DNA of 64,000 nucleotides from Winogradskyella echinorum. GTDB taxonomy: Bacteria > Bacteroidota > Bacteroidia > Flavobacteriales > Flavobacteriaceae. Positions 1-64,000 of the stretch are shown here, piece after piece (the first letter of the stretch is position 1; each line of letters opens with the position of its first letter). Below the pieces are notes generated by a model, which was not told where the DNA came from, ran no database searches, and saw nothing but the letters and a program-made list of their open reading frames with translations. The DNA lies in the NCBI RefSeq assembly GCF_014297365.1, contig NZ_JACOQD010000002.1, positions 868,001 to 932,000 of the forward strand. Reading direction: 5' to 3'. A program made the translations under genes and the position numbers.

Positions 1-166
1 TTAATCCATTATAATAAGGAGTTCCTTGTGGTTTAGCCGAATTCTCTAGATTACCTTCTGCTAATGCCACAAAATTACCTACTGTACCTGGAGTTTTTTC
101 GAACTCTAAATTTACTAATATCTCACCTTTTGAGGTGTTAAATTTTGCGTATAAACCGTCTTGCAT
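1..166 (-). CDS. Cyclophilin-type peptidyl-prolyl isomerase, N-terminal fragment
   Basis: The gene runs off the left edge; about 55 residues are visible from an ATG at 166. The text KGEILVNLEFEKTPGTVGNF followed by VALAEG is the usual first strand and helix of cyclophilin PPIases, which catalyse cis-trans isomerisation of X-Pro bonds. No signal peptide is visible, so this copy is probably cytoplasmic, or the start lies in a longer reading frame not seen here. The catalytic Arg/Phe region lies outside the window. Confidence 0.8.
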   Translation of the reverse strand, partial: MQDGLYAKFNTSKGEILVNLEFEKTPGTVGNFVALAEGNLENSAKPQGTPYYNGL

Positions 167-210
167 TTTGTTTTCTTTTGTTTAAGGCTGCAAAGATAGG
201 AAAGTTAGTT

Positions 211-330
211 GGAAGTATGAAGTTGGAAGTTGGGAGTTTGAAGCATGAAGCATGAAGTATGAAGTGTGAAGTTTGAAGTTTGAAGTTTGAAGTTTGAAGT
301 TTGAAGTTTGAAGTTTGAAGTTTGAAGTTA
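211..330. repeat. 7-bp tandem repeat, consensus GAAGTTT
   Basis: Eight perfect GAAGTTT copies run from 268 to 323. Degenerate units (GAAGTAT, GAAGCAT, GAAGTGT) extend left to about 211. It lies upstream of the leftward cyclophilin gene. Its translation on the minus strand (repeats of NFKLQTS) is not a gene. Confidence 0.9.
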
Positions 331-526
331 AAAAACATACTCTAAAAAATCAATGAGGCAAAAAGAAATGAGTTATACTATAAACAAATTTCTGTTTACT
401 AATTACTGCTTACTTTTTACTGAATACTTTTTACTGAATACTGATTACAACGTACTAAAGTAGGATTTTAGATTGAAAATTTGAGAATTGACTTATTAAA
501 GTTAGTTTTGTTGAAATTAAAAAATT
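331..526. other. Intergenic spacer, no gene
   Basis: AT-rich spacer between the tandem repeat and the gene at 527. It holds short imperfect direct repeats of TACTGAATACT (about 410-450). I see no ORF, RNA gene or clear promoter. Confidence 0.6.
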
Positions 527-967
527 ATGGCATTTTTATCCAAACTCTTTGGCAATAATACATCTAAAAAAACATCTAATGACAATGTCGAAGCCATTAT
601 ACATGATGTAGAAAACAGACCTTATGGAGTATCTGAAAACAATGTGCTTTTTGCTGGTCTTAATGAATTAGGCGGTTACTTCTTTTTTCAAACTGTTATT
701 GTTGGTCAGCTAAACATAAAATCTAAAGTTGGAGCTACTCTATTATTTAAAGGTGAAAATTTTGAATTAAAGCTCAACTCAGATATGCCTGAGTTTGAAT
801 CTGAAGGATCTGACATAAAAGGGAGAAATGTAACAAAGATTGATTTTCAAATTGAAGAAAGTGACATTAAGCAATTAGAAAATGCGAAACTTAATAGTGT
901 GCAACTAAATGTTAAGAAACAGACTATTCTATTTACTAAATATATTGTTTCGGATGAGGAGGAATAA
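527..967 (+). CDS. Conserved hypothetical protein, 146 aa
   Basis: A soluble acidic protein with no signal peptide or membrane segment. The basic N-terminus (FLSKLFGNNTSKK) is followed by a mixed alpha/beta body and an acidic tail DEEE. I do not recognise a family. It stands alone between the repeat region and a convergent membrane-protein gene whose stop is 15 bp away. The ATG is followed by a typical coding start; no alternative is better. Confidence 0.6.
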   Translation: MAFLSKLFGNNTSKKTSNDNVEAIIHDVENRPYGVSENNVLFAGLNELGGYFFFQTVIVGQLNIKSKVGATLLFKGENFELKLNSDMPEFESEGSDIKGRNVTKIDFQIEESDIKQLENAKLNSVQLNVKKQTILFTKYIVSDEEE

Positions 968-981
968 TAACACTATAACAA

Positions 982-1482
982 CTAAACTTTAAATTGGTCA
1001 TTAACATATTTTGATTTGAGGTAACTTAATCTTCCAGTTATTGATTCTCTCTCTCTTCTTGTTAACGGATCTACCATTACTTTAATATTCCACTGCTTAT
1101 AAAAAACTAATACTAAATAAGTAAACCCACCTCCTGCGCCATCAGCACTGCTACTTTCATCATATTCTATATAAACACGTTGCAAATTTTTGGTTTTTCG
1201 AGTTCTAACAAATGGTAGACAGCCATAACTTACTTTTATATATTTTTCTGAAAATTGAATCTTGGTTTTAGTATGTAGTACTATTGCAAATAGAATTACT
1301 ATTACCAGAATAGTACCAATGGAAATAATACTTTCAAGCTCTTTTGCCTTAAGCAATAGTAAGCAAATAATTGAAATTGAACCGCCAAATAATAGGATTC
1401 TCAAAAAGGAAATCAAATTCCATCTAAACCTATATCCAGAAACTAACACAAAATTATCTTTAGATGATTCAGTTATCTGCAC
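982..1482 (-). CDS. Small membrane protein with two TM helices, 166 aa
   Basis: Two adjacent hydrophobic segments (residues about 24-43 and 50-69) are followed by a soluble part of about 95 residues beginning TKIQFSEKYIKVSYG. That order, two helices and then a beta-rich cytosolic domain, resembles small bacterial PH-like membrane proteins, but the match is by architecture only. Convergent with the 527 gene and 25 bp downstream of the recQ stop on the same strand, so it may be co-transcribed with recQ. Confidence 0.6.
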   Translation of the reverse strand: MQITESSKDNFVLVSGYRFRWNLISFLRILLFGGSISIICLLLLKAKELESIISIGTILVIVILFAIVLHTKTKIQFSEKYIKVSYGCLPFVRTRKTKNLQRVYIEYDESSSADGAGGGFTYLVLVFYKQWNIKVMVDPLTRRERESITGRLSYLKSKYVNDQFKV

Positions 1483-1507
1483 GTAAAGATTTTAATAGAT
1501 TAACTTT

Positions 1508-3709
1508 CTAATTAGCAACTTCACTCATAAACTTTATACGATATAAACGTAATTCTTCATCGTCATAGTCGCCATCAAACTCTTCTATAGCATCGTCAAT
1601 TTTGTCACTTTCAGATTCCATAAAATAATCGTGGATTTCTTCTTGTTGGTCTTCATCTAAGATTTCATCAATCCAATAATTGATGTTTAACTTAGTACCA
1701 GAAAAAACGATAGATTCCATTTCTTTAATAAACTTAGGCATTTCCATACCCTTTGAAGAAGCAATATCCGTTAATGGTAATTTTCTATCTACATTCTGAA
1801 TGATATATAATTTTATAGCAGAATTTGAACCTGTTGATTTTACAATCATGTCATCTGGTCGCATAATGTCATTTGTTTCAACATAATCTGCAATTAGATT
1901 TACAAAATCTTTACCATATTTTTTAGCCTTACTCTCACCAACACCATGCACATTAGACAACTCCTCTATATTAATAGGATACTTCAAAGCCATATCCTCT
2001 AATGAAGGATCTTGAAAAATAACAAATGGAGGAACTCCTAAACTCTTTGCATTTCGTTTACGTAAATCTTTGAGCATTGTCATTAATTTCTCATCTGCTG
2101 CAGCACCACCTCCTTTAGCATTTGTAACAATACCATCGTCAGAATCTTCGTCGAAAACATGATCTTCGGCCATTAAAAATGATTCTGGGTTGCTTATAAA
2201 GTTTCTACCAGCATCACTTAATCTTAAAACACCGTATGTTTCTATATCTTTCTTTAAAAAACCTGCCACTAAAACTTGACGTATTAATGCCATCCAATAA
2301 CGAGCATCTTTGTCTTTACCTATACCAAAAAATGGCTGTGTATCTGTTTTATGTGAGGAAATTAAAGCATTTGCTTTACCAACAAGTACTTGTACTAAAT
2401 CTTTAGATTTATACTTTTCGTTAGTTTTTTCTACAGTGTCTAAAAGTGTTTTAACTTCATCTTTAGCTTCAACCTGTTTTTTAGGATTACGAACATTATC
2501 ATCCATATCACCTCCTTCACCAGTAGCATTATCAAATTCTTCACCAAAATAATGAAGTATAAATTTTCGTCTAGAGACAGAAGTTTCGGCAAAAGCAACT
2601 ACTTCTTGTAATAGTGCATGTCCAATTTCTTGCTCTGCAACTGGTTTTCCTGACATAAATTTTTCAAGCTTCTCAATATCTTTGTAAGCGTAATATGCTA
2701 AACAATGACCTTCTCCTCCATCTCGACCTGCTCTACCTGTTTCTTGATAATAACTTTCTATACTCTTAGGAATATCGTGATGTATTACAAAACGCACATC
2801 TGGTTTGTCAATTCCCATCCCAAATGCAATAGTTGCCACTACAACATCAGTATCTTCCATTAAAAACATATCTTGATGCTTAACTCTTGTTTTTGCATCG
2901 AGACCTGCGTGATATGGTACTGCTTTAATACCATTAACTTGTAGAACTTGTGCTAATTCCTCAACACGTTTTCTACTTAAGCAATAAACAATACCAGATT
3001 TACCTTCGTTCTGTTTTACAAACCGAATAATATCTGCATCTACATTTTTAGTTTTTGGACGTACTTCGTAGTATAAATTTGGTCTATTAAAAGAGGCCTT
3101 AAATGTTACAGCATTAGGCATTCCTAAACTCTTTAAAATATCTTCTTGTACTTTTGGAGTTGCCGTAGCTGTTAGACCAACAATAGGAATATCGTCTCCA
3201 ATACGTTTTATAATAGTTTTTAAGTTTCTGTACTCTGGTCTAAAATCGTGTCCCCATTCGCTAATACAATGTGCTTCATCAACAGCCATAAACGAAATTT
3301 TGACTGTTCTTAAAAACTCAACATACTCTTCTTTAGTTAACGATTCTGGTGCTACATAGAGTAGTTTTGTAATACCATTTGTAATATCATCTTTTACACG
3401 TTTTACTTCAGTTTTATTTAAAGACGAATTTAAAACATGTGCTACACCTTCATGTTCAGACACTACTCTAATAGCATCCACCTGATTCTTCATCAAAGCA
3501 ATAAGAGGAGATACAACAATAGCTGTTCCTTCTTTTATTAAAGCTGGTAACTGATAACATAATGATTTTCCTCCACCAGTTGGCATAATAACAAACGTGT
3601 TATTTCCTGCAACAACATTTTTTATAACTTCTTCTTGAAGGCCTTTAAATCCTGAAAATCCAAAATATTTTTTTAGTGAAGCGTGTAAGTCAATTTCTGC
3701 AATACCCAT
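1508..3709 (-). CDS. recQ: ATP-dependent DNA helicase RecQ
   Basis: A 733-aa 3'-5' DNA helicase for recombination and fork repair. Motif [15 protein letters not shown] is near residue 45, motif [18 protein letters not shown] near 143, motif III TATATP near 180, and motif [12 protein letters not shown] near 320. A winged-helix/RQC-like part and an HRDC domain (about 560-630) follow. After that come an HTH-like segment and a very acidic tail. The zinc-binding subdomain normally between helicase and winged helix has lost its cysteines: the E. coli pattern C...CxxCxxC aligns to S, G, M and N here. The motor motifs are intact, so the gene should be active. Confidence 0.95.
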
Positions 3710-3731
3710 TAATCCCTATTAGTATTTTATA

Positions 3732-3739
3732 TACATTTG
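3732..3739 (+). promoter_or_regulatory. Candidate -7 element (TACATTTG) for kdsD
   Basis: A perfect match to the Bacteroidota -7 consensus TANNTTTG, 58 bp before the kdsD start, in the short divergent gap between recQ and kdsD. No clear -33 TTTG is seen at the expected distance. Confidence 0.45.
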
Positions 3740-3797
3740 CAATAAGTTTAAAGATAACAAATTCTTTAAATTTAGAAAACACTATAAACAATAAATT

Positions 3798-4763
3798 TTG
3801 AACACTAAGCAATCCATTTTAAGCACTGCTAAAAGTACCATAAAATTAGAGAGCAAAGCTATAGAAAATTTGTCGGAATTACTTACAAATGATTTCGCCA
3901 AAGCAGTAGAATTAATTTATAATTCTAAGGGGCGAGTTATTATAACTGGTATTGGTAAAAGTGCCATTATTGCTAGTAAAATTGTAGCTACCTTAAATTC
4001 TACAGGCACTCCAGCCATTTTTATGCATGCTGCTGATGCTATACATGGCGATCTTGGATTAATTCTTAAAGATGACGTCGTAATTTGTATTTCTAAAAGT
4101 GGAAACACCCCTGAAATTAAAGTTTTAGTGCCACTTATAAAAAATGCAAATAATAAAATGATTGCCATAACTGGTAATATTGAGTCTTTTTTAGGACAAC
4201 AAGCTGATTTTGTTTTAAATACTTTTGTTGAACAAGAAGCCTGCCCTAATAATTTGGCACCAACAACAAGCACAACTGCTCAATTAGTAATAGGAGATGC
4301 TTTAGCGGTTTGTTTATTAGAATTACGAGGTTTTTCTAGCAAAGATTTTGCTAAATACCATCCAGGTGGTGCCTTAGGAAAACGTTTGTATTTGCGCGTT
4401 AGTGATTTATCTTCTCAAAATTTAAAGCCTCAGGTGAGTTTAGAAACCAGTTTAAAAGAAGTGATTGTTGAGATTACAGAAAAAATGCTTGGTGTTACCG
4501 CAGTTGTTGATAATGATAAAATTGTCGGTATCATTACTGATGGAGACTTAAGAAGGATGTTAAGTAAAAGTGACGATATTGTAGGTTTAAAAGCCAAGGA
4601 TATTATGAGTAAAAGCCCAAGACGAATCCAAGAAGATGCAATGGCTGTTGATGCAAAAGAAGTGATGGAAGAATTTGGAATTTCACAATTATTAGTAGAA
4701 GATAATGGTAAATATGTTGGTGTTGTACATCTTCATGATTTAATAAAAGAAGGCATTATATAA
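3798..4763 (+). CDS. kdsD: Arabinose-5-phosphate isomerase KdsD/KpsF
   Basis: Interconverts ribulose-5-phosphate and arabinose-5-phosphate, the first step to Kdo for lipopolysaccharide. A 321-aa protein with an N-terminal SIS sugar-isomerase domain (about 45-180; GIGKSAIIASKIVATLNSTG, CISKSGNTPE, the family box HPGGALGKRL) and two CBS domains (about 205-321). The only start giving a full N-terminus is TTG at 3798; the next in-frame ATG would remove half the SIS domain. Its stop overlaps the tatC start (TAATG). Confidence 0.93.
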   Translation: MNTKQSILSTAKSTIKLESKAIENLSELLTNDFAKAVELIYNSKGRVIITGIGKSAIIASKIVATLNSTGTPAIFMHAADAIHGDLGLILKDDVVICISKSGNTPEIKVLVPLIKNANNKMIAITGNIESFLGQQADFVLNTFVEQEACPNNLAPTTSTTAQLVIGDALAVCLLELRGFSSKDFAKYHPGGALGKRLYLRVSDLSSQNLKPQVSLETSLKEVIVEITEKMLGVTAVVDNDKIVGIITDGDLRRMLSKSDDIVGLKAKDIMSKSPRRIQEDAMAVDAKEVMEEFGISQLLVEDNGKYVGVVHLHDLIKEGII

Positions 4764-5587
4764 TGGCAAAAAAAACTATTGATGAGATGTCCTTTTTAGA
4801 CCATCTCGAAGATTTAAGATGGCATTTAATACGGGCAACTTTAGGTATTGTTATTGCAGCAACATTAGCAGGAATTTTTTACAAGTTTATTTTTGATGTT
4901 ATAATTTTTGGACCTACTAGAATGGATTTTGCAACCTATAATGGTCTATGCCAAATTTCAAAATTTTTAGGTATTACAGATACTACGTTTTGTGCTGAAG
5001 AATTTCCGTTTATTATTCAAAACAGAACAGTTGCTGGCCAGTTTTCTGCCCATATTTGGACATCCATTTATGCTGGTTTTATAATTTCATTTCCATACGT
5101 ACTATATCAATTATGGAGTTTTATAAGCCCAGGATTAAAATCTAATGAACGAAAAAGTTCTAGAGGATTTCTATTTATTGCATCAATGTTATTTTTTATC
5201 GGTGTGCTTTTTGGTTATTATATTGTTACACCATTATCCATTAATTTCTTGGCTAACTACAAAATAAGTGAGCAAATTTCTAACGAGTTTGATATTAGTT
5301 CAGTTATTGCTATAGTTAGATCTTCTGCTATTGCTTCTGGCTTTGTATTTGAATTACCTATCGTAATTTATTTTTTAACTAAAATAGGATTAGTGACTCC
5401 TCAATTTTTAAGAAAATATAGGAAGTATGCCTTAGTGATAGTATTGATTTTATCTGCAGTTATTACACCACCAGACATTGCTAGTCAGGTAATTGTAGCT
5501 GTTCCTATATTAATCCTTTACCAAATAAGTATTTATATTTCTGCCGTTGTGGTAAGAAAACAAAAAAGAAAAGAAAAATATGTCTAA
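4763..5587 (+). CDS. tatC: Twin-arginine translocase subunit TatC
   Basis: Inner-membrane receptor of the Tat pathway. A 274-aa protein with six hydrophobic segments. The N-terminus MSFLDHLEDLRWHLIRA is the TatC signature with the conserved Glu that contacts signal peptides, and ITPPDIASQ near the C-terminal helices is typical. The gene overlaps kdsD by one base and the next gene by 8 bp, so kdsD-tatC-CMD form one translationally linked transcript. tatA/tatB are not in the window. Confidence 0.95.
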   Translation: MAKKTIDEMSFLDHLEDLRWHLIRATLGIVIAATLAGIFYKFIFDVIIFGPTRMDFATYNGLCQISKFLGITDTTFCAEEFPFIIQNRTVAGQFSAHIWTSIYAGFIISFPYVLYQLWSFISPGLKSNERKSSRGFLFIASMLFFIGVLFGYYIVTPLSINFLANYKISEQISNEFDISSVIAIVRSSAIASGFVFELPIVIYFLTKIGLVTPQFLRKYRKYALVIVLILSAVITPPDIASQVIVAVPILILYQISIYISAVVVRKQKRKEKYV

Positions 5588-5927
5588 TACTGTCAAAGAA
5601 TTTAATGATTATCGTTCTAAAATGAATGATAAAATATTAGCTGATAACAATAAAGTTATAAAACGAATTTTTAATTTAGATACAAATGCATTTCAAGCAG
5701 GAGCCTTAGATAAAAAAACTAAAGAGCTGCTGGGATTAGTAGCTTCTACCGTATTGCGATGTGATGATTGTATTAAATATCATTTAGAGTCTTCTTATAA
5801 TGAAGGCTTATCTAAAGAAGAAGTTAGTGAGGCGCTCAGTATAGCTACTCTTGTTGGTGGAACAATTGTTATACCACATTTAAGACGTGCACACGAGTAT
5901 TGGGAAGCCTTAGAAAATCTAGGTTAA
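5580..5927 (+). CDS. Carboxymuconolactone decarboxylase (AhpD-like) family protein
   Basis: A 115-aa all-helical protein with the CMD/AhpD redox motif CDDC followed by IKYH (residues about 59-66). The Cys pair and following His match AhpD-type peroxidase partners; the substrate is unknown. It starts inside the last codons of tatC (ATGTCTAA overlap), so it is probably co-translated. Confidence 0.85.
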   Translation: MSNTVKEFNDYRSKMNDKILADNNKVIKRIFNLDTNAFQAGALDKKTKELLGLVASTVLRCDDCIKYHLESSYNEGLSKEEVSEALSIATLVGGTIVIPHLRRAHEYWEALENLG

Positions 5928-6000
5928 ACTTTTTATAAATGATAGCTAAAGCCAACAGATCTTATATGATTTTGTTATTTTTAGCGTTCATAGTAAGCAT

Positions 6001-6741
6001 ATGAAGTTAAGAGCAGAACATTTAATGAAGTCCTATAATGGACGAAAAGTAGTAAAGGATGTTTCTTTGGAAGTTAACCAAGGAGAAATCGTTGGTCTGC
6101 TTGGTCCAAATGGTGCAGGTAAAACGACTTCGTTTTATATGATTGTTGGTATTATAAAACCTAATGGTGGTAATATTTACTTAGATAATACAGCCATTAC
6201 TAAATATCCAATGTACAAACGTGCTCAAAATGGTATCGGTTACTTAGCACAAGAAGCTTCAGTATTTAGAAAATTGAGTATTGAAGATAATATTCTCAGT
6301 GTACTACAACTTACTAAGTTGAGTAAAAAAGAACAACATCTTAAAATGGAATCTTTAATTGAAGAGTTTGGATTAGGACATATTAGAACCAATAGAGGCG
6401 ATTTGCTCTCTGGTGGTGAAAGACGTCGTACAGAAATTGCAAGAGCGTTGGCGACAGATCCAAATTTTATTTTATTAGATGAACCCTTTGCTGGTGTTGA
6501 CCCAGTTGCCGTAGAAGATATTCAGCGTATAATTGCAAAATTAACTAAAAAGAATATCGGTATCCTTATTACCGATCATAACGTACAAGAAACCCTTGCT
6601 ATTACTGACAGAACATATCTTATGTTTGAAGGTGGTATCCTTAAAGCAGGTAAACCAGAAGAATTAGCTAGTGATGAAATGGTACGTAAAGTTTATTTAG
6701 GTCAGAACTTTGAGCTTCGTAAAAAGAAATTAGAGTTTTAA
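6001..6741 (+). CDS. lptB: LPS export ABC transporter ATPase LptB
   Basis: A 246-aa cytoplasmic ATPase that powers the Lpt machine. Walker [15 protein letters not shown] (about residues 33-46), signature LLSGGERRR (near 137), Walker [14 protein letters not shown] and the switch His in ITDHN are all present. The LptB-typical text [19 protein letters not shown] surrounds the Q-loop. It lies 73 bp after the kdsD-tatC-CMD run; pairing with kdsD makes a lipopolysaccharide theme. Confidence 0.95.
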
Positions 6742-6806
6742 ATTACAGCTATATTCTAGTACTTTGCCATAAAAAAAATAAGAAAAGTTAGATACCAATC
6801 GTTCTT

Positions 6807-7106
6807 TTAGTAAGTCTTCTTTATTCTTTTATAAACCCTGATAATTCCATATACAATTGTAGTTTGTATTATAAGATTCATTATCCAGAATAAAATAGCT
6901 GCAGTATATCCTTCATTAGTGTAAAAAGGTAGATCTCTACTTATTAAACTAATTGGCAAACTAAAAATAAGCATCAGTTTTGATGTAATCGTTGTAAAAC
7001 CAGAATTAGCTTGCGATAGCAAAACGTCTGCTAATGCTGTTAAAAATTCAATAAACGCTAGTATAAAGAATATTTTTAAAAACAATTTTATTTTTAACTT
7101 TTTCAT
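6807..7106 (-). CDS. Small membrane protein, 99 aa
   Basis: Three hydrophobic segments (about residues 8-28, 38-55, 68-90) with a Lys-rich start and a KRIKK end. I recognise no family. Its ATG overlaps the stop of the upstream TerC gene by 4 bp (ATGA), so the two are co-translated and this may be a TerC accessory. Convergent with lptB. Confidence 0.65.
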   Translation of the reverse strand: MKKLKIKLFLKIFFILAFIEFLTALADVLLSQANSGFTTITSKLMLIFSLPISLISRDLPFYTNEGYTAAILFWIMNLIIQTTIVYGIIRVYKRIKKTY

Positions 7107-7927
7107 TTTTGCGAATTCATATTATGTGAGTCTGAAATTTTTTCTTTAATCAATTTTTTTTGATAACGTCCTTGTACAATATCTACAATTACTAAAACTA
7201 CTATTACAAAATAGAATGTAGTTTTGCTCATTGGCACAATTTCATTTCCAAATATTTTTAAGTGTGCTAAATGACCTCCTTCGGTTACTAACATAATTCC
7301 GACAATAAATAAAATAAACAAACCTAGTACTTCGTACATTCTATTTTTTGCTAAGAATACTGATATTTTATCCGCCATAAGTAACATTAGTAAACCACTC
7401 GCAACAATTGCTATTGCCATTACAATAAAAGCTGTTGTAGAGTTTTCAATTTCACTAGTTAATCCAATAGCAGCTAAAATAGAATCGAACGAAAACACTA
7501 AATTCATTATAACAATGCTGGTAATAACAGCGTTTGAAGATTTATTACGTTTATCACCACCTTCAACATCGTGATTTAAATCTGGTACAGAAATCATGTG
7601 CCAAATTTCCTTTATGGCAGTATATATAATGAAACCACCACCGACTAAAACAATAATACTGTGCCCATTAAATGCAAATTTAAATACATTTTCAATTTCA
7701 CCCGTTAGCCATGAAAATGGTTCTTGAAAAAAATCTATAATTGAAACTAATACAAATAATAATACGATTCTTAATACAATAGCTATTAATATACCTACTT
7801 TTCTAACTCGCTTCTGGTCAGATTTTGGTGCTTTTTTAGATTCTAAGGAAATGTAAAGTAAGTTATCAAATCCTAAAACCGCTTGTAACATTACAAGCAT
7901 TAATAGAGTAAAAATAATTTCAGCCAT
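7103..7927 (-). CDS. TerC family integral membrane protein
   Basis: A 274-aa protein of about seven to eight TM helices. The N-terminal helix carries QAVLGFDNLLYISLES and a later one carries NLVFSFDSILAAIGL. These acidic FDN/FDS motifs in mid-membrane are the TerC family hallmark. Family members are linked to tellurite resistance and to manganese or calcium efflux, the latter supporting metalation of exported enzymes. The exact ion cannot be told from sequence. Confidence 0.85.
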   Translation of the reverse strand: MAEIIFTLLMLVMLQAVLGFDNLLYISLESKKAPKSDQKRVRKVGILIAIVLRIVLLFVLVSIIDFFQEPFSWLTGEIENVFKFAFNGHSIIVLVGGGFIIYTAIKEIWHMISVPDLNHDVEGGDKRNKSSNAVITSIVIMNLVFSFDSILAAIGLTSEIENSTTAFIVMAIAIVASGLLMLLMADKISVFLAKNRMYEVLGLFILFIVGIMLVTEGGHLAHLKIFGNEIVPMSKTTFYFVIVVLVIVDIVQGRYQKKLIKEKISDSHNMNSQK

Positions 7928-7969
7928 AATTTATTTTAAAGTTTGTATTTAGTTAGATCTTAAATAAAA

Positions 7970-8728
7970 TTAATGAATATTTTTTCTATCTAGCAACGAT
8001 AGTATTATGTACAATGCTATTATTAAGGGTATCGCTGCAAATTGAAGCAGAACAATTAATGTTACACTTAATAATAAAAATATATATCGTGTTGCATTAG
8101 CTTTAAAACTCCAATCTTTAAATTTTAACGCAAATAATTTAATGCTAGAATTTAATAAATAACAGCTTAAAAGTGTTAAACCTATTAAAAACCATTTATT
8201 AATAATAATTGAGTTCATTACATCATTATTCTGATATTCTAAAATTAATGGTAAGGATAAAATAACAAGTGTATTGGCTGGTACTGGTAATCCTTTAAAG
8301 TAAGTTTGTTGATCTTCATCTAGATTAAATTTTGCTAAACGATAAGCAGATGCTAATGGAATGAATAAACCTATTAATGGTAATACTGACAGTTTAAATC
8401 CTTGCCAATGAAAAACAGAGTTCCAACTATCACTATAGGTAGAATAATCTGGTGCATCAACAGTTAATGAAATAAGCTTAAATATTATAATACCTGGCAC
8501 TACTCCACTAGTCACTAAATCTGCTAAAGAGTCTAATTGAATACCTAACGGACTCTGTACATTAAGTTTTCGAGCCAAAAGACCATCAAAAAAGTCAAAA
8601 AATATGCCTAAAAAAACAAAAATAGCAGCAGCAATAAAATTGCCATATACTGCAAAAATTACAGCAATACAACCAGAAAACAAGTTGAGAAGGGTTACAA
8701 TATTAGGAATGTGTCGTTTTAAACTCAT
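7970..8728 (-). CDS. pssA: CDP-diacylglycerol-serine O-phosphatidyltransferase PssA
   Basis: Makes phosphatidylserine, precursor of phosphatidylethanolamine, in the inner membrane. A 252-aa protein with about six to seven TM helices. The CDP-alcohol phosphotransferase motif is seen as DFFDGLLARKLN followed by SPLGIQLDSLAD (about residues 45-73), with the four aspartates that bind metal and substrate in place. Single gene, divergent from the PorV-like gene. Confidence 0.93.
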   Translation of the reverse strand: MSLKRHIPNIVTLLNLFSGCIAVIFAVYGNFIAAAIFVFLGIFFDFFDGLLARKLNVQSPLGIQLDSLADLVTSGVVPGIIIFKLISLTVDAPDYSTYSDSWNSVFHWQGFKLSVLPLIGLFIPLASAYRLAKFNLDEDQQTYFKGLPVPANTLVILSLPLILEYQNNDVMNSIIINKWFLIGLTLLSCYLLNSSIKLFALKFKDWSFKANATRYIFLLLSVTLIVLLQFAAIPLIIALYIILSLLDRKNIH

Positions 8729-8871
8729 AAACTTTATTTATGTAAAAATATAAAAGTATTTTAGTCTAAGTCTTATTATTTTTCAAATTGCAAAAAAAGA
8801 AAACAATAAGAACACGCTTTTACAGTTAAATAGACAGAAGTTGTTTTAAACAATTTCCGAAAAATATTGTG

Positions 8872-8879
8872 CATCTTTG
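8872..8879 (+). promoter_or_regulatory. Candidate -7 element (CATCTTTG) for the PorV-like gene
   Basis: Seven of eight matches to TANNTTTG, 13 bp before a TTG start at 8893. If real, the transcript leader is only a few bases and the longer reading frame from GTG at 8869 is excluded. No convincing -33 box at 19-20 bp. Confidence 0.3.
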
Positions 8880-8892
8880 TAAAAAATTGCTG

Positions 8893-9963
8893 TTGAAAAA
8901 TTACTTCGTAATTCTCTTAACACTTGCTACGCTATTAGCCTCAGCTCAGTCCACCAGAAAATATTCTAATGAATTTATGAATATTGGTGTTGATGCTGCC
9001 GCTCTTGGCATGAGTAATGCTGTTGTGTCGCAGACTGCTGACGTAAATTCTGGATATTGGAATCCGGCAGGACTTGTACACCTAGAAGACAACCAACTTG
9101 CATTAATGCACAGTAGTTATTTTGCCAATATTGCTAACTACAATTATATTGCTTATGCCATGCCATTAGATGACAGAAGTGCTGTAGGTATTTCTCTTAT
9201 TAGATTTGGTGTTGATGACATTTTAGACACTACACAATTAATTGACGATCAAGGTAACATTAACTACGATAGAATAAGTACCTTTTCTACAGCAGATTAC
9301 GGTCTAACATTTTCTTATGCTAGAAAACTTCCTTTAGATGGTTTAAATTTTGGAGTAAATGCCAAAATTATTAGAAGAATTATTGGGGATTTTGCCTCCT
9401 CTTGGGGTTTTGGTCTGGATGCTGGAATTCAATTTGAAAGTAAAAACGATTGGAAATTTGGATTAATGGCTAGAGATATAACAACTACATTTAATGCTTG
9501 GTCAATTGATGAAGATAAATTTGAAGACATCAGTGGTGCTGTTGACGGAGAAAACCAAGAATTACCTGAAACTACAGAAATAACCATACCTAAACTACAA
9601 TTAGGATTATCTAAAAAATGGGTTTTCAATTATGATTATTCACTTTTGGCAGCAGCCAATCTTAACGTTCGTTTTGCTGAAAATAATGATATTATTTCAA
9701 CTTCATTTGCTAGTATTAATCCGGCTTTGGGCTTTGAGTTTGGTTATACTGATTTGGTGTTTTTACGAGGTGGTGTAGGGAATTTTCAGAATGAAATTCA
9801 GATTGATGGTTCTGAACAAACTTCATTTCAGCCTAATTTTGGGGTTGGATTTAAATATAAAGGTATTCAGATAGATTATGCTTTCACAGATATAGGAGAC
9901 CAAAGTGCTGCTTTATACTCTAATGTCTTTTCATTAAAAATAGATTTTAGTATTTTTAGATAG
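8893..9963 (+). CDS. PorV/PorQ-family outer-membrane beta-barrel protein
   Basis: I place the start at TTG 8893, which gives a clean signal peptide (MKNYFVILLTLATLLASAQ); a longer frame opens at GTG 8869. After the signal the text FMNIGVDAAALGMSNAVVSQ followed by NSGYWNPAGL is typical of the PorV/PorQ (UPF0164-like) barrels, several of which serve the type IX secretion system. The last residue is Phe after alternating aromatic strands, as for barrel proteins. Whether it is a true T9SS shuttle cannot be said. The DUF4105 gene follows 11 bp later. Confidence 0.75.
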   Translation: MKNYFVILLTLATLLASAQSTRKYSNEFMNIGVDAAALGMSNAVVSQTADVNSGYWNPAGLVHLEDNQLALMHSSYFANIANYNYIAYAMPLDDRSAVGISLIRFGVDDILDTTQLIDDQGNINYDRISTFSTADYGLTFSYARKLPLDGLNFGVNAKIIRRIIGDFASSWGFGLDAGIQFESKNDWKFGLMARDITTTFNAWSIDEDKFEDISGAVDGENQELPETTEITIPKLQLGLSKKWVFNYDYSLLAAANLNVRFAENNDIISTSFASINPALGFEFGYTDLVFLRGGVGNFQNEIQIDGSEQTSFQPNFGVGFKYKGIQIDYAFTDIGDQSAALYSNVFSLKIDFSIFR

Positions 9964-9974
9964 TAGTATTGCTT

Positions 9975-11144
9975 ATGAAATTAAAACTACTCTTTCTTAT
10001 CCTATTAATTACGGTTACTTCGACTTTTGCTCAACAAATAAAATTATCGCAAGAAGCTAAAGTATCTGTTTTAACCATTGGCCCTGGAGAATCTCTTAAT
10101 GATGCCTTTGGACATAATGCTTTTAGAATAAAAGATATTGCACAAGGAATTGACGTAACCTACGGTTATGGTGGTTATGATTTTGACGCTCCTAACTTCT
10201 ATTTAAAATTTGCGCAAGGAAAACTAAACTACCTTATTAGTAGAGAAAAATTTTCTGATTTCTACAACCATTATGTAAGATACAATCGCACCATTGAGGA
10301 ACAGGTTTTAAATCTTTTAAATGATGAAAAACAAAAGCTATTCGATTACTTAGAAAACAACTATAAACTTGAAAATAGACGCTATTTATATGATTTTTTC
10401 TATGATAATTGTGCAACTCGTATTAGAGACGTTACAGTAGTTGCAACTGGTAATAATATTAAGTTTAATGCTCCAGATAATTTTGAACCAAAAACATTTA
10501 GAACACTTATACACGAACATGTTGGATTAAACACTTGGGGAAGTTTTGGAATTGATATCGCCTTAGGGTCAGTTATTGATAAAAATGCTAGTGCAAATGA
10601 ATATATGTTTTTACCAAAATATATTCATGCCTTTTTTAATAATGCTAAAATTAATGCTTCTAAAAATCTGGTTAAAAACTCATCTGTGATTTTTAAAAAG
10701 AGAGAAACTGAACCAGCTTCAAATTTTCTTTTTAGTCCATTGATGATTATGATAATTTTAGCCTTCTTAATTCTATTTATTACTTATAAAGATTACATAA
10801 AACATACAAGAAATAAATGGCTAGACATTGCACTATTTGGACTTACAGGTATCATTGGTGTTGTAATATTATTGCTTTGGTTTGCAACAGACCACTCTGC
10901 TACAGCACAAAATTATAATGTTTTATGGGCTTTTCCTTTAAATATTATTGTAATTGCACAATTATTTAAAAAGCAGATTAAAAAATGGTTTAGAAGCTAT
11001 ATTAAGTTTCTTATAATTATGCTGTGTCTAATGACCTTGCATTGGCTCATAGGAGTACAAGTATTTGCCATAGGTTTAATACCACTTATTATTTCTTTAT
11101 TTATACGGTATTTGTATCTTTTAAAATATTATAGTAAACATTAG
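9975..11144 (+). CDS. DUF4105 (Lnb N-terminal domain-like) membrane protein
   Basis: 389 aa from ATG 9975 (a TTG two codons earlier is weaker). A signal peptide (MKLKLLFLILLITVTSTFAQ) precedes a periplasmic domain of about 220 residues with TIGPGESLNDAFGHNAFRI, TYGYGGYDF and FYDNCATRIRD. These His, Tyr and Cys positions are conserved in DUF4105. Four to five TM helices follow (about 245-385). Papain-like Cys/His chemistry has been proposed for this domain class; I infer only an envelope function. It ends 3 bp before the convergent polysaccharide locus. Confidence 0.75.
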   Translation: MKLKLLFLILLITVTSTFAQQIKLSQEAKVSVLTIGPGESLNDAFGHNAFRIKDIAQGIDVTYGYGGYDFDAPNFYLKFAQGKLNYLISREKFSDFYNHYVRYNRTIEEQVLNLLNDEKQKLFDYLENNYKLENRRYLYDFFYDNCATRIRDVTVVATGNNIKFNAPDNFEPKTFRTLIHEHVGLNTWGSFGIDIALGSVIDKNASANEYMFLPKYIHAFFNNAKINASKNLVKNSSVIFKKRETEPASNFLFSPLMIMIILAFLILFITYKDYIKHTRNKWLDIALFGLTGIIGVVILLLWFATDHSATAQNYNVLWAFPLNIIVIAQLFKKQIKKWFRSYIKFLIIMLCLMTLHWLIGVQVFAIGLIPLIISLFIRYLYLLKYYSKH

Positions 11145-11147
11145 AGT

Positions 11148-12542
11148 TTACTGTCCTCTATAAAACAAAATTGTACTCATAGTTTTAATAAAGATATTAA
11201 AATCGAGAAATACACTTCTATGCTTAATATAGAATAAATCGTATTGAAGTTTCGTTAAACTATCATCAATGGAAGATCCATACCTAGTCTTTACCTGAGC
11301 CCAGCCTGTAAGTCCTGGTTTAATAATATGACGAGTTTCATAAAATGGAATAATGCGTGATAGCTCATTTACAAAAAATGGTCGTTCTGGCCTAGGCCCA
11401 ATTATACTCATATCACCTTTAAGCACATTGTAAAATTGTGGGATTTCATCTATACGCGAGCGTCTTAAAAATTTACCAAAAGCTGTAATTCTTTTATCAT
11501 CTTTCTTTGCCCATTTTACTCCATCAACCTCGGCATTTACAATCATAGTTCTCAATTTTACAATCTTAAACGGCTTACTGTTTTTACCTACACGTTCTTG
11601 ATAATAAAACAGAGGTCCTTTATTACCAATTATATTTCCTAAAACAATAATTGGTAAAATTAATATACCTATTAGCAATCCTAAAGTTGCAAATAGGACA
11701 TCGAATGTACGCTGAAAAAATATGTATAATTTATTTTCATTACTGCGACTAAAAGGGAAATACTTATAAAAATCTTTACCAACAAATTGAATAGGCACCT
11801 TATGAAGTAATTCTTCGTAAACTTGAGAGTAATCTCTAATTTTAAATCCACGTTCTAACAACAGCATTAAATTATGATAAACATCTACCATTATGGCTTC
11901 ACTATTAAAACTAGCCACTAAAACTTCTGATATTTGTTCTTTTTCTATTGTTGTTAAAAAATCTTTAGGATCAAATTCTTTGAGGCCTTTAAACTTTACA
12001 GATTCTTCATTAGTAGGTTCGCTGTTAATAAAACCTACTATTTTGTAATTAGAATCAAAATTAATTAAAGGTTTAATTAGACCTTCAATATTAGACGTTT
12101 CTCCTACTAAAAGTACACGTTTATAGAAACGAGGTGATTCTATCAGATTAATATATACAATACGCCATAATAGAATGCAAACAATTATAGCGATATAGAA
12201 ATATACTATCTGAATACGTTCTAACGGAAGGTAAGGTGTTAAAACTGGTGTTAGTAAATAGAATAACACAACTGTTGAAGCTGTTAAAACTACATTTCTA
12301 AAAGTAGTGTCTATTTTACTGGCTTTTTGTAAATCGTAAATTTCAAATATAGTTCCGAAAACAGTAACGTAGATTCCTAAAACCGCTAATTCAATAATAC
12401 TATCTTTACTAACGTCTATATATTCAAAGTTGAACAAAAGACTTAAACAATAAACTCCAACATAGACTAACAATAAGTCAACAATTCTAAGTAGAATTTT
12501 GCGTTCAGAAACTTCAAAATGTATACCTTTATTTTTAGTCAT
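11148..12542 (-). CDS. Polyprenyl glycosylphosphotransferase (WbaP/WcaJ type)
   Basis: Transfers sugar-1-phosphate to undecaprenyl phosphate to start a glycan. 464 aa: four N-terminal TM helices (to about residue 125), a CoA-binding-like middle domain (VLLVGETSNIEG near 146), then the catalytic C-terminal domain with a re-entrant helix. The catalytic part shows YYQERVGKNSKPFKIVKLRT, LRRSRIDEIPQFYNVLKGDM, IGPRPERP and KPGLTGWAQV. It is the last gene of the minus-strand locus. A second, short phosphoglycosyl transferase lies at 34511-35101. Confidence 0.93.
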   Translation of the reverse strand: MTKNKGIHFEVSERKILLRIVDLLLVYVGVYCLSLLFNFEYIDVSKDSIIELAVLGIYVTVFGTIFEIYDLQKASKIDTTFRNVVLTASTVVLFYLLTPVLTPYLPLERIQIVYFYIAIIVCILLWRIVYINLIESPRFYKRVLLVGETSNIEGLIKPLINFDSNYKIVGFINSEPTNEESVKFKGLKEFDPKDFLTTIEKEQISEVLVASFNSEAIMVDVYHNLMLLLERGFKIRDYSQVYEELLHKVPIQFVGKDFYKYFPFSRSNENKLYIFFQRTFDVLFATLGLLIGILILPIIVLGNIIGNKGPLFYYQERVGKNSKPFKIVKLRTMIVNAEVDGVKWAKKDDKRITAFGKFLRRSRIDEIPQFYNVLKGDMSIIGPRPERPFFVNELSRIIPFYETRHIIKPGLTGWAQVKTRYGSSIDDSLTKLQYDLFYIKHRSVFLDFNIFIKTMSTILFYRGQ

Positions 12543-12598
12543 TTCGAGGGTAAGCTATACTGTAAATATAATAAGTACAAATTGATTTTAGTTATAAA

Positions 12599-13606
12599 CT
12601 AGGATAAAACAAATTCCCATTTTGATTTCACTTTATTCCAACTAAAATTTTCCACTTTAGTACGAGCATTTCTAATTAATTTTATTCTAAGCTCATTGTC
12701 TAATTTTAATTTTATAATCGCATTAACCATGGAGCTAACATCTTTAGGAGGAACCAGAAGTCCATCTGTATTATGAGTAATTAAAAAAGGCATCCCACCA
12801 ACATTTGTAGAAACAACTGGTAAACCTAAAGCCATTGCTTCGATAACACTAACAGGTGTGTTATCGAAATTAGTGGTATTGATAAACACATTAAAATCTT
12901 CTGAAAGTTCGATCCATTCAAGTATAGATAGTTTACCTGTAAAATTCACATTAAGTTTCTTGTCTTTTGCTAATTCTTTAACTTTTAATAAAGAACCATC
13001 AACATCTGGTCCGACCATTGTTAATGATGCATTATAATTCAATTGTAGTAATTTTTCTAAAACTAAAATGGCTTGTTCTGGATTATAAAGGGATGAGAAC
13101 GATCTTACCCAAAATAATTTAATATCACTAATTTCTCTTTCTTTGAATTTATAATCTTCTATTTCTATACTGTTAGGGATATGTAAAACCTCATTATAAC
13201 CATAAGTCTCGTAAGTAGATTTTAAAAAATTAGAAGGTGCTACTAATTTATAAGCATTCTTAAAAATTAAGCCACTCAATTTAGGGTTTTTCTTCAGCCT
13301 TTTTTCTAGATTTCCTCCATGAAGTATATTGATATAATTTAATTTAAATAATCTACATAATTGACTAATTATTAGTGCAAAATAAAAATTTGACGTACTG
13401 TACGTATCTATTAAAACATAATCTGTATTGGATTTGTTTGCCACTACCAATTTCATCATATCTAATAGTCTCCATATTTTATTAGATTTAGTTGATGCAA
13501 TTTTAACCTTGTAGTTTTTTTTTAAGTGTCTACTTAATGTATCTATTACAGTAGTTGCTTTTCCTTTATTGGACAAGGCGTTTCCTATATATAGAAGGTT
13601 TTTCAT
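12599..13606 (-). CDS. Glycosyltransferase family 4
   Basis: 335 aa, GT-B fold. The C-terminal nucleotide-sugar site has VSVIEAMALGLPVVSTNVGG and the E-x7-E arrangement of GT4 enzymes (about residues 255-275). The N-terminal part contains NILHGGNLEKRL. It overlaps the polymerase/ligase gene upstream by 41 bp in another frame, so expression is coupled. Donor and acceptor cannot be predicted. Confidence 0.85.
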   Translation of the reverse strand: MKNLLYIGNALSNKGKATTVIDTLSRHLKKNYKVKIASTKSNKIWRLLDMMKLVVANKSNTDYVLIDTYSTSNFYFALIISQLCRLFKLNYINILHGGNLEKRLKKNPKLSGLIFKNAYKLVAPSNFLKSTYETYGYNEVLHIPNSIEIEDYKFKEREISDIKLFWVRSFSSLYNPEQAILVLEKLLQLNYNASLTMVGPDVDGSLLKVKELAKDKKLNVNFTGKLSILEWIELSEDFNVFINTTNFDNTPVSVIEAMALGLPVVSTNVGGMPFLITHNTDGLLVPPKDVSSMVNAIIKLKLDNELRIKLIRNARTKVENFSWNKVKSKWEFVLS

Positions 13607-14915
13607 ATTTTAAATTTAAAAGTGCTAAACCATATATAAAACCAGGAGCCGCAATTCTCATTGCCGAATGATTTATAGTCGCAAACCAAAAAACTAATAA
13701 TGCATAGAAAAAATAATTTCTTTGATTTTGTGAACGCATATCTAATGGCTTAAAAATTAATATAAGCAACATTACTATTCCTAATATGCCATGTTCTGAC
13801 AATAATCTACTTAGTTCATTATGTGTTGCAACTACTTTACCTAAAGTTTCAATTCTATGTTCTTTCATTCCACTAGCACCAACCCCAAAAAAAGGTTTAT
13901 CAACAAAACCTTCCAATTCCCCAAAAAATAAATCTAATCTACCAGCAGAAACATCTTCCTTTTCTCTTCCTGTTTTATCCTGATTGGAGTAACGCTTATC
14001 AATTAAACCACTTGTTTGATTAGAACTCACTGTCCAAATCACAACAGAAGTAATTAATAGCAAAAAAAATGAGGTTACAATAATATTTTTTTGTCTATTA
14101 CTTGATCTAAAATAAACATAAATTAGAAATGAAAAAATCATTAATATTGCAGTTATAACACCTCCTCTACTAAATGTTACAATACCACGAAATGAAATTA
14201 GTGCAAACAAAATTATATTCACGATTTTAATGAGTAATGATTTAGAATTAATAAAAAAATTAACACAAAACACAAACATTCCAAGACCTAATACTGTAGA
14301 TACTTGATTAGGTCCAAATCCTCCGGAAGCAGCAAAATTTGATTGCGTACCAGAAAGTACATCTTTAATACTTGGTGTATAAAGAAAAAGATAGGTTGTT
14401 AGTGTGACTATTGGCAAGGCTAAATACAATAAAATATCTAACATTTGCCTTCTATTTATTTTCTTGTCATAGCAGTAAATAGCTGAAATACCGAGACATA
14501 CAGGGCCACTCAACACAAATGCAACATTCTTTCTTAGACTAGAGTCAATATCAATATTAATAGAAGCTACGACTATTGATGGCACCATAAATATGAGAAA
14601 CATAAAGTATGGATAAGCTTTATTTGATACACCATTATAAAATACACCAAACAAAATAAAAAATATTATAAAATATTTTGAAGATTCATAGAAAAGACCT
14701 GCATCAGTCATCCTGAAAATAACTTCTGCGCCAACTAAATACGCACAAGCTTTTAAAACCATGGTTGTCTTTTCTTTTTTTGCTGCAAACACGATTTGAA
14801 TTAAAAAATATAGAAGTACACCAAAGAAAAATAACTTAGGGAAAAAATTGACATAAAAAATTAAGCCTCCTAATATAATATGAAAGATAATTTGTGAAAG
14901 ATACTTTTTATCCAC
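13566..14915 (-). CDS. O-antigen polymerase/ligase (Wzy/WaaL-like)
   Basis: 449 aa with about eleven hydrophobic segments and one large periplasmic loop near residues 300-370. The loop carries FFGVGASGMKEH and VVATHNELSRLLSEHGILG, the Wzy_C/O-antigen-ligase signature. Polymerases and ligases share this fold and cannot be separated by sequence alone. Because the locus has an ABC exporter and no visible Wzx flippase, a ligase role is at least as likely. Confidence 0.8.
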   Translation of the reverse strand: MDKKYLSQIIFHIILGGLIFYVNFFPKLFFFGVLLYFLIQIVFAAKKEKTTMVLKACAYLVGAEVIFRMTDAGLFYESSKYFIIFFILFGVFYNGVSNKAYPYFMFLIFMVPSIVVASINIDIDSSLRKNVAFVLSGPVCLGISAIYCYDKKINRRQMLDILLYLALPIVTLTTYLFLYTPSIKDVLSGTQSNFAASGGFGPNQVSTVLGLGMFVFCVNFFINSKSLLIKIVNIILFALISFRGIVTFSRGGVITAILMIFSFLIYVYFRSSNRQKNIIVTSFFLLLITSVVIWTVSSNQTSGLIDKRYSNQDKTGREKEDVSAGRLDLFFGELEGFVDKPFFGVGASGMKEHRIETLGKVVATHNELSRLLSEHGILGIVMLLILIFKPLDMRSQNQRNYFFYALLVFWFATINHSAMRIAAPGFIYGLALLNLKYEKPSIYRKRLVQ

Positions 14916-14954
14916 ACTAGATACGGTTAGTTAAAATTTTCATCATGAACTATA

Positions 14955-16031
14955 CTATATAGTTTTATATATTTCTAAACAACTATCTAAAATACGAGCA
15001 CTAGAATATTCGTTTACAATTTTCTTATTAAAATTAATTGCTGCAGACTCTCTATAATTTACATTTTTTATATAATCAGTAATTGCATTTGCTATTAACA
15101 TTTTATCATCACTCTCTAATAATATGCCATACGACTGATCTGACACAAGCTTTCCGCAATAACCAACATCTGTTGAAATAACTGGCAATTGAGCTAAACC
15201 ATACTCCAATAATGCTAAAGGTAACCCTTCAGACTTAGAAACCAACACACCGATATTAGATTGACACATTATATTTAAAATATCTGATCTACTATCATAA
15301 AAGTAAGCATGTCGTTCTAAGTTTAACTCTTTTATTTTAGAAAAAAACAATTCTGAATATTCATCTTTAAAATCCTTTCCGACACAATGTAGTGTCCAAT
15401 CTGGAAATTCCTTATTTACAACTTCAAAAGCCTCTAAAAGTCTTATATGATTTTTTTGTTTACGTAAATTCGCTAAACATAGTATACGCTTTTCTTTGTT
15501 ACCTTTTAACATAGTCTCCTCAATTACCGACTTTTTTAAAACCGGAAAGTTCTTTATATATCTTACATTTTTACATAATAAATTCTTTTTTGACCATTCT
15601 TCTAATTGAGAATTTACACTGAAAATATAAGAAAAAAACTTTGAAGAAAACCGCAAAACAGTTTTAGGTCTTTTATCTAAAAACTCACTATTACCATAGT
15701 GATCATGCCAAACTATTTTTACTTTTGGGTATAGCATTTTAACTAATAAAGCAATAAAAAATGAAGAAGAATGAGCCTGCATAATGTCAATTCCGTTTTT
15801 AGAAACATATTGTTTTAGTTTTAAAATTGCATTGACATCTAATGTAGAGTTTTTATTCAAAAACAAGTACCCAACCTCTGGATTTATATCATCTTTCAAA
15901 GGTCCTTCCTCTCTTGTTACGCAAATATGAGATTTCTCTATAATATTTGTAAGCCCATTAGCATAGTTTACAGCTACTCTTTCTGCACCACCAGCATTTA
16001 AAGAATCTATAATTTGTATAACTCTAATCAC
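14955..16031 (-). CDS. Glycosyltransferase family 4
   Basis: 358 aa. The N-terminus IIDSLNAGGAERVAVNYANG is the GT4 acceptor-loop motif. The C-terminal donor site has SKSEGLPLALLEYGLAQLPV and ISTDVGYCG. Its start codon overlaps the stop of the next gene upstream (4-bp overlap). Specificity unknown. Confidence 0.87.
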   Translation of the reverse strand: MIRVIQIIDSLNAGGAERVAVNYANGLTNIIEKSHICVTREEGPLKDDINPEVGYLFLNKNSTLDVNAILKLKQYVSKNGIDIMQAHSSSFFIALLVKMLYPKVKIVWHDHYGNSEFLDKRPKTVLRFSSKFFSYIFSVNSQLEEWSKKNLLCKNVRYIKNFPVLKKSVIEETMLKGNKEKRILCLANLRKQKNHIRLLEAFEVVNKEFPDWTLHCVGKDFKDEYSELFFSKIKELNLERHAYFYDSRSDILNIMCQSNIGVLVSKSEGLPLALLEYGLAQLPVISTDVGYCGKLVSDQSYGILLESDDKMLIANAITDYIKNVNYRESAAINFNKKIVNEYSSARILDSCLEIYKTI

Positions 16032-17161
16032 CCTTTTGTAATTTTCTCAATCTCCTTTTCTAATCTGTTTACAGTATACTGCTGCGACCAGACTTGCGCA
16101 TTTTTAGATAATGTATTTAAATATGTTTTTCCTTTATTTATTTCGGATAAAATAGTTTCTACTGCGTTTTCTAAATCAGATTCAATTAATATTCCACGGT
16201 CTCCATAACCTAAAATCCAAGGAAGGCAAGAAATTTTAGTTGAAATAGGTATAGCACCAAAAAACATACCTTCTGCAATTGCCTTTGGCCAACCTTCACT
16301 TTTAGATGGCAAAATGGAAAAATGAGCATCTAAAAGACATTTTTTAACAGCTTCTTTCGGTTGATTACCATAAATAAAAATAGAATTATTCAGGTTATTA
16401 GATTCAACATATGCTTTTACATCATTAATTAAATCCCCATCACCAAACATATGTAGCTCAGCAGAAACACCTTTTGTAATCAATGATTCTATAATTTTAA
16501 CCGTTAACAATGGTCGTTTTCCAATTACCATTGCACCAATAAATACAAACTTTAAATTTTTGTCAAAATTTCTCTCTTTAAAATCCAATTTTTCAGACTC
16601 ACTATATGTAGCTGACATAAATGGAATTATATTTTTTGTCTCGTTAGGCCATTCTCCGTAAACAAGTACTTTTATATTTTTTGATAATTTTGTACTTCTA
16701 AATATCGCTTGCTGTAATCTATAACTAATAGGTTGAATACTATTAGGATCCCAATTACCTGCATATTTAACGCTTTTAGTTTTTGAAGGGAAAAATATTT
16801 GCACAATGCTACCCAAAAGAGTAACATTTCCGGGACTTCTAAAATGAATATGACTAGCCCATTTCATAGCTTTATACAACTGAAAAATAATATATGGTAA
16901 AACCAACAAACTTTTTAAAGCTATTCCTAAACGGTTAAACGCTATAAAAGGAATATGATAATATCTTATACTTTTAGATTTAAATGGTTTAGATAGGAAA
17001 TCAGTAGGATAGGTATTTGGTGATAAAATTCTATATTCATCAGCGTACCTAAACCATACATCCATCTCATCTACATAAGGTGAGTAGGAATAATAGTCAT
17101 TGTCTTTTTTTATAGTTGGTGTGTAAGTAACCACCAAAAATTTAACCTTTTTTTTACTCAT
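16028..17161 (-). CDS. Glycosyltransferase family 4-like
   Basis: 377 aa. The C-terminal half is typical: FVFIGAMVIGKRPLL, a GDGDLINDV turn and LPSKSEGWPKAIAEGMFFGA with the EGWP variant of the donor motif. The N-terminal half has HIHFRSPGNVTLLG, less usual for GT4. Immediately downstream of the acyltransferase at 17162 with no spacer. Confidence 0.8.
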   Translation of the reverse strand: MSKKKVKFLVVTYTPTIKKDNDYYSYSPYVDEMDVWFRYADEYRILSPNTYPTDFLSKPFKSKSIRYYHIPFIAFNRLGIALKSLLVLPYIIFQLYKAMKWASHIHFRSPGNVTLLGSIVQIFFPSKTKSVKYAGNWDPNSIQPISYRLQQAIFRSTKLSKNIKVLVYGEWPNETKNIIPFMSATYSESEKLDFKERNFDKNLKFVFIGAMVIGKRPLLTVKIIESLITKGVSAELHMFGDGDLINDVKAYVESNNLNNSIFIYGNQPKEAVKKCLLDAHFSILPSKSEGWPKAIAEGMFFGAIPISTKISCLPWILGYGDRGILIESDLENAVETILSEINKGKTYLNTLSKNAQVWSQQYTVNRLEKEIEKITKG

Positions 17162-17713
17162 CTATATATAATCTGCTGAAGTATTCTCACTGATTTTTTT
17201 CGCTGGCACACCTAAAACGGAACAATTAGATTCAACATCTCTATTTACAAAGGAATTAGCGCCAATAACAACATTATCACCAACCTTAATTCTACCTGCA
17301 ATAACGGCATTAGCACCAATATAAACATTATTACCAATCATTGGCACACCTCTATTTTCTGATTTACCACTTACTCCTATTGTAACTCCTTGTGAAATAT
17401 TACAATTATCACCAATAATAGTAGAAGTATTTATTATTATATTTCCAAAATGCCCAATATAAAATTCACTACCAATAGTTGCTGCATAAGGTATTGAAAT
17501 TCCAGTAACAATCTCAATCCATTTTTGCCATAGAACAGCAAAAAATAAGAATACTCTTTTTACAAGTCTAGGTAAGTTAGAATTATATATTGAATTAGAA
17601 ATTCTATAAACAAATAATGCCCAAAGACCTTGAGTAGTTAATAGTAATATTATAGCTGGTTTGTTTCCGCTATAGCGTTTATATTTTTTTATATCTCCTT
17701 TAAATATGGGCAT
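17162..17713 (-). CDS. Serine acetyltransferase-like hexapeptide acyltransferase
   Basis: 183 aa with left-handed beta-helix hexapeptide repeats over the C-terminal 100 residues (IIINTSTIIGDNCNISQGVT, then IGVSGKSENRGVPMIGNNVY, then IGANAVIAGRIKVGD). The lone His-Phe-Gly region and the tail SVLGVPAKKI match CysE/WcaB-type acetyltransferases. Its position among glycosyltransferases points to O-acetylation of the glycan, not cysteine synthesis. Confidence 0.82.
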   Translation of the reverse strand: MPIFKGDIKKYKRYSGNKPAIILLLTTQGLWALFVYRISNSIYNSNLPRLVKRVFLFFAVLWQKWIEIVTGISIPYAATIGSEFYIGHFGNIIINTSTIIGDNCNISQGVTIGVSGKSENRGVPMIGNNVYIGANAVIAGRIKVGDNVVIGANSFVNRDVESNCSVLGVPAKKISENTSADYI

Positions 17714-18874
17714 TTAATTAGGTGTATTCAAAATCGTATTATAAAAATCTATGTTTTTTTGCGTTATAGTTTCAATTTCAAAGTTACTCAAAACATACTC
17801 CATTCCGTTTTTTGCAATGACTTTGCATTCTTTTTCATGGTTTAAAGCCCAAATAATTTGGTTAGATATATCATCAATATCATAAGGATTACAAAGTAAA
17901 CCTGTTTTTTTATGTACTATAATTTCGGGACCTGGACCGCATTCTGAAAAAATGACCAGTTTATTCATAGCCATAGCCTCTGGTGCAACTAATCCAAGTG
18001 TTTCCATTAAAGATGGAAAGATACATATTTCTGAAGCCGCATATTTGTTTGCAAGGTCTATAAATGATATAGCACCCATAAAATGTACATGATTAGCCGA
18101 TTCACCTAATATAGGTAATACATCCTTTTTTAAATACTCTATATAGGATCTTCCGTCTGAAAAAAACCAATCGCGCCCATAAATATATAATTGAATATTC
18201 TCGTTATGTTCTAGAACTTTAGGCATTGCTTTGAGCAATTGTTCAACTCCTTTCTTTTCGCAAACAGTACCCGCAAACAGCAACGAGTTTTTTTTTACTT
18301 TAGTAGTTAATTGTGGTTTAAAAACATTTAAGTTAATTGGAAATTTTATAATCTCTAAGGGTTTGTTGTGATAGCTCAAATACTTTGCAGTATGTGATTT
18401 AACATATTGAGATGCTGCGGAAAATGCGTCGGCTCGTTTAAACGATCTTTTTTCTTGAAAGCCTTTCCACCACGACACTTTTCTGTGTTCGGCTTCTGCA
18501 AAAAAGTGATGACCTCCATGTAAGCGAATCATATATTTAATAGGCTTTATCTTCTTTATAAATGCCAATCCTAGCTCAGACGTTTCAACAATATCAATTG
18601 GAGATTGGTTATGAATCTCAGTTAACTTTTTATTTATTAATTGATTATTAAAATACCATGTTAAACCCTTTACAATTTTAGGTCTTAACCTGTGAACAAA
18701 TACGTCTCCGTCTTGCTCCTTCTCATCAGTAAAGGTATATGAATTAATTCCAATTACTGATACTCTATGACCTTTCTCTACTAATTTATGGCTAATAGTA
18801 TGAATAAAAGTACCTATTCCTCCATGTGGGAAATCTAACTTTGGATACTCATTAGTAATAAAACAAATATGCAT
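17714..18874 (-). CDS. Glycosyltransferase family 4
   Basis: 386 aa. N-terminal ITNEYPKLDFPHGGIGTFIH is a clear GT4 acceptor motif; the central FAGTVCEKKGVEQLLKAMP begins the donor domain, and IFPSLMETLGLVAPEAMAMN has the E-x7-E pair. One-base overlap with the gene upstream. Specificity unknown. Confidence 0.88.
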   Translation of the reverse strand: MHICFITNEYPKLDFPHGGIGTFIHTISHKLVEKGHRVSVIGINSYTFTDEKEQDGDVFVHRLRPKIVKGLTWYFNNQLINKKLTEIHNQSPIDIVETSELGLAFIKKIKPIKYMIRLHGGHHFFAEAEHRKVSWWKGFQEKRSFKRADAFSAASQYVKSHTAKYLSYHNKPLEIIKFPINLNVFKPQLTTKVKKNSLLFAGTVCEKKGVEQLLKAMPKVLEHNENIQLYIYGRDWFFSDGRSYIEYLKKDVLPILGESANHVHFMGAISFIDLANKYAASEICIFPSLMETLGLVAPEAMAMNKLVIFSECGPGPEIIVHKKTGLLCNPYDIDDISNQIIWALNHEKECKVIAKNGMEYVLSNFEIETITQKNIDFYNTILNTPN

Positions 18875-20262
18875 TACAGTAACACTTTTGCAATTTTAGC
18901 TGAATTTTCATCAATTGGGTGAAGCACAATCTTCTGCATCCAAGCTTTTCTATCAGTAGCTATTTCATTTGGTGATTCGAATGTTCTTAAAACCGCTTTT
19001 AATAACTCAGACTTATCATTAACCCGAGCTACAGCATTTAACCCTTTCATGCTTCTAAAATGTTGAAAATTATAAATAATTTCTGTACTCCAACTACTAT
19101 CGTCTGATGGATTATAATTAAGATATAAACATGGCTTATTAAATGTTGCGAAATCTATTGCCATTGTAGAGCCAAGGTTCATTACTAAATCACAATGATA
19201 AGCTAAGTTAATTTGCATATTTATATCATCGTATTTTGGAAAAAAGCCAACCCATCCTGTTTCTGATTCTACATTCCAAATAGGATCAATTGACACTATA
19301 AAACCATTATACTCTTTTAAAGAGTCATCATATCTATCTGAAAAATCTACAGGACATCTTCTAAATATAATTTGAATATTATCTTTTTCAGAATATAAGG
19401 CTTTTGCAATATCTCTCAAAAACAAATGATCATATGGTGAGGTTGTTATATCATCGCCACTAAAACAAATCCATTTTTTATTGCTGTCTAAACCGTACTG
19501 TTTTGCAAATTCTAAACGTGTTTCTATTCTATTATCATCTAAATAGAATTCGAACTGAGGTGTTCCAACGAGAAGAACTCTGTTTTCTGAAATTTCTGGA
19601 TAATAAGCATTCATCTCTTCCTTCATCCATTGAGACCATACTAAATAATAATCTGTATTTACTGCTAATCTTGCTTTTGGAAGATTATCCCATGAAAATA
19701 TTGTCGTTGTAGTTTTTATTTTAAGCTTATTTGCGGCTATACATATTGGCATTAAACCAGCAACTCTTTGATGTGTAATAAATATTGCAGATGGTTTAAT
19801 CTCTTCTAAATCTTTGACATAAGCATTAATAAAATTTTCAGGTATTTTTTCAATACTCTTCTTTTCGTACTTTAAAATTCTACTATATTTTTTTGACAAA
19901 TATTTGCCTAAAACCTCTGCACATCGATACAGTAATTTTGCTTTATAACTATAATTTGGCCGTCTCCAATTAGTTAATATTGTACGGTTATTTTGTAACT
20001 TACTATTAACTATTAATCTGGCATAAGTTGCTGCTTCTCTGTATATTCTACTATAGCTATTTTCTGGCTTAAGTATAATCTGCTGATAGTCAAAGTCTAT
20101 TTTATGTATTCTTTTTACATCATCAAAGGCTTCTATAGGAAGTGGTGACCAAATGGTGATTTTGGCATCATTTTTTAAATGACTAATTACATTAGAATAT
20201 AGATAATTCTTTATACCCACACCATCGGGTACCAAAAACAAAATATGCTTCTTTTTAAGCAT
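18874..20262 (-). CDS. Putative GT-B glycosyltransferase, 462 aa
   Basis: I do not recognise the family with certainty. The protein opens with HILFLVPDGVGIKNYLYSNV, and near residue 375 has VMNLGSTMAIDFATFNKPCL. That kind of motif also occurs in UDP-GlcNAc 2-epimerase-like and CDP-glycerol-transferase GT-B folds. It overlaps neuC by 8 bp, directly after the sialic-acid genes, so a role in transferring the nonulosonic acid or an adjacent residue is possible. Confidence 0.55.
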   Translation of the reverse strand: MLKKKHILFLVPDGVGIKNYLYSNVISHLKNDAKITIWSPLPIEAFDDVKRIHKIDFDYQQIILKPENSYSRIYREAATYARLIVNSKLQNNRTILTNWRRPNYSYKAKLLYRCAEVLGKYLSKKYSRILKYEKKSIEKIPENFINAYVKDLEEIKPSAIFITHQRVAGLMPICIAANKLKIKTTTTIFSWDNLPKARLAVNTDYYLVWSQWMKEEMNAYYPEISENRVLLVGTPQFEFYLDDNRIETRLEFAKQYGLDSNKKWICFSGDDITTSPYDHLFLRDIAKALYSEKDNIQIIFRRCPVDFSDRYDDSLKEYNGFIVSIDPIWNVESETGWVGFFPKYDDINMQINLAYHCDLVMNLGSTMAIDFATFNKPCLYLNYNPSDDSSWSTEIIYNFQHFRSMKGLNAVARVNDKSELLKAVLRTFESPNEIATDRKAWMQKIVLHPIDENSAKIAKVLL

Positions 20263-21373
20263 CTTTAAATTGCTTTTGATGATTTATAGACCAAACTTTT
20301 GAAGATTCAATACTTTCTAAGAATAATTGAGCACTATCTCCTTTACCAAAAGTATCGTTTAATTCTTCTTTAACAGTTTGTAATTCTTTAAAAGCTTTTA
20401 ATATGGCCAATTTTTCGCAAGGGACATTAATTATTTTTGATGAACTCGCTCTATTAAGTTGTCTATTTCCAATATTAATTGTTGAAATTCCATAATATGG
20501 AGCTTCTCTTACTCCTGCACTACTATTACCAATTATTAAATCTGATTTTTTTAATAATGTTAAAAAATACTCGAATCTAATAGATGGGAAAATTTTAAAC
20601 CTATTATTTTCTTTAAGCCTCTCATAAGCTCCTAATATGTACTTACTTCCAAGGTCGTTATTTGGATAAATAACAACATAATTTTTACCACTTTCAATTA
20701 AAGCATCAACAAATTGATTGGCCTTGTCTTTTATAGTATCGATTTCTGTTGTTACAGGATGAAACATAGCTACACCATACTTCATAAATTCTATTTGGTA
20801 ATAGGCTTTTACCTCATCTATTGTGGGTAAATTATTAGAGAACATAATATCTACATCTGGCGAACCAATGGTAAAAATAGATTGCTCTAACTCACCCATT
20901 TGAATTAATCTATTTTTAGCCTCATCATTAGATGTATAATGTATATGGCTTAATTTTGATACGGAATGTCTTATTAATTCATCTATAGTACCCGAAAGTT
21001 CTCCACCTTCAATATGAGCCACCAAAACATTGTTTAAACTACCTACAATAGCACCAGCTAGTGCTTCTACTCTATCTCCATGTATAACGATTAAATCTGG
21101 TTCTATTTCCTTTATATATGCAGAGAAACCATTGATGGTTTTTGCCAAGGTTAAATCCATTGTGGCTTCATCTGTATGATTATGAAACTTGGATATATTT
21201 TTAAAACCACATCGCTCAACTTCAATGACAGTATAACCATATTCGTGTATTAGGTGCATTCCTGTTACAAATATATAGGGTTCAAAATCTTTGTGACTTT
21301 CAACACTTTGTATCAGTGCTTTAATCTTACCAAAATCTGCTCTTGTACCTGTAAGAAAGACAATTTTACGCAT
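20255..21373 (-). CDS. neuC: UDP-N-acetylglucosamine 2-epimerase (hydrolysing), NeuC
   Basis: Converts UDP-GlcNAc to ManNAc, the first step of sialic-acid synthesis. 372 aa, GT-B-like fold. Marks are FLTGTRADFGKIK at the N-terminus, VIHGDRVEALAGA near 98, HIEGGELSGTIDE near 120 and IGNSSAGVREAPYYGI near 275, all conserved in NeuC/LegG. Together with neuB and neuA it completes a CMP-nonulosonate pathway. No LegB/LegC-like aminotransferase genes are present, which favours Neu5Ac over legionaminate. Confidence 0.92.
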   Translation of the reverse strand: MRKIVFLTGTRADFGKIKALIQSVESHKDFEPYIFVTGMHLIHEYGYTVIEVERCGFKNISKFHNHTDEATMDLTLAKTINGFSAYIKEIEPDLIVIHGDRVEALAGAIVGSLNNVLVAHIEGGELSGTIDELIRHSVSKLSHIHYTSNDEAKNRLIQMGELEQSIFTIGSPDVDIMFSNNLPTIDEVKAYYQIEFMKYGVAMFHPVTTEIDTIKDKANQFVDALIESGKNYVVIYPNNDLGSKYILGAYERLKENNRFKIFPSIRFEYFLTLLKKSDLIIGNSSAGVREAPYYGISTINIGNRQLNRASSSKIINVPCEKLAILKAFKELQTVKEELNDTFGKGDSAQLFLESIESSKVWSINHQKQFKDA

Positions 21374-21375
21374 AG

Positions 21376-21807
21376 TTATTTTACAATATATGATATGGCC
21401 TTTAAATAAGGTAACTTTCTAACCTGAACTTTATCATCAACAGCTTTATTGGTACCTGCAAAAGCACCATAATCGTCTAAAATGGTAATACCTCCTTTAG
21501 TTTCTTCTACAAAGGAGTCTCTTTTTAGTTTATCCTCTTCATAATTGGCTTCAGGAAAATCTCCAAAAATATCGAAACATATTATTTTACGGCTACTTGT
21601 TTGTTCTAACAAATCTCTAAATTTAATCCATCTAAAAAATGAATTCCCATTAAAAACACCGAATTCAACAATCTCACCTCTAACTTCTGAAGTACGTTTA
21701 AAAAACTCTAAATGAGATATAAACTTGCTAAATCTCGATGGATCTGCCGTAGCATAAAATCCATTTTCGTATTCAAAACGCTTTTCTATATCATATAAAT
21801 AAGTCAT
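21376..21807 (-). CDS. TylF-type methyltransferase remnant with internal deletion
   Basis: 143 aa, open throughout, abutting neuB and neuC. The N-terminal half fits TylF/MycF-like SAM methyltransferases (RGEIVEFGVFNGNSFFRW; IICFDIFGDFPEA). The C-terminal end also fits (TILDDYGAFAGTNKAVDD). These two parts are normally separated by roughly 70-100 residues holding the acidic metal/substrate motif. Here they meet at about residue 105 (near 21,490) without a frameshift. I infer a clean in-frame deletion and a probably inactive protein; a naturally short relative is the alternative. Confidence 0.6.
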   Translation of the reverse strand: MTYLYDIEKRFEYENGFYATADPSRFSKFISHLEFFKRTSEVRGEIVEFGVFNGNSFFRWIKFRDLLEQTSSRKIICFDIFGDFPEANYEEDKLKRDSFVEETKGGITILDDYGAFAGTNKAVDDKVQVRKLPYLKAISYIVK

Positions 21808-22853
21808 TATTTAAAATCTTTATAATCTAAGTGTTCTCCTTCTTCAATGTCTCGAAGTGCAGTTTTACCTAAAACGTTATTATAATCTTCGGCTAAAATT
21901 TTCCCTGTTCCTGGGCGTTTTACCCAAATGTTCTTTTCGGTAAGCTTCTCCCCTTTTTTTACATTGGTAATTGTACAAACAGTTGCAAAAGCAAAATCAA
22001 TAGTAACCTTTTCTTCTTTTGCAGGCTCCTTTGTTCCTCCACGCATAGACCAAATTTCCTTACTTCCTTTAATAAGGTTTGCGCATTCTTGTTCGTCCAT
22101 ACTACACACAATATCTGGTCCTTGTCTTTGCATATGGTCTGTAAAATGACGTTCTAGTATTGATGCACCTAGTGCAACAGCACCTAGACACGCATTATTG
22201 TTTAAAGTATGGTCACTTAATCCAAATACATTGTCTGAAAATGCTTCGTGCAATTCCATCATGGCACCAAACCGAACTAAATGCGATGGTGTAGGATATA
22301 AGTTAGTAGTATGTAATAAGGCTAATGGAGTATTATGGGCTTTAAAGATTTCTACAGCTTTGCAAACACTTTCTATAGTGTTCATTCCTGTACTTAAAAT
22401 TACTGGTTTACCAAATTTAGCAATGTGTTCTAACAAAGGGTAATTGTTACATTCGCCAGAGCCAATCTTATATGCAGGAATATCAAAGCGTTTTAAGCGT
22501 TCTGCTGCTGCTCTAGAAAAAGGTGTAGATATAAAAATCATGCCCTTACTTTCTACATACTTTTTTAGTTCTAACTCCTCAACTTCATTTAAAGCACAAC
22601 GCTCCATAATTTCGTAAATAGAGACATCTGAATTGCCAGGAATAACCTTTTTGGCAGCTTTGCTCATTTCATCTTCTACAATATGCGTTTGGTGTTTTAC
22701 CACTTCTGCTCCTGCTCTATGAGCTGCATCTACCATTTCTTTAGCAACTGCAAGTGAACCTTCGTGATTGATACCAATTTCTGCTATGATTAAAGGTGGA
22801 AAATCTTGTCCCACTTTTCTACCTGATATTTCTATATATGGATTATTCTTCAT
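21807..22853 (-). CDS. neuB: N-acetylneuraminate synthase NeuB
   Basis: Condenses ManNAc with phosphoenolpyruvate to form Neu5Ac. 348 aa: a TIM-barrel domain ([63 protein letters not shown]) and a C-terminal antifreeze-like SAF domain (about 280-348). It overlaps neuA by 11 bp and touches the methyltransferase remnant by one base. Confidence 0.94.
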
Positions 22854-23511
22854 TATAATTTTTTAAAACATATTCCGCATAGTCAAAATCGTCTTGAGTG
22901 TCTATGTCAACTTCGACATATTTATGATTTACTACAAATGGAATCGACTTATCGTTAAATATTATTTCTTCTTGTATCAATGCCGCTTTTGTTATATATA
23001 GCAATCCGTTTTCAAAATATAAAGGTTCTAAATCTTGACTTCTTTGTCCGATGCTATAATTAAACGGCACAAACTGATCATCAACTATTTTCCCCAATTT
23101 TTTATGGTTGCTACTAACGGTAAATAGACTATCCGCATTTTCTTCTATATAAACCTTAAACGCTTCATTTAGCAATGTTTTTGGTCTAAAAGGATTTGTA
23201 GGTTGTAATAGAATTATATTACTTACATTTTCTACAACTTCTATAGAATGCTTTATCGCTGTTACAGTAGGTTCTAAATCACCACTCAATTCAATTGGTC
23301 TATCTATTACCCTTGCTCCATATTGAATTGCAATACGTTTAATGTCCTCATCGTCTGTTGAGACATAAACGGCATCAATGATATTAGAATTATCAATTGC
23401 GTAATTAATGGAGTATGCTAGTAAAGGTAAGTTTCCAAGTAACTTAGTATTTTTACTAGGTAACCTTTTAGATCCTCCTCTTGCTGGTATAATTGCGATA
23501 GTTTTACCCAC
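22843..23511 (-). CDS. neuA: CMP-sialic acid synthetase NeuA
   Basis: Activates Neu5Ac with CTP. 222 aa. The N-terminal nucleotide-binding motif [15 protein letters not shown] is diagnostic, and [10 protein letters not shown] plus [12 protein letters not shown] occupy the expected places. First of the neuA-neuB-neuC group in transcription order. Confidence 0.93.
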
Positions 23512-24507
23512 TTATTTATTCTTATAAAACACATTAAATAATTTATGTACGACACGTTTTTTAAATTTATACCACGTCATATTTTGACTTTTAGGTTTAA
23601 ACACAGGTAGCTCGTTAATAACCAAAGGGGTGATTTTATTTTTTAAGTTTAAAATATTTTTTTTTTGTACCTCAAGCATCCAATTCTCTACAGTATTACC
23701 CATATGGAACGCATAGTTATTATATGTTGTTAAACGCATTCCTCCAGAAAAATTAATAGGTTGATCACAATACAAATACTCAGAATTATTACCCACTAGA
23801 GTTAACGATGGTTCTTTTGGCACTGTAGAAAAAAACAATTCTCTCCGCATACTTAAAATTTGATGACCACTACCAACTATGGCATTAACACCATTAGAGT
23901 CTATAACCGGCCATTTTACATTTTCGTTTGTTTCTAGTTCCCAATGAAAACTCTCTAAATATTTATTTTGTGCAATGTGGTTCTCTGGAATAGGTTTGTA
24001 TTTAAATTTTACCTTGCCCAATAAAATTTTTCCCAAGGTAGAAGATGTTTCATAATTTTTAAAGTTTCTACATGGAATAGGAGATACTGATGCAACTCCC
24101 TTAATATTTGTAAATATGTTCTCTGTTTCTTCTTGCCAACCTTGCTGAAAAAGTATATCCACATCAGAAATTGTTATAATTGGTTCTCTACTAGCTCTAG
24201 CAGCACCAATAAGCGCATCAATTTTACCGATATTTTCTTTGTAATGAATTACTGTATCTATTTTATCTTCCTCTAACTTAACATCTAAGTACCGTGCAAC
24301 TTCTTTACAAGATGCATTATTTACTACAGTTATAGCACAATTAGAATTTGTTGTGGTGATTGCGGAATCTAAACACAATTTAAAAACCTCTAAAACATTC
24401 CTATAATAGCCTTCTAACGAAGGAATAAAAACAACAATTATGAGTCTATGCTGACATTTAAGACGAATTTTTTTTGATTGTTTTTGAGGATTCATTCCTA
24501 CTCTCAT
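23512..24507 (-). CDS. Glycosyltransferase family 2-like (GT-A)
   Basis: 331 aa. A GT-A core is suggested by ITVVNNASCKEVA, ENIGKIDALIGAARASREP and TISDVDILFQQGW, where DVD would be the metal-binding motif. A long C-terminal part is not typical. ATG at 24507 and a second Met four codons later are both usable. Ends where neuA begins. Confidence 0.7.
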   Translation of the reverse strand: MRVGMNPQKQSKKIRLKCQHRLIIVVFIPSLEGYYRNVLEVFKLCLDSAITTTNSNCAITVVNNASCKEVARYLDVKLEEDKIDTVIHYKENIGKIDALIGAARASREPIITISDVDILFQQGWQEETENIFTNIKGVASVSPIPCRNFKNYETSSTLGKILLGKVKFKYKPIPENHIAQNKYLESFHWELETNENVKWPVIDSNGVNAIVGSGHQILSMRRELFFSTVPKEPSLTLVGNNSEYLYCDQPINFSGGMRLTTYNNYAFHMGNTVENWMLEVQKKNILNLKNKITPLVINELPVFKPKSQNMTWYKFKKRVVHKLFNVFYKNK

Positions 24508-24515
24508 ACCCTATA

Positions 24516-25688
24516 TTATGATGTTTGGTTTAGAAGTTTAAAAATAACATTTTTATATTGACTTTGTATAAGCTCTATCTTATACTTTTCTAGGTATCTT
24601 GTTCTGTTATATTTAGAAATAGATTTTATTTCCTCCTGCTTTAATTCTTTAATTTTATTGATTACTAAAGATAAATCTTTTACATTATTTTCGAAAAAAA
24701 AATTATTATCTGGTAGTCTGTCTGGCATTGCTCCAGTTTTAGCAGAAGCTATTATCAATCCACTTGCCATAGCTTCGATACCAGTTAATGGTCCTGTTTC
24801 ATTATGATAATGTGACACTATAAAACAATCATATTGTTCAAAATAATAATTCAATTGGTCATTAGGTATAAAACCCAAAAAAATAATGTTTGGTGACTTC
24901 TTTGCTCTTATTTTTAACTCTTCTAAAATTTCACCTTCACCAATTATAATTAAGTTTAAATTTGCATTTTCTCGTAGCTTAAATACATCAATTAGGATAT
25001 CTATATTTTTTTGGGGTACTATTCGAGATACAGTTAAAAAGGTTTTTGCACTCTTCTTAACTTTAATTTTTAAATACTCTTCTTCGTTAAAAGCGCACTG
25101 ATCAATTATTACGTAGTTATGTTTATCTAAATAATTTAGTCGTTTTGCATTAGATTCAGAATGATGAATAAACAAATCTACTTTATCTAACCAATTTGAA
25201 TTTAAAAAATCAATACCATCAATAAGATTTGTAGTTCTAAAAACAATCTTTTTATTATTGCTTCTAGCAAAATCAATAACTTCTTTTATATAATTACTAG
25301 AAACTTGTGCACATATAAAAATTATATCACTAGTAATTACAATTTCTTTCAAAGCCCTAATAATACACTTACGAATATTTAATTTTTTACTTATGCTATT
25401 ATTAACATACTGAAACTTGGATTTTTTTCTTCCACTTTTAAGGTAACTTAGATATGCTAAACCTCTATAAAATAAGGATTTATTGTAAATAATATTAGGA
25501 ATATGGTAAACTTGATTTTTTTTTACAAAATCAAATACTTGAGAGCTTTTAGGACAAAAAGATGTTGATAAAATTTTAACATCTGCTATATTAGACAAGG
25601 TATTAGCAATAAATCCTGCTTCAAGTTCCCTACCACCAAAATCGCCTATAGGTCCAAGTATTAATATTTTTTTTTGACTATAATTCAC
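24516..25688 (-). CDS. Glycosyltransferase family 4
   Basis: 390 aa. N-terminal LGPIGDFGGRELEAGFIANT, central TVSRIVPQKNIDILIDVF and donor motif NETGPLTGIEAMASGLIIAS identify a GT4. The gene overlaps the GT2 upstream by 4 bp. Specificity unknown. Confidence 0.86.
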   Translation of the reverse strand: MNYSQKKILILGPIGDFGGRELEAGFIANTLSNIADVKILSTSFCPKSSQVFDFVKKNQVYHIPNIIYNKSLFYRGLAYLSYLKSGRKKSKFQYVNNSISKKLNIRKCIIRALKEIVITSDIIFICAQVSSNYIKEVIDFARSNNKKIVFRTTNLIDGIDFLNSNWLDKVDLFIHHSESNAKRLNYLDKHNYVIIDQCAFNEEEYLKIKVKKSAKTFLTVSRIVPQKNIDILIDVFKLRENANLNLIIIGEGEILEELKIRAKKSPNIIFLGFIPNDQLNYYFEQYDCFIVSHYHNETGPLTGIEAMASGLIIASAKTGAMPDRLPDNNFFFENNVKDLSLVINKIKELKQEEIKSISKYNRTRYLEKYKIELIQSQYKNVIFKLLNQTS

Positions 25689-26548
25689 TTCTTAAAATAA
25701 TTAGAGATGTGAAGAAACATTAAATCAATTCTCAGCATAAATGTTGCTACTTTTCTAAAAAACGGATTTTTGTCTATTTGAATTAAATATTTAAACCTTT
25801 TAGATGTTTCTTTAAAGTGACTGAAAATATATTTATCATTTTCATTATTAAAAATCGTAGGCAGATAATTTTGTAATACAATTAATTTCTCTTCTTTAAC
25901 TAAATTAAGATTTTGTTCTTTAGATGAAATTCCATCAGTATTAAAAACAGTAATATCACTATTTATTTTCTTATATGTTTCTCCATTTAAACCAACGCAT
26001 TTCAAGAAAAATTCCCAATCTGACACTATTCTTAAATTTTCATTATACAATCCATAAATATCAAACATTGATTTTTTAATAAATGTAGATGGGTGTGATA
26101 TAGTTTTAGATATTAGGTATGAAAATGTAATGATATTTGGATGTTCTCTAAGTATTAAATTGTTTGGATTTTCATAATACATATTACCACATAAAAATGA
26201 TATTTCAGATTTAAAGTTATCCTGTACTTTAGATAAAGTATTTTTATTATATAAATAATCTCCACTATTAAGAAACAAAAGATACTCGCCCTTAGCCATT
26301 TTAATGCCTTTATTCATAGCATTATAAATTCCTGTATCAGACTCGCATATGTAACTTAAATTATTATAATTAAAAGACTTTATAACCTCTAAACTATTAT
26401 CTGAAGAATTACCATCTATTATTATATGCTCAAATGCATTCCATGTTTGCCGTTCAACACTTGCCATGGTTTTTTTTAAGCCTTGGGCATTGTTGTAATT
26501 TATGGTTATTATAGATAACACGTGAGACATATTATTTTTCATCATCAT
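25685..26548 (-). CDS. Glycosyltransferase family 2
   Basis: 287 aa. Classic GT-A start [30 protein letters not shown] and [20 protein letters not shown] followed by LLFLNSGD. This set is typical of WcaA/WbbD-like capsule transferases. It overlaps the acyltransferase upstream by 17 bp. Confidence 0.9.
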
Positions 26549-27161
26549 ATTTATCTAAAAAATCATCTATATTAAAGAACATTTTATTTACATCTTCTAG
26601 TCCTTTATCATCAAATTCCCACCATTTAAGTTTTTGCAGTTTTAAAATCTGATTTTTATTAAATCTATACCTTTTTATCTCAATTGGTACACCATATGCA
26701 ATTGCATAATCTGGAATATCTTTAGATACGACAGCACCAGCTCCAATTACAGCGCCATCACCTATTTTAACACCATCTAAAATTGTGACATTTGCTCCTA
26801 TAAAAACATCATTACCTATAATTATATTTTTTCTATCTTCTATTAAATTATTCTGAGATAACGTATAACCATTTTGTTTTTTATTACTATAAAAATAAGG
26901 GCTCGTAGAAATACACTCTAAGGGATGTAAACCCCATCCACATAAAAGATTGGGACCTATTGAGCAAAATTTACCAATTGACGTATAAGATATTATTGAG
27001 TTTTTTGAAATATATGTTCCTTTTCCCAAAACTACATTAGATAATCGGTATGGTGGATACACCTTGACCATTTCTCCAATTTGTGTATTAATTTGCCTAC
27101 TTTCTAAACCAACTTCCTTTAGTTCTTGTAAAAACAATTTTTTAATAATTTTTTTTAGCAT
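26532..27161 (-). CDS. CatB-like hexapeptide O-acetyltransferase
   Basis: 209 aa with hexapeptide repeats ([20 protein letters not shown], then [20 protein letters not shown], then [20 protein letters not shown]). The HPL motif holds the likely catalytic His. The ending [16 protein letters not shown] is shared by xenobiotic-acetyltransferase-like sugar acetylases. Second acyltransferase of the locus. Confidence 0.85.
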
Positions 27162-27197
27162 TTCAAAAATTTTGAGTTAACTGAATGAGTTAAAATA

Positions 27198-28109
27198 TCA
27201 CTTTGTGGTACTCAACCAATCATCATTTGTGTAAAATAATCTCCAAACTGACTCAGTCTCTTTTTTAATATATGAAATTTCATCTTCGGTTAATTTTTTT
27301 TGCCATTTCGTAATATTGTTTATAGAATTTCTTTCTAGCAAACTATCATTATTTGAAGTAGTAGTTTTTAAAATATATGACTTCACTTGTGAGTCAAAAT
27401 TAAGGTTAAGAAAATTAAACATTTCTTCAAACTCATGTAAAGGTTTTCTTGACAAATCTTCATGCTTTAAAAAGTGCCATTTATCAGAATATTTACGTTG
27501 GTAGTTATACACTTGAGTATAAATACAATTCCATATTAGTACTGCTTGTTCAATAAGCGAATTTTCCGTAGAACACATATTCTGAATAGTATCCTTAAAT
27601 TCCTTCAACGGCCCATCCAATATTAATGGCTGCTTAGCAAGGTTTTCAAAATTAAAAGTCCAATCTTTTTCTTTTATACTTAAATAAAATGCAGCTGGAT
27701 GCCTAATTAAGATTACAACATCACAATTATATTGATTAAATATCCATTCGGCTGAAAAGAGGGCAATTGGATCCTTTAGCAAACTTCTCTTATTTAACCT
27801 CTCAAAACTGTCTCTTACTAGATATTTAAGTTTTTGTATGGAATTCATTCTTTGCAATCTATTTAAAATGAAGTCTCTATTTAAGTAAATTCGTTTATCT
27901 AAATACCTTTTTATAACATCTTGTTCTTGTTGTTCAGAATTTGAAGACACATATTTATACCACTCATCAAACGGAGGCACATAATCTTTCATAGCAACAT
28001 TGAAAGGTTCTGAAACATATTTCACATTTTTGGATTTAGCAACAACTTTTCCTACCCATGTTGAACCAGACCTGTGAATTCCACTAATTAATATTGGTTT
28101 TTTACCCAT
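27198..28109 (-). CDS. Sulfotransferase family protein
   Basis: 303 aa. The 5'-phosphosulfate loop is ISGIHRSGSTWVGKVVA at residues about 8-24, and the 3'-phosphate motif is VVILIRHPAAFYLS near 130. These mark PAPS-dependent sulfotransferases. In this locus it probably sulfates the polysaccharide, a frequent feature of marine bacterial glycans. PAPS synthesis genes are not in the window. Confidence 0.85.
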   Translation of the reverse strand: MGKKPILISGIHRSGSTWVGKVVAKSKNVKYVSEPFNVAMKDYVPPFDEWYKYVSSNSEQQEQDVIKRYLDKRIYLNRDFILNRLQRMNSIQKLKYLVRDSFERLNKRSLLKDPIALFSAEWIFNQYNCDVVILIRHPAAFYLSIKEKDWTFNFENLAKQPLILDGPLKEFKDTIQNMCSTENSLIEQAVLIWNCIYTQVYNYQRKYSDKWHFLKHEDLSRKPLHEFEEMFNFLNLNFDSQVKSYILKTTTSNNDSLLERNSINNITKWQKKLTEDEISYIKKETESVWRLFYTNDDWLSTTK

Positions 28110-28138
28110 TTAGTAGTTTTATGATAGTATTAAAAAAT

Positions 28139-28933
28139 TTATTTTAAAAGTTCATCAAGTTTCTTTTTATTAAATACATCAAAATCTGAGAATGGATCGT
28201 AATTAAAAATTCTAATATTTGAATTTTCTGCCTCTAATTTTAACTTTTCATATTGTTGATATAACTCATACTCTCTGTATAAACGCTCCTTTGGAAAAGG
28301 CTGCTTTTGTTTCTCATAACTAATTTCAATACCTTCTTTATGCAGATAATATTCCAATGAAGGTTTGTCATGATCATAAAAGTGAGTATATGGCTTAATG
28401 CATTGCCAATCATGATTAACACCTACAATACCAATAGTAGGTATTTTACAATAAATAGCCAATTGGAGCGCTATAATAGTTACACTCCAAGGTGACATAA
28501 CTGGCTTTGTAAAATCTACTGGTAAAGAGCCTCCATACGAATAATAATAAACTTTTCTATCTTTAAATGCTATATCAGCAATCTTTTTATCACGTTTTTC
28601 TACAAGTAAAACTGTACTATCAGGCAGAGTTTGATTACATCTCATCCACCAATTAGTATAAACCTCATCCGTTATTGGAGGATGTGACGCTGCAAAAATA
28701 TGCACATTAGGCTTTATTTCTTCAATTTGCGGATGCTCATAAAAATTACCAACAGTAATTACAAACTCTTTTGAAAACATAGTAACATCTAGCTTATTTA
28801 TAGAAGATGAAGATCCAAGAATTACCGCTTGCTTGTGATGAGAAAATAGAGATTTTAATTCATTATTTCTTTTATACAGTTTGTATGGATTATTAAAAAG
28901 TAAATTTAATCGTCTTTTAATTCTTTTAATCAT
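28139..28933 (-). CDS. Putative GT42/DUF115-like protein, candidate sialyltransferase
   Basis: 264 aa, no membrane segment. QAVILGSSSSINKLDVTMFS near residue 35 and SPWSVTIIALQLAIYCKIPT followed by IGIVGVNHDW near 165-195 recall two conserved blocks of Campylobacter Cst-type (GT42) sialyltransferases and of the related MptE/DUF115 fold. The similarity is distant and judged by eye. Presence of neuABC in the same locus makes transfer of sialic acid an attractive inference. Alternative: a glycan kinase/transferase of the DUF115 group. Confidence 0.45.
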   Translation of the reverse strand: MIKRIKRRLNLLFNNPYKLYKRNNELKSLFSHHKQAVILGSSSSINKLDVTMFSKEFVITVGNFYEHPQIEEIKPNVHIFAASHPPITDEVYTNWWMRCNQTLPDSTVLLVEKRDKKIADIAFKDRKVYYYSYGGSLPVDFTKPVMSPWSVTIIALQLAIYCKIPTIGIVGVNHDWQCIKPYTHFYDHDKPSLEYYLHKEGIEISYEKQKQPFPKERLYREYELYQQYEKLKLEAENSNIRIFNYDPFSDFDVFNKKKLDELLK

Positions 28934-28948
28934 TAAACAATCTTTTTA

Positions 28949-30232
28949 TTAATTTGCTCCAAATATACCATCTATCAATGCAACATTAGTTGCTCTATTA
29001 TTTTTACTTGAAACCCAATAATCTCCGGAGAATACTTTAATATTTAAGACATGATGAATTACATCTATTTGTTGCACGACCCGTATTGCAGTTTGAACTG
29101 CAATCGCAATGTAATAATCTCCTCCTCTAAGCATTAGTTTATTTAACTCTAAATCTACATAAGAATCTATATTATCAAATACAATTCCCATTTCATCTGA
29201 GTAAAAATCTGCGATTTTATTTTCGTTGTTATCATAAATAACTAAGCCAAAAATTAAATCTTTATAATTTACGTCTCGGTTAAAAACCATATGGAGTCTA
29301 AACTTAGCATATTCACCAGAAATGATTTCTGTAACAGCATTACCATCTTGGTTTAATAACTCTACTTTAGAAAATCTAATTTCACCTGTTCCTTTTCTAT
29401 CAGTACGAGTTAATAAATTTTCTGTGTTCTTAGAACTTTGTAAATTTAAATAAAAGTTCACCGCTTGGTCGGAAGTGCCGTCAAAAATAGACTCACCATT
29501 ATCTAACACAACCGCTCTAGAACAAAGATTTTTTACAGCTGCCATATTATGACTAACAAACAAAACCGTTCTACCATCACTATGAGAGATGTCTTGCATC
29601 TTCCCAATGGCCTTTTTCTGAAACTCTGCATCACCTACAGCCAAAACCTCATCAACCACCAAAATATCTGGCTCTAAATGTGCTGCCACAGCAAAAGCCA
29701 AGCGCACTTTCATTCCAGAGCTGTATCGTTTTACTGGAGTATCTACATACCTTAAACAACCAGAAAAATCTATAATTTCATCAATCTTAGAATTTATTTC
29801 TGCTTTGGTCATTCCTAAAATAGCACCATTGAGGTAAATATTCTCTCTTCCAGTCATTTCTGGATGAAAGCCTGTACCTACTTCTAAAAGTGAAGCAATT
29901 CTACCTTTCGTTTTTATTTGTCCAGTTGTTGGACCTGTAACTCTAGATAATATTTTGAGTAAGGTAGATTTACCAGCACCATTTTTACCAATAATACCAA
30001 GAACTTCTCCTCGTTTAACTTCAAAATTTATATTTTTTATTGCCCAAACGTAATCCGAATTTCCTTTTTCGCTTCTGTTATTTGATTCACCAACCTTTAA
30101 ATATGGGTCTTCTTTACCTCTTATACTATTCCACCAGCGATTAAGGTCATGACTAATAGTACCTGTACCTACAAGCCCTAATCGGTATTGTTTACCTACA
30201 TTTTCAACTTTTAAAATTACATCTGAACTCAT
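28949..30232 (-). CDS. wzt: Polysaccharide ABC exporter ATPase with C-terminal glycan-binding domain (Wzt)
   Basis: 427 aa. NBD (1-260): GIIGKNGAGKSTLLKILSR, signature YSSGMKVRLAFAVA, Walker B DILVVDEVLAVGD. A C-terminal beta-rich domain (about 275-427; SKVELLNQDGNAVTEIISGE) corresponds to the Wzt carbohydrate-binding domain, which in E. coli O8/O9a recognises the finished chain end. Start overlaps the wzm stop by one base. Confidence 0.92.
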   Translation of the reverse strand: MSSDVILKVENVGKQYRLGLVGTGTISHDLNRWWNSIRGKEDPYLKVGESNNRSEKGNSDYVWAIKNINFEVKRGEVLGIIGKNGAGKSTLLKILSRVTGPTTGQIKTKGRIASLLEVGTGFHPEMTGRENIYLNGAILGMTKAEINSKIDEIIDFSGCLRYVDTPVKRYSSGMKVRLAFAVAAHLEPDILVVDEVLAVGDAEFQKKAIGKMQDISHSDGRTVLFVSHNMAAVKNLCSRAVVLDNGESIFDGTSDQAVNFYLNLQSSKNTENLLTRTDRKGTGEIRFSKVELLNQDGNAVTEIISGEYAKFRLHMVFNRDVNYKDLIFGLVIYDNNENKIADFYSDEMGIVFDNIDSYVDLELNKLMLRGGDYYIAIAVQTAIRVVQQIDVIHHVLNIKVFSGDYWVSSKNNRATNVALIDGIFGAN

Positions 30233-31104
30233 TATATCGTATCGATAAAGCTTTTTTCAGTTTTATTAAAAATAACTAATCCTATTAAAAAAACGATTAC
30301 ACTAATTATTGTAGTATAAACTAACTTGTTAACATCTAAGGAACCAACACCAAAAGCCATAGTTCTAAAGGACTCCACAATTATAGCAATGGGATTCCAT
30401 TCTATTAGCCAATAATAATCCGGTAACTTTTTTTGAAAATAGGCCATTGGATACATTACTGCGGACCCATACATTAATAATTGTACACCAAACTGAACTA
30501 AAAAGGAAAGGTCTCTATATTTTGTTGTCATAGAGGATATAATCATTCCTAATCCCAACCCTAATAAAGCCATTAGAAACACTAAAAAAGGAAAAAGTAA
30601 TATATTTAATTGCGGAGCAATATTATAACTAGGTTCTGCAAACCAAACATAGTAAATATAGAGTATTGCTAATACAAGAAGCTGTATCCCAAACTTTAAT
30701 AAATTTGAAACCACAACGGACATTGGCATAATCACTCTAGGAAAATAGACTTTTCCGAAGATATTCTCATTTTTCTTAAATGTATCACTAGTACCTACTA
30801 AACATTCCTTAAAATAATTCCAAGATGTAATACCAGCTAGGTTGAATAAGAAATTTGGCACACCTTCACCTGTAGGAATATCAGCCAAATTATTAAAAAT
30901 TAAAGTAAAAATTAAAGAGGTAAATAAGGGTTGAATTAAATACCAAAGTGGACCAAGAACCGTTTGTTTATACAACGTAATTATATCACGCTTAACAAAC
31001 AAAAACAATAAATCTCTATATCTCCATATTTCTTTAAAATTGAAATCTATTAATTTCTTTTTTGAAGAAATAGTATATAACCAATGCTCTTCAGCAGTTT
31101 TCAA
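30232..31104 (-). CDS. wzm: Polysaccharide ABC exporter permease (Wzm)
   Basis: 290 aa ABC-2-type membrane subunit with six TM helices. The amphipathic N-terminal RYRDLLFLFVKRDIITLYKQ and following TVLGPLWYLIQPL are the Wzm/TagG signature. With wzt it forms a complete exporter for undecaprenyl-linked glycan. Confidence 0.92.
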   Translation of the reverse strand: MKTAEEHWLYTISSKKKLIDFNFKEIWRYRDLLFLFVKRDIITLYKQTVLGPLWYLIQPLFTSLIFTLIFNNLADIPTGEGVPNFLFNLAGITSWNYFKECLVGTSDTFKKNENIFGKVYFPRVIMPMSVVVSNLLKFGIQLLVLAILYIYYVWFAEPSYNIAPQLNILLFPFLVFLMALLGLGLGMIISSMTTKYRDLSFLVQFGVQLLMYGSAVMYPMAYFQKKLPDYYWLIEWNPIAIIVESFRTMAFGVGSLDVNKLVYTTIISVIVFLIGLVIFNKTEKSFIDTI

Positions 31105-31163
31105 TTGTAGTTTTATTTTATACTGCTAATATAATAAATGAAATAGAGGAACTAAATTTAATT

Positions 31164-32105
31164 CTAGCCTTTTTGAAGTGTATAAGTATTATAAAAATTC
31201 ATCATATTGTTAAGACCTTCTTCTAAGGAAATTAAATCTCTACCCAACAAGGTCTTCATTTTAGTAATGTCTGGGCATCTCCTTAACATATCACCTTCTT
31301 TTAATGATGGGAGAAAAACAATCTCTGATTTTGAGTCTGTAATTTCAATAACTTTCTTCGCCAATTCTAAAATACTTATTTCGTTATCGTTACCAACATT
31401 AAGTACATCATTAATATAAGCCTCATTATATAGCGCATTAAGACATGTATCAACATTATCTTCAATATAGCAAAACGAGCGTGTTTGATCACCTTCACCA
31501 TAAATTGGAATAGGTTGATTTTTCATAGCAAGCTTCATAAATCTAGGTATTACGAAATCATTACTCTGTAAAGGTCCATAAGTATTAAAAAAACGGAAAA
31601 TAGTATAGTTTAAATCATATTCGCGTTGATAAGCTCTAAAAAAAGCTTCACCAACATTTTTTACTATAGCATATGGCAATCTCGAATTTAATGGAGTGGT
31701 ATTTTCATTTTGCGGAATTTCAAACGGTTCTCCATACACTTCAGATGAACTTGAATAAAACACGCGTTTTACACCAGAGTTTTTTGATAAAGACAGAATA
31801 TTCTTTATACCATCAATGTCATTTAAAACATTTATTGGATTTTCTAATGTACGCTCAACTCCTACGACTGCTGCAAAATGAAAGACATAGTGAAATTTAA
31901 ACGTAGCAAATATTGATATAATATCATTATAATTATTAACGTCTGCTTTTATAAACTTAATATTATCTTTTACCGAAACTTTAGATATATCTCCTGTAGA
32001 TAGGTTATCGACAATTACAACAATAACATTATCTTTTAGAGCTAATTTTGAAGCTATTGAACTTCCAAGTTGACCAGCACCTCCCGTAACTAAAACATTT
32101 ATCAT
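31164..32105 (-). CDS. NAD-dependent sugar epimerase/dehydratase (extended SDR)
   Basis: 313 aa. Rossmann motif VTGGAGQLGSSIA at the start, SSSSEVYG near 118, catalytic YAIVK near 145, and GEGDQTRSFCYIEDNVD near 205. The overall set is nearest UDP-glucuronate decarboxylase / dTDP-glucose dehydratase types, but the exact reaction is not certain. It is set off by 59-110 bp from both neighbours. Confidence 0.8.
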   Translation of the reverse strand: MINVLVTGGAGQLGSSIASKLALKDNVIVVIVDNLSTGDISKVSVKDNIKFIKADVNNYNDIISIFATFKFHYVFHFAAVVGVERTLENPINVLNDIDGIKNILSLSKNSGVKRVFYSSSSEVYGEPFEIPQNENTTPLNSRLPYAIVKNVGEAFFRAYQREYDLNYTIFRFFNTYGPLQSNDFVIPRFMKLAMKNQPIPIYGEGDQTRSFCYIEDNVDTCLNALYNEAYINDVLNVGNDNEISILELAKKVIEITDSKSEIVFLPSLKEGDMLRRCPDITKMKTLLGRDLISLEEGLNNMMNFYNTYTLQKG

Positions 32106-32216
32106 TAAAATTTAATGTTTTATTAAAGTTTATATATTGGGGCTTATACTAGACTTTTATTTAATCAAATAAAGATATTATTTTAAGATTAACTATCGGT
32201 TAACTAAATATTTACT

Positions 32217-33194
32217 TTAGTTAAAGTAATCCCATGTAATCTTTAAACCTTCTCTAACAGTATATCTTGGTTTATACCCTAATAGTTTTTCAGCTTTAGA
32301 AATATTAGCTAAAGAATCTCTTACATCACCTTGTCTTGGCGGTCCATAAATAGCTTTTAATTCAGATTTTGCTGCAATACGTAATGACTCCCATAAATAG
32401 TTTATAGTAATACGTTCGCCACATGCTACATTAAAAACTTCATTCTTAGCATCCTCAGAGGCAAAGAAACCTTTTACGTTAGCCTGCACTACGTTGTCTA
32501 TAAATGTAAAATCTCTTGTTTGTTCACCATCACCATTTATCTTACATGGCTCATTATCATTTAGTGCCTGCATAAATAAAGGAATTACCGCAGCATATGC
32601 ACCATCAGGACTTTGTTTAGGTCCAAATACATTAAAATATCTTAAACCAATAACATCTGTATTATAGGTTGTACCAAATACATCTGCATACAACTCATTA
32701 ACATATTTCGTTACAGCATATGGTGATAAAGGTTTTCCAATAGTATCTTCAACTTTGGGCAATGATTCACTATCACCATAAGTAGAGCTAGATGCAGCAT
32801 AGACCATACGTTTTACTGTTGGGCTATCTTTTAAAGCAATCATCATATTTAAAAACCCAGAAATATTAACTTCGTTAGTCGTTGCCGGATCATTAATAGA
32901 ACGAGGTACAGAACCTAAAGCTGCTTGGTGAGATACATAATCTATACCATCCATAGCTTTTTTACACGTTTCTAAATCTCGTATATCACCTTCTATTAAT
33001 TCAAAGGCAGGATTATCATAAAATTCAGTTAAATTCTTGCGATGACCATTAGAAAAATTATCTAAAACTCTAACTTTTTTAGCATTATACTTCAATAAGT
33101 ATTCAACAAGGTTAGAGCCTATAAAGCCTCCACCTCCTGTTATTAAAAAACTTAATTTAGTTAAATCTTCTGTATGATGTGGATTTGAGTACAT
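32217..33194 (-). CDS. UDP-N-acetylhexosamine 4-epimerase (WbpP/TviC-like)
   Basis: 325 aa extended SDR. FLITGGGGFIGSNLVEYLL, VSHQAALGSVPRSINDP, YAVTKYVNELY and the sugar-binding GDGEQTRDFTFIDNV match WbpP/TviC, which epimerise UDP-GlcNAc or UDP-GlcNAcA at C4. The next upstream gene is the TviB-like dehydrogenase; the tviB-tviC pair makes UDP-GalNAcA in Vi-type pathways. Confidence 0.87.
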   Translation of the reverse strand: MYSNPHHTEDLTKLSFLITGGGGFIGSNLVEYLLKYNAKKVRVLDNFSNGHRKNLTEFYDNPAFELIEGDIRDLETCKKAMDGIDYVSHQAALGSVPRSINDPATTNEVNISGFLNMMIALKDSPTVKRMVYAASSSTYGDSESLPKVEDTIGKPLSPYAVTKYVNELYADVFGTTYNTDVIGLRYFNVFGPKQSPDGAYAAVIPLFMQALNDNEPCKINGDGEQTRDFTFIDNVVQANVKGFFASEDAKNEVFNVACGERITINYLWESLRIAAKSELKAIYGPPRQGDVRDSLANISKAEKLLGYKPRYTVREGLKITWDYFN

Positions 33195-33218
33195 AATAAG
33201 TAGTATGTATGATTTGGT

Positions 33219-34514
33219 TTATAAACGTGCGTCCACAGTATCTTGTGGTAATAAAGACTTAACGTCAAAAATCACACTTTTATCTGATTTCAATTTATCT
33301 AATGATAATTCTAAAAATTCGTTATGAGATACTGCTAAAATTATAGCGTCGTAATCTGATTTTAATTCAGACATAGACGACTTTAAATCTATATCATACT
33401 CATGTTTAACTTCTTCTTTTGACGCCCATGGATCATAAACATCTACATTAACATGATAAGATTGGAATTCTTCAATAATATCTATAACTCTAGAGTTTCT
33501 AATATCCGGACAGTTCTCCTTAAAAGTAATTCCTAACACTAATGCATTAGATCCTTTTATAGTAGCACCTTTATTAATCATCATTTTTACAGTTTCGGTA
33601 GCTACATAACTTCCCATACTGTCATTCATTTTTCGGCCAGCTAATATAATTTCAGGATTGTAACCAGACTCTATAGCTTTTTGAGCTAAGTAATAAGGAT
33701 CTACGCCAATACAGTGTCCACCTACTAAACCTGGTGAGAATTTCAAGAAATTCCATTTTGTACCTGCAGCTTCTAATACAGCTTTAGTATCAATTTCTAA
33801 CAATCTAAAAATCTTAGAAAGTTCATTTACAAAAGCAATATTAATATCTCTTTGAGAGTTCTCAATAACTTTTGCAGCTTCAGCTACTTTTATAGATGGT
33901 GCTAAATGCGTACCTGCTGTAATAACTTTTAAATACAGGTCATTTACTTTTTTTGCAATTTCTGGAGTAGAACCAGAAGTCACTTTTAAAATCTTTGTTA
34001 CAGTATGATGCTTGTCTCCTGGATTAATTCGCTCTGGTGAATAACCTGCAAAAAAGTCCTTATTATATGTTAGACCAGAAACTTCAGCTAAAATAGGTAC
34101 ACAAATATCTTCTGTTGCACCTGGATATACTGTTGATTCGTAAATAACAATATCGTTTTTAGACATAGCCTTACCTACTGTTTCACTCGCTTTTATTAAT
34201 GGAGTAAATACAGGCTTGTTTAAAGCATCGGTAGGTGTTGGCACTGTAATTATATAAATGTTTGTAGCTTTTAATGCCTCAACATCATCTGTAATGTATA
34301 ATCCTTTACTGGCATTTAGGTCTGTAGTTAAAACTGATTTAAGATTATCATTATCAACTTCTAAAGTTTTATCTAAGCCCGAATTTAATTCGCTGATTCG
34401 TTGTTTATTAATATCGAAACCAACTACAAAGAATTGCTTTGCAAATTCTACGGCAAGGGGCAAACCGACATAACCTAATCCTATGATTGCAATTTTATCT
34501 TCTGAATGTGTCAT
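33219..34514 (-). CDS. UDP-N-acetylhexosamine 6-dehydrogenase (TviB/WbpA-like)
   Basis: 431 aa. N-terminal IIGLGYVGLPLAVEFAKQF binds NAD; VYPGATEDICVPIL and FSPGLVGGHCIGVDPYYLAQ hold the catalytic Cys. ITFKENCPDIRNSRVIDI begins the UDP-binding domain. It oxidises C6 of a UDP-N-acetylhexosamine to the uronic acid. The start overlaps the sugar-transferase stop by 4 bp. Confidence 0.92.
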   Translation of the reverse strand: MTHSEDKIAIIGLGYVGLPLAVEFAKQFFVVGFDINKQRISELNSGLDKTLEVDNDNLKSVLTTDLNASKGLYITDDVEALKATNIYIITVPTPTDALNKPVFTPLIKASETVGKAMSKNDIVIYESTVYPGATEDICVPILAEVSGLTYNKDFFAGYSPERINPGDKHHTVTKILKVTSGSTPEIAKKVNDLYLKVITAGTHLAPSIKVAEAAKVIENSQRDINIAFVNELSKIFRLLEIDTKAVLEAAGTKWNFLKFSPGLVGGHCIGVDPYYLAQKAIESGYNPEIILAGRKMNDSMGSYVATETVKMMINKGATIKGSNALVLGITFKENCPDIRNSRVIDIIEEFQSYHVNVDVYDPWASKEEVKHEYDIDLKSSMSELKSDYDAIILAVSHNEFLELSLDKLKSDKSVIFDVKSLLPQDTVDARL

Positions 34515-35101
34515 TTGTTTAAAGTAGATTTTAAAATGAATGCCAAATCTAAGTAAAAACTGTAATTCTGAACATACTTTTTATTGATTTTCACTTTATC
34601 TACCCAAATAATCGTTCTATTGTAATGTTCTGGGTCGTTTTGTCGTCCTAATACACGTTCTTCATCTTTATATTTCAATGTTGCTGGACCTGTAATTCCT
34701 GGTTTTACAATTAATATTATTCTATCCTCCCCTTTTAACTCATCTGCAAATCCCTGTAAATCAGGTCTAGGACCAACAAAACTCATATCACCAATTAGGA
34801 CATTAAAGAGTTGTGGCAATTCGTCTAATTTATGACGTCTCAAAAATTTTCCAATAGTAGTAGCACTTTTTTCTAAGTGCCCTAATTTGTGTATACCTTC
34901 TCTTAAAGTTCTAATTTTATAGATTTTGAAAAGCTTTCCATGTTGACCAACACGAAGCTGTGAAAATACTCCATATTTATTTGTATCAATTGTAGCGATT
35001 ACAATTAGCAGAATAATTGGAACAATAAATACAGGTAAAATCGCTAAAGCTAAAATAACATCGAATGTTCGTTTAAGCTTAAGTTGCGTTTTAGTTATCA
35101 A
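34511..35101 (-). CDS. Short phosphoglycosyl transferase (PglC-like)
   Basis: 196 aa. One N-terminal re-entrant helix, then QLRVGQHGKLFKIYKIRTL, LRRHKLDELPQLFNVLIGDM and FVGPRPDL, the monotopic PGT catalytic set with the Asp-Glu dyad. It may start a second glycan or use a different sugar than the large enzyme at 11148-12542. Confidence 0.9.
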   Translation of the reverse strand: MITKTQLKLKRTFDVILALAILPVFIVPIILLIVIATIDTNKYGVFSQLRVGQHGKLFKIYKIRTLREGIHKLGHLEKSATTIGKFLRRHKLDELPQLFNVLIGDMSFVGPRPDLQGFADELKGEDRIILIVKPGITGPATLKYKDEERVLGRQNDPEHYNRTIIWVDKVKINKKYVQNYSFYLDLAFILKSTLNK

Positions 35102-35120
35102 AGTAAATAGTTAAAGCTTG

Positions 35121-37598
35121 TTATATTCTTCTAAGGAAAATCTTAATTTTTTCTAACAAAGTGATATTGTCTCTTTCGTGGTAAGCATTACCATAAACTC
35201 CGTAACCATATCCGTAGCCATAACCATATCCGTAGCCATAGCCATAATTATGATTGCTCTTATGCCTGTAAAAATTAAGTACAAAACTTATATTTTTTAA
35301 TTCGCCAGTACGGTATTTTGCATTAACTAGCTGCAACATACCTTTTTTAGTGTAATCTAACCTCACCATAAAAATTGTTGCATCTGCATACTGAACAAGC
35401 TCTAAAGCATCAGTCACCAATCCTAAAGGTGGTGTATCTAAGATAATAATATCGTACTCTTTCTTAAGCAATTCTATTAATTCCTTAATCTCCTTTCCCA
35501 TTAATAATTCTGAAGGGTTAGGAGGTATTGGACCAGAGGTTATTAAATCTAAATTTTCAATATGTGTGCTTACCGCAATCTCATCTAACGTACTATCACC
35601 AATAAGGTAATTTACCACACCTTTATCATTAGTCGTACCAAAATCATCAAAGATTTTAGGTTTACGTAAATCTAAACCTAATAAAATCGTCTTTTTTCCT
35701 GAGAGCGCATAAACTGTAGCAATATTTATAGACGTGAATGTTTTACCCTCTCCACTCACCGAAGATGTTACCATTAATGTATTGGCTCTCGAGTCTTTAG
35801 ACTTATTCTTAAAAATAAACTGCAAACTAGATCTAATAGCTCTAAAGGATTCAGCAACAGCAGATTTTGGTTTTTCATAAGCCACCAAATTGTTCTTGTA
35901 ACGATATTTACCTATTAATCCTAAAATAGGAATTTTAGACATTTTCTCCACTTCATCCGAGCCATGAATTGTATTATCTAAAAGATAAATAACAAAAATT
36001 AAAAACATTGGTGAGAAAAAGCCAATCATTAAGGCCATCATATAATTTAAGGACTTATTTGGCCCTATAGGTGCGTCATCAATATCTTTTGCTTCATCAA
36101 TAATCGTAATATCTGAGACATTTGCTGCTTTTATAATGGCTGCTTCACCTCGTTTAGCTTGGTAGATATCATAAGCTTCTCTACTTAGATCCATTTTTCG
36201 TTGAATCTTAAGATACTTTTGTTGGTCCTCTGGAAGGCTAGAGAGTTTAGCCTCTAAATTTGCAATTTTTCTACTTATAGTATTAAGTTGAACACCAATG
36301 GTTTGCTTAGTAACATTGATTGTTTCCAGTAAAACATTCTTTTCCGTATCTATTTTACGATCTAAATCTTCGAATAGAATTGAACCCTCTTTTGTAGAAT
36401 ATTCTAAATTACGTCGTTGCACAGAAAGCGCAATAATATTTGATACTCCGTTTAATATATTAACTTCTTCTATACCTACTGATGTAGGTGCTGCAATCTT
36501 AGTGTAATCTGTTTTGTTATTTAAATAAGTTTCTAATGTTTTTAGGTAATTAAGTTTAGACTCCTCTACCAATTTTTCTTGCTCATATTCTTTTAACTGC
36601 TCAGATATCTGATTCATATCTGCTTCAACATTAAAAACCTTATTGGTTTTTCTAAAGTCGTTCATTTCTTCAGTAACAGACTTTAAATTAGTATCAACCG
36701 CACCTAGACTACTATCAATAAACTTAATTGTATTAGTGGCATAAAGATTTTTTCTTTCTAACTCTGTTCTACTAAGAATGGCGGATGTAGCATTTAGAAA
36801 ATCAACAATCTTAGTTTTATTTTTACCAACAAGAGATAATTTTAATACAGAAGATGATTCTCTAGAATTAGCCTCAATGTTAATACTATTTTTATACTGA
36901 TTTACAACACTATCAAAATTTAAATATCTAACAAAATAAGTATCACCCTCTTCAACTAATGCATCAGACTTTAAAATAACTGCTCCATTAAAAAAAGGTG
37001 TATTAATAAGCTCACCAAATTTAAAGACTTTAGAAAACAATCCTGTATTAACATTAATACCAATTTTTTTCTTTGTATCGAATAGTTGACCTGATGCTTT
37101 TGAAGATGTAAACTCGCAAAACAATTCAAATGAAGTTCTATCAATTAGTTTAATTCCAACAGGCTTGCCTAACATTTGAGGTTTAGACTTTTCTGTTTCC
37201 ACCACAAAAGGTGCCCCTTTGTAAACATCAACTAAGTGATATTTACCCTGTTTTAGGTATTGCTTATAAAACTCTAACGAATCAACAACAAGCTCATTAT
37301 GAGTTCTGGTTTTTATCTCAGTTAAAACACTACCAACTTGCTCCGAAACTCCTCCCCAATTAAATGAAATACTAGTACTAGAACTCATAAAGGGACTTTG
37401 ATCATTATCAATGGTGATTAATGAATCTAACCTATAAATATTTTCTTTTCTAACATTAATAAAATAAGCTACAAGCAGAGCCACACCAATGCAAAACAAA
37501 ACAAGTTTCCATAAATTAAGTGCTTTAAATAAATAACCTTTAAAATCGAAGCCTACGCGTTGCGAATCTAGTTCTTCTATCTCATCGTAATCCCTCAT
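35121..37598 (-). CDS. wzc: Polysaccharide co-polymerase / BY-kinase (Wzc-like)
   Basis: 825 aa inner-membrane protein. TM1 near residue 35, a long periplasmic Wzz-type coiled-coil region to about 505, TM2 (MMALMIGFFSPMFLIFVIYL), then a cytoplasmic tyrosine kinase. The kinase has Walker A SSVSGEGKTFTSINIA (about 610), Walker A' LLGLDLRKP and Walker B IIILDTPP. The C-terminal tyrosine cluster is an eight-fold Tyr-Gly repeat. Autophosphorylation of this cluster controls chain length in the family. It follows wza by 3 bp. Confidence 0.93.
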   Translation of the reverse strand: MRDYDEIEELDSQRVGFDFKGYLFKALNLWKLVLFCIGVALLVAYFINVRKENIYRLDSLITIDNDQSPFMSSSTSISFNWGGVSEQVGSVLTEIKTRTHNELVVDSLEFYKQYLKQGKYHLVDVYKGAPFVVETEKSKPQMLGKPVGIKLIDRTSFELFCEFTSSKASGQLFDTKKKIGINVNTGLFSKVFKFGELINTPFFNGAVILKSDALVEEGDTYFVRYLNFDSVVNQYKNSINIEANSRESSSVLKLSLVGKNKTKIVDFLNATSAILSRTELERKNLYATNTIKFIDSSLGAVDTNLKSVTEEMNDFRKTNKVFNVEADMNQISEQLKEYEQEKLVEESKLNYLKTLETYLNNKTDYTKIAAPTSVGIEEVNILNGVSNIIALSVQRRNLEYSTKEGSILFEDLDRKIDTEKNVLLETINVTKQTIGVQLNTISRKIANLEAKLSSLPEDQQKYLKIQRKMDLSREAYDIYQAKRGEAAIIKAANVSDITIIDEAKDIDDAPIGPNKSLNYMMALMIGFFSPMFLIFVIYLLDNTIHGSDEVEKMSKIPILGLIGKYRYKNNLVAYEKPKSAVAESFRAIRSSLQFIFKNKSKDSRANTLMVTSSVSGEGKTFTSINIATVYALSGKKTILLGLDLRKPKIFDDFGTTNDKGVVNYLIGDSTLDEIAVSTHIENLDLITSGPIPPNPSELLMGKEIKELIELLKKEYDIIILDTPPLGLVTDALELVQYADATIFMVRLDYTKKGMLQLVNAKYRTGELKNISFVLNFYRHKSNHNYGYGYGYGYGYGYGYGVYGNAYHERDNITLLEKIKIFLRRI
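35199..35246 (-). repeat. Hexanucleotide repeat encoding (Tyr-Gly)8 in Wzc
   Basis: Sixteen codons alternate TAT/TAC with GGC/GGA/GGT, giving eight Tyr-Gly pairs just before the Wzc C-terminus. Units of 6 bp keep the frame, so slippage would change the number of phosphorylatable tyrosines, not switch the gene off. Confidence 0.9.
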
Positions 37599-37601
37599 AA
37601 A

Positions 37602-38408
37602 TTATAATCTTGAAAAAATTAAAATTGAAGATGTTATTAAAGAAACTACCGTCGCTATTGTAGTTAAACTTGAAACTGCTGTTTCTCCTGTTCCTAAGGA
37701 TTTTTGCTTTAACGGTTTTACGTAAATAATATCATTAGGTTGTATATAATAGTATGGAGACTTCATTACATTAATATCTGTTAAATCCAAATGATGTATT
37801 TTTTGACCTTGCGGATATTGCCTAATAATTAAAACATCTTTTTTATCACCTGTTACAGGTATTTCACCAACATTAGCAATAGCTTCAAATATGTTTACGC
37901 GCTCAGTAAACAAAACATTACTACCAGGTGATCCAACTTCTCCATTTGCTGTATATCGTAATCCAGCGAGTTTAACAGTAACAAAAATATTTGCTGTTTC
38001 TTTAAATTGCTCATCGAGCAGCTTTTTCTCTATTATTTTTTCAATCTCTTCGGTAGTAAACCCCAAAACATTAACATAACCTAAAGTAGGTATTCTAATA
38101 TTACCATGAACATCTACTGTAAAACCATCAAAATAAGCACGTTCCGAACTACTTGCATTTAAATTTGAATCACCTGAAGGATTCAATATTTCCACTGTTT
38201 TTTGATCTATAGCTTTTACCTTTACATTAAGAATATCATTGATTTGAACTCTATATGGTTTTTGAACCTCAATAAGATTATTTGGAATAGTATCGTTAAT
38301 TGAATTCTCTTTATTCTGAAGATAAATAGTGTCTTTGTGAGGGATACAAGAGGAAACAATAACACAACTCAAAAAAATAATTAAAAGCTTAATACGCTTC
38401 ATATGCAC
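37602..38408 (-). CDS. wza: Polysaccharide export outer-membrane lipoprotein (Wza-like)
   Basis: 268 aa. Lipobox IVSSC near residue 21 after a hydrophobic signal. The poly-export domain is seen as YRVQINDILNVKVKAID and a SLBB-like segment with VDVHGNIRIPTLGYVNVLGF, then NGEVGSPGSNVL. A C-terminal hydrophobic stretch follows. First gene of the minus-strand operon, 17 bp after the predicted -7 box. ATG at 38408 or 38402 both possible. Confidence 0.9.
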   Translation of the reverse strand: MHMKRIKLLIIFLSCVIVSSCIPHKDTIYLQNKENSINDTIPNNLIEVQKPYRVQINDILNVKVKAIDQKTVEILNPSGDSNLNASSSERAYFDGFTVDVHGNIRIPTLGYVNVLGFTTEEIEKIIEKKLLDEQFKETANIFVTVKLAGLRYTANGEVGSPGSNVLFTERVNIFEAIANVGEIPVTGDKKDVLIIRQYPQGQKIHHLDLTDINVMKSPYYYIQPNDIIYVKPLKQKSLGTGETAVSSLTTIATVVSLITSSILIFSRL

Positions 38409-38424
38409 AATGGATCTTTACAGA

Positions 38425-38455
38425 CAAATATAATGTATCAATATCAATATCAAAA
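38425..38455 (-). promoter_or_regulatory. Promoter of the polysaccharide operon
   Basis: Reading the minus strand, TTTTG (38455-38451), then 18 bp, then TATATTTG (38432-38425), a perfect TANNTTTG. Spacing and sequence fit the Bacteroidota sigma-A consensus. It sits just before wza and could drive the whole locus. Confidence 0.6.
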
Positions 38456-38503
38456 CTATTAGGTTTCTTTTTGGTTTATTTAGTTCTTTGTAAAAAAAAC
38501 AGT

Positions 38504-40366
38504 TTGAATTATCTCAACGTAGAAAATATATCTAAGTCTTATGGAGAACTCGTTCTTTTTAAAGATTTGTCCTTTAGTATCCATAAAGACCAAAAAATAG
38601 CCTTTGTAGCCAAAAACGGAAGTGGAAAAACATCTATTCTTAATATTTTATCGGGAAAAGATGCACCAGATGATGGGCAAATAGTTATTAGAAAAGGGTT
38701 ACGATTAGCATTTTTAGACCAAGAGCCAAACTTAGATGCAAAGTTGACGATCGAAGAAACGATTTTCGATTCGGATATCCCTATTCTAAAAACAATTGAA
38801 GCTTACGAAAATGCTTTAAAAAATCCTGAAGACTCAGAGGCTTATCAAAAAGCTTTTGAAGCTATGGATAGAAATAATGCTTGGGAGTTCGAAACACAAT
38901 ACCAACAAACATTATCTCAACTAAAATTAGATAACTTGTCAATGAAAGTTAGCACGCTTTCTGGTGGACAAAAAAAACGACTTGCACTAGCACAAGCCTT
39001 ATTGAGTAAACCAGATATTTTAATTCTCGATGAGCCAACAAACCATCTCGATTTAGAAATGATAGAGTGGTTAGAAGACTACTTCGCTAAAACACAACAA
39101 ACGCTTTTTATGGTTACACACGATCGTTATTTTTTAGAACGCGTTTGTAACGAAATTATAGAATTAGATCATGGTCAACTATATACATACAAGGGTAACT
39201 ACTCATACTATCTAGAAAAGAAAGAAGCCCGAATTGAAAATGAAGCCACAGAAGTTGGTAAAGCCAAGCAACTCTTTAAAAAAGAGCTCGATTGGATGCG
39301 TCGCCAACCAAAAGCACGTACCACAAAATCTAAAAGTAGAATTGACGATTTCTTCGAAATAAAGTCTAAAGCACATAAGCGTCGTAACGACCACCAAGTG
39401 CAATTAGAAATTAACATGGAACGCTTAGGAAGTAAAATAATAGAGTTTCATAATGTTTCTAAAGCCTTTAAAGACAAGACTATTTTAAAAGGCTTTGAAT
39501 ACACCTTTAAAAAAGGAGAACGCATCGGTATTATTGGTAAAAACGGAACTGGCAAATCTACATTTCTAAATTTATTAACCCAAAGTATACAGCCAGATAG
39601 TGGTAAAATTGTCGTTGGTGAAACTGTTAAAATTGGTTATTATACTCAAGGAGGAATTAAAGCCAAGCCAAATCAAAAAGTTATTGATGTTATAAAAGAA
39701 TTTGGAGAGTATATTCCCTTGGCAAAAGGAAGACAAATTAGTGCACAGCAATTATTAGAACGCTTTTTATTTAATAGAAAAAAACAATGGGATTTTGTAG
39801 AAAAGCTTAGTGGTGGAGAACAAAAACGATTATATCTGTGTACAGTTTTAATTCAGAATCCAAATGTTTTAATTCTCGATGAGCCAACTAACGATTTAGA
39901 TATTGTAACTCTAAATGTACTTGAAGATTTTTTAATGGATTTTCCTGGCGTGCTACTAGTCGTTTCTCACGATCGTTATTTTATGGATAAAATTGTGGAT
40001 CATATGTTTGTTTTTAGGGGAGAAGGTGTTGTAGATGATTTTCCAGGCAACTACTCAGATTTTAGAGCTTATGATAGCAGTCAACCAAAACAAATAGAAC
40101 AAGTAGAAAAAATAGATAATACTAAAGCCGTAAAACAAAACGAAGCCAACAAATTATCTTACAACGAGCAAAAAGAGTATAAAAATCTAGAATCTAAAAT
40201 TCGTTCTTTAGAGCTCGATAAAAAAGCTTTAGAGGCTAAATTCAACAATCCAGAGTTATCACAAAACGATATTGCAAAACTTTCTGAAGAGCTTCAAGAT
40301 ATTATTGATACAATAGAAGAAAAAGAAATGCGTTGGTTTGAGCTATCTGAGAAATTAGAAAGTTAA
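38504..40366 (+). CDS. ABC-F family ATPase (Uup-like)
   Basis: About 620 aa with two ABC domains and no membrane segment. I choose TTG 38504 (MNYLNVENISKSYGE) over the longer frame from 38471. NBD1: AKNGSGKTSILNIL, LSGGQKKRLALAQALL, ILDEPTNHLD. NBD2: GIIGKNGTGKSTFLNLL, LSGGEQKRLYLCTVL, LDEPTNDLD. A C-terminal coiled coil (about 555-620) as in Uup suggests ribosome or DNA-branch related function. Confidence 0.9.
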   Translation: MNYLNVENISKSYGELVLFKDLSFSIHKDQKIAFVAKNGSGKTSILNILSGKDAPDDGQIVIRKGLRLAFLDQEPNLDAKLTIEETIFDSDIPILKTIEAYENALKNPEDSEAYQKAFEAMDRNNAWEFETQYQQTLSQLKLDNLSMKVSTLSGGQKKRLALAQALLSKPDILILDEPTNHLDLEMIEWLEDYFAKTQQTLFMVTHDRYFLERVCNEIIELDHGQLYTYKGNYSYYLEKKEARIENEATEVGKAKQLFKKELDWMRRQPKARTTKSKSRIDDFFEIKSKAHKRRNDHQVQLEINMERLGSKIIEFHNVSKAFKDKTILKGFEYTFKKGERIGIIGKNGTGKSTFLNLLTQSIQPDSGKIVVGETVKIGYYTQGGIKAKPNQKVIDVIKEFGEYIPLAKGRQISAQQLLERFLFNRKKQWDFVEKLSGGEQKRLYLCTVLIQNPNVLILDEPTNDLDIVTLNVLEDFLMDFPGVLLVVSHDRYFMDKIVDHMFVFRGEGVVDDFPGNYSDFRAYDSSQPKQIEQVEKIDNTKAVKQNEANKLSYNEQKEYKNLESKIRSLELDKKALEAKFNNPELSQNDIAKLSEELQDIIDTIEEKEMRWFELSEKLES

Positions 40367-40367
40367 A

Positions 40368-41138
40368 ATGTATCAAGTAATAGCATACATAAAGTTTTTA
40401 TTTAGTTCAACCAATCAACATGGTGTCCACTCTCCTTTTGTATATCAATTTGTAACCAAATGTCTCTATGACAAAAAAAAATATCAGGACTATTCAAAAC
40501 TTGTAGCCTATAGAAATGCTTTAATAAAAAACAATGATATAATAGAATTTACTGACTTTGGTTCAGGTTCAAAAGTTTTCAAATCTAATACAAGAACTAC
40601 TAGTGCAATTACCAAAAACGCTGGCACTCCAATAAAACGAGCAAAATTATTTTATCGGCTAGCTCAATATTTCAAGCCAAAAAACATTTTAGAGTTAGGT
40701 ACGTCGCTTGGGTTAGCGACTCATGCTATGGCTTTAGGTTATTCTAAAAACCAAATTACTACCATAGAAGGTTGCCCAAAAACAGCATTGTATGCACAAC
40801 AACAACTTAAGCGTTTTAAAGTTGAAAATGTAATTGTAGAAACTGGCGAGTTTAAACATAAACTACCGAATTTAAGCCATAACAATTACGATCTCATTTT
40901 CTTTGATGGGCATCATAATAAAACAGCCACAATTCAATATTTCGAGTCTCTTTTACCTACTGCAAACAATGAAACTATTTTTGTTTTCGACGACATTTAT
41001 TGGTCTAAAGGCATGACAGAAGCTTGGGATTATATTAAAAACCACAAATCTGTAACTGTAACCGTAGATTGTTTTAATTTAGGCTTTGTGTTTTTTAGAA
41101 AAGAACAAGCCAAAGAACATTTTAAAATAAGAGTGTAA
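40368..41138 (+). CDS. Class I SAM-dependent methyltransferase
   Basis: 256 aa. SAM motif I is NILELGTSLGLATHAMALGY near residue 103; motif II-like TTIEGCPKTALYAQQ and acidic LIFFDGHHNK near 185 follow. Similar to O-methyltransferases/spermidine-synthase-like folds; substrate unknown. Follows the ABC-F stop by one base. Confidence 0.8.
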   Translation: MYQVIAYIKFLFSSTNQHGVHSPFVYQFVTKCLYDKKKYQDYSKLVAYRNALIKNNDIIEFTDFGSGSKVFKSNTRTTSAITKNAGTPIKRAKLFYRLAQYFKPKNILELGTSLGLATHAMALGYSKNQITTIEGCPKTALYAQQQLKRFKVENVIVETGEFKHKLPNLSHNNYDLIFFDGHHNKTATIQYFESLLPTANNETIFVFDDIYWSKGMTEAWDYIKNHKSVTVTVDCFNLGFVFFRKEQAKEHFKIRV

Positions 41139-41219
41139 CAACCTAACTACTTTAACGTCTTATTAACTGTAAAATCCTGTATCTTGCAGGAAAATTTAAG
41201 CAACCAAGACTATTTGATT

Positions 41220-41909
41220 ATGAGTGACAACGTCATTGAGATTAGAGGTATCATTAGAGATTTTAAATTAGGACAAGAAATTGTTCATGTTTTAAAGGGT
41301 ATAGATTTAGATATAAAACGTGGCGAATATGTTGCTATAATGGGACCTTCTGGTTCTGGTAAATCTACCTTAATGAATTTGCTAGGTTGTTTAGATACAC
41401 CAACTGACGGCAGCTATAATTTAAATGGAAAAGATGTAAGTAAAATGTCTGATGATGAGTTAGCTGATATTAGAAATACCGAAATTGGATTTGTATTTCA
41501 AACCTTTAACTTACTGCCGAGAACGACTGCTTTAGATAATGTAGCATTGCCAATGGTATATGCAGGCGCCTCTAAAAAACAGCGTGTAGAAAGAGCCACT
41601 GAAGTACTTACAGATGTAGGTTTAGCAGACCGAATGGATCATAAACCCAACCAACTTTCTGGAGGTCAACGTCAGCGAGTAGCAGTAGGTAGAGCTTTAG
41701 TAAATAAGCCTTCTATTATCTTAGCAGATGAACCTACAGGAAACTTAGACTCTAAAACAGGAACTGAAATCATGGCACTATTCGATCAAATTCATGCTTC
41801 AGGAAACACTGTAATTATGGTAACCCACGAAGAAGATATCGCTGCACATGCCAAACGTGTTATACGTTTGCGAGATGGTGTCATTGAAAGTGATACTTTT
41901 AATGATTAG
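41220..41909 (+). CDS. ABC transporter ATPase, MacB/LolD type
   Basis: 229 aa from ATG 41220; a longer frame starts at TTG 41184 but lies over a promoter-like TATCTTGC. Walker [21 protein letters not shown]-loop [18 protein letters not shown], signature [15 protein letters not shown], Walker [17 protein letters not shown]. This set defines MacB/LolD ATPases. No permease gene is adjacent. Confidence 0.88.
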
Positions 41910-41937
41910 TGATTAGTGATTAGTGATTAGTGATTAG
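41903..41937 (+). repeat. 7-bp tandem repeat TGATTAG x5
   Basis: Five exact TGATTAG units begin inside the last codons of the ABC ATPase gene; the first unit supplies its TAG stop. The 7-bp period places TGA or TAG in all three frames. Confidence 0.92.
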
Positions 41938-42005
41938 AAAGTATAAAAACCATTACTAAACTATTCTTAAAACTACTTTCAACTTGCTATCTTAGATATA
42001 ACTAT

Positions 42006-42491
42006 ATGACTTTAGATATTTTAGATGATTATTTTAGTTCTAAGAATAAATATTCTAATTTTTGGAGATGGTCTATTTTTTCACTTTGTATAATTAATCT
42101 TTTAAGTATTTTTCAATTAGTAGAATTGCCAAATTCTATTAAAACCTTATTATTTGGTCTAATTTGTCTTTTTCTTCTGGGAAATTCATTTAGCCACAAG
42201 ATTTTTAAAAGAGTAGGTAAACTTGAATGTATAGACAATAAGTTCATTATTAAACTTCACGATAAATCCGAATATATAGAATTAACTGATGTTAAACACA
42301 TAAAAATCTCAAACATACAACCAAATGATTACATGTTAACTTTTGATTCTGGGAAAGATGTAAGAGTTGAAATCAAATCAGAAAAACTCGATAACTTTAA
42401 ATCATTTTGCGAGAAAAATAACATTGAAATCATTAAAGATAGTTTAATAAGAAATTTGAAATCATTTTTTAGTAAAGAAAAATCTTATTAA
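42006..42491 (+). CDS. Hypothetical membrane protein, 161 aa
   Basis: Two hydrophobic helices (about residues 22-38 and 46-64) precede a soluble domain of about 90 residues with alternating strands (FIIKLHDKSEYIELTDVKHI). The layout resembles the 982-1482 protein. No family recognised. Confidence 0.6.
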   Translation: MTLDILDDYFSSKNKYSNFWRWSIFSLCIINLLSIFQLVELPNSIKTLLFGLICLFLLGNSFSHKIFKRVGKLECIDNKFIIKLHDKSEYIELTDVKHIKISNIQPNDYMLTFDSGKDVRVEIKSEKLDNFKSFCEKNNIEIIKDSLIRNLKSFFSKEKSY

Positions 42492-42680
42492 AATTCATAT
42501 CTCATTTCATATGTTCTTCTTGGGTAATATAATCGAAGAATGCAGATTTAAGATTATTATAGTCAATTTATTAAAAAACCCAATCAACATATCCTCTATT
42601 ACAGTTTTAAATCTTTGCGTCTCTACGACTTTACGAGAAAAACTTCAAACTTCTAGCTACTAACTTCAAACCATATTCAT
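42492..42680. other. Intergenic spacer, nothing recognised
   Basis: AT-rich stretch before the adenosyltransferase gene. It contains a short AACTTCAAAC(TT) motif repeated near 42645 and 42662 that recalls the GAAGTTT satellite, but no ORF or RNA gene. Confidence 0.5.
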
Positions 42681-42688
42681 TAACTTTG
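42681..42688 (+). promoter_or_regulatory. -7 element TAACTTTG, leaderless start
   Basis: A perfect TANNTTTG ends only 5 bp before the ATG of the adenosyltransferase gene. Transcription would begin at or next to the start codon, implying a leaderless message. Confidence 0.5.
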
Positions 42689-42693
42689 TTAGC

Positions 42694-43269
42694 ATGAAAG
42701 TCTACACAAAAACAGGAGATAAAGGTACTACTGCCCTATTTGGTGGCACACGTGTACCAAAGCATCATATTCGCATAGAAAGCTACGGAACCATTGATGA
42801 GCTTAACTCGCATATTGGTTTAATAAGAGATCAAGATATAGACCAACTGTATAAGAACACACTAATGCACATACAAGATCGGCTATTTACTGTTGGTGCT
42901 ATCTTGGCAACAGACCCAGAAAAAGCAACATTAAAAAATGGCAAAGACCGATTAAACATTCCTAAAATTTCTAATGAGGATATTGAGCGTTTAGAAAAGG
43001 AAATGGATAACATGGAAGACAGTTTACCACCGATGACGCACTTTGTTTTACCAGGAGGTCATCAAACGGTGTCATTCTGTCACATCGCACGTACTGTTTG
43101 CCGGAGAGCCGAGCGTTTGGCGTCGCATCTCAACGACCTAGAACCATTTCAGCCCGAAACTTTAATGTACATCAATAGACTTTCTGACTACCTTTTTGTA
43201 TTGGCACGGAAGTTGTCACATGATTTACAAGCTGAAGAAATAAAATGGATTCCTAATAAAGAATCATAA
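42694..43269 (+). CDS. Cob(I)alamin adenosyltransferase (PduO type)
   Basis: 191 aa. ATP-binding YTKTGDKGTTALFGG at the N-terminus, SYGTIDELNSHIGL near 30 and VCRRAERL near 130 (catalytic Arg region) are all PduO hallmarks. It transfers the adenosyl group from ATP to cob(I)alamin, making coenzyme B12. Confidence 0.94.
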   Translation: MKVYTKTGDKGTTALFGGTRVPKHHIRIESYGTIDELNSHIGLIRDQDIDQLYKNTLMHIQDRLFTVGAILATDPEKATLKNGKDRLNIPKISNEDIERLEKEMDNMEDSLPPMTHFVLPGGHQTVSFCHIARTVCRRAERLASHLNDLEPFQPETLMYINRLSDYLFVLARKLSHDLQAEEIKWIPNKES

Positions 43270-43467
43270 GACATTTTTTTTACTCAGATTTGGATTATAA
43301 TTGCAATACTTAGTCCGAAGCAAAAGTTGACGATTACACGTTCTTTCAATTAATGACATAACATTTATAAGGGAGCTTTGATTGATTCAAAACACTCAGA
43401 TATAAATGTTTAGCAAGACCGATAAATTAAAATATTTATTAAACAAGCTAATTAATTTGATTTTTTC

Positions 43468-43497
43468 TTGAATTATTCAACTAAAAAATTATTTTTG
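43468..43497 (+). promoter_or_regulatory. Promoter before the DUF2795 gene
   Basis: TTG at 43468-43470, 19 bp, TATTTTTG at 43490-43497. A textbook match to the Bacteroidota consensus, 25 bp before the ATG. The rest of the 43270-43522 spacer holds nothing else I can name. Confidence 0.6.
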
Positions 43498-43522
43498 CAA
43501 AAATTAAATTACACACGCAAAT

Positions 43523-43744
43523 ATGTATTGGACATTAGAATTAGCATCTTATTTAAGTGATGCGCCTTGGCCAGCAACCAAAGATGAGCTTATTGACTAC
43601 GCAATTAGAACAGGAGCACCATTAGAAGTTGTTGAAAATTTACAAGCGATAGAAGATGAAGGAGATTCTTACGACTCTATTGAAGAAATTTGGCCAGACT
43701 ATCCAACCGACGAAGATTACCTCTGGAATGAGGATGAATATTAA
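43523..43744 (+). CDS. DUF2795 family protein, 73 aa
   Basis: Small acidic protein with WTLELASYLSDAPWPATKDE and TGAPLEVVENLQAIEDEG, the pattern of DUF2795 in Bacteroidota. No enzymatic residues evident. It has its own promoter and a strong terminator behind it, so it is a monocistronic unit. Confidence 0.85.
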   Translation: MYWTLELASYLSDAPWPATKDELIDYAIRTGAPLEVVENLQAIEDEGDSYDSIEEIWPDYPTDEDYLWNEDEY

Positions 43745-43760
43745 CATATAAAATTATCAC

Positions 43761-43806
43761 AAAAAAGTCTCTTGCGTTACCTTAACTAAGAGACTTTTTT
43801 TATTTT
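43761..43806 (+). terminator. Rho-independent terminator after the DUF2795 gene
   Basis: AAAAAAGTCTCTT and AAGAGACTTTTTTT form a 13-bp stem around a 14-nt loop and end in a T run. Confidence 0.85.
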
Positions 43807-43935
43807 CGGATGCTTTTTACAAGCATACAACATCTGTTGTATTGTACATAGTTATTGTACTACGCTCAATTCGACAGATTAGAATCATTAAACAAAACAC
43901 AGGTTACCTTAACCAACCTGACCAAAATATATAAC

Positions 43936-46900
43936 ATGGGAATATTAGATAAAGTACTTAAAGTTTTTGTTGGAGATAAATCCAAACAAGATGTAAGTGC
44001 TATTACACCAATTGTAAATAAAATTAAAACTTTTGAAGCCGCACTCGAGGCTTTATCTCACGACGAACTTAGAGCTAAAACAATTGAGTTTAAAGCAAAA
44101 ATTGCTGAAGCCAGAAAACCACTTCAAGATAAAAAAGAAGATCTTTTAACCAAAGCAGAAGTTACTGAAGATATCGATGAGCGCGAAGATATCTATGTAG
44201 AGATCGATAAAATTGAAGATGAAATTTACGATGTTACTGAAGATGTTTTAAATGATATTTTACCCGAAGCTTTTGCCGTAGTTAAAGAAACTGCAAAACG
44301 TTTTGTACACAACACACAGATTTCAGTAACCGCAAATGCTTTTGACCGTGAGATATCGGGCGAACACGACTATGTAACTCTAGAAGGTGACCAAGCTATT
44401 TGGGCAAACTCTTGGGATGCTGCCGGTAAGCCAATTACTTGGGACATGATTCACTACGATGTACAGTTAATTGGTGGTGTAGCAATGCACCAAGGTAAAA
44501 TTGCTGAGATGCAAACTGGTGAAGGTAAAACGTTGGTGGCAACACTACCTGTATATCTTAATGCTTTAGCTGGTAAAGGAGTACACCTTGTTACGGTAAA
44601 CGATTATCTTGCCAAACGAGATAGCGCATGGATGGCTCCAATATTTGAATTCCATGGACTTAGTGTAGATTGTATAGATTACCACACACCAAACTCAGAT
44701 GCACGTCGTAAGGCTTATAACGCAGATATCACTTACGGAACCAATAACGAATTTGGTTTCGATTATCTACGTGATAATATGGCACATTCGCCAGAAGATT
44801 TAGTGCAACGTCCACACCACTACGCTATAGTAGATGAGGTGGATTCTGTATTAGTTGATGATGCACGTACACCGTTAATTATATCTGGTCCAGTTCCAAA
44901 AGGAGACGAACACGAGTTTGATGCCTTAAAACCAAAAGTGCAACAAATTGAAGAAGTACAACGTAAATATTTAGTAGGTGTTTTAGCAGAAGCTAAAAAA
45001 CTAATTGCTGCAGGAGATACAAAAGAAGGTGGTTTTCAATTATTAAGAGCCTACAGAGGTATTCCTAAAAATAAAGCATTAATTAAGTTTTTATCTGAAG
45101 AAGGAATTAAGCAATTGCTTCAAAAAACGGAAAACTTCTACATGCAGGACAACAATAGAGAAATGCCTAAAGTAGATGCAGAACTCTATTATGTTATTGA
45201 CGAAAAAAACAATCAGGTAGAATTATCTGATAAAGGTATAGAATTCCTTTCTGGAGAAGACGATCCAAACTTCTTCGTTATGCCAGAAATGGGAACCGAA
45301 ATCGCAAAAATTGAAGCGATGGGCTTATCCTCTGAAGAAGAAGCAAATCTTAAAGAAGATTTATTTAGAGACTTCGGAATTAAATCGGAACGTATCCATA
45401 CCCTCAATCAATTATTAAAAGCATACGCCTTATTCGAAAAAGACAATCAGTATGTTGTTATGGACAACAAAGTAATGATTGTAGATGAGCAAACGGGTCG
45501 TATTATGGATGGTCGTCGTTACTCGGACGGATTGCACCAAGCGATTGAAGCAAAAGAAAATGTGAAAATTGAAGCGGCTACTCAAACATTCGCAACAGTA
45601 ACACTTCAAAATTATTTTAGAATGTACCGTAAATTATCTGGTATGACAGGTACTGCGGTTACAGAAGCAGGCGAATTCTGGGAAATCTACAAGTTAGATG
45701 TTGTTGAAATTCCTACCAACAGACCTATTGCAAGAGACGATAGAGACGATTTAGTTTACAAAACTAAACGCGAAAAATATAATGCCGTAATTGATGAAGT
45801 TGTAACTCTTTCTAATGCTGGTCGTCCTGTACTTATTGGTACAACCAACGTAGAAATTTCTGAGCTTTTAGGTAAAATGTTGAGCATACGTAAAATAGAT
45901 CATAATGTTTTAAATGCAAAACAACATAAAAAAGAAGCTGAAATTGTTGCACAAGCTGGTAATGCAGGCCAAGTAACCATTGCTACGAACATGGCTGGTC
46001 GTGGTACAGATATTAAATTGAGTGATGAAGTAAAAGCCGCAGGTGGTTTAGCCATTGTAGGTACAGAGCGTCACGATTCGCGTCGTGTAGACAGACAGTT
46101 ACGTGGTAGAGCTGGTCGTCAAGGAGATCCAGGAAGTTCACAATTTTATGTGTCTTTAGAAGATAACTTAATGCGCCTATTCGGTTCGGAGCGTATTGCA
46201 AAGATGATGGATAGAATGGGACTTAAAGAAGGTGAAGTGATACAACACAGTATGATTTCTAAATCTATTGAGCGTGCACAGAAAAAAGTAGAAGAAAATA
46301 ACTTTGGTGTGCGTAAGCGTTTACTAGAATATGATGATGTAATGAATGCACAACGTGAGGTTGTTTACAAACGTCGTCGTAATGCTTTACATGGAGAACG
46401 TCTAAGAGTAGATTTAGCCAACATGATTTACGATACCTCAGAAGGTATTGCAAACAACAATAAGGACGCCAACGACTATAAAAACTTTGAGTTTGAATTA
46501 ATCCGTTATTTCTCAATGTCCTCTCCTATAACTGAAGCAGAATTCAGCAAAATGGGAGCACAAGAAATTGCAGGTGTTATTTATAAAGCTGCTTTTAAGC
46601 ACTACAGAGAAAAAATGCAACGCGCTGCAGATTTAGCATTTCCTGTTATTGAAAATGTATACAATACACAACGAGATAAATTTAAACGAATCGTTGTTCC
46701 ATTTACAGATGGTGTAAAGAATCTTCAAGTTGTAACGGACTTAGAAAAAGCTTACGAAACCAAAGGAACACAGTTAATTAATGATTTTGAAAAGAACATT
46801 ACTTTGGCTATTGTTGATGATGCTTGGAAAGTACATTTACGTAAAATGGATGAGTTAAAGCAATCGGTTCAGTTAGCGGTTCACGAGCAAAAAGACCCAT

Positions 46901-47292
46901 TGTTAATCTATAAGTTTGAGTCTTTTGAGCTATTTAAAGCTATGATAGACCAAGTAAATAAAGATGTTATTTCATTCTTATTTAAAGGTGAAATTCCGCA
47001 AGAAACTGCAAACACTATACAAGAAGCTAGAGCACGTAAAAAAGAGAAATTAGAAACTCAAAAAGACGAAATTCCTAATATGGATGAACGTGCTGCACAA
47101 AGCAGACAAGCTGGTGAAGGTGCTTCTCGTCAACAACAAGTAGTAGAAACAATTGTTAGAGAGCAACCAAAAATTGGACGTAACGATAAAGTAACTATTA
47201 AACATGTAATGAGCGGAGAAAACAAAACCGTAAAATATAAACAAGCCATTCCTTTAATTGATAAAGGAGAATGGGTTTTGGTTAACGATTAG
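43936..47292 (+). CDS. secA: Preprotein translocase ATPase SecA
   Basis: I choose ATG 43936 (MGILDKVLKVFVG), giving 1118 aa; the frame is open 27 codons further. Walker A MQTGEGKTLVATLP, DEVDSVLVDDARTPLIISG, IVDEQTGRIMDGRRYSDGLH and NMAGRGTDIKL are present. Length is typical for Bacteroidota SecA, which carries an insertion in NBD1. The C-terminus (GRNDKVTIKHVMSGENKTVK) starts like the usual zinc motif but lacks its Cys/His residues. Confidence 0.96.
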   Translation: MGILDKVLKVFVGDKSKQDVSAITPIVNKIKTFEAALEALSHDELRAKTIEFKAKIAEARKPLQDKKEDLLTKAEVTEDIDEREDIYVEIDKIEDEIYDVTEDVLNDILPEAFAVVKETAKRFVHNTQISVTANAFDREISGEHDYVTLEGDQAIWANSWDAAGKPITWDMIHYDVQLIGGVAMHQGKIAEMQTGEGKTLVATLPVYLNALAGKGVHLVTVNDYLAKRDSAWMAPIFEFHGLSVDCIDYHTPNSDARRKAYNADITYGTNNEFGFDYLRDNMAHSPEDLVQRPHHYAIVDEVDSVLVDDARTPLIISGPVPKGDEHEFDALKPKVQQIEEVQRKYLVGVLAEAKKLIAAGDTKEGGFQLLRAYRGIPKNKALIKFLSEEGIKQLLQKTENFYMQDNNREMPKVDAELYYVIDEKNNQVELSDKGIEFLSGEDDPNFFVMPEMGTEIAKIEAMGLSSEEEANLKEDLFRDFGIKSERIHTLNQLLKAYALFEKDNQYVVMDNKVMIVDEQTGRIMDGRRYSDGLHQAIEAKENVKIEAATQTFATVTLQNYFRMYRKLSGMTGTAVTEAGEFWEIYKLDVVEIPTNRPIARDDRDDLVYKTKREKYNAVIDEVVTLSNAGRPVLIGTTNVEISELLGKMLSIRKIDHNVLNAKQHKKEAEIVAQAGNAGQVTIATNMAGRGTDIKLSDEVKAAGGLAIVGTERHDSRRVDRQLRGRAGRQGDPGSSQFYVSLEDNLMRLFGSERIAKMMDRMGLKEGEVIQHSMISKSIERAQKKVEENNFGVRKRLLEYDDVMNAQREVVYKRRRNALHGERLRVDLANMIYDTSEGIANNNKDANDYKNFEFELIRYFSMSSPITEAEFSKMGAQEIAGVIYKAAFKHYREKMQRAADLAFPVIENVYNTQRDKFKRIVVPFTDGVKNLQVVTDLEKAYETKGTQLINDFEKNITLAIVDDAWKVHLRKMDELKQSVQLAVHEQKDPLLIYKFESFELFKAMIDQVNKDVISFLFKGEIPQETANTIQEARARKKEKLETQKDEIPNMDERAAQSRQAGEGASRQQQVVETIVREQPKIGRNDKVTIKHVMSGENKTVKYKQAIPLIDKGEWVLVND

Positions 47293-47396
47293 CAAAACCA
47301 TTGATTTTGTCATCCTAAACTTGTTTAAGGATTTCAGAATAAGACCCAAAAACATAAATTTGTTATTCTGAAATTGTTTCAGAAACTAAAAACTAA

Positions 47397-47430
47397 AAAT
47401 CCTGATGCAACCCATCAGGATTTTTTTTAT
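47397..47430 (+). terminator. Rho-independent terminator after secA
   Basis: AAATCCTGATG and CATCAGGATTT form an 11-bp stem with a 5-nt loop and a T run. It lies 105 bp after the secA stop. Confidence 0.85.
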
Positions 47431-47572
47431 GTGTCATACAATGCAGAACCATTTGTTAATTATGTATTGTAATCAATTTAAGTGCGTCATTTTTAGTAAC
47501 TTTAAAATCAAATAGTTATACAAAGCATAGACTTATACAAACTCACATTACACAAAACACTAAGAAAATAAC

Positions 47573-48244
47573 ATGAAAAATTATATCATCACAGCACTTG
47601 CCTTTGCCGGTATTTTAATGTCTTGTAACTCATCGGACAAAACAACCACCACCATTGAAGAAACCTCAGAAGCGGACACTACAATAAACCAAATCGATAA
47701 AAATTTAAAACCTATAGATTCTAACGACGCATTAATTGCAACTGCTTTAATGGCTGCTCCAGAAGCAAGTAGAGCAAACTGTAAAGTTATTGGGTATAAT
47801 TTGGCAGGTGAATTTGTAACCTTAAAAGAAGGAAATAACGAATTTATTGTACTTGCCGACGACCCTAATAAAGAAGGTTTTAGTGCCGCATGTTATCATA
47901 AAGATCTAGAACCATTTATGGCTAGAGGGAGAACTTTAAAAGCAGAAGGAAAGAAACACCAAGAAATTTTTGATATCCGAGAAGCAGAGGTAAAAGCGGG
48001 TAAGCTTAATATACCAACTGGTGCCACCTTGCACATCTACTACGGTAAAAACGTATTGTATAATCCTAAAACCTCTAAAGTAGATGGAGCCAAACTCCGT
48101 TATGTGGTTTATATGCCTTATGCAACATCTGCTTCTACAGGTTTACCAGAAGCACCAGCAGCCTCTAATCATCCATGGATTATGAATCCTGGAACACATA
48201 GAGCACATATTATGATTTCGCCATTAGCAGATGATGGTATGTAG
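47573..48244 (+). CDS. Lipoprotein of unknown function, 223 aa
   Basis: Lipobox ILMSC at residue 18 after a short hydrophobic signal, then a Thr/Glu-rich linker and a domain with RANCKVIGYNLAGEFVTLKE and NHPWIMNPGTHRAHIMI. Family unknown to me. It is the last conventional gene before the cassette array; about 170 bp separate its stop from the first cassette. Confidence 0.65.
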   Translation: MKNYIITALAFAGILMSCNSSDKTTTTIEETSEADTTINQIDKNLKPIDSNDALIATALMAAPEASRANCKVIGYNLAGEFVTLKEGNNEFIVLADDPNKEGFSAACYHKDLEPFMARGRTLKAEGKKHQEIFDIREAEVKAGKLNIPTGATLHIYYGKNVLYNPKTSKVDGAKLRYVVYMPYATSASTGLPEAPAASNHPWIMNPGTHRAHIMISPLADDGM

Positions 48245-48340
48245 TATATAAGATGCTATTAATTCTCAATTCTACTAGAAACAAAAATTTCTGAAATTTG
48301 GTTATAAACAATACTTAATTTTAGTAATTTTAAAATACGA

Positions 48341-48423
48341 TAAACGTGAACATATATTCACCATATCCAGAACATAAAACCGGATAAGAGGAACATATGT
48401 CCTTATATAACGAGTTGTACCAC
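48341..48423. other. Left boundary of the cassette array (attI-like or short attC-like site)
   Basis: An imperfect 19-nt inverted repeat, 48350-48368 against 48382-48400, pairs at 15 of 19 positions with a 13-nt loop. It is followed by TATAACGA and then GTTGTACCAC (48414-48423), the start arm of cassette 1. Position 7 of the stem is again an A.C mismatch, as in the sites downstream. Its sequence otherwise differs from the 13 repeats, so it could be the integration site of the array or a divergent attC. Confidence 0.5.
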
Positions 48424-48425
48424 AT

Positions 48426-49163
48426 ATGACCAAACCATCTCAAATACTGATTTTAATAATGGTTTCTTTCACTCTAATTAATTGTGTGCAGAAAACCGAA
48501 CTAACTGAATTGGAATTTGAACAAAAGGTGTTCTACGAATTATTTCCTGAACTTTCGGACAAAATGTATAATGACATTCGACTAATTCCAACGCCACCAC
48601 CACCTTCACCAAATTATCTGACCGAAAAAGGGTTTGATGCTGAAAATGACTATAATAAAGCACTTGAAAATTGGGAAAAGTCAGATGATTATCGAAATAG
48701 ATTAAATGACTGGAAAAAAAGAAGAGATTCGATAATTAATGACACTACTCTCATTTACATATCTTTTCCTGATTCAATAAACCAATTTGAAAGAGAAGAT
48801 ATGCATGAGCTAATTAATCATTTCAATGACCAAAAACTTGTAGTTGACTCTAAAGACTTTGAATTGAATAGCGGATTTAAAGTGGACTTTGACAATCTAA
48901 AGTCGGATAATAAAAAATTAAGATTTAAACCATTATCTGAATTTCCAGAAAGACGTGAATTTTGGACAACTAAATATGATTTTAATTTTCGAGGTTCAAT
49001 GTCAATTACTCGAATTTTATTTGACAAAACAAAATCTTTCGGAGTGCTGAATACAGGTTTCGTAAAAGGTCGTCTGAATGGAAGTGGTTGTCGAGTTTTT
49101 ATTCGAAAAGACGAAAATGGAAATTGGGTAATTGATAAAATAAAAGGAACTTGGATTTCTTAA
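48426..49163 (+). CDS. Cassette 1: lipoprotein of unknown function, 245 aa
   Basis: Signal with lipobox TLINC at residue 20. A Pro-rich stretch IPTPPPPSPNY (about 54-64) is followed by a charged helical region with many Lys/Asp and then a beta-rich C-terminus (GSMSITRILFDKTKSFGVLN). No family recognised. The ATG is 3 bp after the start arm, and the stop is 7 bp before the end arm. Confidence 0.65.
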   Translation: MTKPSQILILIMVSFTLINCVQKTELTELEFEQKVFYELFPELSDKMYNDIRLIPTPPPPSPNYLTEKGFDAENDYNKALENWEKSDDYRNRLNDWKKRRDSIINDTTLIYISFPDSINQFEREDMHELINHFNDQKLVVDSKDFELNSGFKVDFDNLKSDNKKLRFKPLSEFPERREFWTTKYDFNFRGSMSITRILFDKTKSFGVLNTGFVKGRLNGSGCRVFIRKDENGNWVIDKIKGTWIS

Positions 49164-49170
49164 AAAATAC

Positions 49171-49311
49171 GTGGTACAACAACGTGTATAATTAATTGCT
49201 TTGGCAAGTGTTTATTTGGAAAATTCCTTCGGAATTTTCTCGCGTTCGTTTTTGTTTACTAAATTAGTTGCTTAAACACGCAACTAACCATACACAAAAC
49301 CGTTGTGCACT
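49171..49311. repeat. attC-like site 1 (cassette 1/2)
   Basis: 141 bp. End arm GTGGTACAAC (49171-49180) pairs with the start of cassette 1, not with the other end of this site. Inner stem GTGTATAATTAATTGC / GCAACTAACCATACAC: 13 of 16 pairs, three A.C mismatches. Central hairpin GAAAATTCC-TTC-GGAATTTTC. Closing arm GTTGTGCACT (49302-49311) opens cassette 2. Confidence 0.85.
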
Positions 49312-49347
49312 ATTTGAGGAAACCATTAAGCTTAATTGAAAACAGGA

Positions 49348-49788
49348 ATGAAATTAACTAATGAACAGTTTACAGAAGTTGCTTTTATTTTCGAAAAGGA
49401 GAACGGAAATACTCACTCGGATTTTGAAAAAGGAATAATTGCAGAATCGAAATTTAAAAACTTTGAATCGTCTGAATTAGAACAGATAATTGTTAACGGA
49501 CTTAACTCTGGAATTTATAAAAACGAAGATGAACGAGTTAGCGGATATTGGGCTTTATCAAAAATTTGCAATCAAAATTTGATTGCGGAATATAAGAAAT
49601 GGTTGCGTAAGGAATTAGAAAACGAAAATGGAATTGCGGTTTTTCAAATATTAATCGGACTAGACCGACTTGACGAACCAGCATTTAATAAAAATCGATC
49701 TGGACGTGGTGCGGACGAAATGGAATTGAATTTTAGAGATGCTAAACAGTATTTGATAAATAAAAACAGTGCACAACAACGTGTATAA
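49348..49788 (+). CDS. Cassette 2: hypothetical protein whose stop lies in the attC-like site
   Basis: About 146 aa from ATG 49348 (TTG at 49336 also in frame). Soluble, helical, with RVSGYWALSKICNQNLIAEY recalling a HEAT-type repeat. The last residues (SAQQRV) and the TAA stop are encoded by the end arm and first stem of site 2, so the recombination site forms the protein's C-terminus. Function unknown. Confidence 0.6.
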   Translation: MKLTNEQFTEVAFIFEKENGNTHSDFEKGIIAESKFKNFESSELEQIIVNGLNSGIYKNEDERVSGYWALSKICNQNLIAEYKKWLRKELENENGIAVFQILIGLDRLDEPAFNKNRSGRGADEMELNFRDAKQYLINKNSAQQRV

Positions 49789-49907
49789 TTAATTGCTTGG
49801 TTCACTGCCGACTTACGAAAATTCCGCTGGAATTTTCTATCTGTGATTTGTTTGCTAACTTAGTTGCTGAAACACGCAACTAACCATACACATCGCCGTT
49901 GTGCCTA
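49768..49907. repeat. attC-like site 2 (cassette 2/3)
   Basis: 140 bp. End arm AGTGCACAAC matches cassette 2's start GTTGTGCACT. Inner stem identical to site 1; central hairpin GAAAATTCC-GCT-GGAATTTTC. Closing arm GTTGTGCCTA (49898-49907) opens cassette 3. Confidence 0.85.
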
Positions 49908-49937
49908 ATTTGACAACCAAGACCTAAAGGGAAAAAT

Positions 49938-50966
49938 TTGGACAATATTTTAAACATATATGAATCTGAAAGAACCTGCGAATATCGTGGCGAAACTTAT
50001 CATGTAAGAGACAATGGTTCTATTTTTAGACTACAAAAACCTAACAAAAGAAAAAGACCTTTAGACGAAAAATGGACTTTTGGAAATCCATGTAATCAGA
50101 AAGGTTACATGAACTTTTCATCAGAAACAGTACATAGGATTGTTGCAACAGCTTTTCATGGAAAACAACCTTCTGAAAAACATATTGTTGACCATATTGA
50201 CACTAACAAAAAAAATAATAGACCTGAAAACTTAAGATGGATAACTAGATTGGAAAACATCTTACTAAATCCAATCACTTTATCTAGAATAATTTTTAAG
50301 TATGGAAGTATTGATAACTTCCTTACAAATCCCTCTAATCCAATAGATGGTGAACTTGAACAAAATTTCGATTGGATGAGAACGGTTACAAAAGAAGAAT
50401 CTGATAATACTAGAAACAACTTATTAAATTGGGCTAAAGAAGGTAAAATTCCATCTGGAGGACAATTAGGAGAATGGATATTTAATCAGGAAATTACTAA
50501 AACCCAATCTACTACTCAACCCAATTACATAATATCTAAAACACCTAATGCAGCGCAACGCATTGTTTTTCATAATGATAAACCAAACGAATTTCCATGT
50601 ACACCACAAATTATTAAAGGAAATCCATTGGCAACATACTTTGAGAATTTAAAAGTGGGAATGCCTTTTTTTAGAAATCATAATGGAGATTATGTAATAG
50701 TTAAAAGTGGATTTTCAAAAGATAGGCAATCTATTTATGTGCTGACAAGGTCTGATTATGTTTATAGAGAAATAGAAGATGGAGAATACACTGCTGTGCC
50801 AATTAATGAACTTAATGAGCAAGTCTCTATTAAGGATTTGCCACATTCGCTTTCTGAAGTAACTTATGTAGATAATTTGTTTTTGCATTCAAGGGTAGAA
50901 ACAGGTTTTCATCCGAGGGAAGAGCTAGAAGACATATTTGCTGAATATACACAAGAGTTAGAATAA
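49938..50966 (+). CDS. Cassette 3: HNH endonuclease domain protein, 342 aa
   Basis: TTG start at 49938; no in-frame ATG nearby. The HNH-like core is HRIVATAFHGKQPSEKHIVD followed by HIDTNKKNNRPENLRWIT (about residues 60-98), as in phage-type homing HNH nucleases with an NUMOD4-like region before it. The C-terminal 200 residues are unrelated to any domain I know. Could be a selfish nuclease or a defence effector. The stop lies 41 bp before the end arm. Confidence 0.7.
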   Translation: MDNILNIYESERTCEYRGETYHVRDNGSIFRLQKPNKRKRPLDEKWTFGNPCNQKGYMNFSSETVHRIVATAFHGKQPSEKHIVDHIDTNKKNNRPENLRWITRLENILLNPITLSRIIFKYGSIDNFLTNPSNPIDGELEQNFDWMRTVTKEESDNTRNNLLNWAKEGKIPSGGQLGEWIFNQEITKTQSTTQPNYIISKTPNAAQRIVFHNDKPNEFPCTPQIIKGNPLATYFENLKVGMPFFRNHNGDYVIVKSGFSKDRQSIYVLTRSDYVYREIEDGEYTAVPINELNEQVSIKDLPHSLSEVTYVDNLFLHSRVETGFHPREELEDIFAEYTQELE

Positions 50967-51007
50967 AAGTGTTAGAATTTCATTTGTGATATTTATAAAA
51001 TAAAAAC

Positions 51008-51148
51008 TAGGCACAACACCGTGTATAATTAATTGCTTGGTTCAGATCTACTTACGAAAATTCCTGAGGAATTTTCTCTGGCTCGTAAATGTTTGCTAAA
51101 TTAGTTGCTGAAACACGCAACTAACCATACACAAACACGTTACCCAAC
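51008..51148. repeat. attC-like site 3 (cassette 3/4)
   Basis: 141 bp. End arm TAGGCACAAC matches cassette 3's start GTTGTGCCTA. Central hairpin GAAAATTCC-TGA-GGAATTTTC. Closing arm GTTACCCAAC (51139-51148) opens cassette 4 and shares only GTT with the end arm of the same site. Confidence 0.85.
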
Positions 51149-51160
51149 ATTTGACCAAAA

Positions 51161-51694
51161 ATGCACGCTAAACTGAAAAACATAATTCTGACTTTAACTC
51201 TAATTGGAATTGGATTAGGGATTTTTAGTTACAGTAAAATGTACGAGTTTTTCTATCAAGAATTTTACTTTCCAGCAATATTGGCGGTTTTATTAATCAC
51301 ATTTATTTTTCTACCAAAGAATTTAAAGATAAAAAGCAAATTCTTGAATTTAACAGCACTCGGAATTGGAATTGTATTTGTGACTCTAACAACTCAACTG
51401 ACTTTGGACTATTTTGGAATGAAAAGGACTGAAAAAATATTGACTGAATATCACGAATTGGATTGCGAAAAAATAACTGACCGATTTACGACTGATTTAG
51501 TAAATAATGAACTTAAATATTTTTCGAGCGGATTAGTCGGCTCGGGAAATTTATCGGAAAACATAAAAGAATACAGAATAGAAAATTTTGACCTTGGATG
51601 TATGGTTTATGACAATCTGAATTGCTACAATAAACTCGTTAGCAATTATCTAAAAAACAAAAAGAATATTACAATTAATGAACTGTATGAATAA
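51161..51694 (+). CDS. Cassette 4: membrane protein of unknown function, 177 aa
   Basis: Three hydrophobic segments (about residues 8-26, 34-52, 65-84) then a soluble tail with three Cys (ELDCEK, LGCMVYDNLNCYN). No family recognised. Stop 7 bp before the end arm. Confidence 0.6.
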   Translation: MHAKLKNIILTLTLIGIGLGIFSYSKMYEFFYQEFYFPAILAVLLITFIFLPKNLKIKSKFLNLTALGIGIVFVTLTTQLTLDYFGMKRTEKILTEYHELDCEKITDRFTTDLVNNELKYFSSGLVGSGNLSENIKEYRIENFDLGCMVYDNLNCYNKLVSNYLKNKKNITINELYE

Positions 51695-51701
51695 TAAAAA
51701 C

Positions 51702-51839
51702 GTTGGGTAACAACGTGTATAAAAAATTGCTATTTTAGTGCTTAACCAAAGGCAGTTGCAATTTTGTTACGTCTGATTTTCCTGCGGAAAATCCTCGGTC
51801 ACAAAACCGCAACTTTCCATACACAAACCGTTGTACGCA
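51702..51839. repeat. attC-like site 4 (cassette 4/5), variant
   Basis: 138 bp. End arm GTTGGGTAAC matches cassette 4's start GTTACCCAAC. Stem GTGTATAAAAAATTGC / GCAACTTTCCATACAC keeps pairing through changes on both sides. Central hairpin is GATTTTCC-TGC-GGAAAATC, sequence-inverted relative to sites 1-3 but still paired. Closing arm GTTGTACGCA (51830-51839). Confidence 0.82.
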
Positions 51840-51855
51840 AGCTAAAAAAAGCATT

Positions 51856-52266
51856 ATGAAAAATAAAATCTTGTTACTGACTTTGACAATTCTATTTGGT
51901 TTCCAATTGAGTTTTGGACAAGAAAATGAATTAACTGAATTTAATGCTAATGATTTGATTGGAGAATGGTATCCAAAATATAATCGAGGCAAACTTGAAT
52001 TGACTTTTGAAAAGAAAGTAACAACTGAACACAAATACGGATTAAGTATTGAAATATTGAAAAACGGAGAATTTCGAAATAGATATTCAGCACCTTGTGG
52101 AAATGACACTATGCTTCGGACTCATAATTACAGTGGAAAATGGAGTCTGAATAAAGGTGAGTGGATAATAACCACAACTGAACCAATTAATCGACAAGGA
52201 ACGGTTTATAAAATAGTGGAATTAAAACTTGACAAGTTAGTTCTTGCCGAAATTAAAACGGAATAA
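51856..52266 (+). CDS. Cassette 5: secreted protein, 136 aa, lipocalin-like size
   Basis: Signal peptide MKNKILLLTLTILFGFQLSF with GQ cleavage context. The body starts NDLIGEWYPKYNRGKLELTF and alternates beta strands, as in small lipocalin-like secreted proteins of Bacteroidota; this is a resemblance of pattern only. Stop 4 bp before the end arm. Confidence 0.6.
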   Translation: MKNKILLLTLTILFGFQLSFGQENELTEFNANDLIGEWYPKYNRGKLELTFEKKVTTEHKYGLSIEILKNGEFRNRYSAPCGNDTMLRTHNYSGKWSLNKGEWIITTTEPINRQGTVYKIVELKLDKLVLAEIKTE

Positions 52267-52270
52267 AGCC

Positions 52271-52411
52271 AGCGTACAACACCGTGTATAATTAATTGCT
52301 TTGGCAAGTGCTTATTTGGAAAATTCCTTCGGAATTTTCTCGGGTTCGTATTTGTTTACTAAATTAGTTGCTTAACCACGCAACTAACCATACACATCAA
52401 CGTTACCACAC
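52271..52411. repeat. attC-like site 5 (cassette 5/6)
   Basis: 141 bp and by eye more than 90% identical to site 1. End arm AGCGTACAAC matches 9 of 10 bases of cassette 5's start GTTGTACGCA. Central hairpin GAAAATTCC-TTC-GGAATTTTC. Closing arm GTTACCACAC (52402-52411). Confidence 0.85.
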
Positions 52412-52419
52412 ATTTGAGA

Positions 52420-52947
52420 ATGACGCAAAAACAACGTAAAATATTCTACCCAGTAATTTTCTTTCTAGGAGCAATTTTAATTATTTGGGAAATTAATATT
52501 TACAGAGAAACAATTATCAATTTGATGATTCCAATCGGAATTATAATGGTTGTTGGAATAATTGCATTTATTCTCGATTTTAAGAATTATAAGAGCACTT
52601 ATGAATATAATGGAATTGGACTTTACCTCTATTCCGCAATGCATTATGTAATCGGATTTGGATTTATTGCTTGCTCAATCTTTATGTTATCGAATTATTA
52701 TTTCGCTGACCAAAATACAAGAACTGAATCGTATGAGATTATTCGGACTTCCTCACTAGCTTCTGGAGGAAAATATAGAATTGACGTCCGAACACCAACG
52801 TTTAGGATTAATTATAATGGAAAAATAAAAGAATTAGTCTTTTCATCTGAATTTTATGAAAAAAGGAACTTCTACAATAATGTGGAATTGGAAATTCGAC
52901 AAGGACTTTTTGGATTTGACATTTTAGAAAATAAAAAACTGAATTAA
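52420..52947 (+). CDS. Cassette 6: membrane protein of unknown function, 175 aa
   Basis: Start at ATG 52420 (an in-frame TTG is two codons earlier). Three to four TM helices in residues 8-95 (IFYPVIFFLGAILIIWEI; IIMVVGIIAFILDF; YVIGFGFIACSIFML), then an extracytoplasmic or cytoplasmic tail of about 75 residues. No family recognised. Confidence 0.6.
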   Translation: MTQKQRKIFYPVIFFLGAILIIWEINIYRETIINLMIPIGIIMVVGIIAFILDFKNYKSTYEYNGIGLYLYSAMHYVIGFGFIACSIFMLSNYYFADQNTRTESYEIIRTSSLASGGKYRIDVRTPTFRINYNGKIKELVFSSEFYEKRNFYNNVELEIRQGLFGFDILENKKLN

Positions 52948-52968
52948 AATAGTAACCGAATAAAAAAC

Positions 52969-53109
52969 GTGTGGTAACACCGTGTATATTTAATTGCTTC
53001 ATTCTAGCCTACTTGCGAATATTCCTTCGGAATATTCACAGGTTCGTAAAAGTTTGCTAATTTAGTTGCTTAACCACGCAACTAACCATACACAAACACG
53101 TTAGCACAC
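52969..53109. repeat. attC-like site 6 (cassette 6/7)
   Basis: 141 bp. End arm GTGTGGTAAC matches cassette 6's start GTTACCACAC. Central hairpin GAATATTCC-TTC-GGAATATTC shows a compensatory pair change relative to site 1 (A to T on one arm, T to A on the other). Closing arm GTTAGCACAC (53100-53109). Confidence 0.85.
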
Positions 53110-53125
53110 ATTTAACCCAAACAAG

Positions 53126-53605
53126 ATGTTTAAGAAATTATTTTCAAAAAAAGAACCCAAAACTTACGGACCGACAGAACCGATTTATCCTGGCGAATTG
53201 TTTGAGGTTGCTGAAATAAGTGATGATAATGGATTCTTTGGATTTTCTAATATCAATAAATCTTACGACAATTATCCTAATAAAAAATACTTCCCTTGGT
53301 GGATTCAAGTGACTTTGGAACTTGTGGACATTGACGACAGAAAAATGCCAACTGAAAGTGAAGCACAAATACTAAATGAATTGGAAGATGAAATTGAAAA
53401 ATTTATTTCGGAAAAACATAAAACTCATTTTATCGGACGTGTAACTCAAAATGGATTTCGAGATATAATTTTTTACGTTCAAGAACCAAAATTTGACCAA
53501 GAAAAAACGAATATATTTTTTGACCAAGTTCAGAAAAAAAGACGAGTAAATTTTACAATGGAAAAAGACCTTGAATGGAAAAATGTTTCTGGACTGATAA
53601 AATAA
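53126..53605 (+). CDS. Cassette 7: DUF695-like protein, 159 aa
   Basis: Soluble, no signal. WWIQVTLELVDIDDRKMPTE, a following ILNELEDEIEKFI helix, and THFIGRVTQNGFRDIIFYV resemble the DUF695 pattern (W-x-Q/V start, central E-L-x-x-x-E-D, GRVT-x-x-G-x-R). Function of that family is unknown. Stop 5 bp before the end arm. Confidence 0.55.
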   Translation: MFKKLFSKKEPKTYGPTEPIYPGELFEVAEISDDNGFFGFSNINKSYDNYPNKKYFPWWIQVTLELVDIDDRKMPTESEAQILNELEDEIEKFISEKHKTHFIGRVTQNGFRDIIFYVQEPKFDQEKTNIFFDQVQKKRRVNFTMEKDLEWKNVSGLIK

Positions 53606-53610
53606 AAAAC

Positions 53611-53748
53611 GTGTGCTAACAACGTATAAAATTAATTGCTTGGTACGAGCCTACTTACGAAAATCCTAACGGATTTTCTATTCGGTTTGTATTTACTAAA
53701 TTCGTTGCTAAACCACGCAACTAATCTTATACAAAACCGTTAGCTTTA
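53611..53748. repeat. attC-like site 7 (cassette 7/8)
   Basis: 138 bp. End arm GTGTGCTAAC matches cassette 7's start GTTAGCACAC. Stem GTATAAAATTAATTGC / GCAACTAATCTTATAC: 14 of 16 pairs, both mismatches A.C; the outer part has changed on both strands relative to site 1. Central hairpin GAAAATCC-TAAC-GGATTTTC. Closing arm GTTAGCTTTA (53739-53748). Confidence 0.85.
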
Positions 53749-53753
53749 ATTTT

Positions 53754-54344
53754 ATGAAAATCAAAACTCTATTATTATTTCTGAATTTATCTCTTCTTGC
53801 AAGTGCTCAAGAACTAGCGACTTTTTGTGAGAACGAATATGGAGGGAAAATTCTGAAAGAAACAAAATCAATTATCGATAGTTTGAAGAATAATGGAGCT
53901 CAAAATTTTATCTCACTCACTCATTATTCTGCTGGAACTGAAGCAGGATATGCTAAGATTCTTTGGAAGCAAGAGAATGAGATTAGCGGGATAGAAATTA
54001 AGATTAATAAAACCGATAATGAACTTTACGAAACGACTAAATCTTCATTAATTACGGACCAAAATTTCAAAACGATTGAATTCTTGAATGGTAAAAAGTT
54101 GAATACAAATAAAGAATTAAATGATATGTGTGAAGGTTGGATTTCACACCAACCATATTTTTTGCTTTACTACAATAATAGCGAAAATGAAGAATGTCTG
54201 AGTATTCCACAATCCAACACAGAATGTAATATTGGAGATTATCGAATAAAAATAATAGAAGAACTAAGTTTAGGTGCTTTGGAATTTCTTAAATTGAGAA
54301 TTACAGAAGAAGAGTTTCAAAAACTTGAAATTAGAAAAAACTAA
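53754..54344 (+). CDS. Cassette 8: secreted protein of unknown function, 196 aa
   Basis: Signal peptide MKIKTLLLFLNLSLLASAQ. Three Cys in the mature part (TFCENEY, DMCEGW, EECLS) plus NTECN could form disulfides. No family recognised. The TAA stop overlaps the first bases of the end arm. Confidence 0.6.
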   Translation: MKIKTLLLFLNLSLLASAQELATFCENEYGGKILKETKSIIDSLKNNGAQNFISLTHYSAGTEAGYAKILWKQENEISGIEIKINKTDNELYETTKSSLITDQNFKTIEFLNGKKLNTNKELNDMCEGWISHQPYFLLYYNNSENEECLSIPQSNTECNIGDYRIKIIEELSLGALEFLKLRITEEEFQKLEIRKN

Positions 54345-54482
54345 AGCTAACAACGGCTATAGTTCATTACGGCTGAAATTCCTAATCGGAATTTCAAGCC
54401 TTTTTGCTAAATTTATGGTTACGGCGGAATGATACTCGCGTACCATTCCGTAACGAAACCATAGCCAAAACCGTTGTGCATA
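54342..54482. repeat. attC-like site 8 (cassette 8/9), GGCTAT class
   Basis: 141 bp. End arm TAAAGCTAAC matches cassette 8's start GTTAGCTTTA. The stem is a different sequence, GGCTAT / ATAGCC plus ATTACGG / CCGTAA with one bulged base. Central hairpin GAAATTCC-TAATC-GGAATTTC is extended by GGCT / AGCC. Closing arm GTTGTGCATA (54473-54482). Confidence 0.82.
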
Positions 54483-54558
54483 AGCTGAACAAACAGAGTC
54501 AAATTAAACTTTATATCTTAAAAAAAGTCTTACAGTTACTCTAAAATACTGTTGTTTT

Positions 54559-55773
54559 ATGAAGTATAGAAATATCATATTACTGTTTTGTTTTATAATC
54601 CTGGCAAATTGTTCAAAGGATAGTGATGATAGTATTTCTCAAAGTGAACAGAGAATTGAAATTCCATTATCCACTGTAGACTATAGCTCAATGGACAACT
54701 GGGTATTTCACCCAAATAAACCTACCTTTCTCACTAATTATAATCTGGATATTGCTGTAATAAATGAAAACCTTCAGATTGAAAATATTATTCCGATTAC
54801 AAATAATTCTTATACAGATACAGGAATTGATGTGTTTTTTGTTCATCCAACAGTCTTAACCCAAAATGAGATTCCCGAATATATTGACATTCAGGACCAG
54901 CCCGAATTATTAATAACAGGTACCATAGTTGCTCAAGGTGCACTATTGTCAAAGTATGGTAGGCTATTTGCCCCTAGATATAGACAATCAACAGGTAGAA
55001 CTTATAGACCCGAGACAGATAAGGAAACACAAGCTTCTATAATTGCTGTATCCTATAGTGATATTAAAGCGGCCTTTTTAGACTATCTAAATAATCATAA
55101 TAATGGTAATAAAATCATTATTGCAGGACATTCTCAAGGGTCGTATCTTCTTGCCATGCTACTTAGAGATGTTATTGATTCTGATGAAAATTTGCGTAGC
55201 AAACTGATAACTGCGGCACTCGCTGGAATGGATTATTTATACGCTTCTGAAAATAGTTATCTAGGTGGCTGGTGGCAAAATATCCCCTTATGTACTACAA
55301 CTAATGAATGTGGATGCGTTCACAACTGGACCAGTTTTGATGAAAGCCAGTCGTTACCAGAAATAGATTATGCAATGCCCCAATTTAATCCCTATTTAAT
55401 CAATTCGGGTTTAGTATATAGAACCTTTAATGAAAGTGAAGATTGGTTCATTCAAGATTTTTCTTTTTATGATACGCAAACACAACCATTGAGATATTAT
55501 ATTGTACCAGATGCTAATTATAATCTTAGTGCAGGAAATAACTTCATTGCATTTGATAATTTATATAATGTAAGGCATAAAAGAGACGGATTAACAAAAG
55601 TTGCTTTGAGTCTAGCTCATAATCCTGAAGTTAATGATATGCGCCCTAACGATTTAGCAAATGAAGTATTTCATCCTAATTATAGCGATTGGGGCTATCA
55701 TATAAAAGATTACCATATTTATTTATGGGCGCTGATGCAACAAATTGATTTAAAAATTAATAACTGTCAATAG
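54559..55773 (+). CDS. Cassette 9: DUF3089 alpha/beta-hydrolase lipoprotein
   Basis: 404 aa. Lipobox ILANC at residue 19. DVFFVHPTVLTQNE, LFAPRYRQ and the nucleophile elbow AGHSQGSYLL (about 192-201; GxSxG) match the DUF3089 lipase-like family. Asp and His completing a triad are expected near SFDES and FHPNYSDWGYHIKDYH. It has the longest leader of the single-gene cassettes (77 bp from start arm to ATG). Confidence 0.78.
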   Translation: MKYRNIILLFCFIILANCSKDSDDSISQSEQRIEIPLSTVDYSSMDNWVFHPNKPTFLTNYNLDIAVINENLQIENIIPITNNSYTDTGIDVFFVHPTVLTQNEIPEYIDIQDQPELLITGTIVAQGALLSKYGRLFAPRYRQSTGRTYRPETDKETQASIIAVSYSDIKAAFLDYLNNHNNGNKIIIAGHSQGSYLLAMLLRDVIDSDENLRSKLITAALAGMDYLYASENSYLGGWWQNIPLCTTTNECGCVHNWTSFDESQSLPEIDYAMPQFNPYLINSGLVYRTFNESEDWFIQDFSFYDTQTQPLRYYIVPDANYNLSAGNNFIAFDNLYNVRHKRDGLTKVALSLAHNPEVNDMRPNDLANEVFHPNYSDWGYHIKDYHIYLWALMQQIDLKINNCQ

Positions 55774-55783
55774 AAATTAAGCC

Positions 55784-55921
55784 TATGCACAACACCGTGT
55801 ATAATTCATTGCTAGCTAGAGCTTACTTACGAAAGTCCTCGCGGACTTTCTATCTGTGATTTATTTGCTAATTTGGTTGCTGAAACACGCAACGAAATCA
55901 TACACAAACACGTTAGCACCA
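55784..55921. repeat. attC-like site 9 (cassette 9/10)
   Basis: 138 bp. End arm TATGCACAAC matches cassette 9's start GTTGTGCATA. Central hairpin GAAAGTCC-TCGC-GGACTTTC, another paired variant. The stem GTGTATAATTCATTGC pairs with GCAACGAAATCATACAC with one bulged A. Closing arm GTTAGCACCA (55912-55921). Confidence 0.84.
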
Positions 55922-55935
55922 ATTTGAGAACAACA

Positions 55936-56418
55936 ATGAGAAAACCAATATTTTTAGTTTTAATTTTAATGGTCTTTTCTTGCCAAAGTAAGAAATCTGA
56001 AAAAACGCAGAATGCGGAATTGAATACTGAAACGGAAATTATTAAACCTGAAAGTTTAGTGCTTAACGATATAGTTGTCTATTTAAGTGGAGATAACGAT
56101 TTGGCTCTTATAAAGCTGACTTTAATTCCGAATGGAACTTTTGATTTTTATATGAGCATTTATCCCGAACCAATGCAAGACGCTAAACCTGAATCTGACA
56201 TAATAAACTTTAACGGAACTTGGAGCGGAAATGGAAAAACTGTATTGCTGAACTTTGCAGAACGAAAAAAAGACACGCTGAATTTAAATGACCTTTTTGA
56301 CTCAAACTATAAAGAAGGAAATGAATTTAAAGTTATTAATCAAAATACGGTTGAGATTGACTATTCTTTGGGTAAATTAAATATTTGGGGAATTAGTTGT
56401 CTCAAATCGGGAAAATAA
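55936..56418 (+). CDS. Cassette 10: lipoprotein of unknown function, 160 aa
   Basis: ATG 55936 gives signal and lipobox (MRKPIFLVLILMVFSC). The frame is open upstream into the recombination site but that is an artefact. The mature part has TLIPNGTFDFYMSIYPE and FNGTWSGNGKTVLLNF, an 'effect-size' pattern like other Bacteroidota lipoproteins of lipocalin size. Function unknown. Confidence 0.62.
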   Translation: MRKPIFLVLILMVFSCQSKKSEKTQNAELNTETEIIKPESLVLNDIVVYLSGDNDLALIKLTLIPNGTFDFYMSIYPEPMQDAKPESDIINFNGTWSGNGKTVLLNFAERKKDTLNLNDLFDSNYKEGNEFKVINQNTVEIDYSLGKLNIWGISCLKSGK

Positions 56419-56422
56419 AAAC

Positions 56423-56561
56423 TGGTGCTAACAATGTATAACCGCAATTACGACAGATTCGACTACGTCTGAATCCACTCGGAATTGCTAACGTCAGTGC
56501 TAAACCTAAAATTAATGCATATTGACCCGTAACTGACGGTTATACGAGACCGTTGGGCTTC
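56423..56561. repeat. attC-like site 10 (cassette 10/11), divergent class
   Basis: 139 bp. End arm TGGTGCTAAC matches cassette 10's start GTTAGCACCA. Stem GTATAACCG / CGGTTATAC is perfect, followed by TTACG / CGTAA. The interior bears no resemblance to other sites, so structure is kept while sequence is not. Closing arm GTTGGGCTTC (56552-56561). Confidence 0.8.
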
Positions 56562-56582
56562 ATTATAACCAACCATTAACTA

Positions 56583-57353
56583 ATGATAAAATTCTTTAGA
56601 AAAATTAGACAAAAAATGCTAACGGAAAATAAATTCAGTAAGTATCTGATTTATGCTATTGGCGAAATTATTCTTGTGGTTATCGGAATTTTGATTGCTC
56701 TTCAAATAAACAATCAGAATGAATATCGTAAAGAAAAAGCTGAAGAAATAAAAATGCTCGAAAATTTTAAGACAACCATCAAAGGGGATTTTAACGAAGT
56801 AAGTGGCTTTAGTAAAACTTTTGACGAAACAGATAGAGCTATTTACTACTTGCTAAAACATATGGAGGGAAATTTAGAATATAATGATTCATTAAAGACT
56901 CATTTTAGACAAACGACCGCTTTGTTTTCACCAAAAATTGACCAAGAAGTTTTTGCTACACTATCATCGACTGATTTGAATATTATCTCTAATGATAATT
57001 TGAAGAATGAAATTATATCATACTATTCATTTGCAAAAAGAGCTTTCGATGTAAGGATCAATCGCTATGCTAATATTATGGAAGATGCAAGCAAAAATAT
57101 TTTTAGCAGTAGATTCAATGAATTATGGGGGAATACTTGGGATGACCCACACTATATTGATAACCTTCAACATAAGACAATGACACCAAAAAACTATGAA
57201 GAGCTAAAAAAGGACGAAGAATATCTATTCTTTTTAAAAAGCTTGAAAAATCAATTGTATTGGTATGTAAGGCGTCCTCTAAAACAAGCGACGGAAAAAT
57301 CCGAAAGAGTGCTACAATTAATAAATGATGAATTAGAAACACTAAAAGAATAA
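56583..57353 (+). CDS. Cassette 11, gene 1: DUF6090-like protein, 256 aa
   Basis: N-terminus MIKFFRKIRQKMLTENKFSK then YLIYAIGEIILVVIGILIAL, the constant start of the DUF6090 family widespread in Flavobacteriia. One TM helix, then a helical extracytoplasmic domain (to 256). Function unknown. Its downstream paralog has the same first ~50 residues. Confidence 0.82.
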   Translation: MIKFFRKIRQKMLTENKFSKYLIYAIGEIILVVIGILIALQINNQNEYRKEKAEEIKMLENFKTTIKGDFNEVSGFSKTFDETDRAIYYLLKHMEGNLEYNDSLKTHFRQTTALFSPKIDQEVFATLSSTDLNIISNDNLKNEIISYYSFAKRAFDVRINRYANIMEDASKNIFSSRFNELWGNTWDDPHYIDNLQHKTMTPKNYEELKKDEEYLFFLKSLKNQLYWYVRRPLKQATEKSERVLQLINDELETLKE

Positions 57354-57371
57354 CGAAAGTAAAACTAACCA

Positions 57372-58094
57372 ATGATAAAATTTTTTAGGAAAATTAGACA
57401 AAAACTGCTGACTGAAAACAAGTTTAGTAAATATCTGATTTATGCAATCGGAGAGATTATTTTGGTTGTCATTGGAATTTTAATTGCACTTCAAGTAAAT
57501 AATTGGAATGAAAATCGGAAAATCGTGAAAATTGAAGAAAAATACTTATCGGAATTGTCCGAAGCCATAGAGTTGGATATTCTCGATTTAAAATCCAATA
57601 TAAAAAACTCTCAAAAAACCATAGAAAGTATTGATTTATTATTAAATCATTTAGAAAAAAACTTACCCTATAACGATTCGCTAAATAAACATTTCACGAG
57701 AAGTTCATTATTTACAAATCTTATTACAAATTCTTCGGTTTATGAAAAGTTGGCATCAACCGGATTAGATATTATTTCAAGTGATAGCCTTCAGAAAAAA
57801 ATTGTTAGATATTATGATTACTCTTCACCTTACTTAAGAAAAAATGAGGAAGTAATCGTTAATCCCCATCACAATTTGAGTGTTAGACCTACAATGATTG
57901 AGAAATTCAGCTATTCTTGGCTTTTGAAACCAGCAATTCCGAATTCTTACGAAGCATTGAAATCTGATTCGGCTTATTTAAGTCTTTTAAAAACAACGAA
58001 AGAAATAATAGCATTTAAGCAAAGAATGTCAAAAGATTTACTTGAGGAAGCTTCACTTTTGCAAGCAGACATAAAAAACCACCTAAATGATTAA
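57372..58094 (+). CDS. Cassette 11, gene 2: DUF6090-like protein, 240 aa
   Basis: Paralog of the gene 18 bp upstream: MIKFFRKIRQKLLTENKFSK and the same TM helix, then a diverged helical domain. No attC-like site separates the two, so they form the only plain duplicate pair inside one cassette. Shared layout suggests they act together in the membrane. Confidence 0.82.
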   Translation: MIKFFRKIRQKLLTENKFSKYLIYAIGEIILVVIGILIALQVNNWNENRKIVKIEEKYLSELSEAIELDILDLKSNIKNSQKTIESIDLLLNHLEKNLPYNDSLNKHFTRSSLFTNLITNSSVYEKLASTGLDIISSDSLQKKIVRYYDYSSPYLRKNEEVIVNPHHNLSVRPTMIEKFSYSWLLKPAIPNSYEALKSDSAYLSLLKTTKEIIAFKQRMSKDLLEEASLLQADIKNHLND

Positions 58095-58112
58095 TTTTAA
58101 ACTAAAATAACG

Positions 58113-58250
58113 AAAGCACAACAACGGCTATAAACAATTGCTATTACAAGGCTTATCCTGAAAATTTCTGCGGAATTTTCAGCTTGTTGTGTACTTGTAA
58201 AAGTCCGTGCCAACCCACGCAATTGTTCATAGCCGAGACCGTTGGGCGTA
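58113..58250. repeat. attC-like site 11 (cassette 11/12), GGCTAT class
   Basis: 138 bp. End arm AAAGCACAAC agrees with cassette 11's start GTTGGGCTTC only after one substitution and a one-base indel. Stem GGCTATAAACAATTGC / GCAATTGTTCATAGCC pairs at 15 of 16 positions; the one mismatch is A.C. Closing arm GTTGGGCGTA (58241-58250). Confidence 0.83.
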
Positions 58251-58272
58251 ATGTAAAAATCCTCCTCCGAAT

Positions 58273-58851
58273 ATGACAGAATTACTAACACAAAATATAT
58301 TAAACCATATTACCCTTTCTAAAAAAGAGTTAGATAACTTTTGTAATTTATTCAATCAAAAAGTAGTTCAAAAAAAGCACTTTCTTATGCGTGAAGGAGA
58401 GGTTTGCAAGTTTGAAGGTTTTGTTACCAAAGGTCTTTTTAGAGTATATCATATAGACAGTAATGGCTTTGAACAAGTACTTTATTTTGCACAAGAAAAT
58501 TGGTGGATTACCGATATTGACAGTTTTACCAATGAGCAACCATCACAACTATACATACAAGCCTTAGAGGATAGTGAAGTATTATTAATTTCAAAAAAAG
58601 ACAAAGAGTTTGCTTATATCAATATCCCTAAAATAGAAAAACTCTTTAGAATCATGACTCAAAAAACGCATATCGCTTTACAACAAAGAATGATTGACAA
58701 TTTGAGTAAAACAGCCGACCAGCGTTATTTGGACTTTATTGAAAAATACCCCAATCTTTTTCAACGATTAACCAACCTGCAGATTGCCGCTTATTTGGGC
58801 ATAAGCCATGAATTTTTGAGTAAAATTAGACGAAAAATAGCTAGTAAATAA
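58273..58851 (+). CDS. Cassette 12, gene 1: Crp/Fnr-family regulator
   Basis: 192 aa. cNMP-binding-like beta barrel (FLMREGEVCKFEGFVTKGLF, about 35-55) and a C-terminal helix-turn-helix LTNLQIAAYLGISHEFLSKI (about 165-185). No Fe-S cysteine cluster. The next gene has a 16-bp palindrome and its own promoter directly upstream, so this protein is the natural candidate to regulate it. Confidence 0.88.
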   Translation: MTELLTQNILNHITLSKKELDNFCNLFNQKVVQKKHFLMREGEVCKFEGFVTKGLFRVYHIDSNGFEQVLYFAQENWWITDIDSFTNEQPSQLYIQALEDSEVLLISKKDKEFAYINIPKIEKLFRIMTQKTHIALQQRMIDNLSKTADQRYLDFIEKYPNLFQRLTNLQIAAYLGISHEFLSKIRRKIASK

Positions 58852-58868
58852 TCGTTGCCAAATCATTT

Positions 58869-58884
58869 ATTGAACTTGTTCAAT
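58869..58884. promoter_or_regulatory. Palindrome, candidate Crp-family operator
   Basis: ATTGAAC-TT-GTTCAAT: perfect 7-bp arms with a 2-bp spacer, 17 bp after the regulator stop and 2 bp before the -33 box of the next gene. Position immediately upstream of -33 suits activation. Confidence 0.5.
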
Positions 58885-58886
58885 GT

Positions 58887-58914
58887 TTTGAAGTGGGTAA
58901 TCATTGCATCTTTG
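58887..58914 (+). promoter_or_regulatory. Promoter of the MBL-fold gene
   Basis: TTTG (58887-58890), 16 bp, CATCTTTG (58907-58914; 7 of 8 to TANNTTTG). The message would start about 20 bp before the ATG at 58942. Confidence 0.5.
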
Positions 58915-58941
58915 TACCATCATAATAAACAGGACAAAAAA

Positions 58942-59832
58942 ATGAAATCGATTATTTCAACAACATTATTTACAATTTTAATTTTATTCAAAATGAATGC
59001 ACAAGAACAAAGTTTTAAAACAATAGAAACAAGCAAATTTAAACTTCAAATTTACAACGCATCCGAAAATAGTTTTGGTGTGGCATCTTTAATTATCTCA
59101 GGAAAAAACGATGCCGTATTAATAGATGCACAATTTACATTGGCAGAAGCTGAACAAGTCGCTCAAGAAATTAAAAACTCAGGTAAAACCTTAACAACTA
59201 TTTATGTGTCTCACGGTGATCCTGATTTCTATTTCGGATTAGAGGTATTCAAAAAATATTTCCCTGAGGTTACAGCTTATGCAACGCCTGCAACAGTAGA
59301 ACATATAAAAGCAACAGCCCAAAAGAAATTGGAAGTTTGGGGCGAAAGATTAGGTGATAAAATTACATCCAATGTTATTTTACCACAAGTTCTTAAAGAA
59401 AATTTTATTGCCTTAGAAGGTGAGAAACTAGAAATCATTGGATTAGAAGATTTCCCAAAAAGAACTTTTGTCTGGATTCCATCAATTAAAACAGCTTTAG
59501 GCGGCATTAATGTATTTGGCACAACATTTAATGTATGGATGGCAGATGCACAAACAACAGAAGCACGCCAAAACTGGTTATCAATCTTAAATAGCATTAG
59601 TGATTTAAAACCTGAAATAGTAATTCCGGCACACGCAAATACAAATTCAGATTTCACTATTGATGCTGTAAACCATACTAAAAATTACATTCAATTTTAT
59701 GAAGAAGCTTTAAAAAGTAACACAACTTCTGAAGCGTTAATAGCAACGATAAAATCAAAATATCCGAATTTAACTTTTGAAACAGCTTTAGTGCTAGGAG
59801 CAAAAGTGAATACAGGAGAAATGAAATGGTAA
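58942..59832 (+). CDS. Cassette 12, gene 2: MBL-fold metallohydrolase, exported
   Basis: 296 aa from ATG 58942 (the frame from TTG 58855 runs through the promoter and is not used). Signal MKSIISTTLFTILILFKMNA. The first metal motif is SHGDPDFYFG, in place of HxHxDH: the second His is Asp and the last is Phe, a variant known in some MBL groups. VIPAHAN near 240 supplies another ligand. Substrate unknown. Confidence 0.8.
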   Translation: MKSIISTTLFTILILFKMNAQEQSFKTIETSKFKLQIYNASENSFGVASLIISGKNDAVLIDAQFTLAEAEQVAQEIKNSGKTLTTIYVSHGDPDFYFGLEVFKKYFPEVTAYATPATVEHIKATAQKKLEVWGERLGDKITSNVILPQVLKENFIALEGEKLEIIGLEDFPKRTFVWIPSIKTALGGINVFGTTFNVWMADAQTTEARQNWLSILNSISDLKPEIVIPAHANTNSDFTIDAVNHTKNYIQFYEEALKSNTTSEALIATIKSKYPNLTFETALVLGAKVNTGEMKW

Positions 59833-60290
59833 GATTTATAATAATTATCAACTTGACATTGCTTTTAGTAGTGTCAAGTTGTTCGTTTAAACAGGAAGCA
59901 ATGACAAATTTAGAAATCATAAAAAGTACATATGAAGGTAAAACTTCAGAAGAAAACGGTAAAAACTTGGCCAAACATGTAGCCGAAAATATTAGTTGGA
60001 CAGAAGCTAAAGGTTTTCCATATGCTGGAACTTATATTGGTTTAGAAAGTGTTACCAAAAATGTTTTTCAGCGCTTAGGTAGCGAGTGGATTGATTATAA
60101 ATTTACACCCGAAGATTATATTGCAAATGAAGACAAAGTAGTTGCTTATGGCACCTATTCGGGTACATATAAAAAAACGAACAAGTATTTTGAAGCAAGA
60201 GTGGCCCATATATGGAAACTGAACAATGGCAAGATTATCAGTTTTGAGCAGTTTGTGGATAGTAAATCGGTTGACGAAGCAATACGTTAA
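59826..60290 (+). CDS. Cassette 12, gene 3: SnoaL/NTF2-like lipoprotein
   Basis: 154 aa. ATG overlaps the last codons of the MBL gene. Lipobox VVSSC near residue 18, then an NTF2-like fold (EISWTEAKGFPYAGTYIGLE-like segment; VVAYGTYSGTYKKTNKYFEA; HIWKLNNGKIISFEQFVDSK). Such proteins bind or isomerise small molecules. It forms an operon with the MBL gene under the internal promoter. Confidence 0.8.
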   Translation: MVRFIIIINLTLLLVVSSCSFKQEAMTNLEIIKSTYEGKTSEENGKNLAKHVAENISWTEAKGFPYAGTYIGLESVTKNVFQRLGSEWIDYKFTPEDYIANEDKVVAYGTYSGTYKKTNKYFEARVAHIWKLNNGKIISFEQFVDSKSVDEAIR

Positions 60291-60295
60291 AACAC

Positions 60296-60433
60296 TACGC
60301 CCAACACTGTATATAATTTATTGCTAGTCCTAGCCTACTTACGAAAATCCTCACAGACTTTCTATCTGTGATTTATTTGCTAACTTTAGTGTTTAAACCA
60401 CGCAACTAATCATATACAAATACGTTGGTAGCA
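60296..60433. repeat. attC-like site 12 (cassette 12/13)
   Basis: 138 bp. End arm TACGCCCAAC matches cassette 12's start GTTGGGCGTA. Stem TGTATATAATTTATTGC / GCAACTAATCATATACA pairs at 14 of 17. The central hairpin GAAAATCC / AGACTTTC is partly eroded. Closing arm GTTGGTAGC(A) at 60424-60433 has one base fewer before the fixed A. Confidence 0.8.
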
Positions 60434-60461
60434 TTTAAATTTATAGTGATAATTTAAAAGA

Positions 60462-61313
60462 ATGAATCGTGAAATTATAGATATAAATGATTACACAATT
60501 TTGTTGGAAGAGGCTTCTACTAACAATAATCTAATAGATTCCTGTTATTTTGATGAGCCTGTAATAGCTGTTGCTTTTTATGGTGCAGGCGATGTTGGTC
60601 TTAATGTAAAATTTGATGGAAAAGCTAGAACATTCCATCATACTAAAGGTATGGTACTATCATTTTATGCAGATGAGAAAGTAGAGTTTGAACATCATGT
60701 TTCCAAACTAAAATCGTTGCAATGTTTAGTCATAACAACAACCATTAAAAACTTAGACAAATTGCCTAATGGTGAAGGTCAATTTTTGGAACAATTTTTA
60801 TTTCAATTAATTCACCCAAAAGATCATTACATTGAAGGTCCTGTATTTAACATGAGTCCAGAAATGTTTCAATTAGTTGAACAGTTCTTTAGCAATACTT
60901 TCGAAGGTGAGATTAAAATGATGTTTTATAAAAGCCATATTACAGCTTTACTTTCTCATTATTTCGGCCAATTGGCAAAACAACAAAAAACCAAACTCAA
61001 TACTTCGCAAATAGAAAAAATTAATCTCGCTCAAGAAATTTTATTATCTGATTTAGAAAACCCACCATCCTTAACTGAATTGGCACATAGAATTGGCACC
61101 AACACTAATAAATTAAAAATAGAATTTAAAGCACAGTTTGGAGTTCCTGTTTTTAAATACTTACAAAACGAACGTTTAAAAAAAGCCTACAGGTTAATAA
61201 AAAACGAACAAAAGACAATTCAAGAAGCCGCTTGGGCTGTGGGTTACGATAGTTTAGGCTCTTTCTCTAATGCATTTGAAAAAAAGTTTGGCTACAGACC
61301 TAGCCAGGTGTAA
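60462..61313 (+). CDS. Cassette 13, gene 1: AraC-family regulator
   Basis: 283 aa. The C-terminal 100 residues hold two HTH motifs (SLTELAHRIGTNTNKLKIEF; IQEAAWAVGYDSLGSFSNAF followed by EKKFGYRPSQV), the AraC signature. The N-terminal part is a ligand or cupin-like domain without clear family. It is followed by direct repeats and a promoter that read into the next three genes. Confidence 0.9.
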   Translation: MNREIIDINDYTILLEEASTNNNLIDSCYFDEPVIAVAFYGAGDVGLNVKFDGKARTFHHTKGMVLSFYADEKVEFEHHVSKLKSLQCLVITTTIKNLDKLPNGEGQFLEQFLFQLIHPKDHYIEGPVFNMSPEMFQLVEQFFSNTFEGEIKMMFYKSHITALLSHYFGQLAKQQKTKLNTSQIEKINLAQEILLSDLENPPSLTELAHRIGTNTNKLKIEFKAQFGVPVFKYLQNERLKKAYRLIKNEQKTIQEAAWAVGYDSLGSFSNAFEKKFGYRPSQV

Positions 61314-61314
61314 A

Positions 61315-61353
61315 ATTCTTTTCGAATAAATCATAATTCTTTCTGAATAAGTC
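61315..61353 (+). promoter_or_regulatory. Two 18-bp direct repeats, candidate AraC-type operator
   Basis: ATTCTTTTCGAATAAATC (61315-61332) and ATTCTTTCTGAATAAGTC (61336-61353) agree at 15 of 18 bases. They are spaced exactly 21 bp start to start, two helical turns, as for AraC half-sites. Confidence 0.6.
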
Positions 61354-61371
61354 GCTGGAAGACAGCTCATA

Positions 61372-61379
61372 TAAATTTG
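61372..61379 (+). promoter_or_regulatory. -7 element TAAATTTG of the AraC-controlled operon
   Basis: Perfect TANNTTTG, 18 bp after the second direct repeat and 25 bp before the ATG at 61405. No -33 box is obvious, consistent with need for an activator. Confidence 0.5.
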
Positions 61380-61404
61380 TATCATAATTTAAAAACTAAA
61401 GATT

Positions 61405-61800
61405 ATGATCCGTAAAAATTTATTCAGCGTTATATGTGGTATACTCGTTTGGACCTTAGGAGTTAGCTTTTACCTCTTATCGTTTTATGTGCCCATCTTA
61501 GAAAATTCCGAACTACAATCTAACATTGTATTAGCTTTAGGTATAATACCTAGCGCATGTTTAGGAACATACTTATTCTATACAAAAAGTCAATTAAAAC
61601 CTTCAAAATTAGGACTAACATTTGTAATTGTAGCTACACTACTAGATGTAATAATTACTGTTCCTGTATTTATTATTCCAACTGGTGGAAGCTATTCAGA
61701 ATTTTTCGGAGATCCTATGTTCTATACCATAATTGTTGAGTTTTACTTCATTGTTCTCTATTACGGAAATCATTTGACCAGTAAAAAAATTAAAGCATGA
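61405..61800 (+). CDS. Cassette 13, gene 2: four-TM membrane protein, 131 aa
   Basis: Hydrophobic segments at about residues 7-27, 39-57, 70-92 and 105-122. No family assigned with confidence. Its stop overlaps the next start by 4 bp (ATGA), so the two are coupled. Confidence 0.65.
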   Translation: MIRKNLFSVICGILVWTLGVSFYLLSFYVPILENSELQSNIVLALGIIPSACLGTYLFYTKSQLKPSKLGLTFVIVATLLDVIITVPVFIIPTGGSYSEFFGDPMFYTIIVEFYFIVLYYGNHLTSKKIKA

Positions 61801-62276
61801 AAACTATAATTTTTTTAATAACGGTTTTACTAAATGCGCTTTCTACAGGTTTTTTCTTCGCATGGTCTGTTTCAGTCGTATTGGGTACTAAAAAGGTAGG
61901 TGATTATACGTACTTGGAAAGCATGCAGCATATTAATAAAGAAATCTTAAACCCAGCATTCTTCATTGTGTTCTTTGGAAGTTTAATGGCATTGGTAACA
62001 ACTACTTATTTACAATTTAACAACAAAACTGAATTTGTGTTAGTGTTGGCATCAACTATTATATATCTAGTTGGCACATTTGGAGTTACAGCCTTTGGAA
62101 ATGTCCCCTTAAACAATGAGCTAGAAGCATTAAATATCAACAACCTTAACCTAATAGATCTAATGGCATTTAGAACTTATTATGAAAGTGCTTGGAATCA
62201 TTTTCATGATATAAGAACAATTTCGAGCATGGTTTCATTTATACTATTACTTATATCACTATTTATTAAAAGATAA
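61797..62276 (+). CDS. Cassette 13, gene 3: DUF1772 (anthrone-oxygenase-like) membrane protein
   Basis: 159 aa, four TM helices. LLNALSTGFFFAWSVSV at the N-terminus, then VPLNNELEALN and WNHFHDIRTISSMVSFILLL are the DUF1772 hallmarks (the N-x-x-L and W-x-x-x-N/H-x-x-R positions). The family includes fungal anthrone oxygenases; bacterial roles are unclear. Confidence 0.78.
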   Translation: MKTIIFLITVLLNALSTGFFFAWSVSVVLGTKKVGDYTYLESMQHINKEILNPAFFIVFFGSLMALVTTTYLQFNNKTEFVLVLASTIIYLVGTFGVTAFGNVPLNNELEALNINNLNLIDLMAFRTYYESAWNHFHDIRTISSMVSFILLLISLFIKR

Positions 62277-62293
62277 TTTTAAAACAATTAATT

Positions 62294-63130
62294 ATGAAAA
62301 CAAATATTTTAGTTATCGGAGGAACCGGAAAAACGGGTCGCCGAGTCGTTGAGCAATTACAAAACAAAGGAATTGAGCCGAGAATTGGTTCAAGAAACGC
62401 ATCACCAAGCTTTGATTGGGATGATAAAGATACTTGGGTAAATGCTTTAAATGGCATTGAAAGAATGTATGTTACCTATTATCCAGATCTGGCCGTTCCT
62501 GGAGCTAAAGAAGCCATACAAAGCCTAACCTATTTAGCAAAGGAACTAGGAGTTAAAAAAATGGTTTTACTTTCTGGCAAAGGGGAAACCGAAGCAGAAG
62601 CTTGCGAAAATATTGTTATGAATTCTGGTATAGATTATACAATAGTTAGAGCTTCTTGGTTTAATCAAAATTGGAGCGAAAGTTTCTTTTTAGAACCTAT
62701 TTTAACCGGAGAAGTAGCACTGCCAATGTCTAATGTTTTAATTCCATTTGTAGATGCAAATGATATTGCAGAAGTCGCTGCAACCGTGTTACTAGATGAT
62801 TCTTATAATGGCGAAATTATTGAAGTAACAGGTCCAGAATTAATCACTTTTAAAGATATTGTAAATATCATTTCAAAAACCAGTAATAGAAGCTTGAATT
62901 TTTACGACATCACTTTAGAGCAGTACATAGATGGTATGAAACAAATGCAAATACCTAATGATGTTGTGTGGTTAATTGAGTATTTATTTACTCATGTTTT
63001 AACTAATCCAAAAAATCAATTGGTAGTTAATGATATTGAACGCGTGTTAGGCAGAAAAGCCAAACCATTTATAGAGTATGCTAAAGAAACAGCAAAAACT
63101 GGTATCTGGAGTCAAGTTGAAGTTCAATAA
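62294..63130 (+). CDS. Cassette 13, gene 4: NmrA-like NAD(P)-binding protein
   Basis: 278 aa, Rossmann start VIGGTGKTGRRVVEQLQNKG; FVDANDIAEVAATVLLDD and a C-terminal helical cap follow. Resembles NmrA/quinone-oxidoreductase-type SDR enzymes. With DUF1772 and the AraC regulator it suggests an inducible redox or detoxification response. Confidence 0.82.
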   Translation: MKTNILVIGGTGKTGRRVVEQLQNKGIEPRIGSRNASPSFDWDDKDTWVNALNGIERMYVTYYPDLAVPGAKEAIQSLTYLAKELGVKKMVLLSGKGETEAEACENIVMNSGIDYTIVRASWFNQNWSESFFLEPILTGEVALPMSNVLIPFVDANDIAEVAATVLLDDSYNGEIIEVTGPELITFKDIVNIISKTSNRSLNFYDITLEQYIDGMKQMQIPNDVVWLIEYLFTHVLTNPKNQLVVNDIERVLGRKAKPFIEYAKETAKTGIWSQVEVQ

Positions 63131-63157
63131 CTCGATACAACAAAGCGAATTGGTAAT

Positions 63158-63200
63158 GGCGATTTGAAACTCACTTTAAATCGCTATTATTTTTTATTTT
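63158..63200 (+). terminator. Terminator after the NmrA-like gene
   Basis: GGCGATTT and AAATCGCT pair around an 11-nt loop and are followed by a T-rich tract. Confidence 0.7.
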
Positions 63201-63283
63201 GTAATTTACTTTGCGAAAGGTATAGTGTAAAAGCTTGCTACTTTTTAAATGTAAAACCGTTGGTAAACATTAATAAGAGGCTC

Positions 63284-63721
63284 ATGAAAAAAAGAAGAAT
63301 TATTTCGTCAATACTTTTAATTATTGGATTTGCTTTAAGTGTTGCATTTATAACAAAAATTGAATTTCCTCAAGGCTTCGAAGCATATTTTAAAAGAGAA
63401 TACTATAATCAATTTGGCCCCTTAGCCATAAGTGTTGAGCTTTTAATTGCAAGTTATTACCTTTTTATAGGTCATAAAAAAACAAATTTCACTTTAGCTC
63501 TTTTCGGATTCACTGCTTTACTAGATCCTTTTTTTAATGCCATAGGGCTCTTTAACAGTATAATGCCATTATACGGAACCATAGTTTTATCTATCTGTGC
63601 TCTAATATGTATAGGCTTAGCATTTGCAAACACATTTAAATTAAAAAGGTTGTCTCGCATTGCAGCAATATTAAGTGTAATCCTTGGTGTTATCATTGAA
63701 CTATTTTTCAATTACATTTAG
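63284..63721 (+). CDS. Cassette 13, gene 5: four-TM membrane protein, 145 aa
   Basis: From ATG 63284 (the frame is open upstream across the terminator). Hydrophobic segments at about residues 7-24, 44-62, 70-88 and 95-113, plus one near the end. No family recognised. Behind the terminator it may be a separate unit; GTTGGTAAAC at 63259 resembles a cassette start arm, so it might once have been its own cassette. Confidence 0.6.
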   Translation: MKKRRIISSILLIIGFALSVAFITKIEFPQGFEAYFKREYYNQFGPLAISVELLIASYYLFIGHKKTNFTLALFGFTALLDPFFNAIGLFNSIMPLYGTIVLSICALICIGLAFANTFKLKRLSRIAAILSVILGVIIELFFNYI

Positions 63722-63722
63722 T

Positions 63723-63865
63723 AAACGTTACTCTACGCCTTATAAGATTAATTGCTAAGTCACTGCCAATATATACACACTATTTCAGAAAATTCTATCT
63801 AATATTTATTTGCTAAATTAGGTGCTAAAACACGCCAATAACAGCACACACAAATGTAGAACATT
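63723..63865. repeat. Decayed attC-like site 13
   Basis: 143 bp, collinear with sites 2, 3, 9 and 12: ATTAATTGCTAAG, CACTGCC, TCTATCT, TTTATTTGCTAAATTA, GTGCTAAAACACGC are recognisable. The central hairpin and most stem pairs are lost. Its end arm AAACGTTACTCTAC still resembles the reverse complement of cassette 13's start (AAACGCTACCAAC). Confidence 0.65.
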
Positions 63866-63873
63866 GAAATCTG

Positions 63874-64000
63874 ATGCAAAGAATTTACTTTATTTTATCA
63901 ATATTTTTTCTAAGTGCTTTGTATAGTTTTGGGCAAAAACAAAAAGACGAGCCCACAACATATTTAGACGATTTATCTATTGGATGGAGAAAAGATATGG
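63874..64000 (+). CDS. Secreted protein, N-terminal fragment
   Basis: ATG 63874 opens a frame that runs off the right edge (42 codons visible). Signal peptide MQRIYFILSIFFLSALYSFG then QKQKDEPTTYLDDLSIGWRK. It follows the decayed site 13 and so may be cassette 14 or the first gene beyond the array. Confidence 0.55.
   Translation, partial: MQRIYFILSIFFLSALYSFGQKQKDEPTTYLDDLSIGWRKDM

Follow-up and report, generated by a model that had tools for sequence, protein, structure and literature searches.

A 64,000-nucleotide stretch of Winogradskyella echinorum DNA, referred to here as the window, was found to contain an integron-type cassette array. Judging from sequence comparison, it is likely (probability of roughly 0.8) that its cassettes are moved, by way of a folded bottom strand, by a Xer-like recombinase that lacks the insertion characteristic of IntI. 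The array spans positions 48414-63863, where related ~140-bp sites alternate with co-oriented genes, and its left end is a lone half-site GTT at 48414. Tandem palindromic attC-like sites lie between mostly single co-oriented genes; twelve are good sites, measuring 138-141 nt arm to arm, and one, at 63729-63863, is degenerate (it scored 46 bits, the other window sites 76-134 bits). The repeats are where the first-pass annotation had placed them. Its count of thirteen units held for 12 cassettes, whose ends match in 11 cases, but the remaining unit is a doubtful segment (60424-63729) of five genes in which no matching ends were seen. Likewise, its description of mostly single small genes applies to 10 of the 12 cassettes, while cassette 11 carries two DUF6090 paralogues and is possibly a fusion of two cassettes, and cassette 12 carries three genes. 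Rfam searches at gathering thresholds matched nothing within the window, and a tRNA scan of the window returned none. The features are as follows.

48354..48423, + strand: attI-like left end; ends TATATAACGA before the first half-site GTT (48414); in relatives, a similar sequence leads up to the first GTT behind the integrase stop
48415..49302, + strand: cassette 1; ORF 48426-49163, no Pfam match; ends complementary over 10 bp
49171..49311, + strand: attC-like site 1 (top-strand coordinates)
49303..49898, + strand: cassette 2; ORF 49336-49788; ends complementary over 10 bp; present in genome G005 at the same secA locus
49768..49907, + strand: attC-like site 2
49899..51139, + strand: cassette 3; HNH endonuclease PF13392, ORF 49938-50966; ends complementary over 10 bp
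51008..51148, + strand: attC-like site 3
51140..51830, + strand: cassette 4; ORF 51161-51694; ends complementary over 10 bp; G006 has a homologue whose ends are off by 11 and 22 nt
51702..51839, + strand: attC-like site 4
51831..52402, + strand: cassette 5; lipocalin-like PF13648, ORF 51856-52266; ends complementary over 9 bp
52271..52411, + strand: attC-like site 5
52403..53100, + strand: cassette 6; ORF 52414-52947; ends complementary over 10 bp
52969..53109, + strand: attC-like site 6
53101..53739, + strand: cassette 7; DUF695, ORF 53126-53605; ends complementary over 10 bp
53611..53748, + strand: attC-like site 7
53740..54473, + strand: cassette 8; ORF 53754-54344; ends complementary over 10 bp
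54342..54482, + strand: attC-like site 8
54474..55912, + strand: cassette 9; DUF3089 protein, ORF 54559-55773; ends complementary over 10 bp
55784..55921, + strand: attC-like site 9
55913..56552, + strand: cassette 10; ORF to 56418; ends complementary over 10 bp; G004 has a homologue whose ends are off by 25 and 23 nt
56423..56561, + strand: attC-like site 10
56553..58241, + strand: cassette 11; two DUF6090 paralogues; ends match over 4 bp only
58113..58250, + strand: attC-like site 11
58242..60424, + strand: cassette 12; cNMP-binding regulator, metallo-hydrolase, SnoaL-like protein; ends complementary over 10 bp
60296..60433, + strand: attC-like site 12
60425..63729, + strand: doubtful segment; AraC-type regulator, DUF5367, anthrone-oxygenase-like, NmrA-like and a fifth protein
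63729..63863, + strand: degenerate site 13; 46 bits, E 8e-9; E 4.8e-8 in a second search

The units of the array are defined by their ends. Within the window, 11 of 12 cassettes had a start and an end that are complementary over 9-10 bp, whereas the two halves of one site matched over 3-7 bp only. When cassette starts were paired with ends at random, the observed sum was reached in none of 200,000 permutations. Chained end complementarity gave 10 links in the window, and 100 dinucleotide shuffles, which served as the control, never exceeded 3; a comparison of the chain on both strands is symmetrical and was dropped for that use. The same pattern extended to the whole genome, which holds at least 78 such sites: complementary ends, never above 10, were present in 36 of 42 consecutive cassettes, as opposed to 0 of 46 pairs of same-site halves and 3 of 442 other pairs. 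Complementarity that belongs to the cassette and not to the site is what movement of cassettes as circles, opened at G/TT, would produce. Cassettes would pass through a circular intermediate, with the exact cut falling between G and TT.

Comparison with relatives placed breakpoints at the same position. Where single window cassettes were found in other species, an end lay within 3 nt of GTT at 8 of 11 loci, in agreement with the breakpoint check that had been proposed for this array. A homologue of cassette 1 in another species (L184) runs from GTT to 4 nt beyond the R'' core, and cassette 12 is homologous in three species (L178-L180) from the GTT at 58241 (+/-1) to 10 nt beyond the R'' core. 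Cassette 6 has close matches from GTT to gene end in G022 (98% identity) and G012 (94%), two genomes whose secA is 85% and 81% identical, respectively. A constant gene order among related strains had been named as evidence against an integron-like reading; in relatives, the syntenic secA locus was instead either site-free, with both flanking genes present (three loci), or occupied by a different array. With ends complementary inside cassettes rather than sites, breakpoints at GTT and a secA locus that varies among relatives, that reading is supported. Weaker whole-cassette matches were seen in G011, G050, G053, G060 and others, and there were also attC-only matches.

The sites themselves were analyzed using an alignment that 150 of 180 sites entered. 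AAC/GTT was invariant (150/150), but the integron core RYYYAAC / GTTRRRY was not a general property, the full GTTRRRY being found in 2 of 12 window sites. Stem positions were paired in 98.6% of 2400 cells, compared with at most 45% in slid controls, and both sides change in 10 of 16 stem pairs, so that the stem covaries. With DNA parameters, the bottom strand was the more stable fold in 138 of 149 sites (one of the 150 was omitted by length), and with RNA parameters it folded better in 13 of 13 window sites, confirming the folding proposed from the sequence at first pass. In the L stem, G-T pairs outnumbered A-C pairs 354 to 4, while for the inner hairpin the counts were 69 and 95, and the R arms had 37 of each. 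An extrahelical base was absent from 113 of 150 sites and present in 37, at the sole recurrent stem insertion column; in place of a conserved bulged base, the bottom strand carries conserved G-T wobbles. The spacers are also unequal, at 6 nt versus 3 nt. The substrate would be the bottom strand of a ~140-nt site in its folded form, and the wobbles (A-C mismatches on the top strand), together with the unequal spacers, may mark the right strand.

In relatives, such arrays often adjoin a recombinase gene. The integrase is carried by 59 of 68 genus genomes and by 155 of 249 Flavobacteriaceae genomes, and sites were detected in 216 of the 249. A phylum search at 1e-80 (88/296) mixes full-length with catalytic-part-only matches and is not a count of the system. 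Nearly all aligned sites near an integrase (115 of 118, at 29 loci) lie downstream on the integrase strand; of 33 named loci from Bacteroidota and others, 10 had sites, and all 38 matches were downstream (one place was counted on both strands). The first cassette begins 20-90 nt past the integrase stop, at an attI-like sequence, in 24 of 38 loci, compared with 18 of 380 in a mismatched-locus control. In 14 locus pairs with a similar attI side (at least 75%), mean identity was 0.88 before GTT and 0.39 after. ATATAAC directly precedes GTT in only 11 of the 24 attI-like sites, indicating more than one attI type.

This recombinase, the main novelty of the system, could not be seen in the first-pass annotation. 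It lacks the ~42-residue IntI insertion: 65-66 residues separate two catalytic motifs in 17 of 25 integrases (the other 8 do not have the motif as written), versus 107 in 7 of 7 IntI, and residues 190-247 of VchIntIA stand opposite just 13 residues of the query integrase. It also has an N-terminal extension of ~100 residues, possibly of HARP/XPB type. Foldseek with the N-terminal model returned nothing below E 0.09, and a PDB profile search with the N-terminal alignment returned nothing related. The curated cut-off (220) of the XerA-type family NF040815 was exceeded by 3 of 5 integrases. A tree from which seven rows were dropped and to which five IntI were added separates XerC/D (100/99) and IntI (100/100). 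It does not fix how IntI, the flavobacterial enzymes and archaeal XerA branch relative to one another, and therefore we make no claim of convergence. The Xer-like recombinase would be the enzyme that excises and inserts cassettes. Tentatively, the N-terminal domain, possibly HARP/XPB-like by fold, may stand in for the IntI insertion in reading the hairpin.

Whether the cassettes still move in this lineage is a separate matter. No matching integrase was found in the own genome, which is 99.99% complete, and tblastn with 38 integrases over the window, its flanks and the own arrays revealed no remnants (best E 0.065; none at 0.01). The attI-like end of the window array has no integrase gene upstream, and two other own arrays likewise. 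Two own arrays are preceded by a short LLLSGK-like stretch, which was considered as an integrase remnant but more probably belongs to the attI-like sequence. Unless an integrase arrives from outside, arrays in this strain would be static. The odds are about even that these are fossil arrays, moved in the past and immobile since the integrase was lost, a reading with which degenerate site 13 and open cassette 11 also agree; however, complementary ends remain intact in most of the own cassettes, congeners have kept integrases, and one shared cassette is 98% identical.

It is improbable that these are ordinary attC sites for canonical IntI, with the arrays being CALINs and the Xer-like recombinase a bystander. 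The GTT/AAC core, the hairpin, the cassette layout and the absence of an adjoining integrase from the window array all fit such an account, and canonical IntI (TIGR02249) passes the cut-off in 84 of 296 sampled phylum genomes. Yet to the 85 phylum genomes with a canonical match the family and the order contribute none and the class one, none of the 68 genus genomes has a match above cut-off, and it is the Xer-like enzyme, widespread in the family, that adjoins arrays with an attI-like junction. Still less probable is that housekeeping XerC and XerD act on short double-stranded sites within the repeats, like pdif modules. Two Xer-like proteins are indeed the only PF00589 tyrosine recombinases that the own genome was found to encode, but what is conserved is an imperfect palindrome of ~140 nt whose stem covaries, and a dedicated recombinase adjoins the arrays in relatives. 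Dispersed repeats of the REP or terminator kind, lying between genes by chance, would also be palindromic, intergenic and present in many copies, but can be dismissed, as they cannot make the start of a unit complementary to its own end or produce breakpoints at GTT.

The integron-type array with its Xer-like recombinase thus remains the preferred reading, and the flavobacterial arrays likely represent a widespread, overlooked kind of gene-shuffling system. No description of such a system in Flavobacteriaceae was found in the literature covered, a scope outside which preprints and most subscription papers fall. The family, a major one in the environment, has a cassette system with a different kind of integrase in 147 of 235 sampled genera, which would give access to a large pool of mobile genes. 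At somewhat less than even odds, Flavobacteriaceae may hold a second, separately built integron, combining a Xer-like recombinase with a HARP/XPB-type fork-reading domain and choosing the hairpin strand by conserved G-T wobbles rather than by extrahelical bases. If true, it would be either an independent invention or a surviving stage predating the insertion in IntI.

The system resembles canonical IntI integrons (TIGR02249; structure 2A3V) in that folded attC sites bound the cassettes, the boundary is at G/TT and the R''/R' arms are closed within the cassette, and also in having attI beside the integrase gene, small co-oriented genes and a bottom strand that folds better. Unlike IntI, the flavobacterial recombinase has an N-terminal extension and no ~42-residue insertion, and unlike canonical sites, its sites have arms that match over 10 bp, seldom a full GTTRRRY, conserved G-T wobbles and no conserved extrahelical stem base. 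The window array is without an integrase, as are CALINs (attC clusters without integrase), but arrays in relatives adjoin one, which is not IntI. Treponema chromosomal integrons presumably encode an intI of the canonical kind, unlike the flavobacterial arrays. They were compared through part of one report (PMC3607928). Among recombinases, the comparison included the XerA/XerC type (NF040815; PDB 5HXY, 4A8E). As far as the relevant part of one report describes it, CTXphi integration by XerCD (PMC4792948) similarly employs a hairpin without extrahelical bases and enzymes without the I2 insertion, but unlike the flavobacterial system it has no cassette array and no dedicated integrase.

The role of Xer proteins is to resolve chromosome dimers, using short double-stranded sites, and they are not known to carry such an N-terminal extension; in known integrons strand marking is performed by extrahelical bases. 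In the parts of the reports drawn on here, the use of folded single-stranded DNA has been tied to an extra domain together with extrahelical bases (PMC4792948, PMC8138268, PMC3053210). Since in the flavobacterial systems the extra domain is absent and extrahelical bases are not conserved, they make it possible to test how the ability to act on folded single strands arose among tyrosine recombinases.

In the array of the Winogradskyella echinorum window (48414-63863), co-oriented genes are separated by 12 related sites, each 138-141 nt long, and by a thirteenth that is degenerate. Read from left to right, a site opens with an arm whose last bases are AAC, followed by one half of the stem (GTGTATAATTAATTGC type). 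The middle part contains an inner hairpin, and after it come the other stem half and a right arm that begins with GTT. The first-pass annotation had counted thirteen co-oriented units with sites of about 140 bp; this description held for twelve sites, while the thirteenth was degenerate. Rfam, at gathering thresholds, returned no match in the window. The features referred to by name are:

48414: GTT, first half-site of the array
49303-49898, + strand: cassette 2
52403-53100, + strand: cassette 6
56553-58241, + strand: cassette 11
63729-63863: degenerate site 13
63871 onward: M23 peptidase gene

Cassettes of known integrons have a start and an end that pair with each other: in the circular form the two belong to a single site, and once in the array they have the gene between them. 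In 11 of the 12 window cassettes, the right-arm half at the cassette start was complementary to the left arm at the same cassette's end over 10 bp (9 bp once), whereas the two arms of a single site were complementary over just 3-7 bp. Random pairing of starts and ends reached the observed complementarity sum in 0 of 200,000 permutations. Complementarity inside cassettes and not inside sites bears out the integron-like layout originally proposed. Across the strain's own genome, window included, ends matched in 36 of 42 consecutive pairs (30 over exactly 10 bp, none longer), and the controls gave 0/46 matches inside a site and 3/442 among other pairs. This count used 57 sites, 12 from the window and 45 others; five further matches in the same stretches were weak or partial and were left out, as were eight fetched stretches with few sites (L220, L222, L224-L229). 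The exception in the window is cassette 11, whose ends do not match. Its two genes are DUF6090 paralogues (56553-58120) with 83% identity over 156 nt, and it may represent two cassettes fused by loss of the intervening site.

The earlier claim that the sites fold was upheld by 150 sites in an alignment fitted to the covariance model: 98.6% of cells in the 16 pairs of the L stem were paired on the bottom strand and both sides changed in 10 of 16 pairs, and sliding one side by 1-3 columns as a control left 27-45% paired. Two L-stem pairs were near-constant G-T (149/150 and 134/150) and a third was G-T in 57/150. G-T cells outnumbered A-C cells by 354 to 4 in the whole L stem, compared with 69 to 95 in the inner hairpin and 37 to 37 in the R arms. 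Since bottom-strand G-T pairs would become A-C mismatches on the top strand, the stem appears to be built for bottom-strand folding. With DNA parameters, the bottom strand gave the more stable fold in 138 of 149 sites. No conserved bulged base was found, 113 of 150 sites having no extra base at the stem's only recurrent insertion column; the arm-stem spacers were unequal, at 6 nt (5 in ten sites) versus 3. The second stem half can also pair with its upstream neighbour as a local hairpin (TTAGTTGC...GCAACTAA; window 49263-49290 and the equivalent position of other sites). On either strand, such a hairpin would be in competition with the long fold, and it may act as a switch.

The covariance-model search suggested at first pass, with a model built from the 12 window sites, revealed at least 78 sites in the own genome at E up to 1e-3 (150 of 3135 candidates scored), 3 to at least 82 per genome in the 24 congeners searched, and 1 to 3 in 4 of 15 genomes from other families of the order. 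At E up to 1e-6, at least one site was present in 216 of 249 Flavobacteriaceae genomes (203/235 genera). Draft contigs of congeners often stop at or near arrays (L244, L249, L253, L255 and many integrase loci), as expected of repeats, and drafts therefore undercount cassette content.

A search of the genus with the window array gave matches in other genomes, of which the top eleven (L177-L187) were examined. Each spans one cassette or part of one, some including the preceding site. An end lay within 3 nt of a GTT, the breakpoint that the first-pass annotation had predicted, at 8 of the 11 loci (left end in L178, L179, L180, L183, L184 and L186; right end in L181 and L187); L182 and L185 were less sharp, 11-25 nt off. 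In L177, L181 and L187 the left end coincides with the AAC of the site before the cassette, which is to be expected given that the sites are themselves repeats. Cassette 6 was 98% identical in relative G022 and 94% in G012, higher than secA (85% and 81%). In its relatives L183 and L186, the 94-98% identity spans GTT to the gene end; from there it is about 360 nt to the next site, which means that the cassette's 3' part is not that of the window. Cassette presence and absence between relatives, likewise anticipated, was evident at the secA locus, looked up in 14 genomes: G004, G060 and G017 carried both flanking genes and no site, and G005 carried ten sites with cassette 2 alone in common with the window. 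G063 and G022 had secA and the right flank with no site between, and G057 the left flank with no site within the 16 kb fetched. Two sites were present in G011 and one each, near a contig end, in G002, G003 and G048; in G077, G006 and G012 the sequence stops before any site. An M23 peptidase gene (L005:374-1204 in the fetched stretch) directly follows degenerate site 13. As it was not found in the secA-locus stretches of the 14 relatives, several cut by a contig end, it may be a last cassette without its own site.

Two tyrosine recombinases were found in the own genome, both Xer-like. An alignment of 20 array-associated recombinases (query A3) was matched at better than 1e-90 in 59 of 68 genus genomes, the own genome among the 68, with the next match group beginning at 2e-61; in three of the 59 (G010, G041, G065) the recombinase was short or partial. 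Within Flavobacteriaceae, the array-type recombinase was present at 1e-80 or better in 155 of 249 genomes (147/235 genera). From the genus matches, 40 stretches around such recombinases were fetched, with the ORF located in 38, and the covariance model identified 148 sites in the 40. Among the best 150 of 180 sites, which were aligned, 115 of 118 from 29 recombinase loci sit downstream on the recombinase strand; L095 accounts for all three exceptions. In this stretch, from G004, the recombinase (355 aa, same superfamily) has its sites on the opposite strand and to its other side, possibly another subtype of layout. Of 33 loci from named genomes, taken by protein likeness, 10 had sites, and all 38 matches, among them one place counted once per strand, were downstream; these loci belong to Winogradskyella, Seonamhaeicola, Algibacter, Zunongwangia and another Flavobacteriaceae, and more weakly to Flavobacterium, Aquiflexum, Rufibacter and two MAGs.

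The first cassette started 20-90 nt past the recombinase stop codon in 24 of 38 loci (24/30 of those with at least 1.5 kb beyond the stop), and the same test with another locus's downstream arms was positive in 18/380. Loci with a similar integrase end were conserved up to GTT and not beyond; among L068, L072 and L073, identity is 97-98% across the 60 nt leading up to GTT and 32-39% past it. The left ends of the window array (TATATAACGA directly before GTT) and of two further arrays in the own genome resemble this attI-like sequence, but neither an integrase nor a remnant of one was found at any of the three.

NCBI's label for many array-type recombinases, 'site-specific tyrosine recombinase/integron integrase', is the generic name that comes with model NF040815. 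Against TIGR02249, the integron integrase model, the five recombinases tested scored 172-216 bits, all short of the 265 needed, and no match passed its cut-off anywhere in the genus. Canonical IntI exceeded the cut-off in 84 of 296 phylum genomes sampled; to the 85 with a canonical IntI match, this class contributed one and this order none. The canonical IntI of L168, a Calditrichia MAG (476 bits), served as reference.

By anatomy, the arrays work like an integron; by the defining enzyme they are not members of the integron family, because the IntI insertion was looked for and not found. Most likely, the recombinase would bind a site folded from its bottom strand and exchange one strand at G/TT, the partner being attI or a second site, and cassettes would travel as circles, as in integrons. 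Our guess is that the N-terminal domain and the wobble-marked stem stand in for the IntI insertion. In Treponema integrons (PMC3607928), as in the flavobacterial loci, the recombinase, attI and the cassettes follow one another in that order and on a single strand. In known integrons, extrahelical bases choose the strand (PMC3053210, PMC4792948), whereas the flavobacterial sites have near-constant G-T pairs in place of a conserved bulge.
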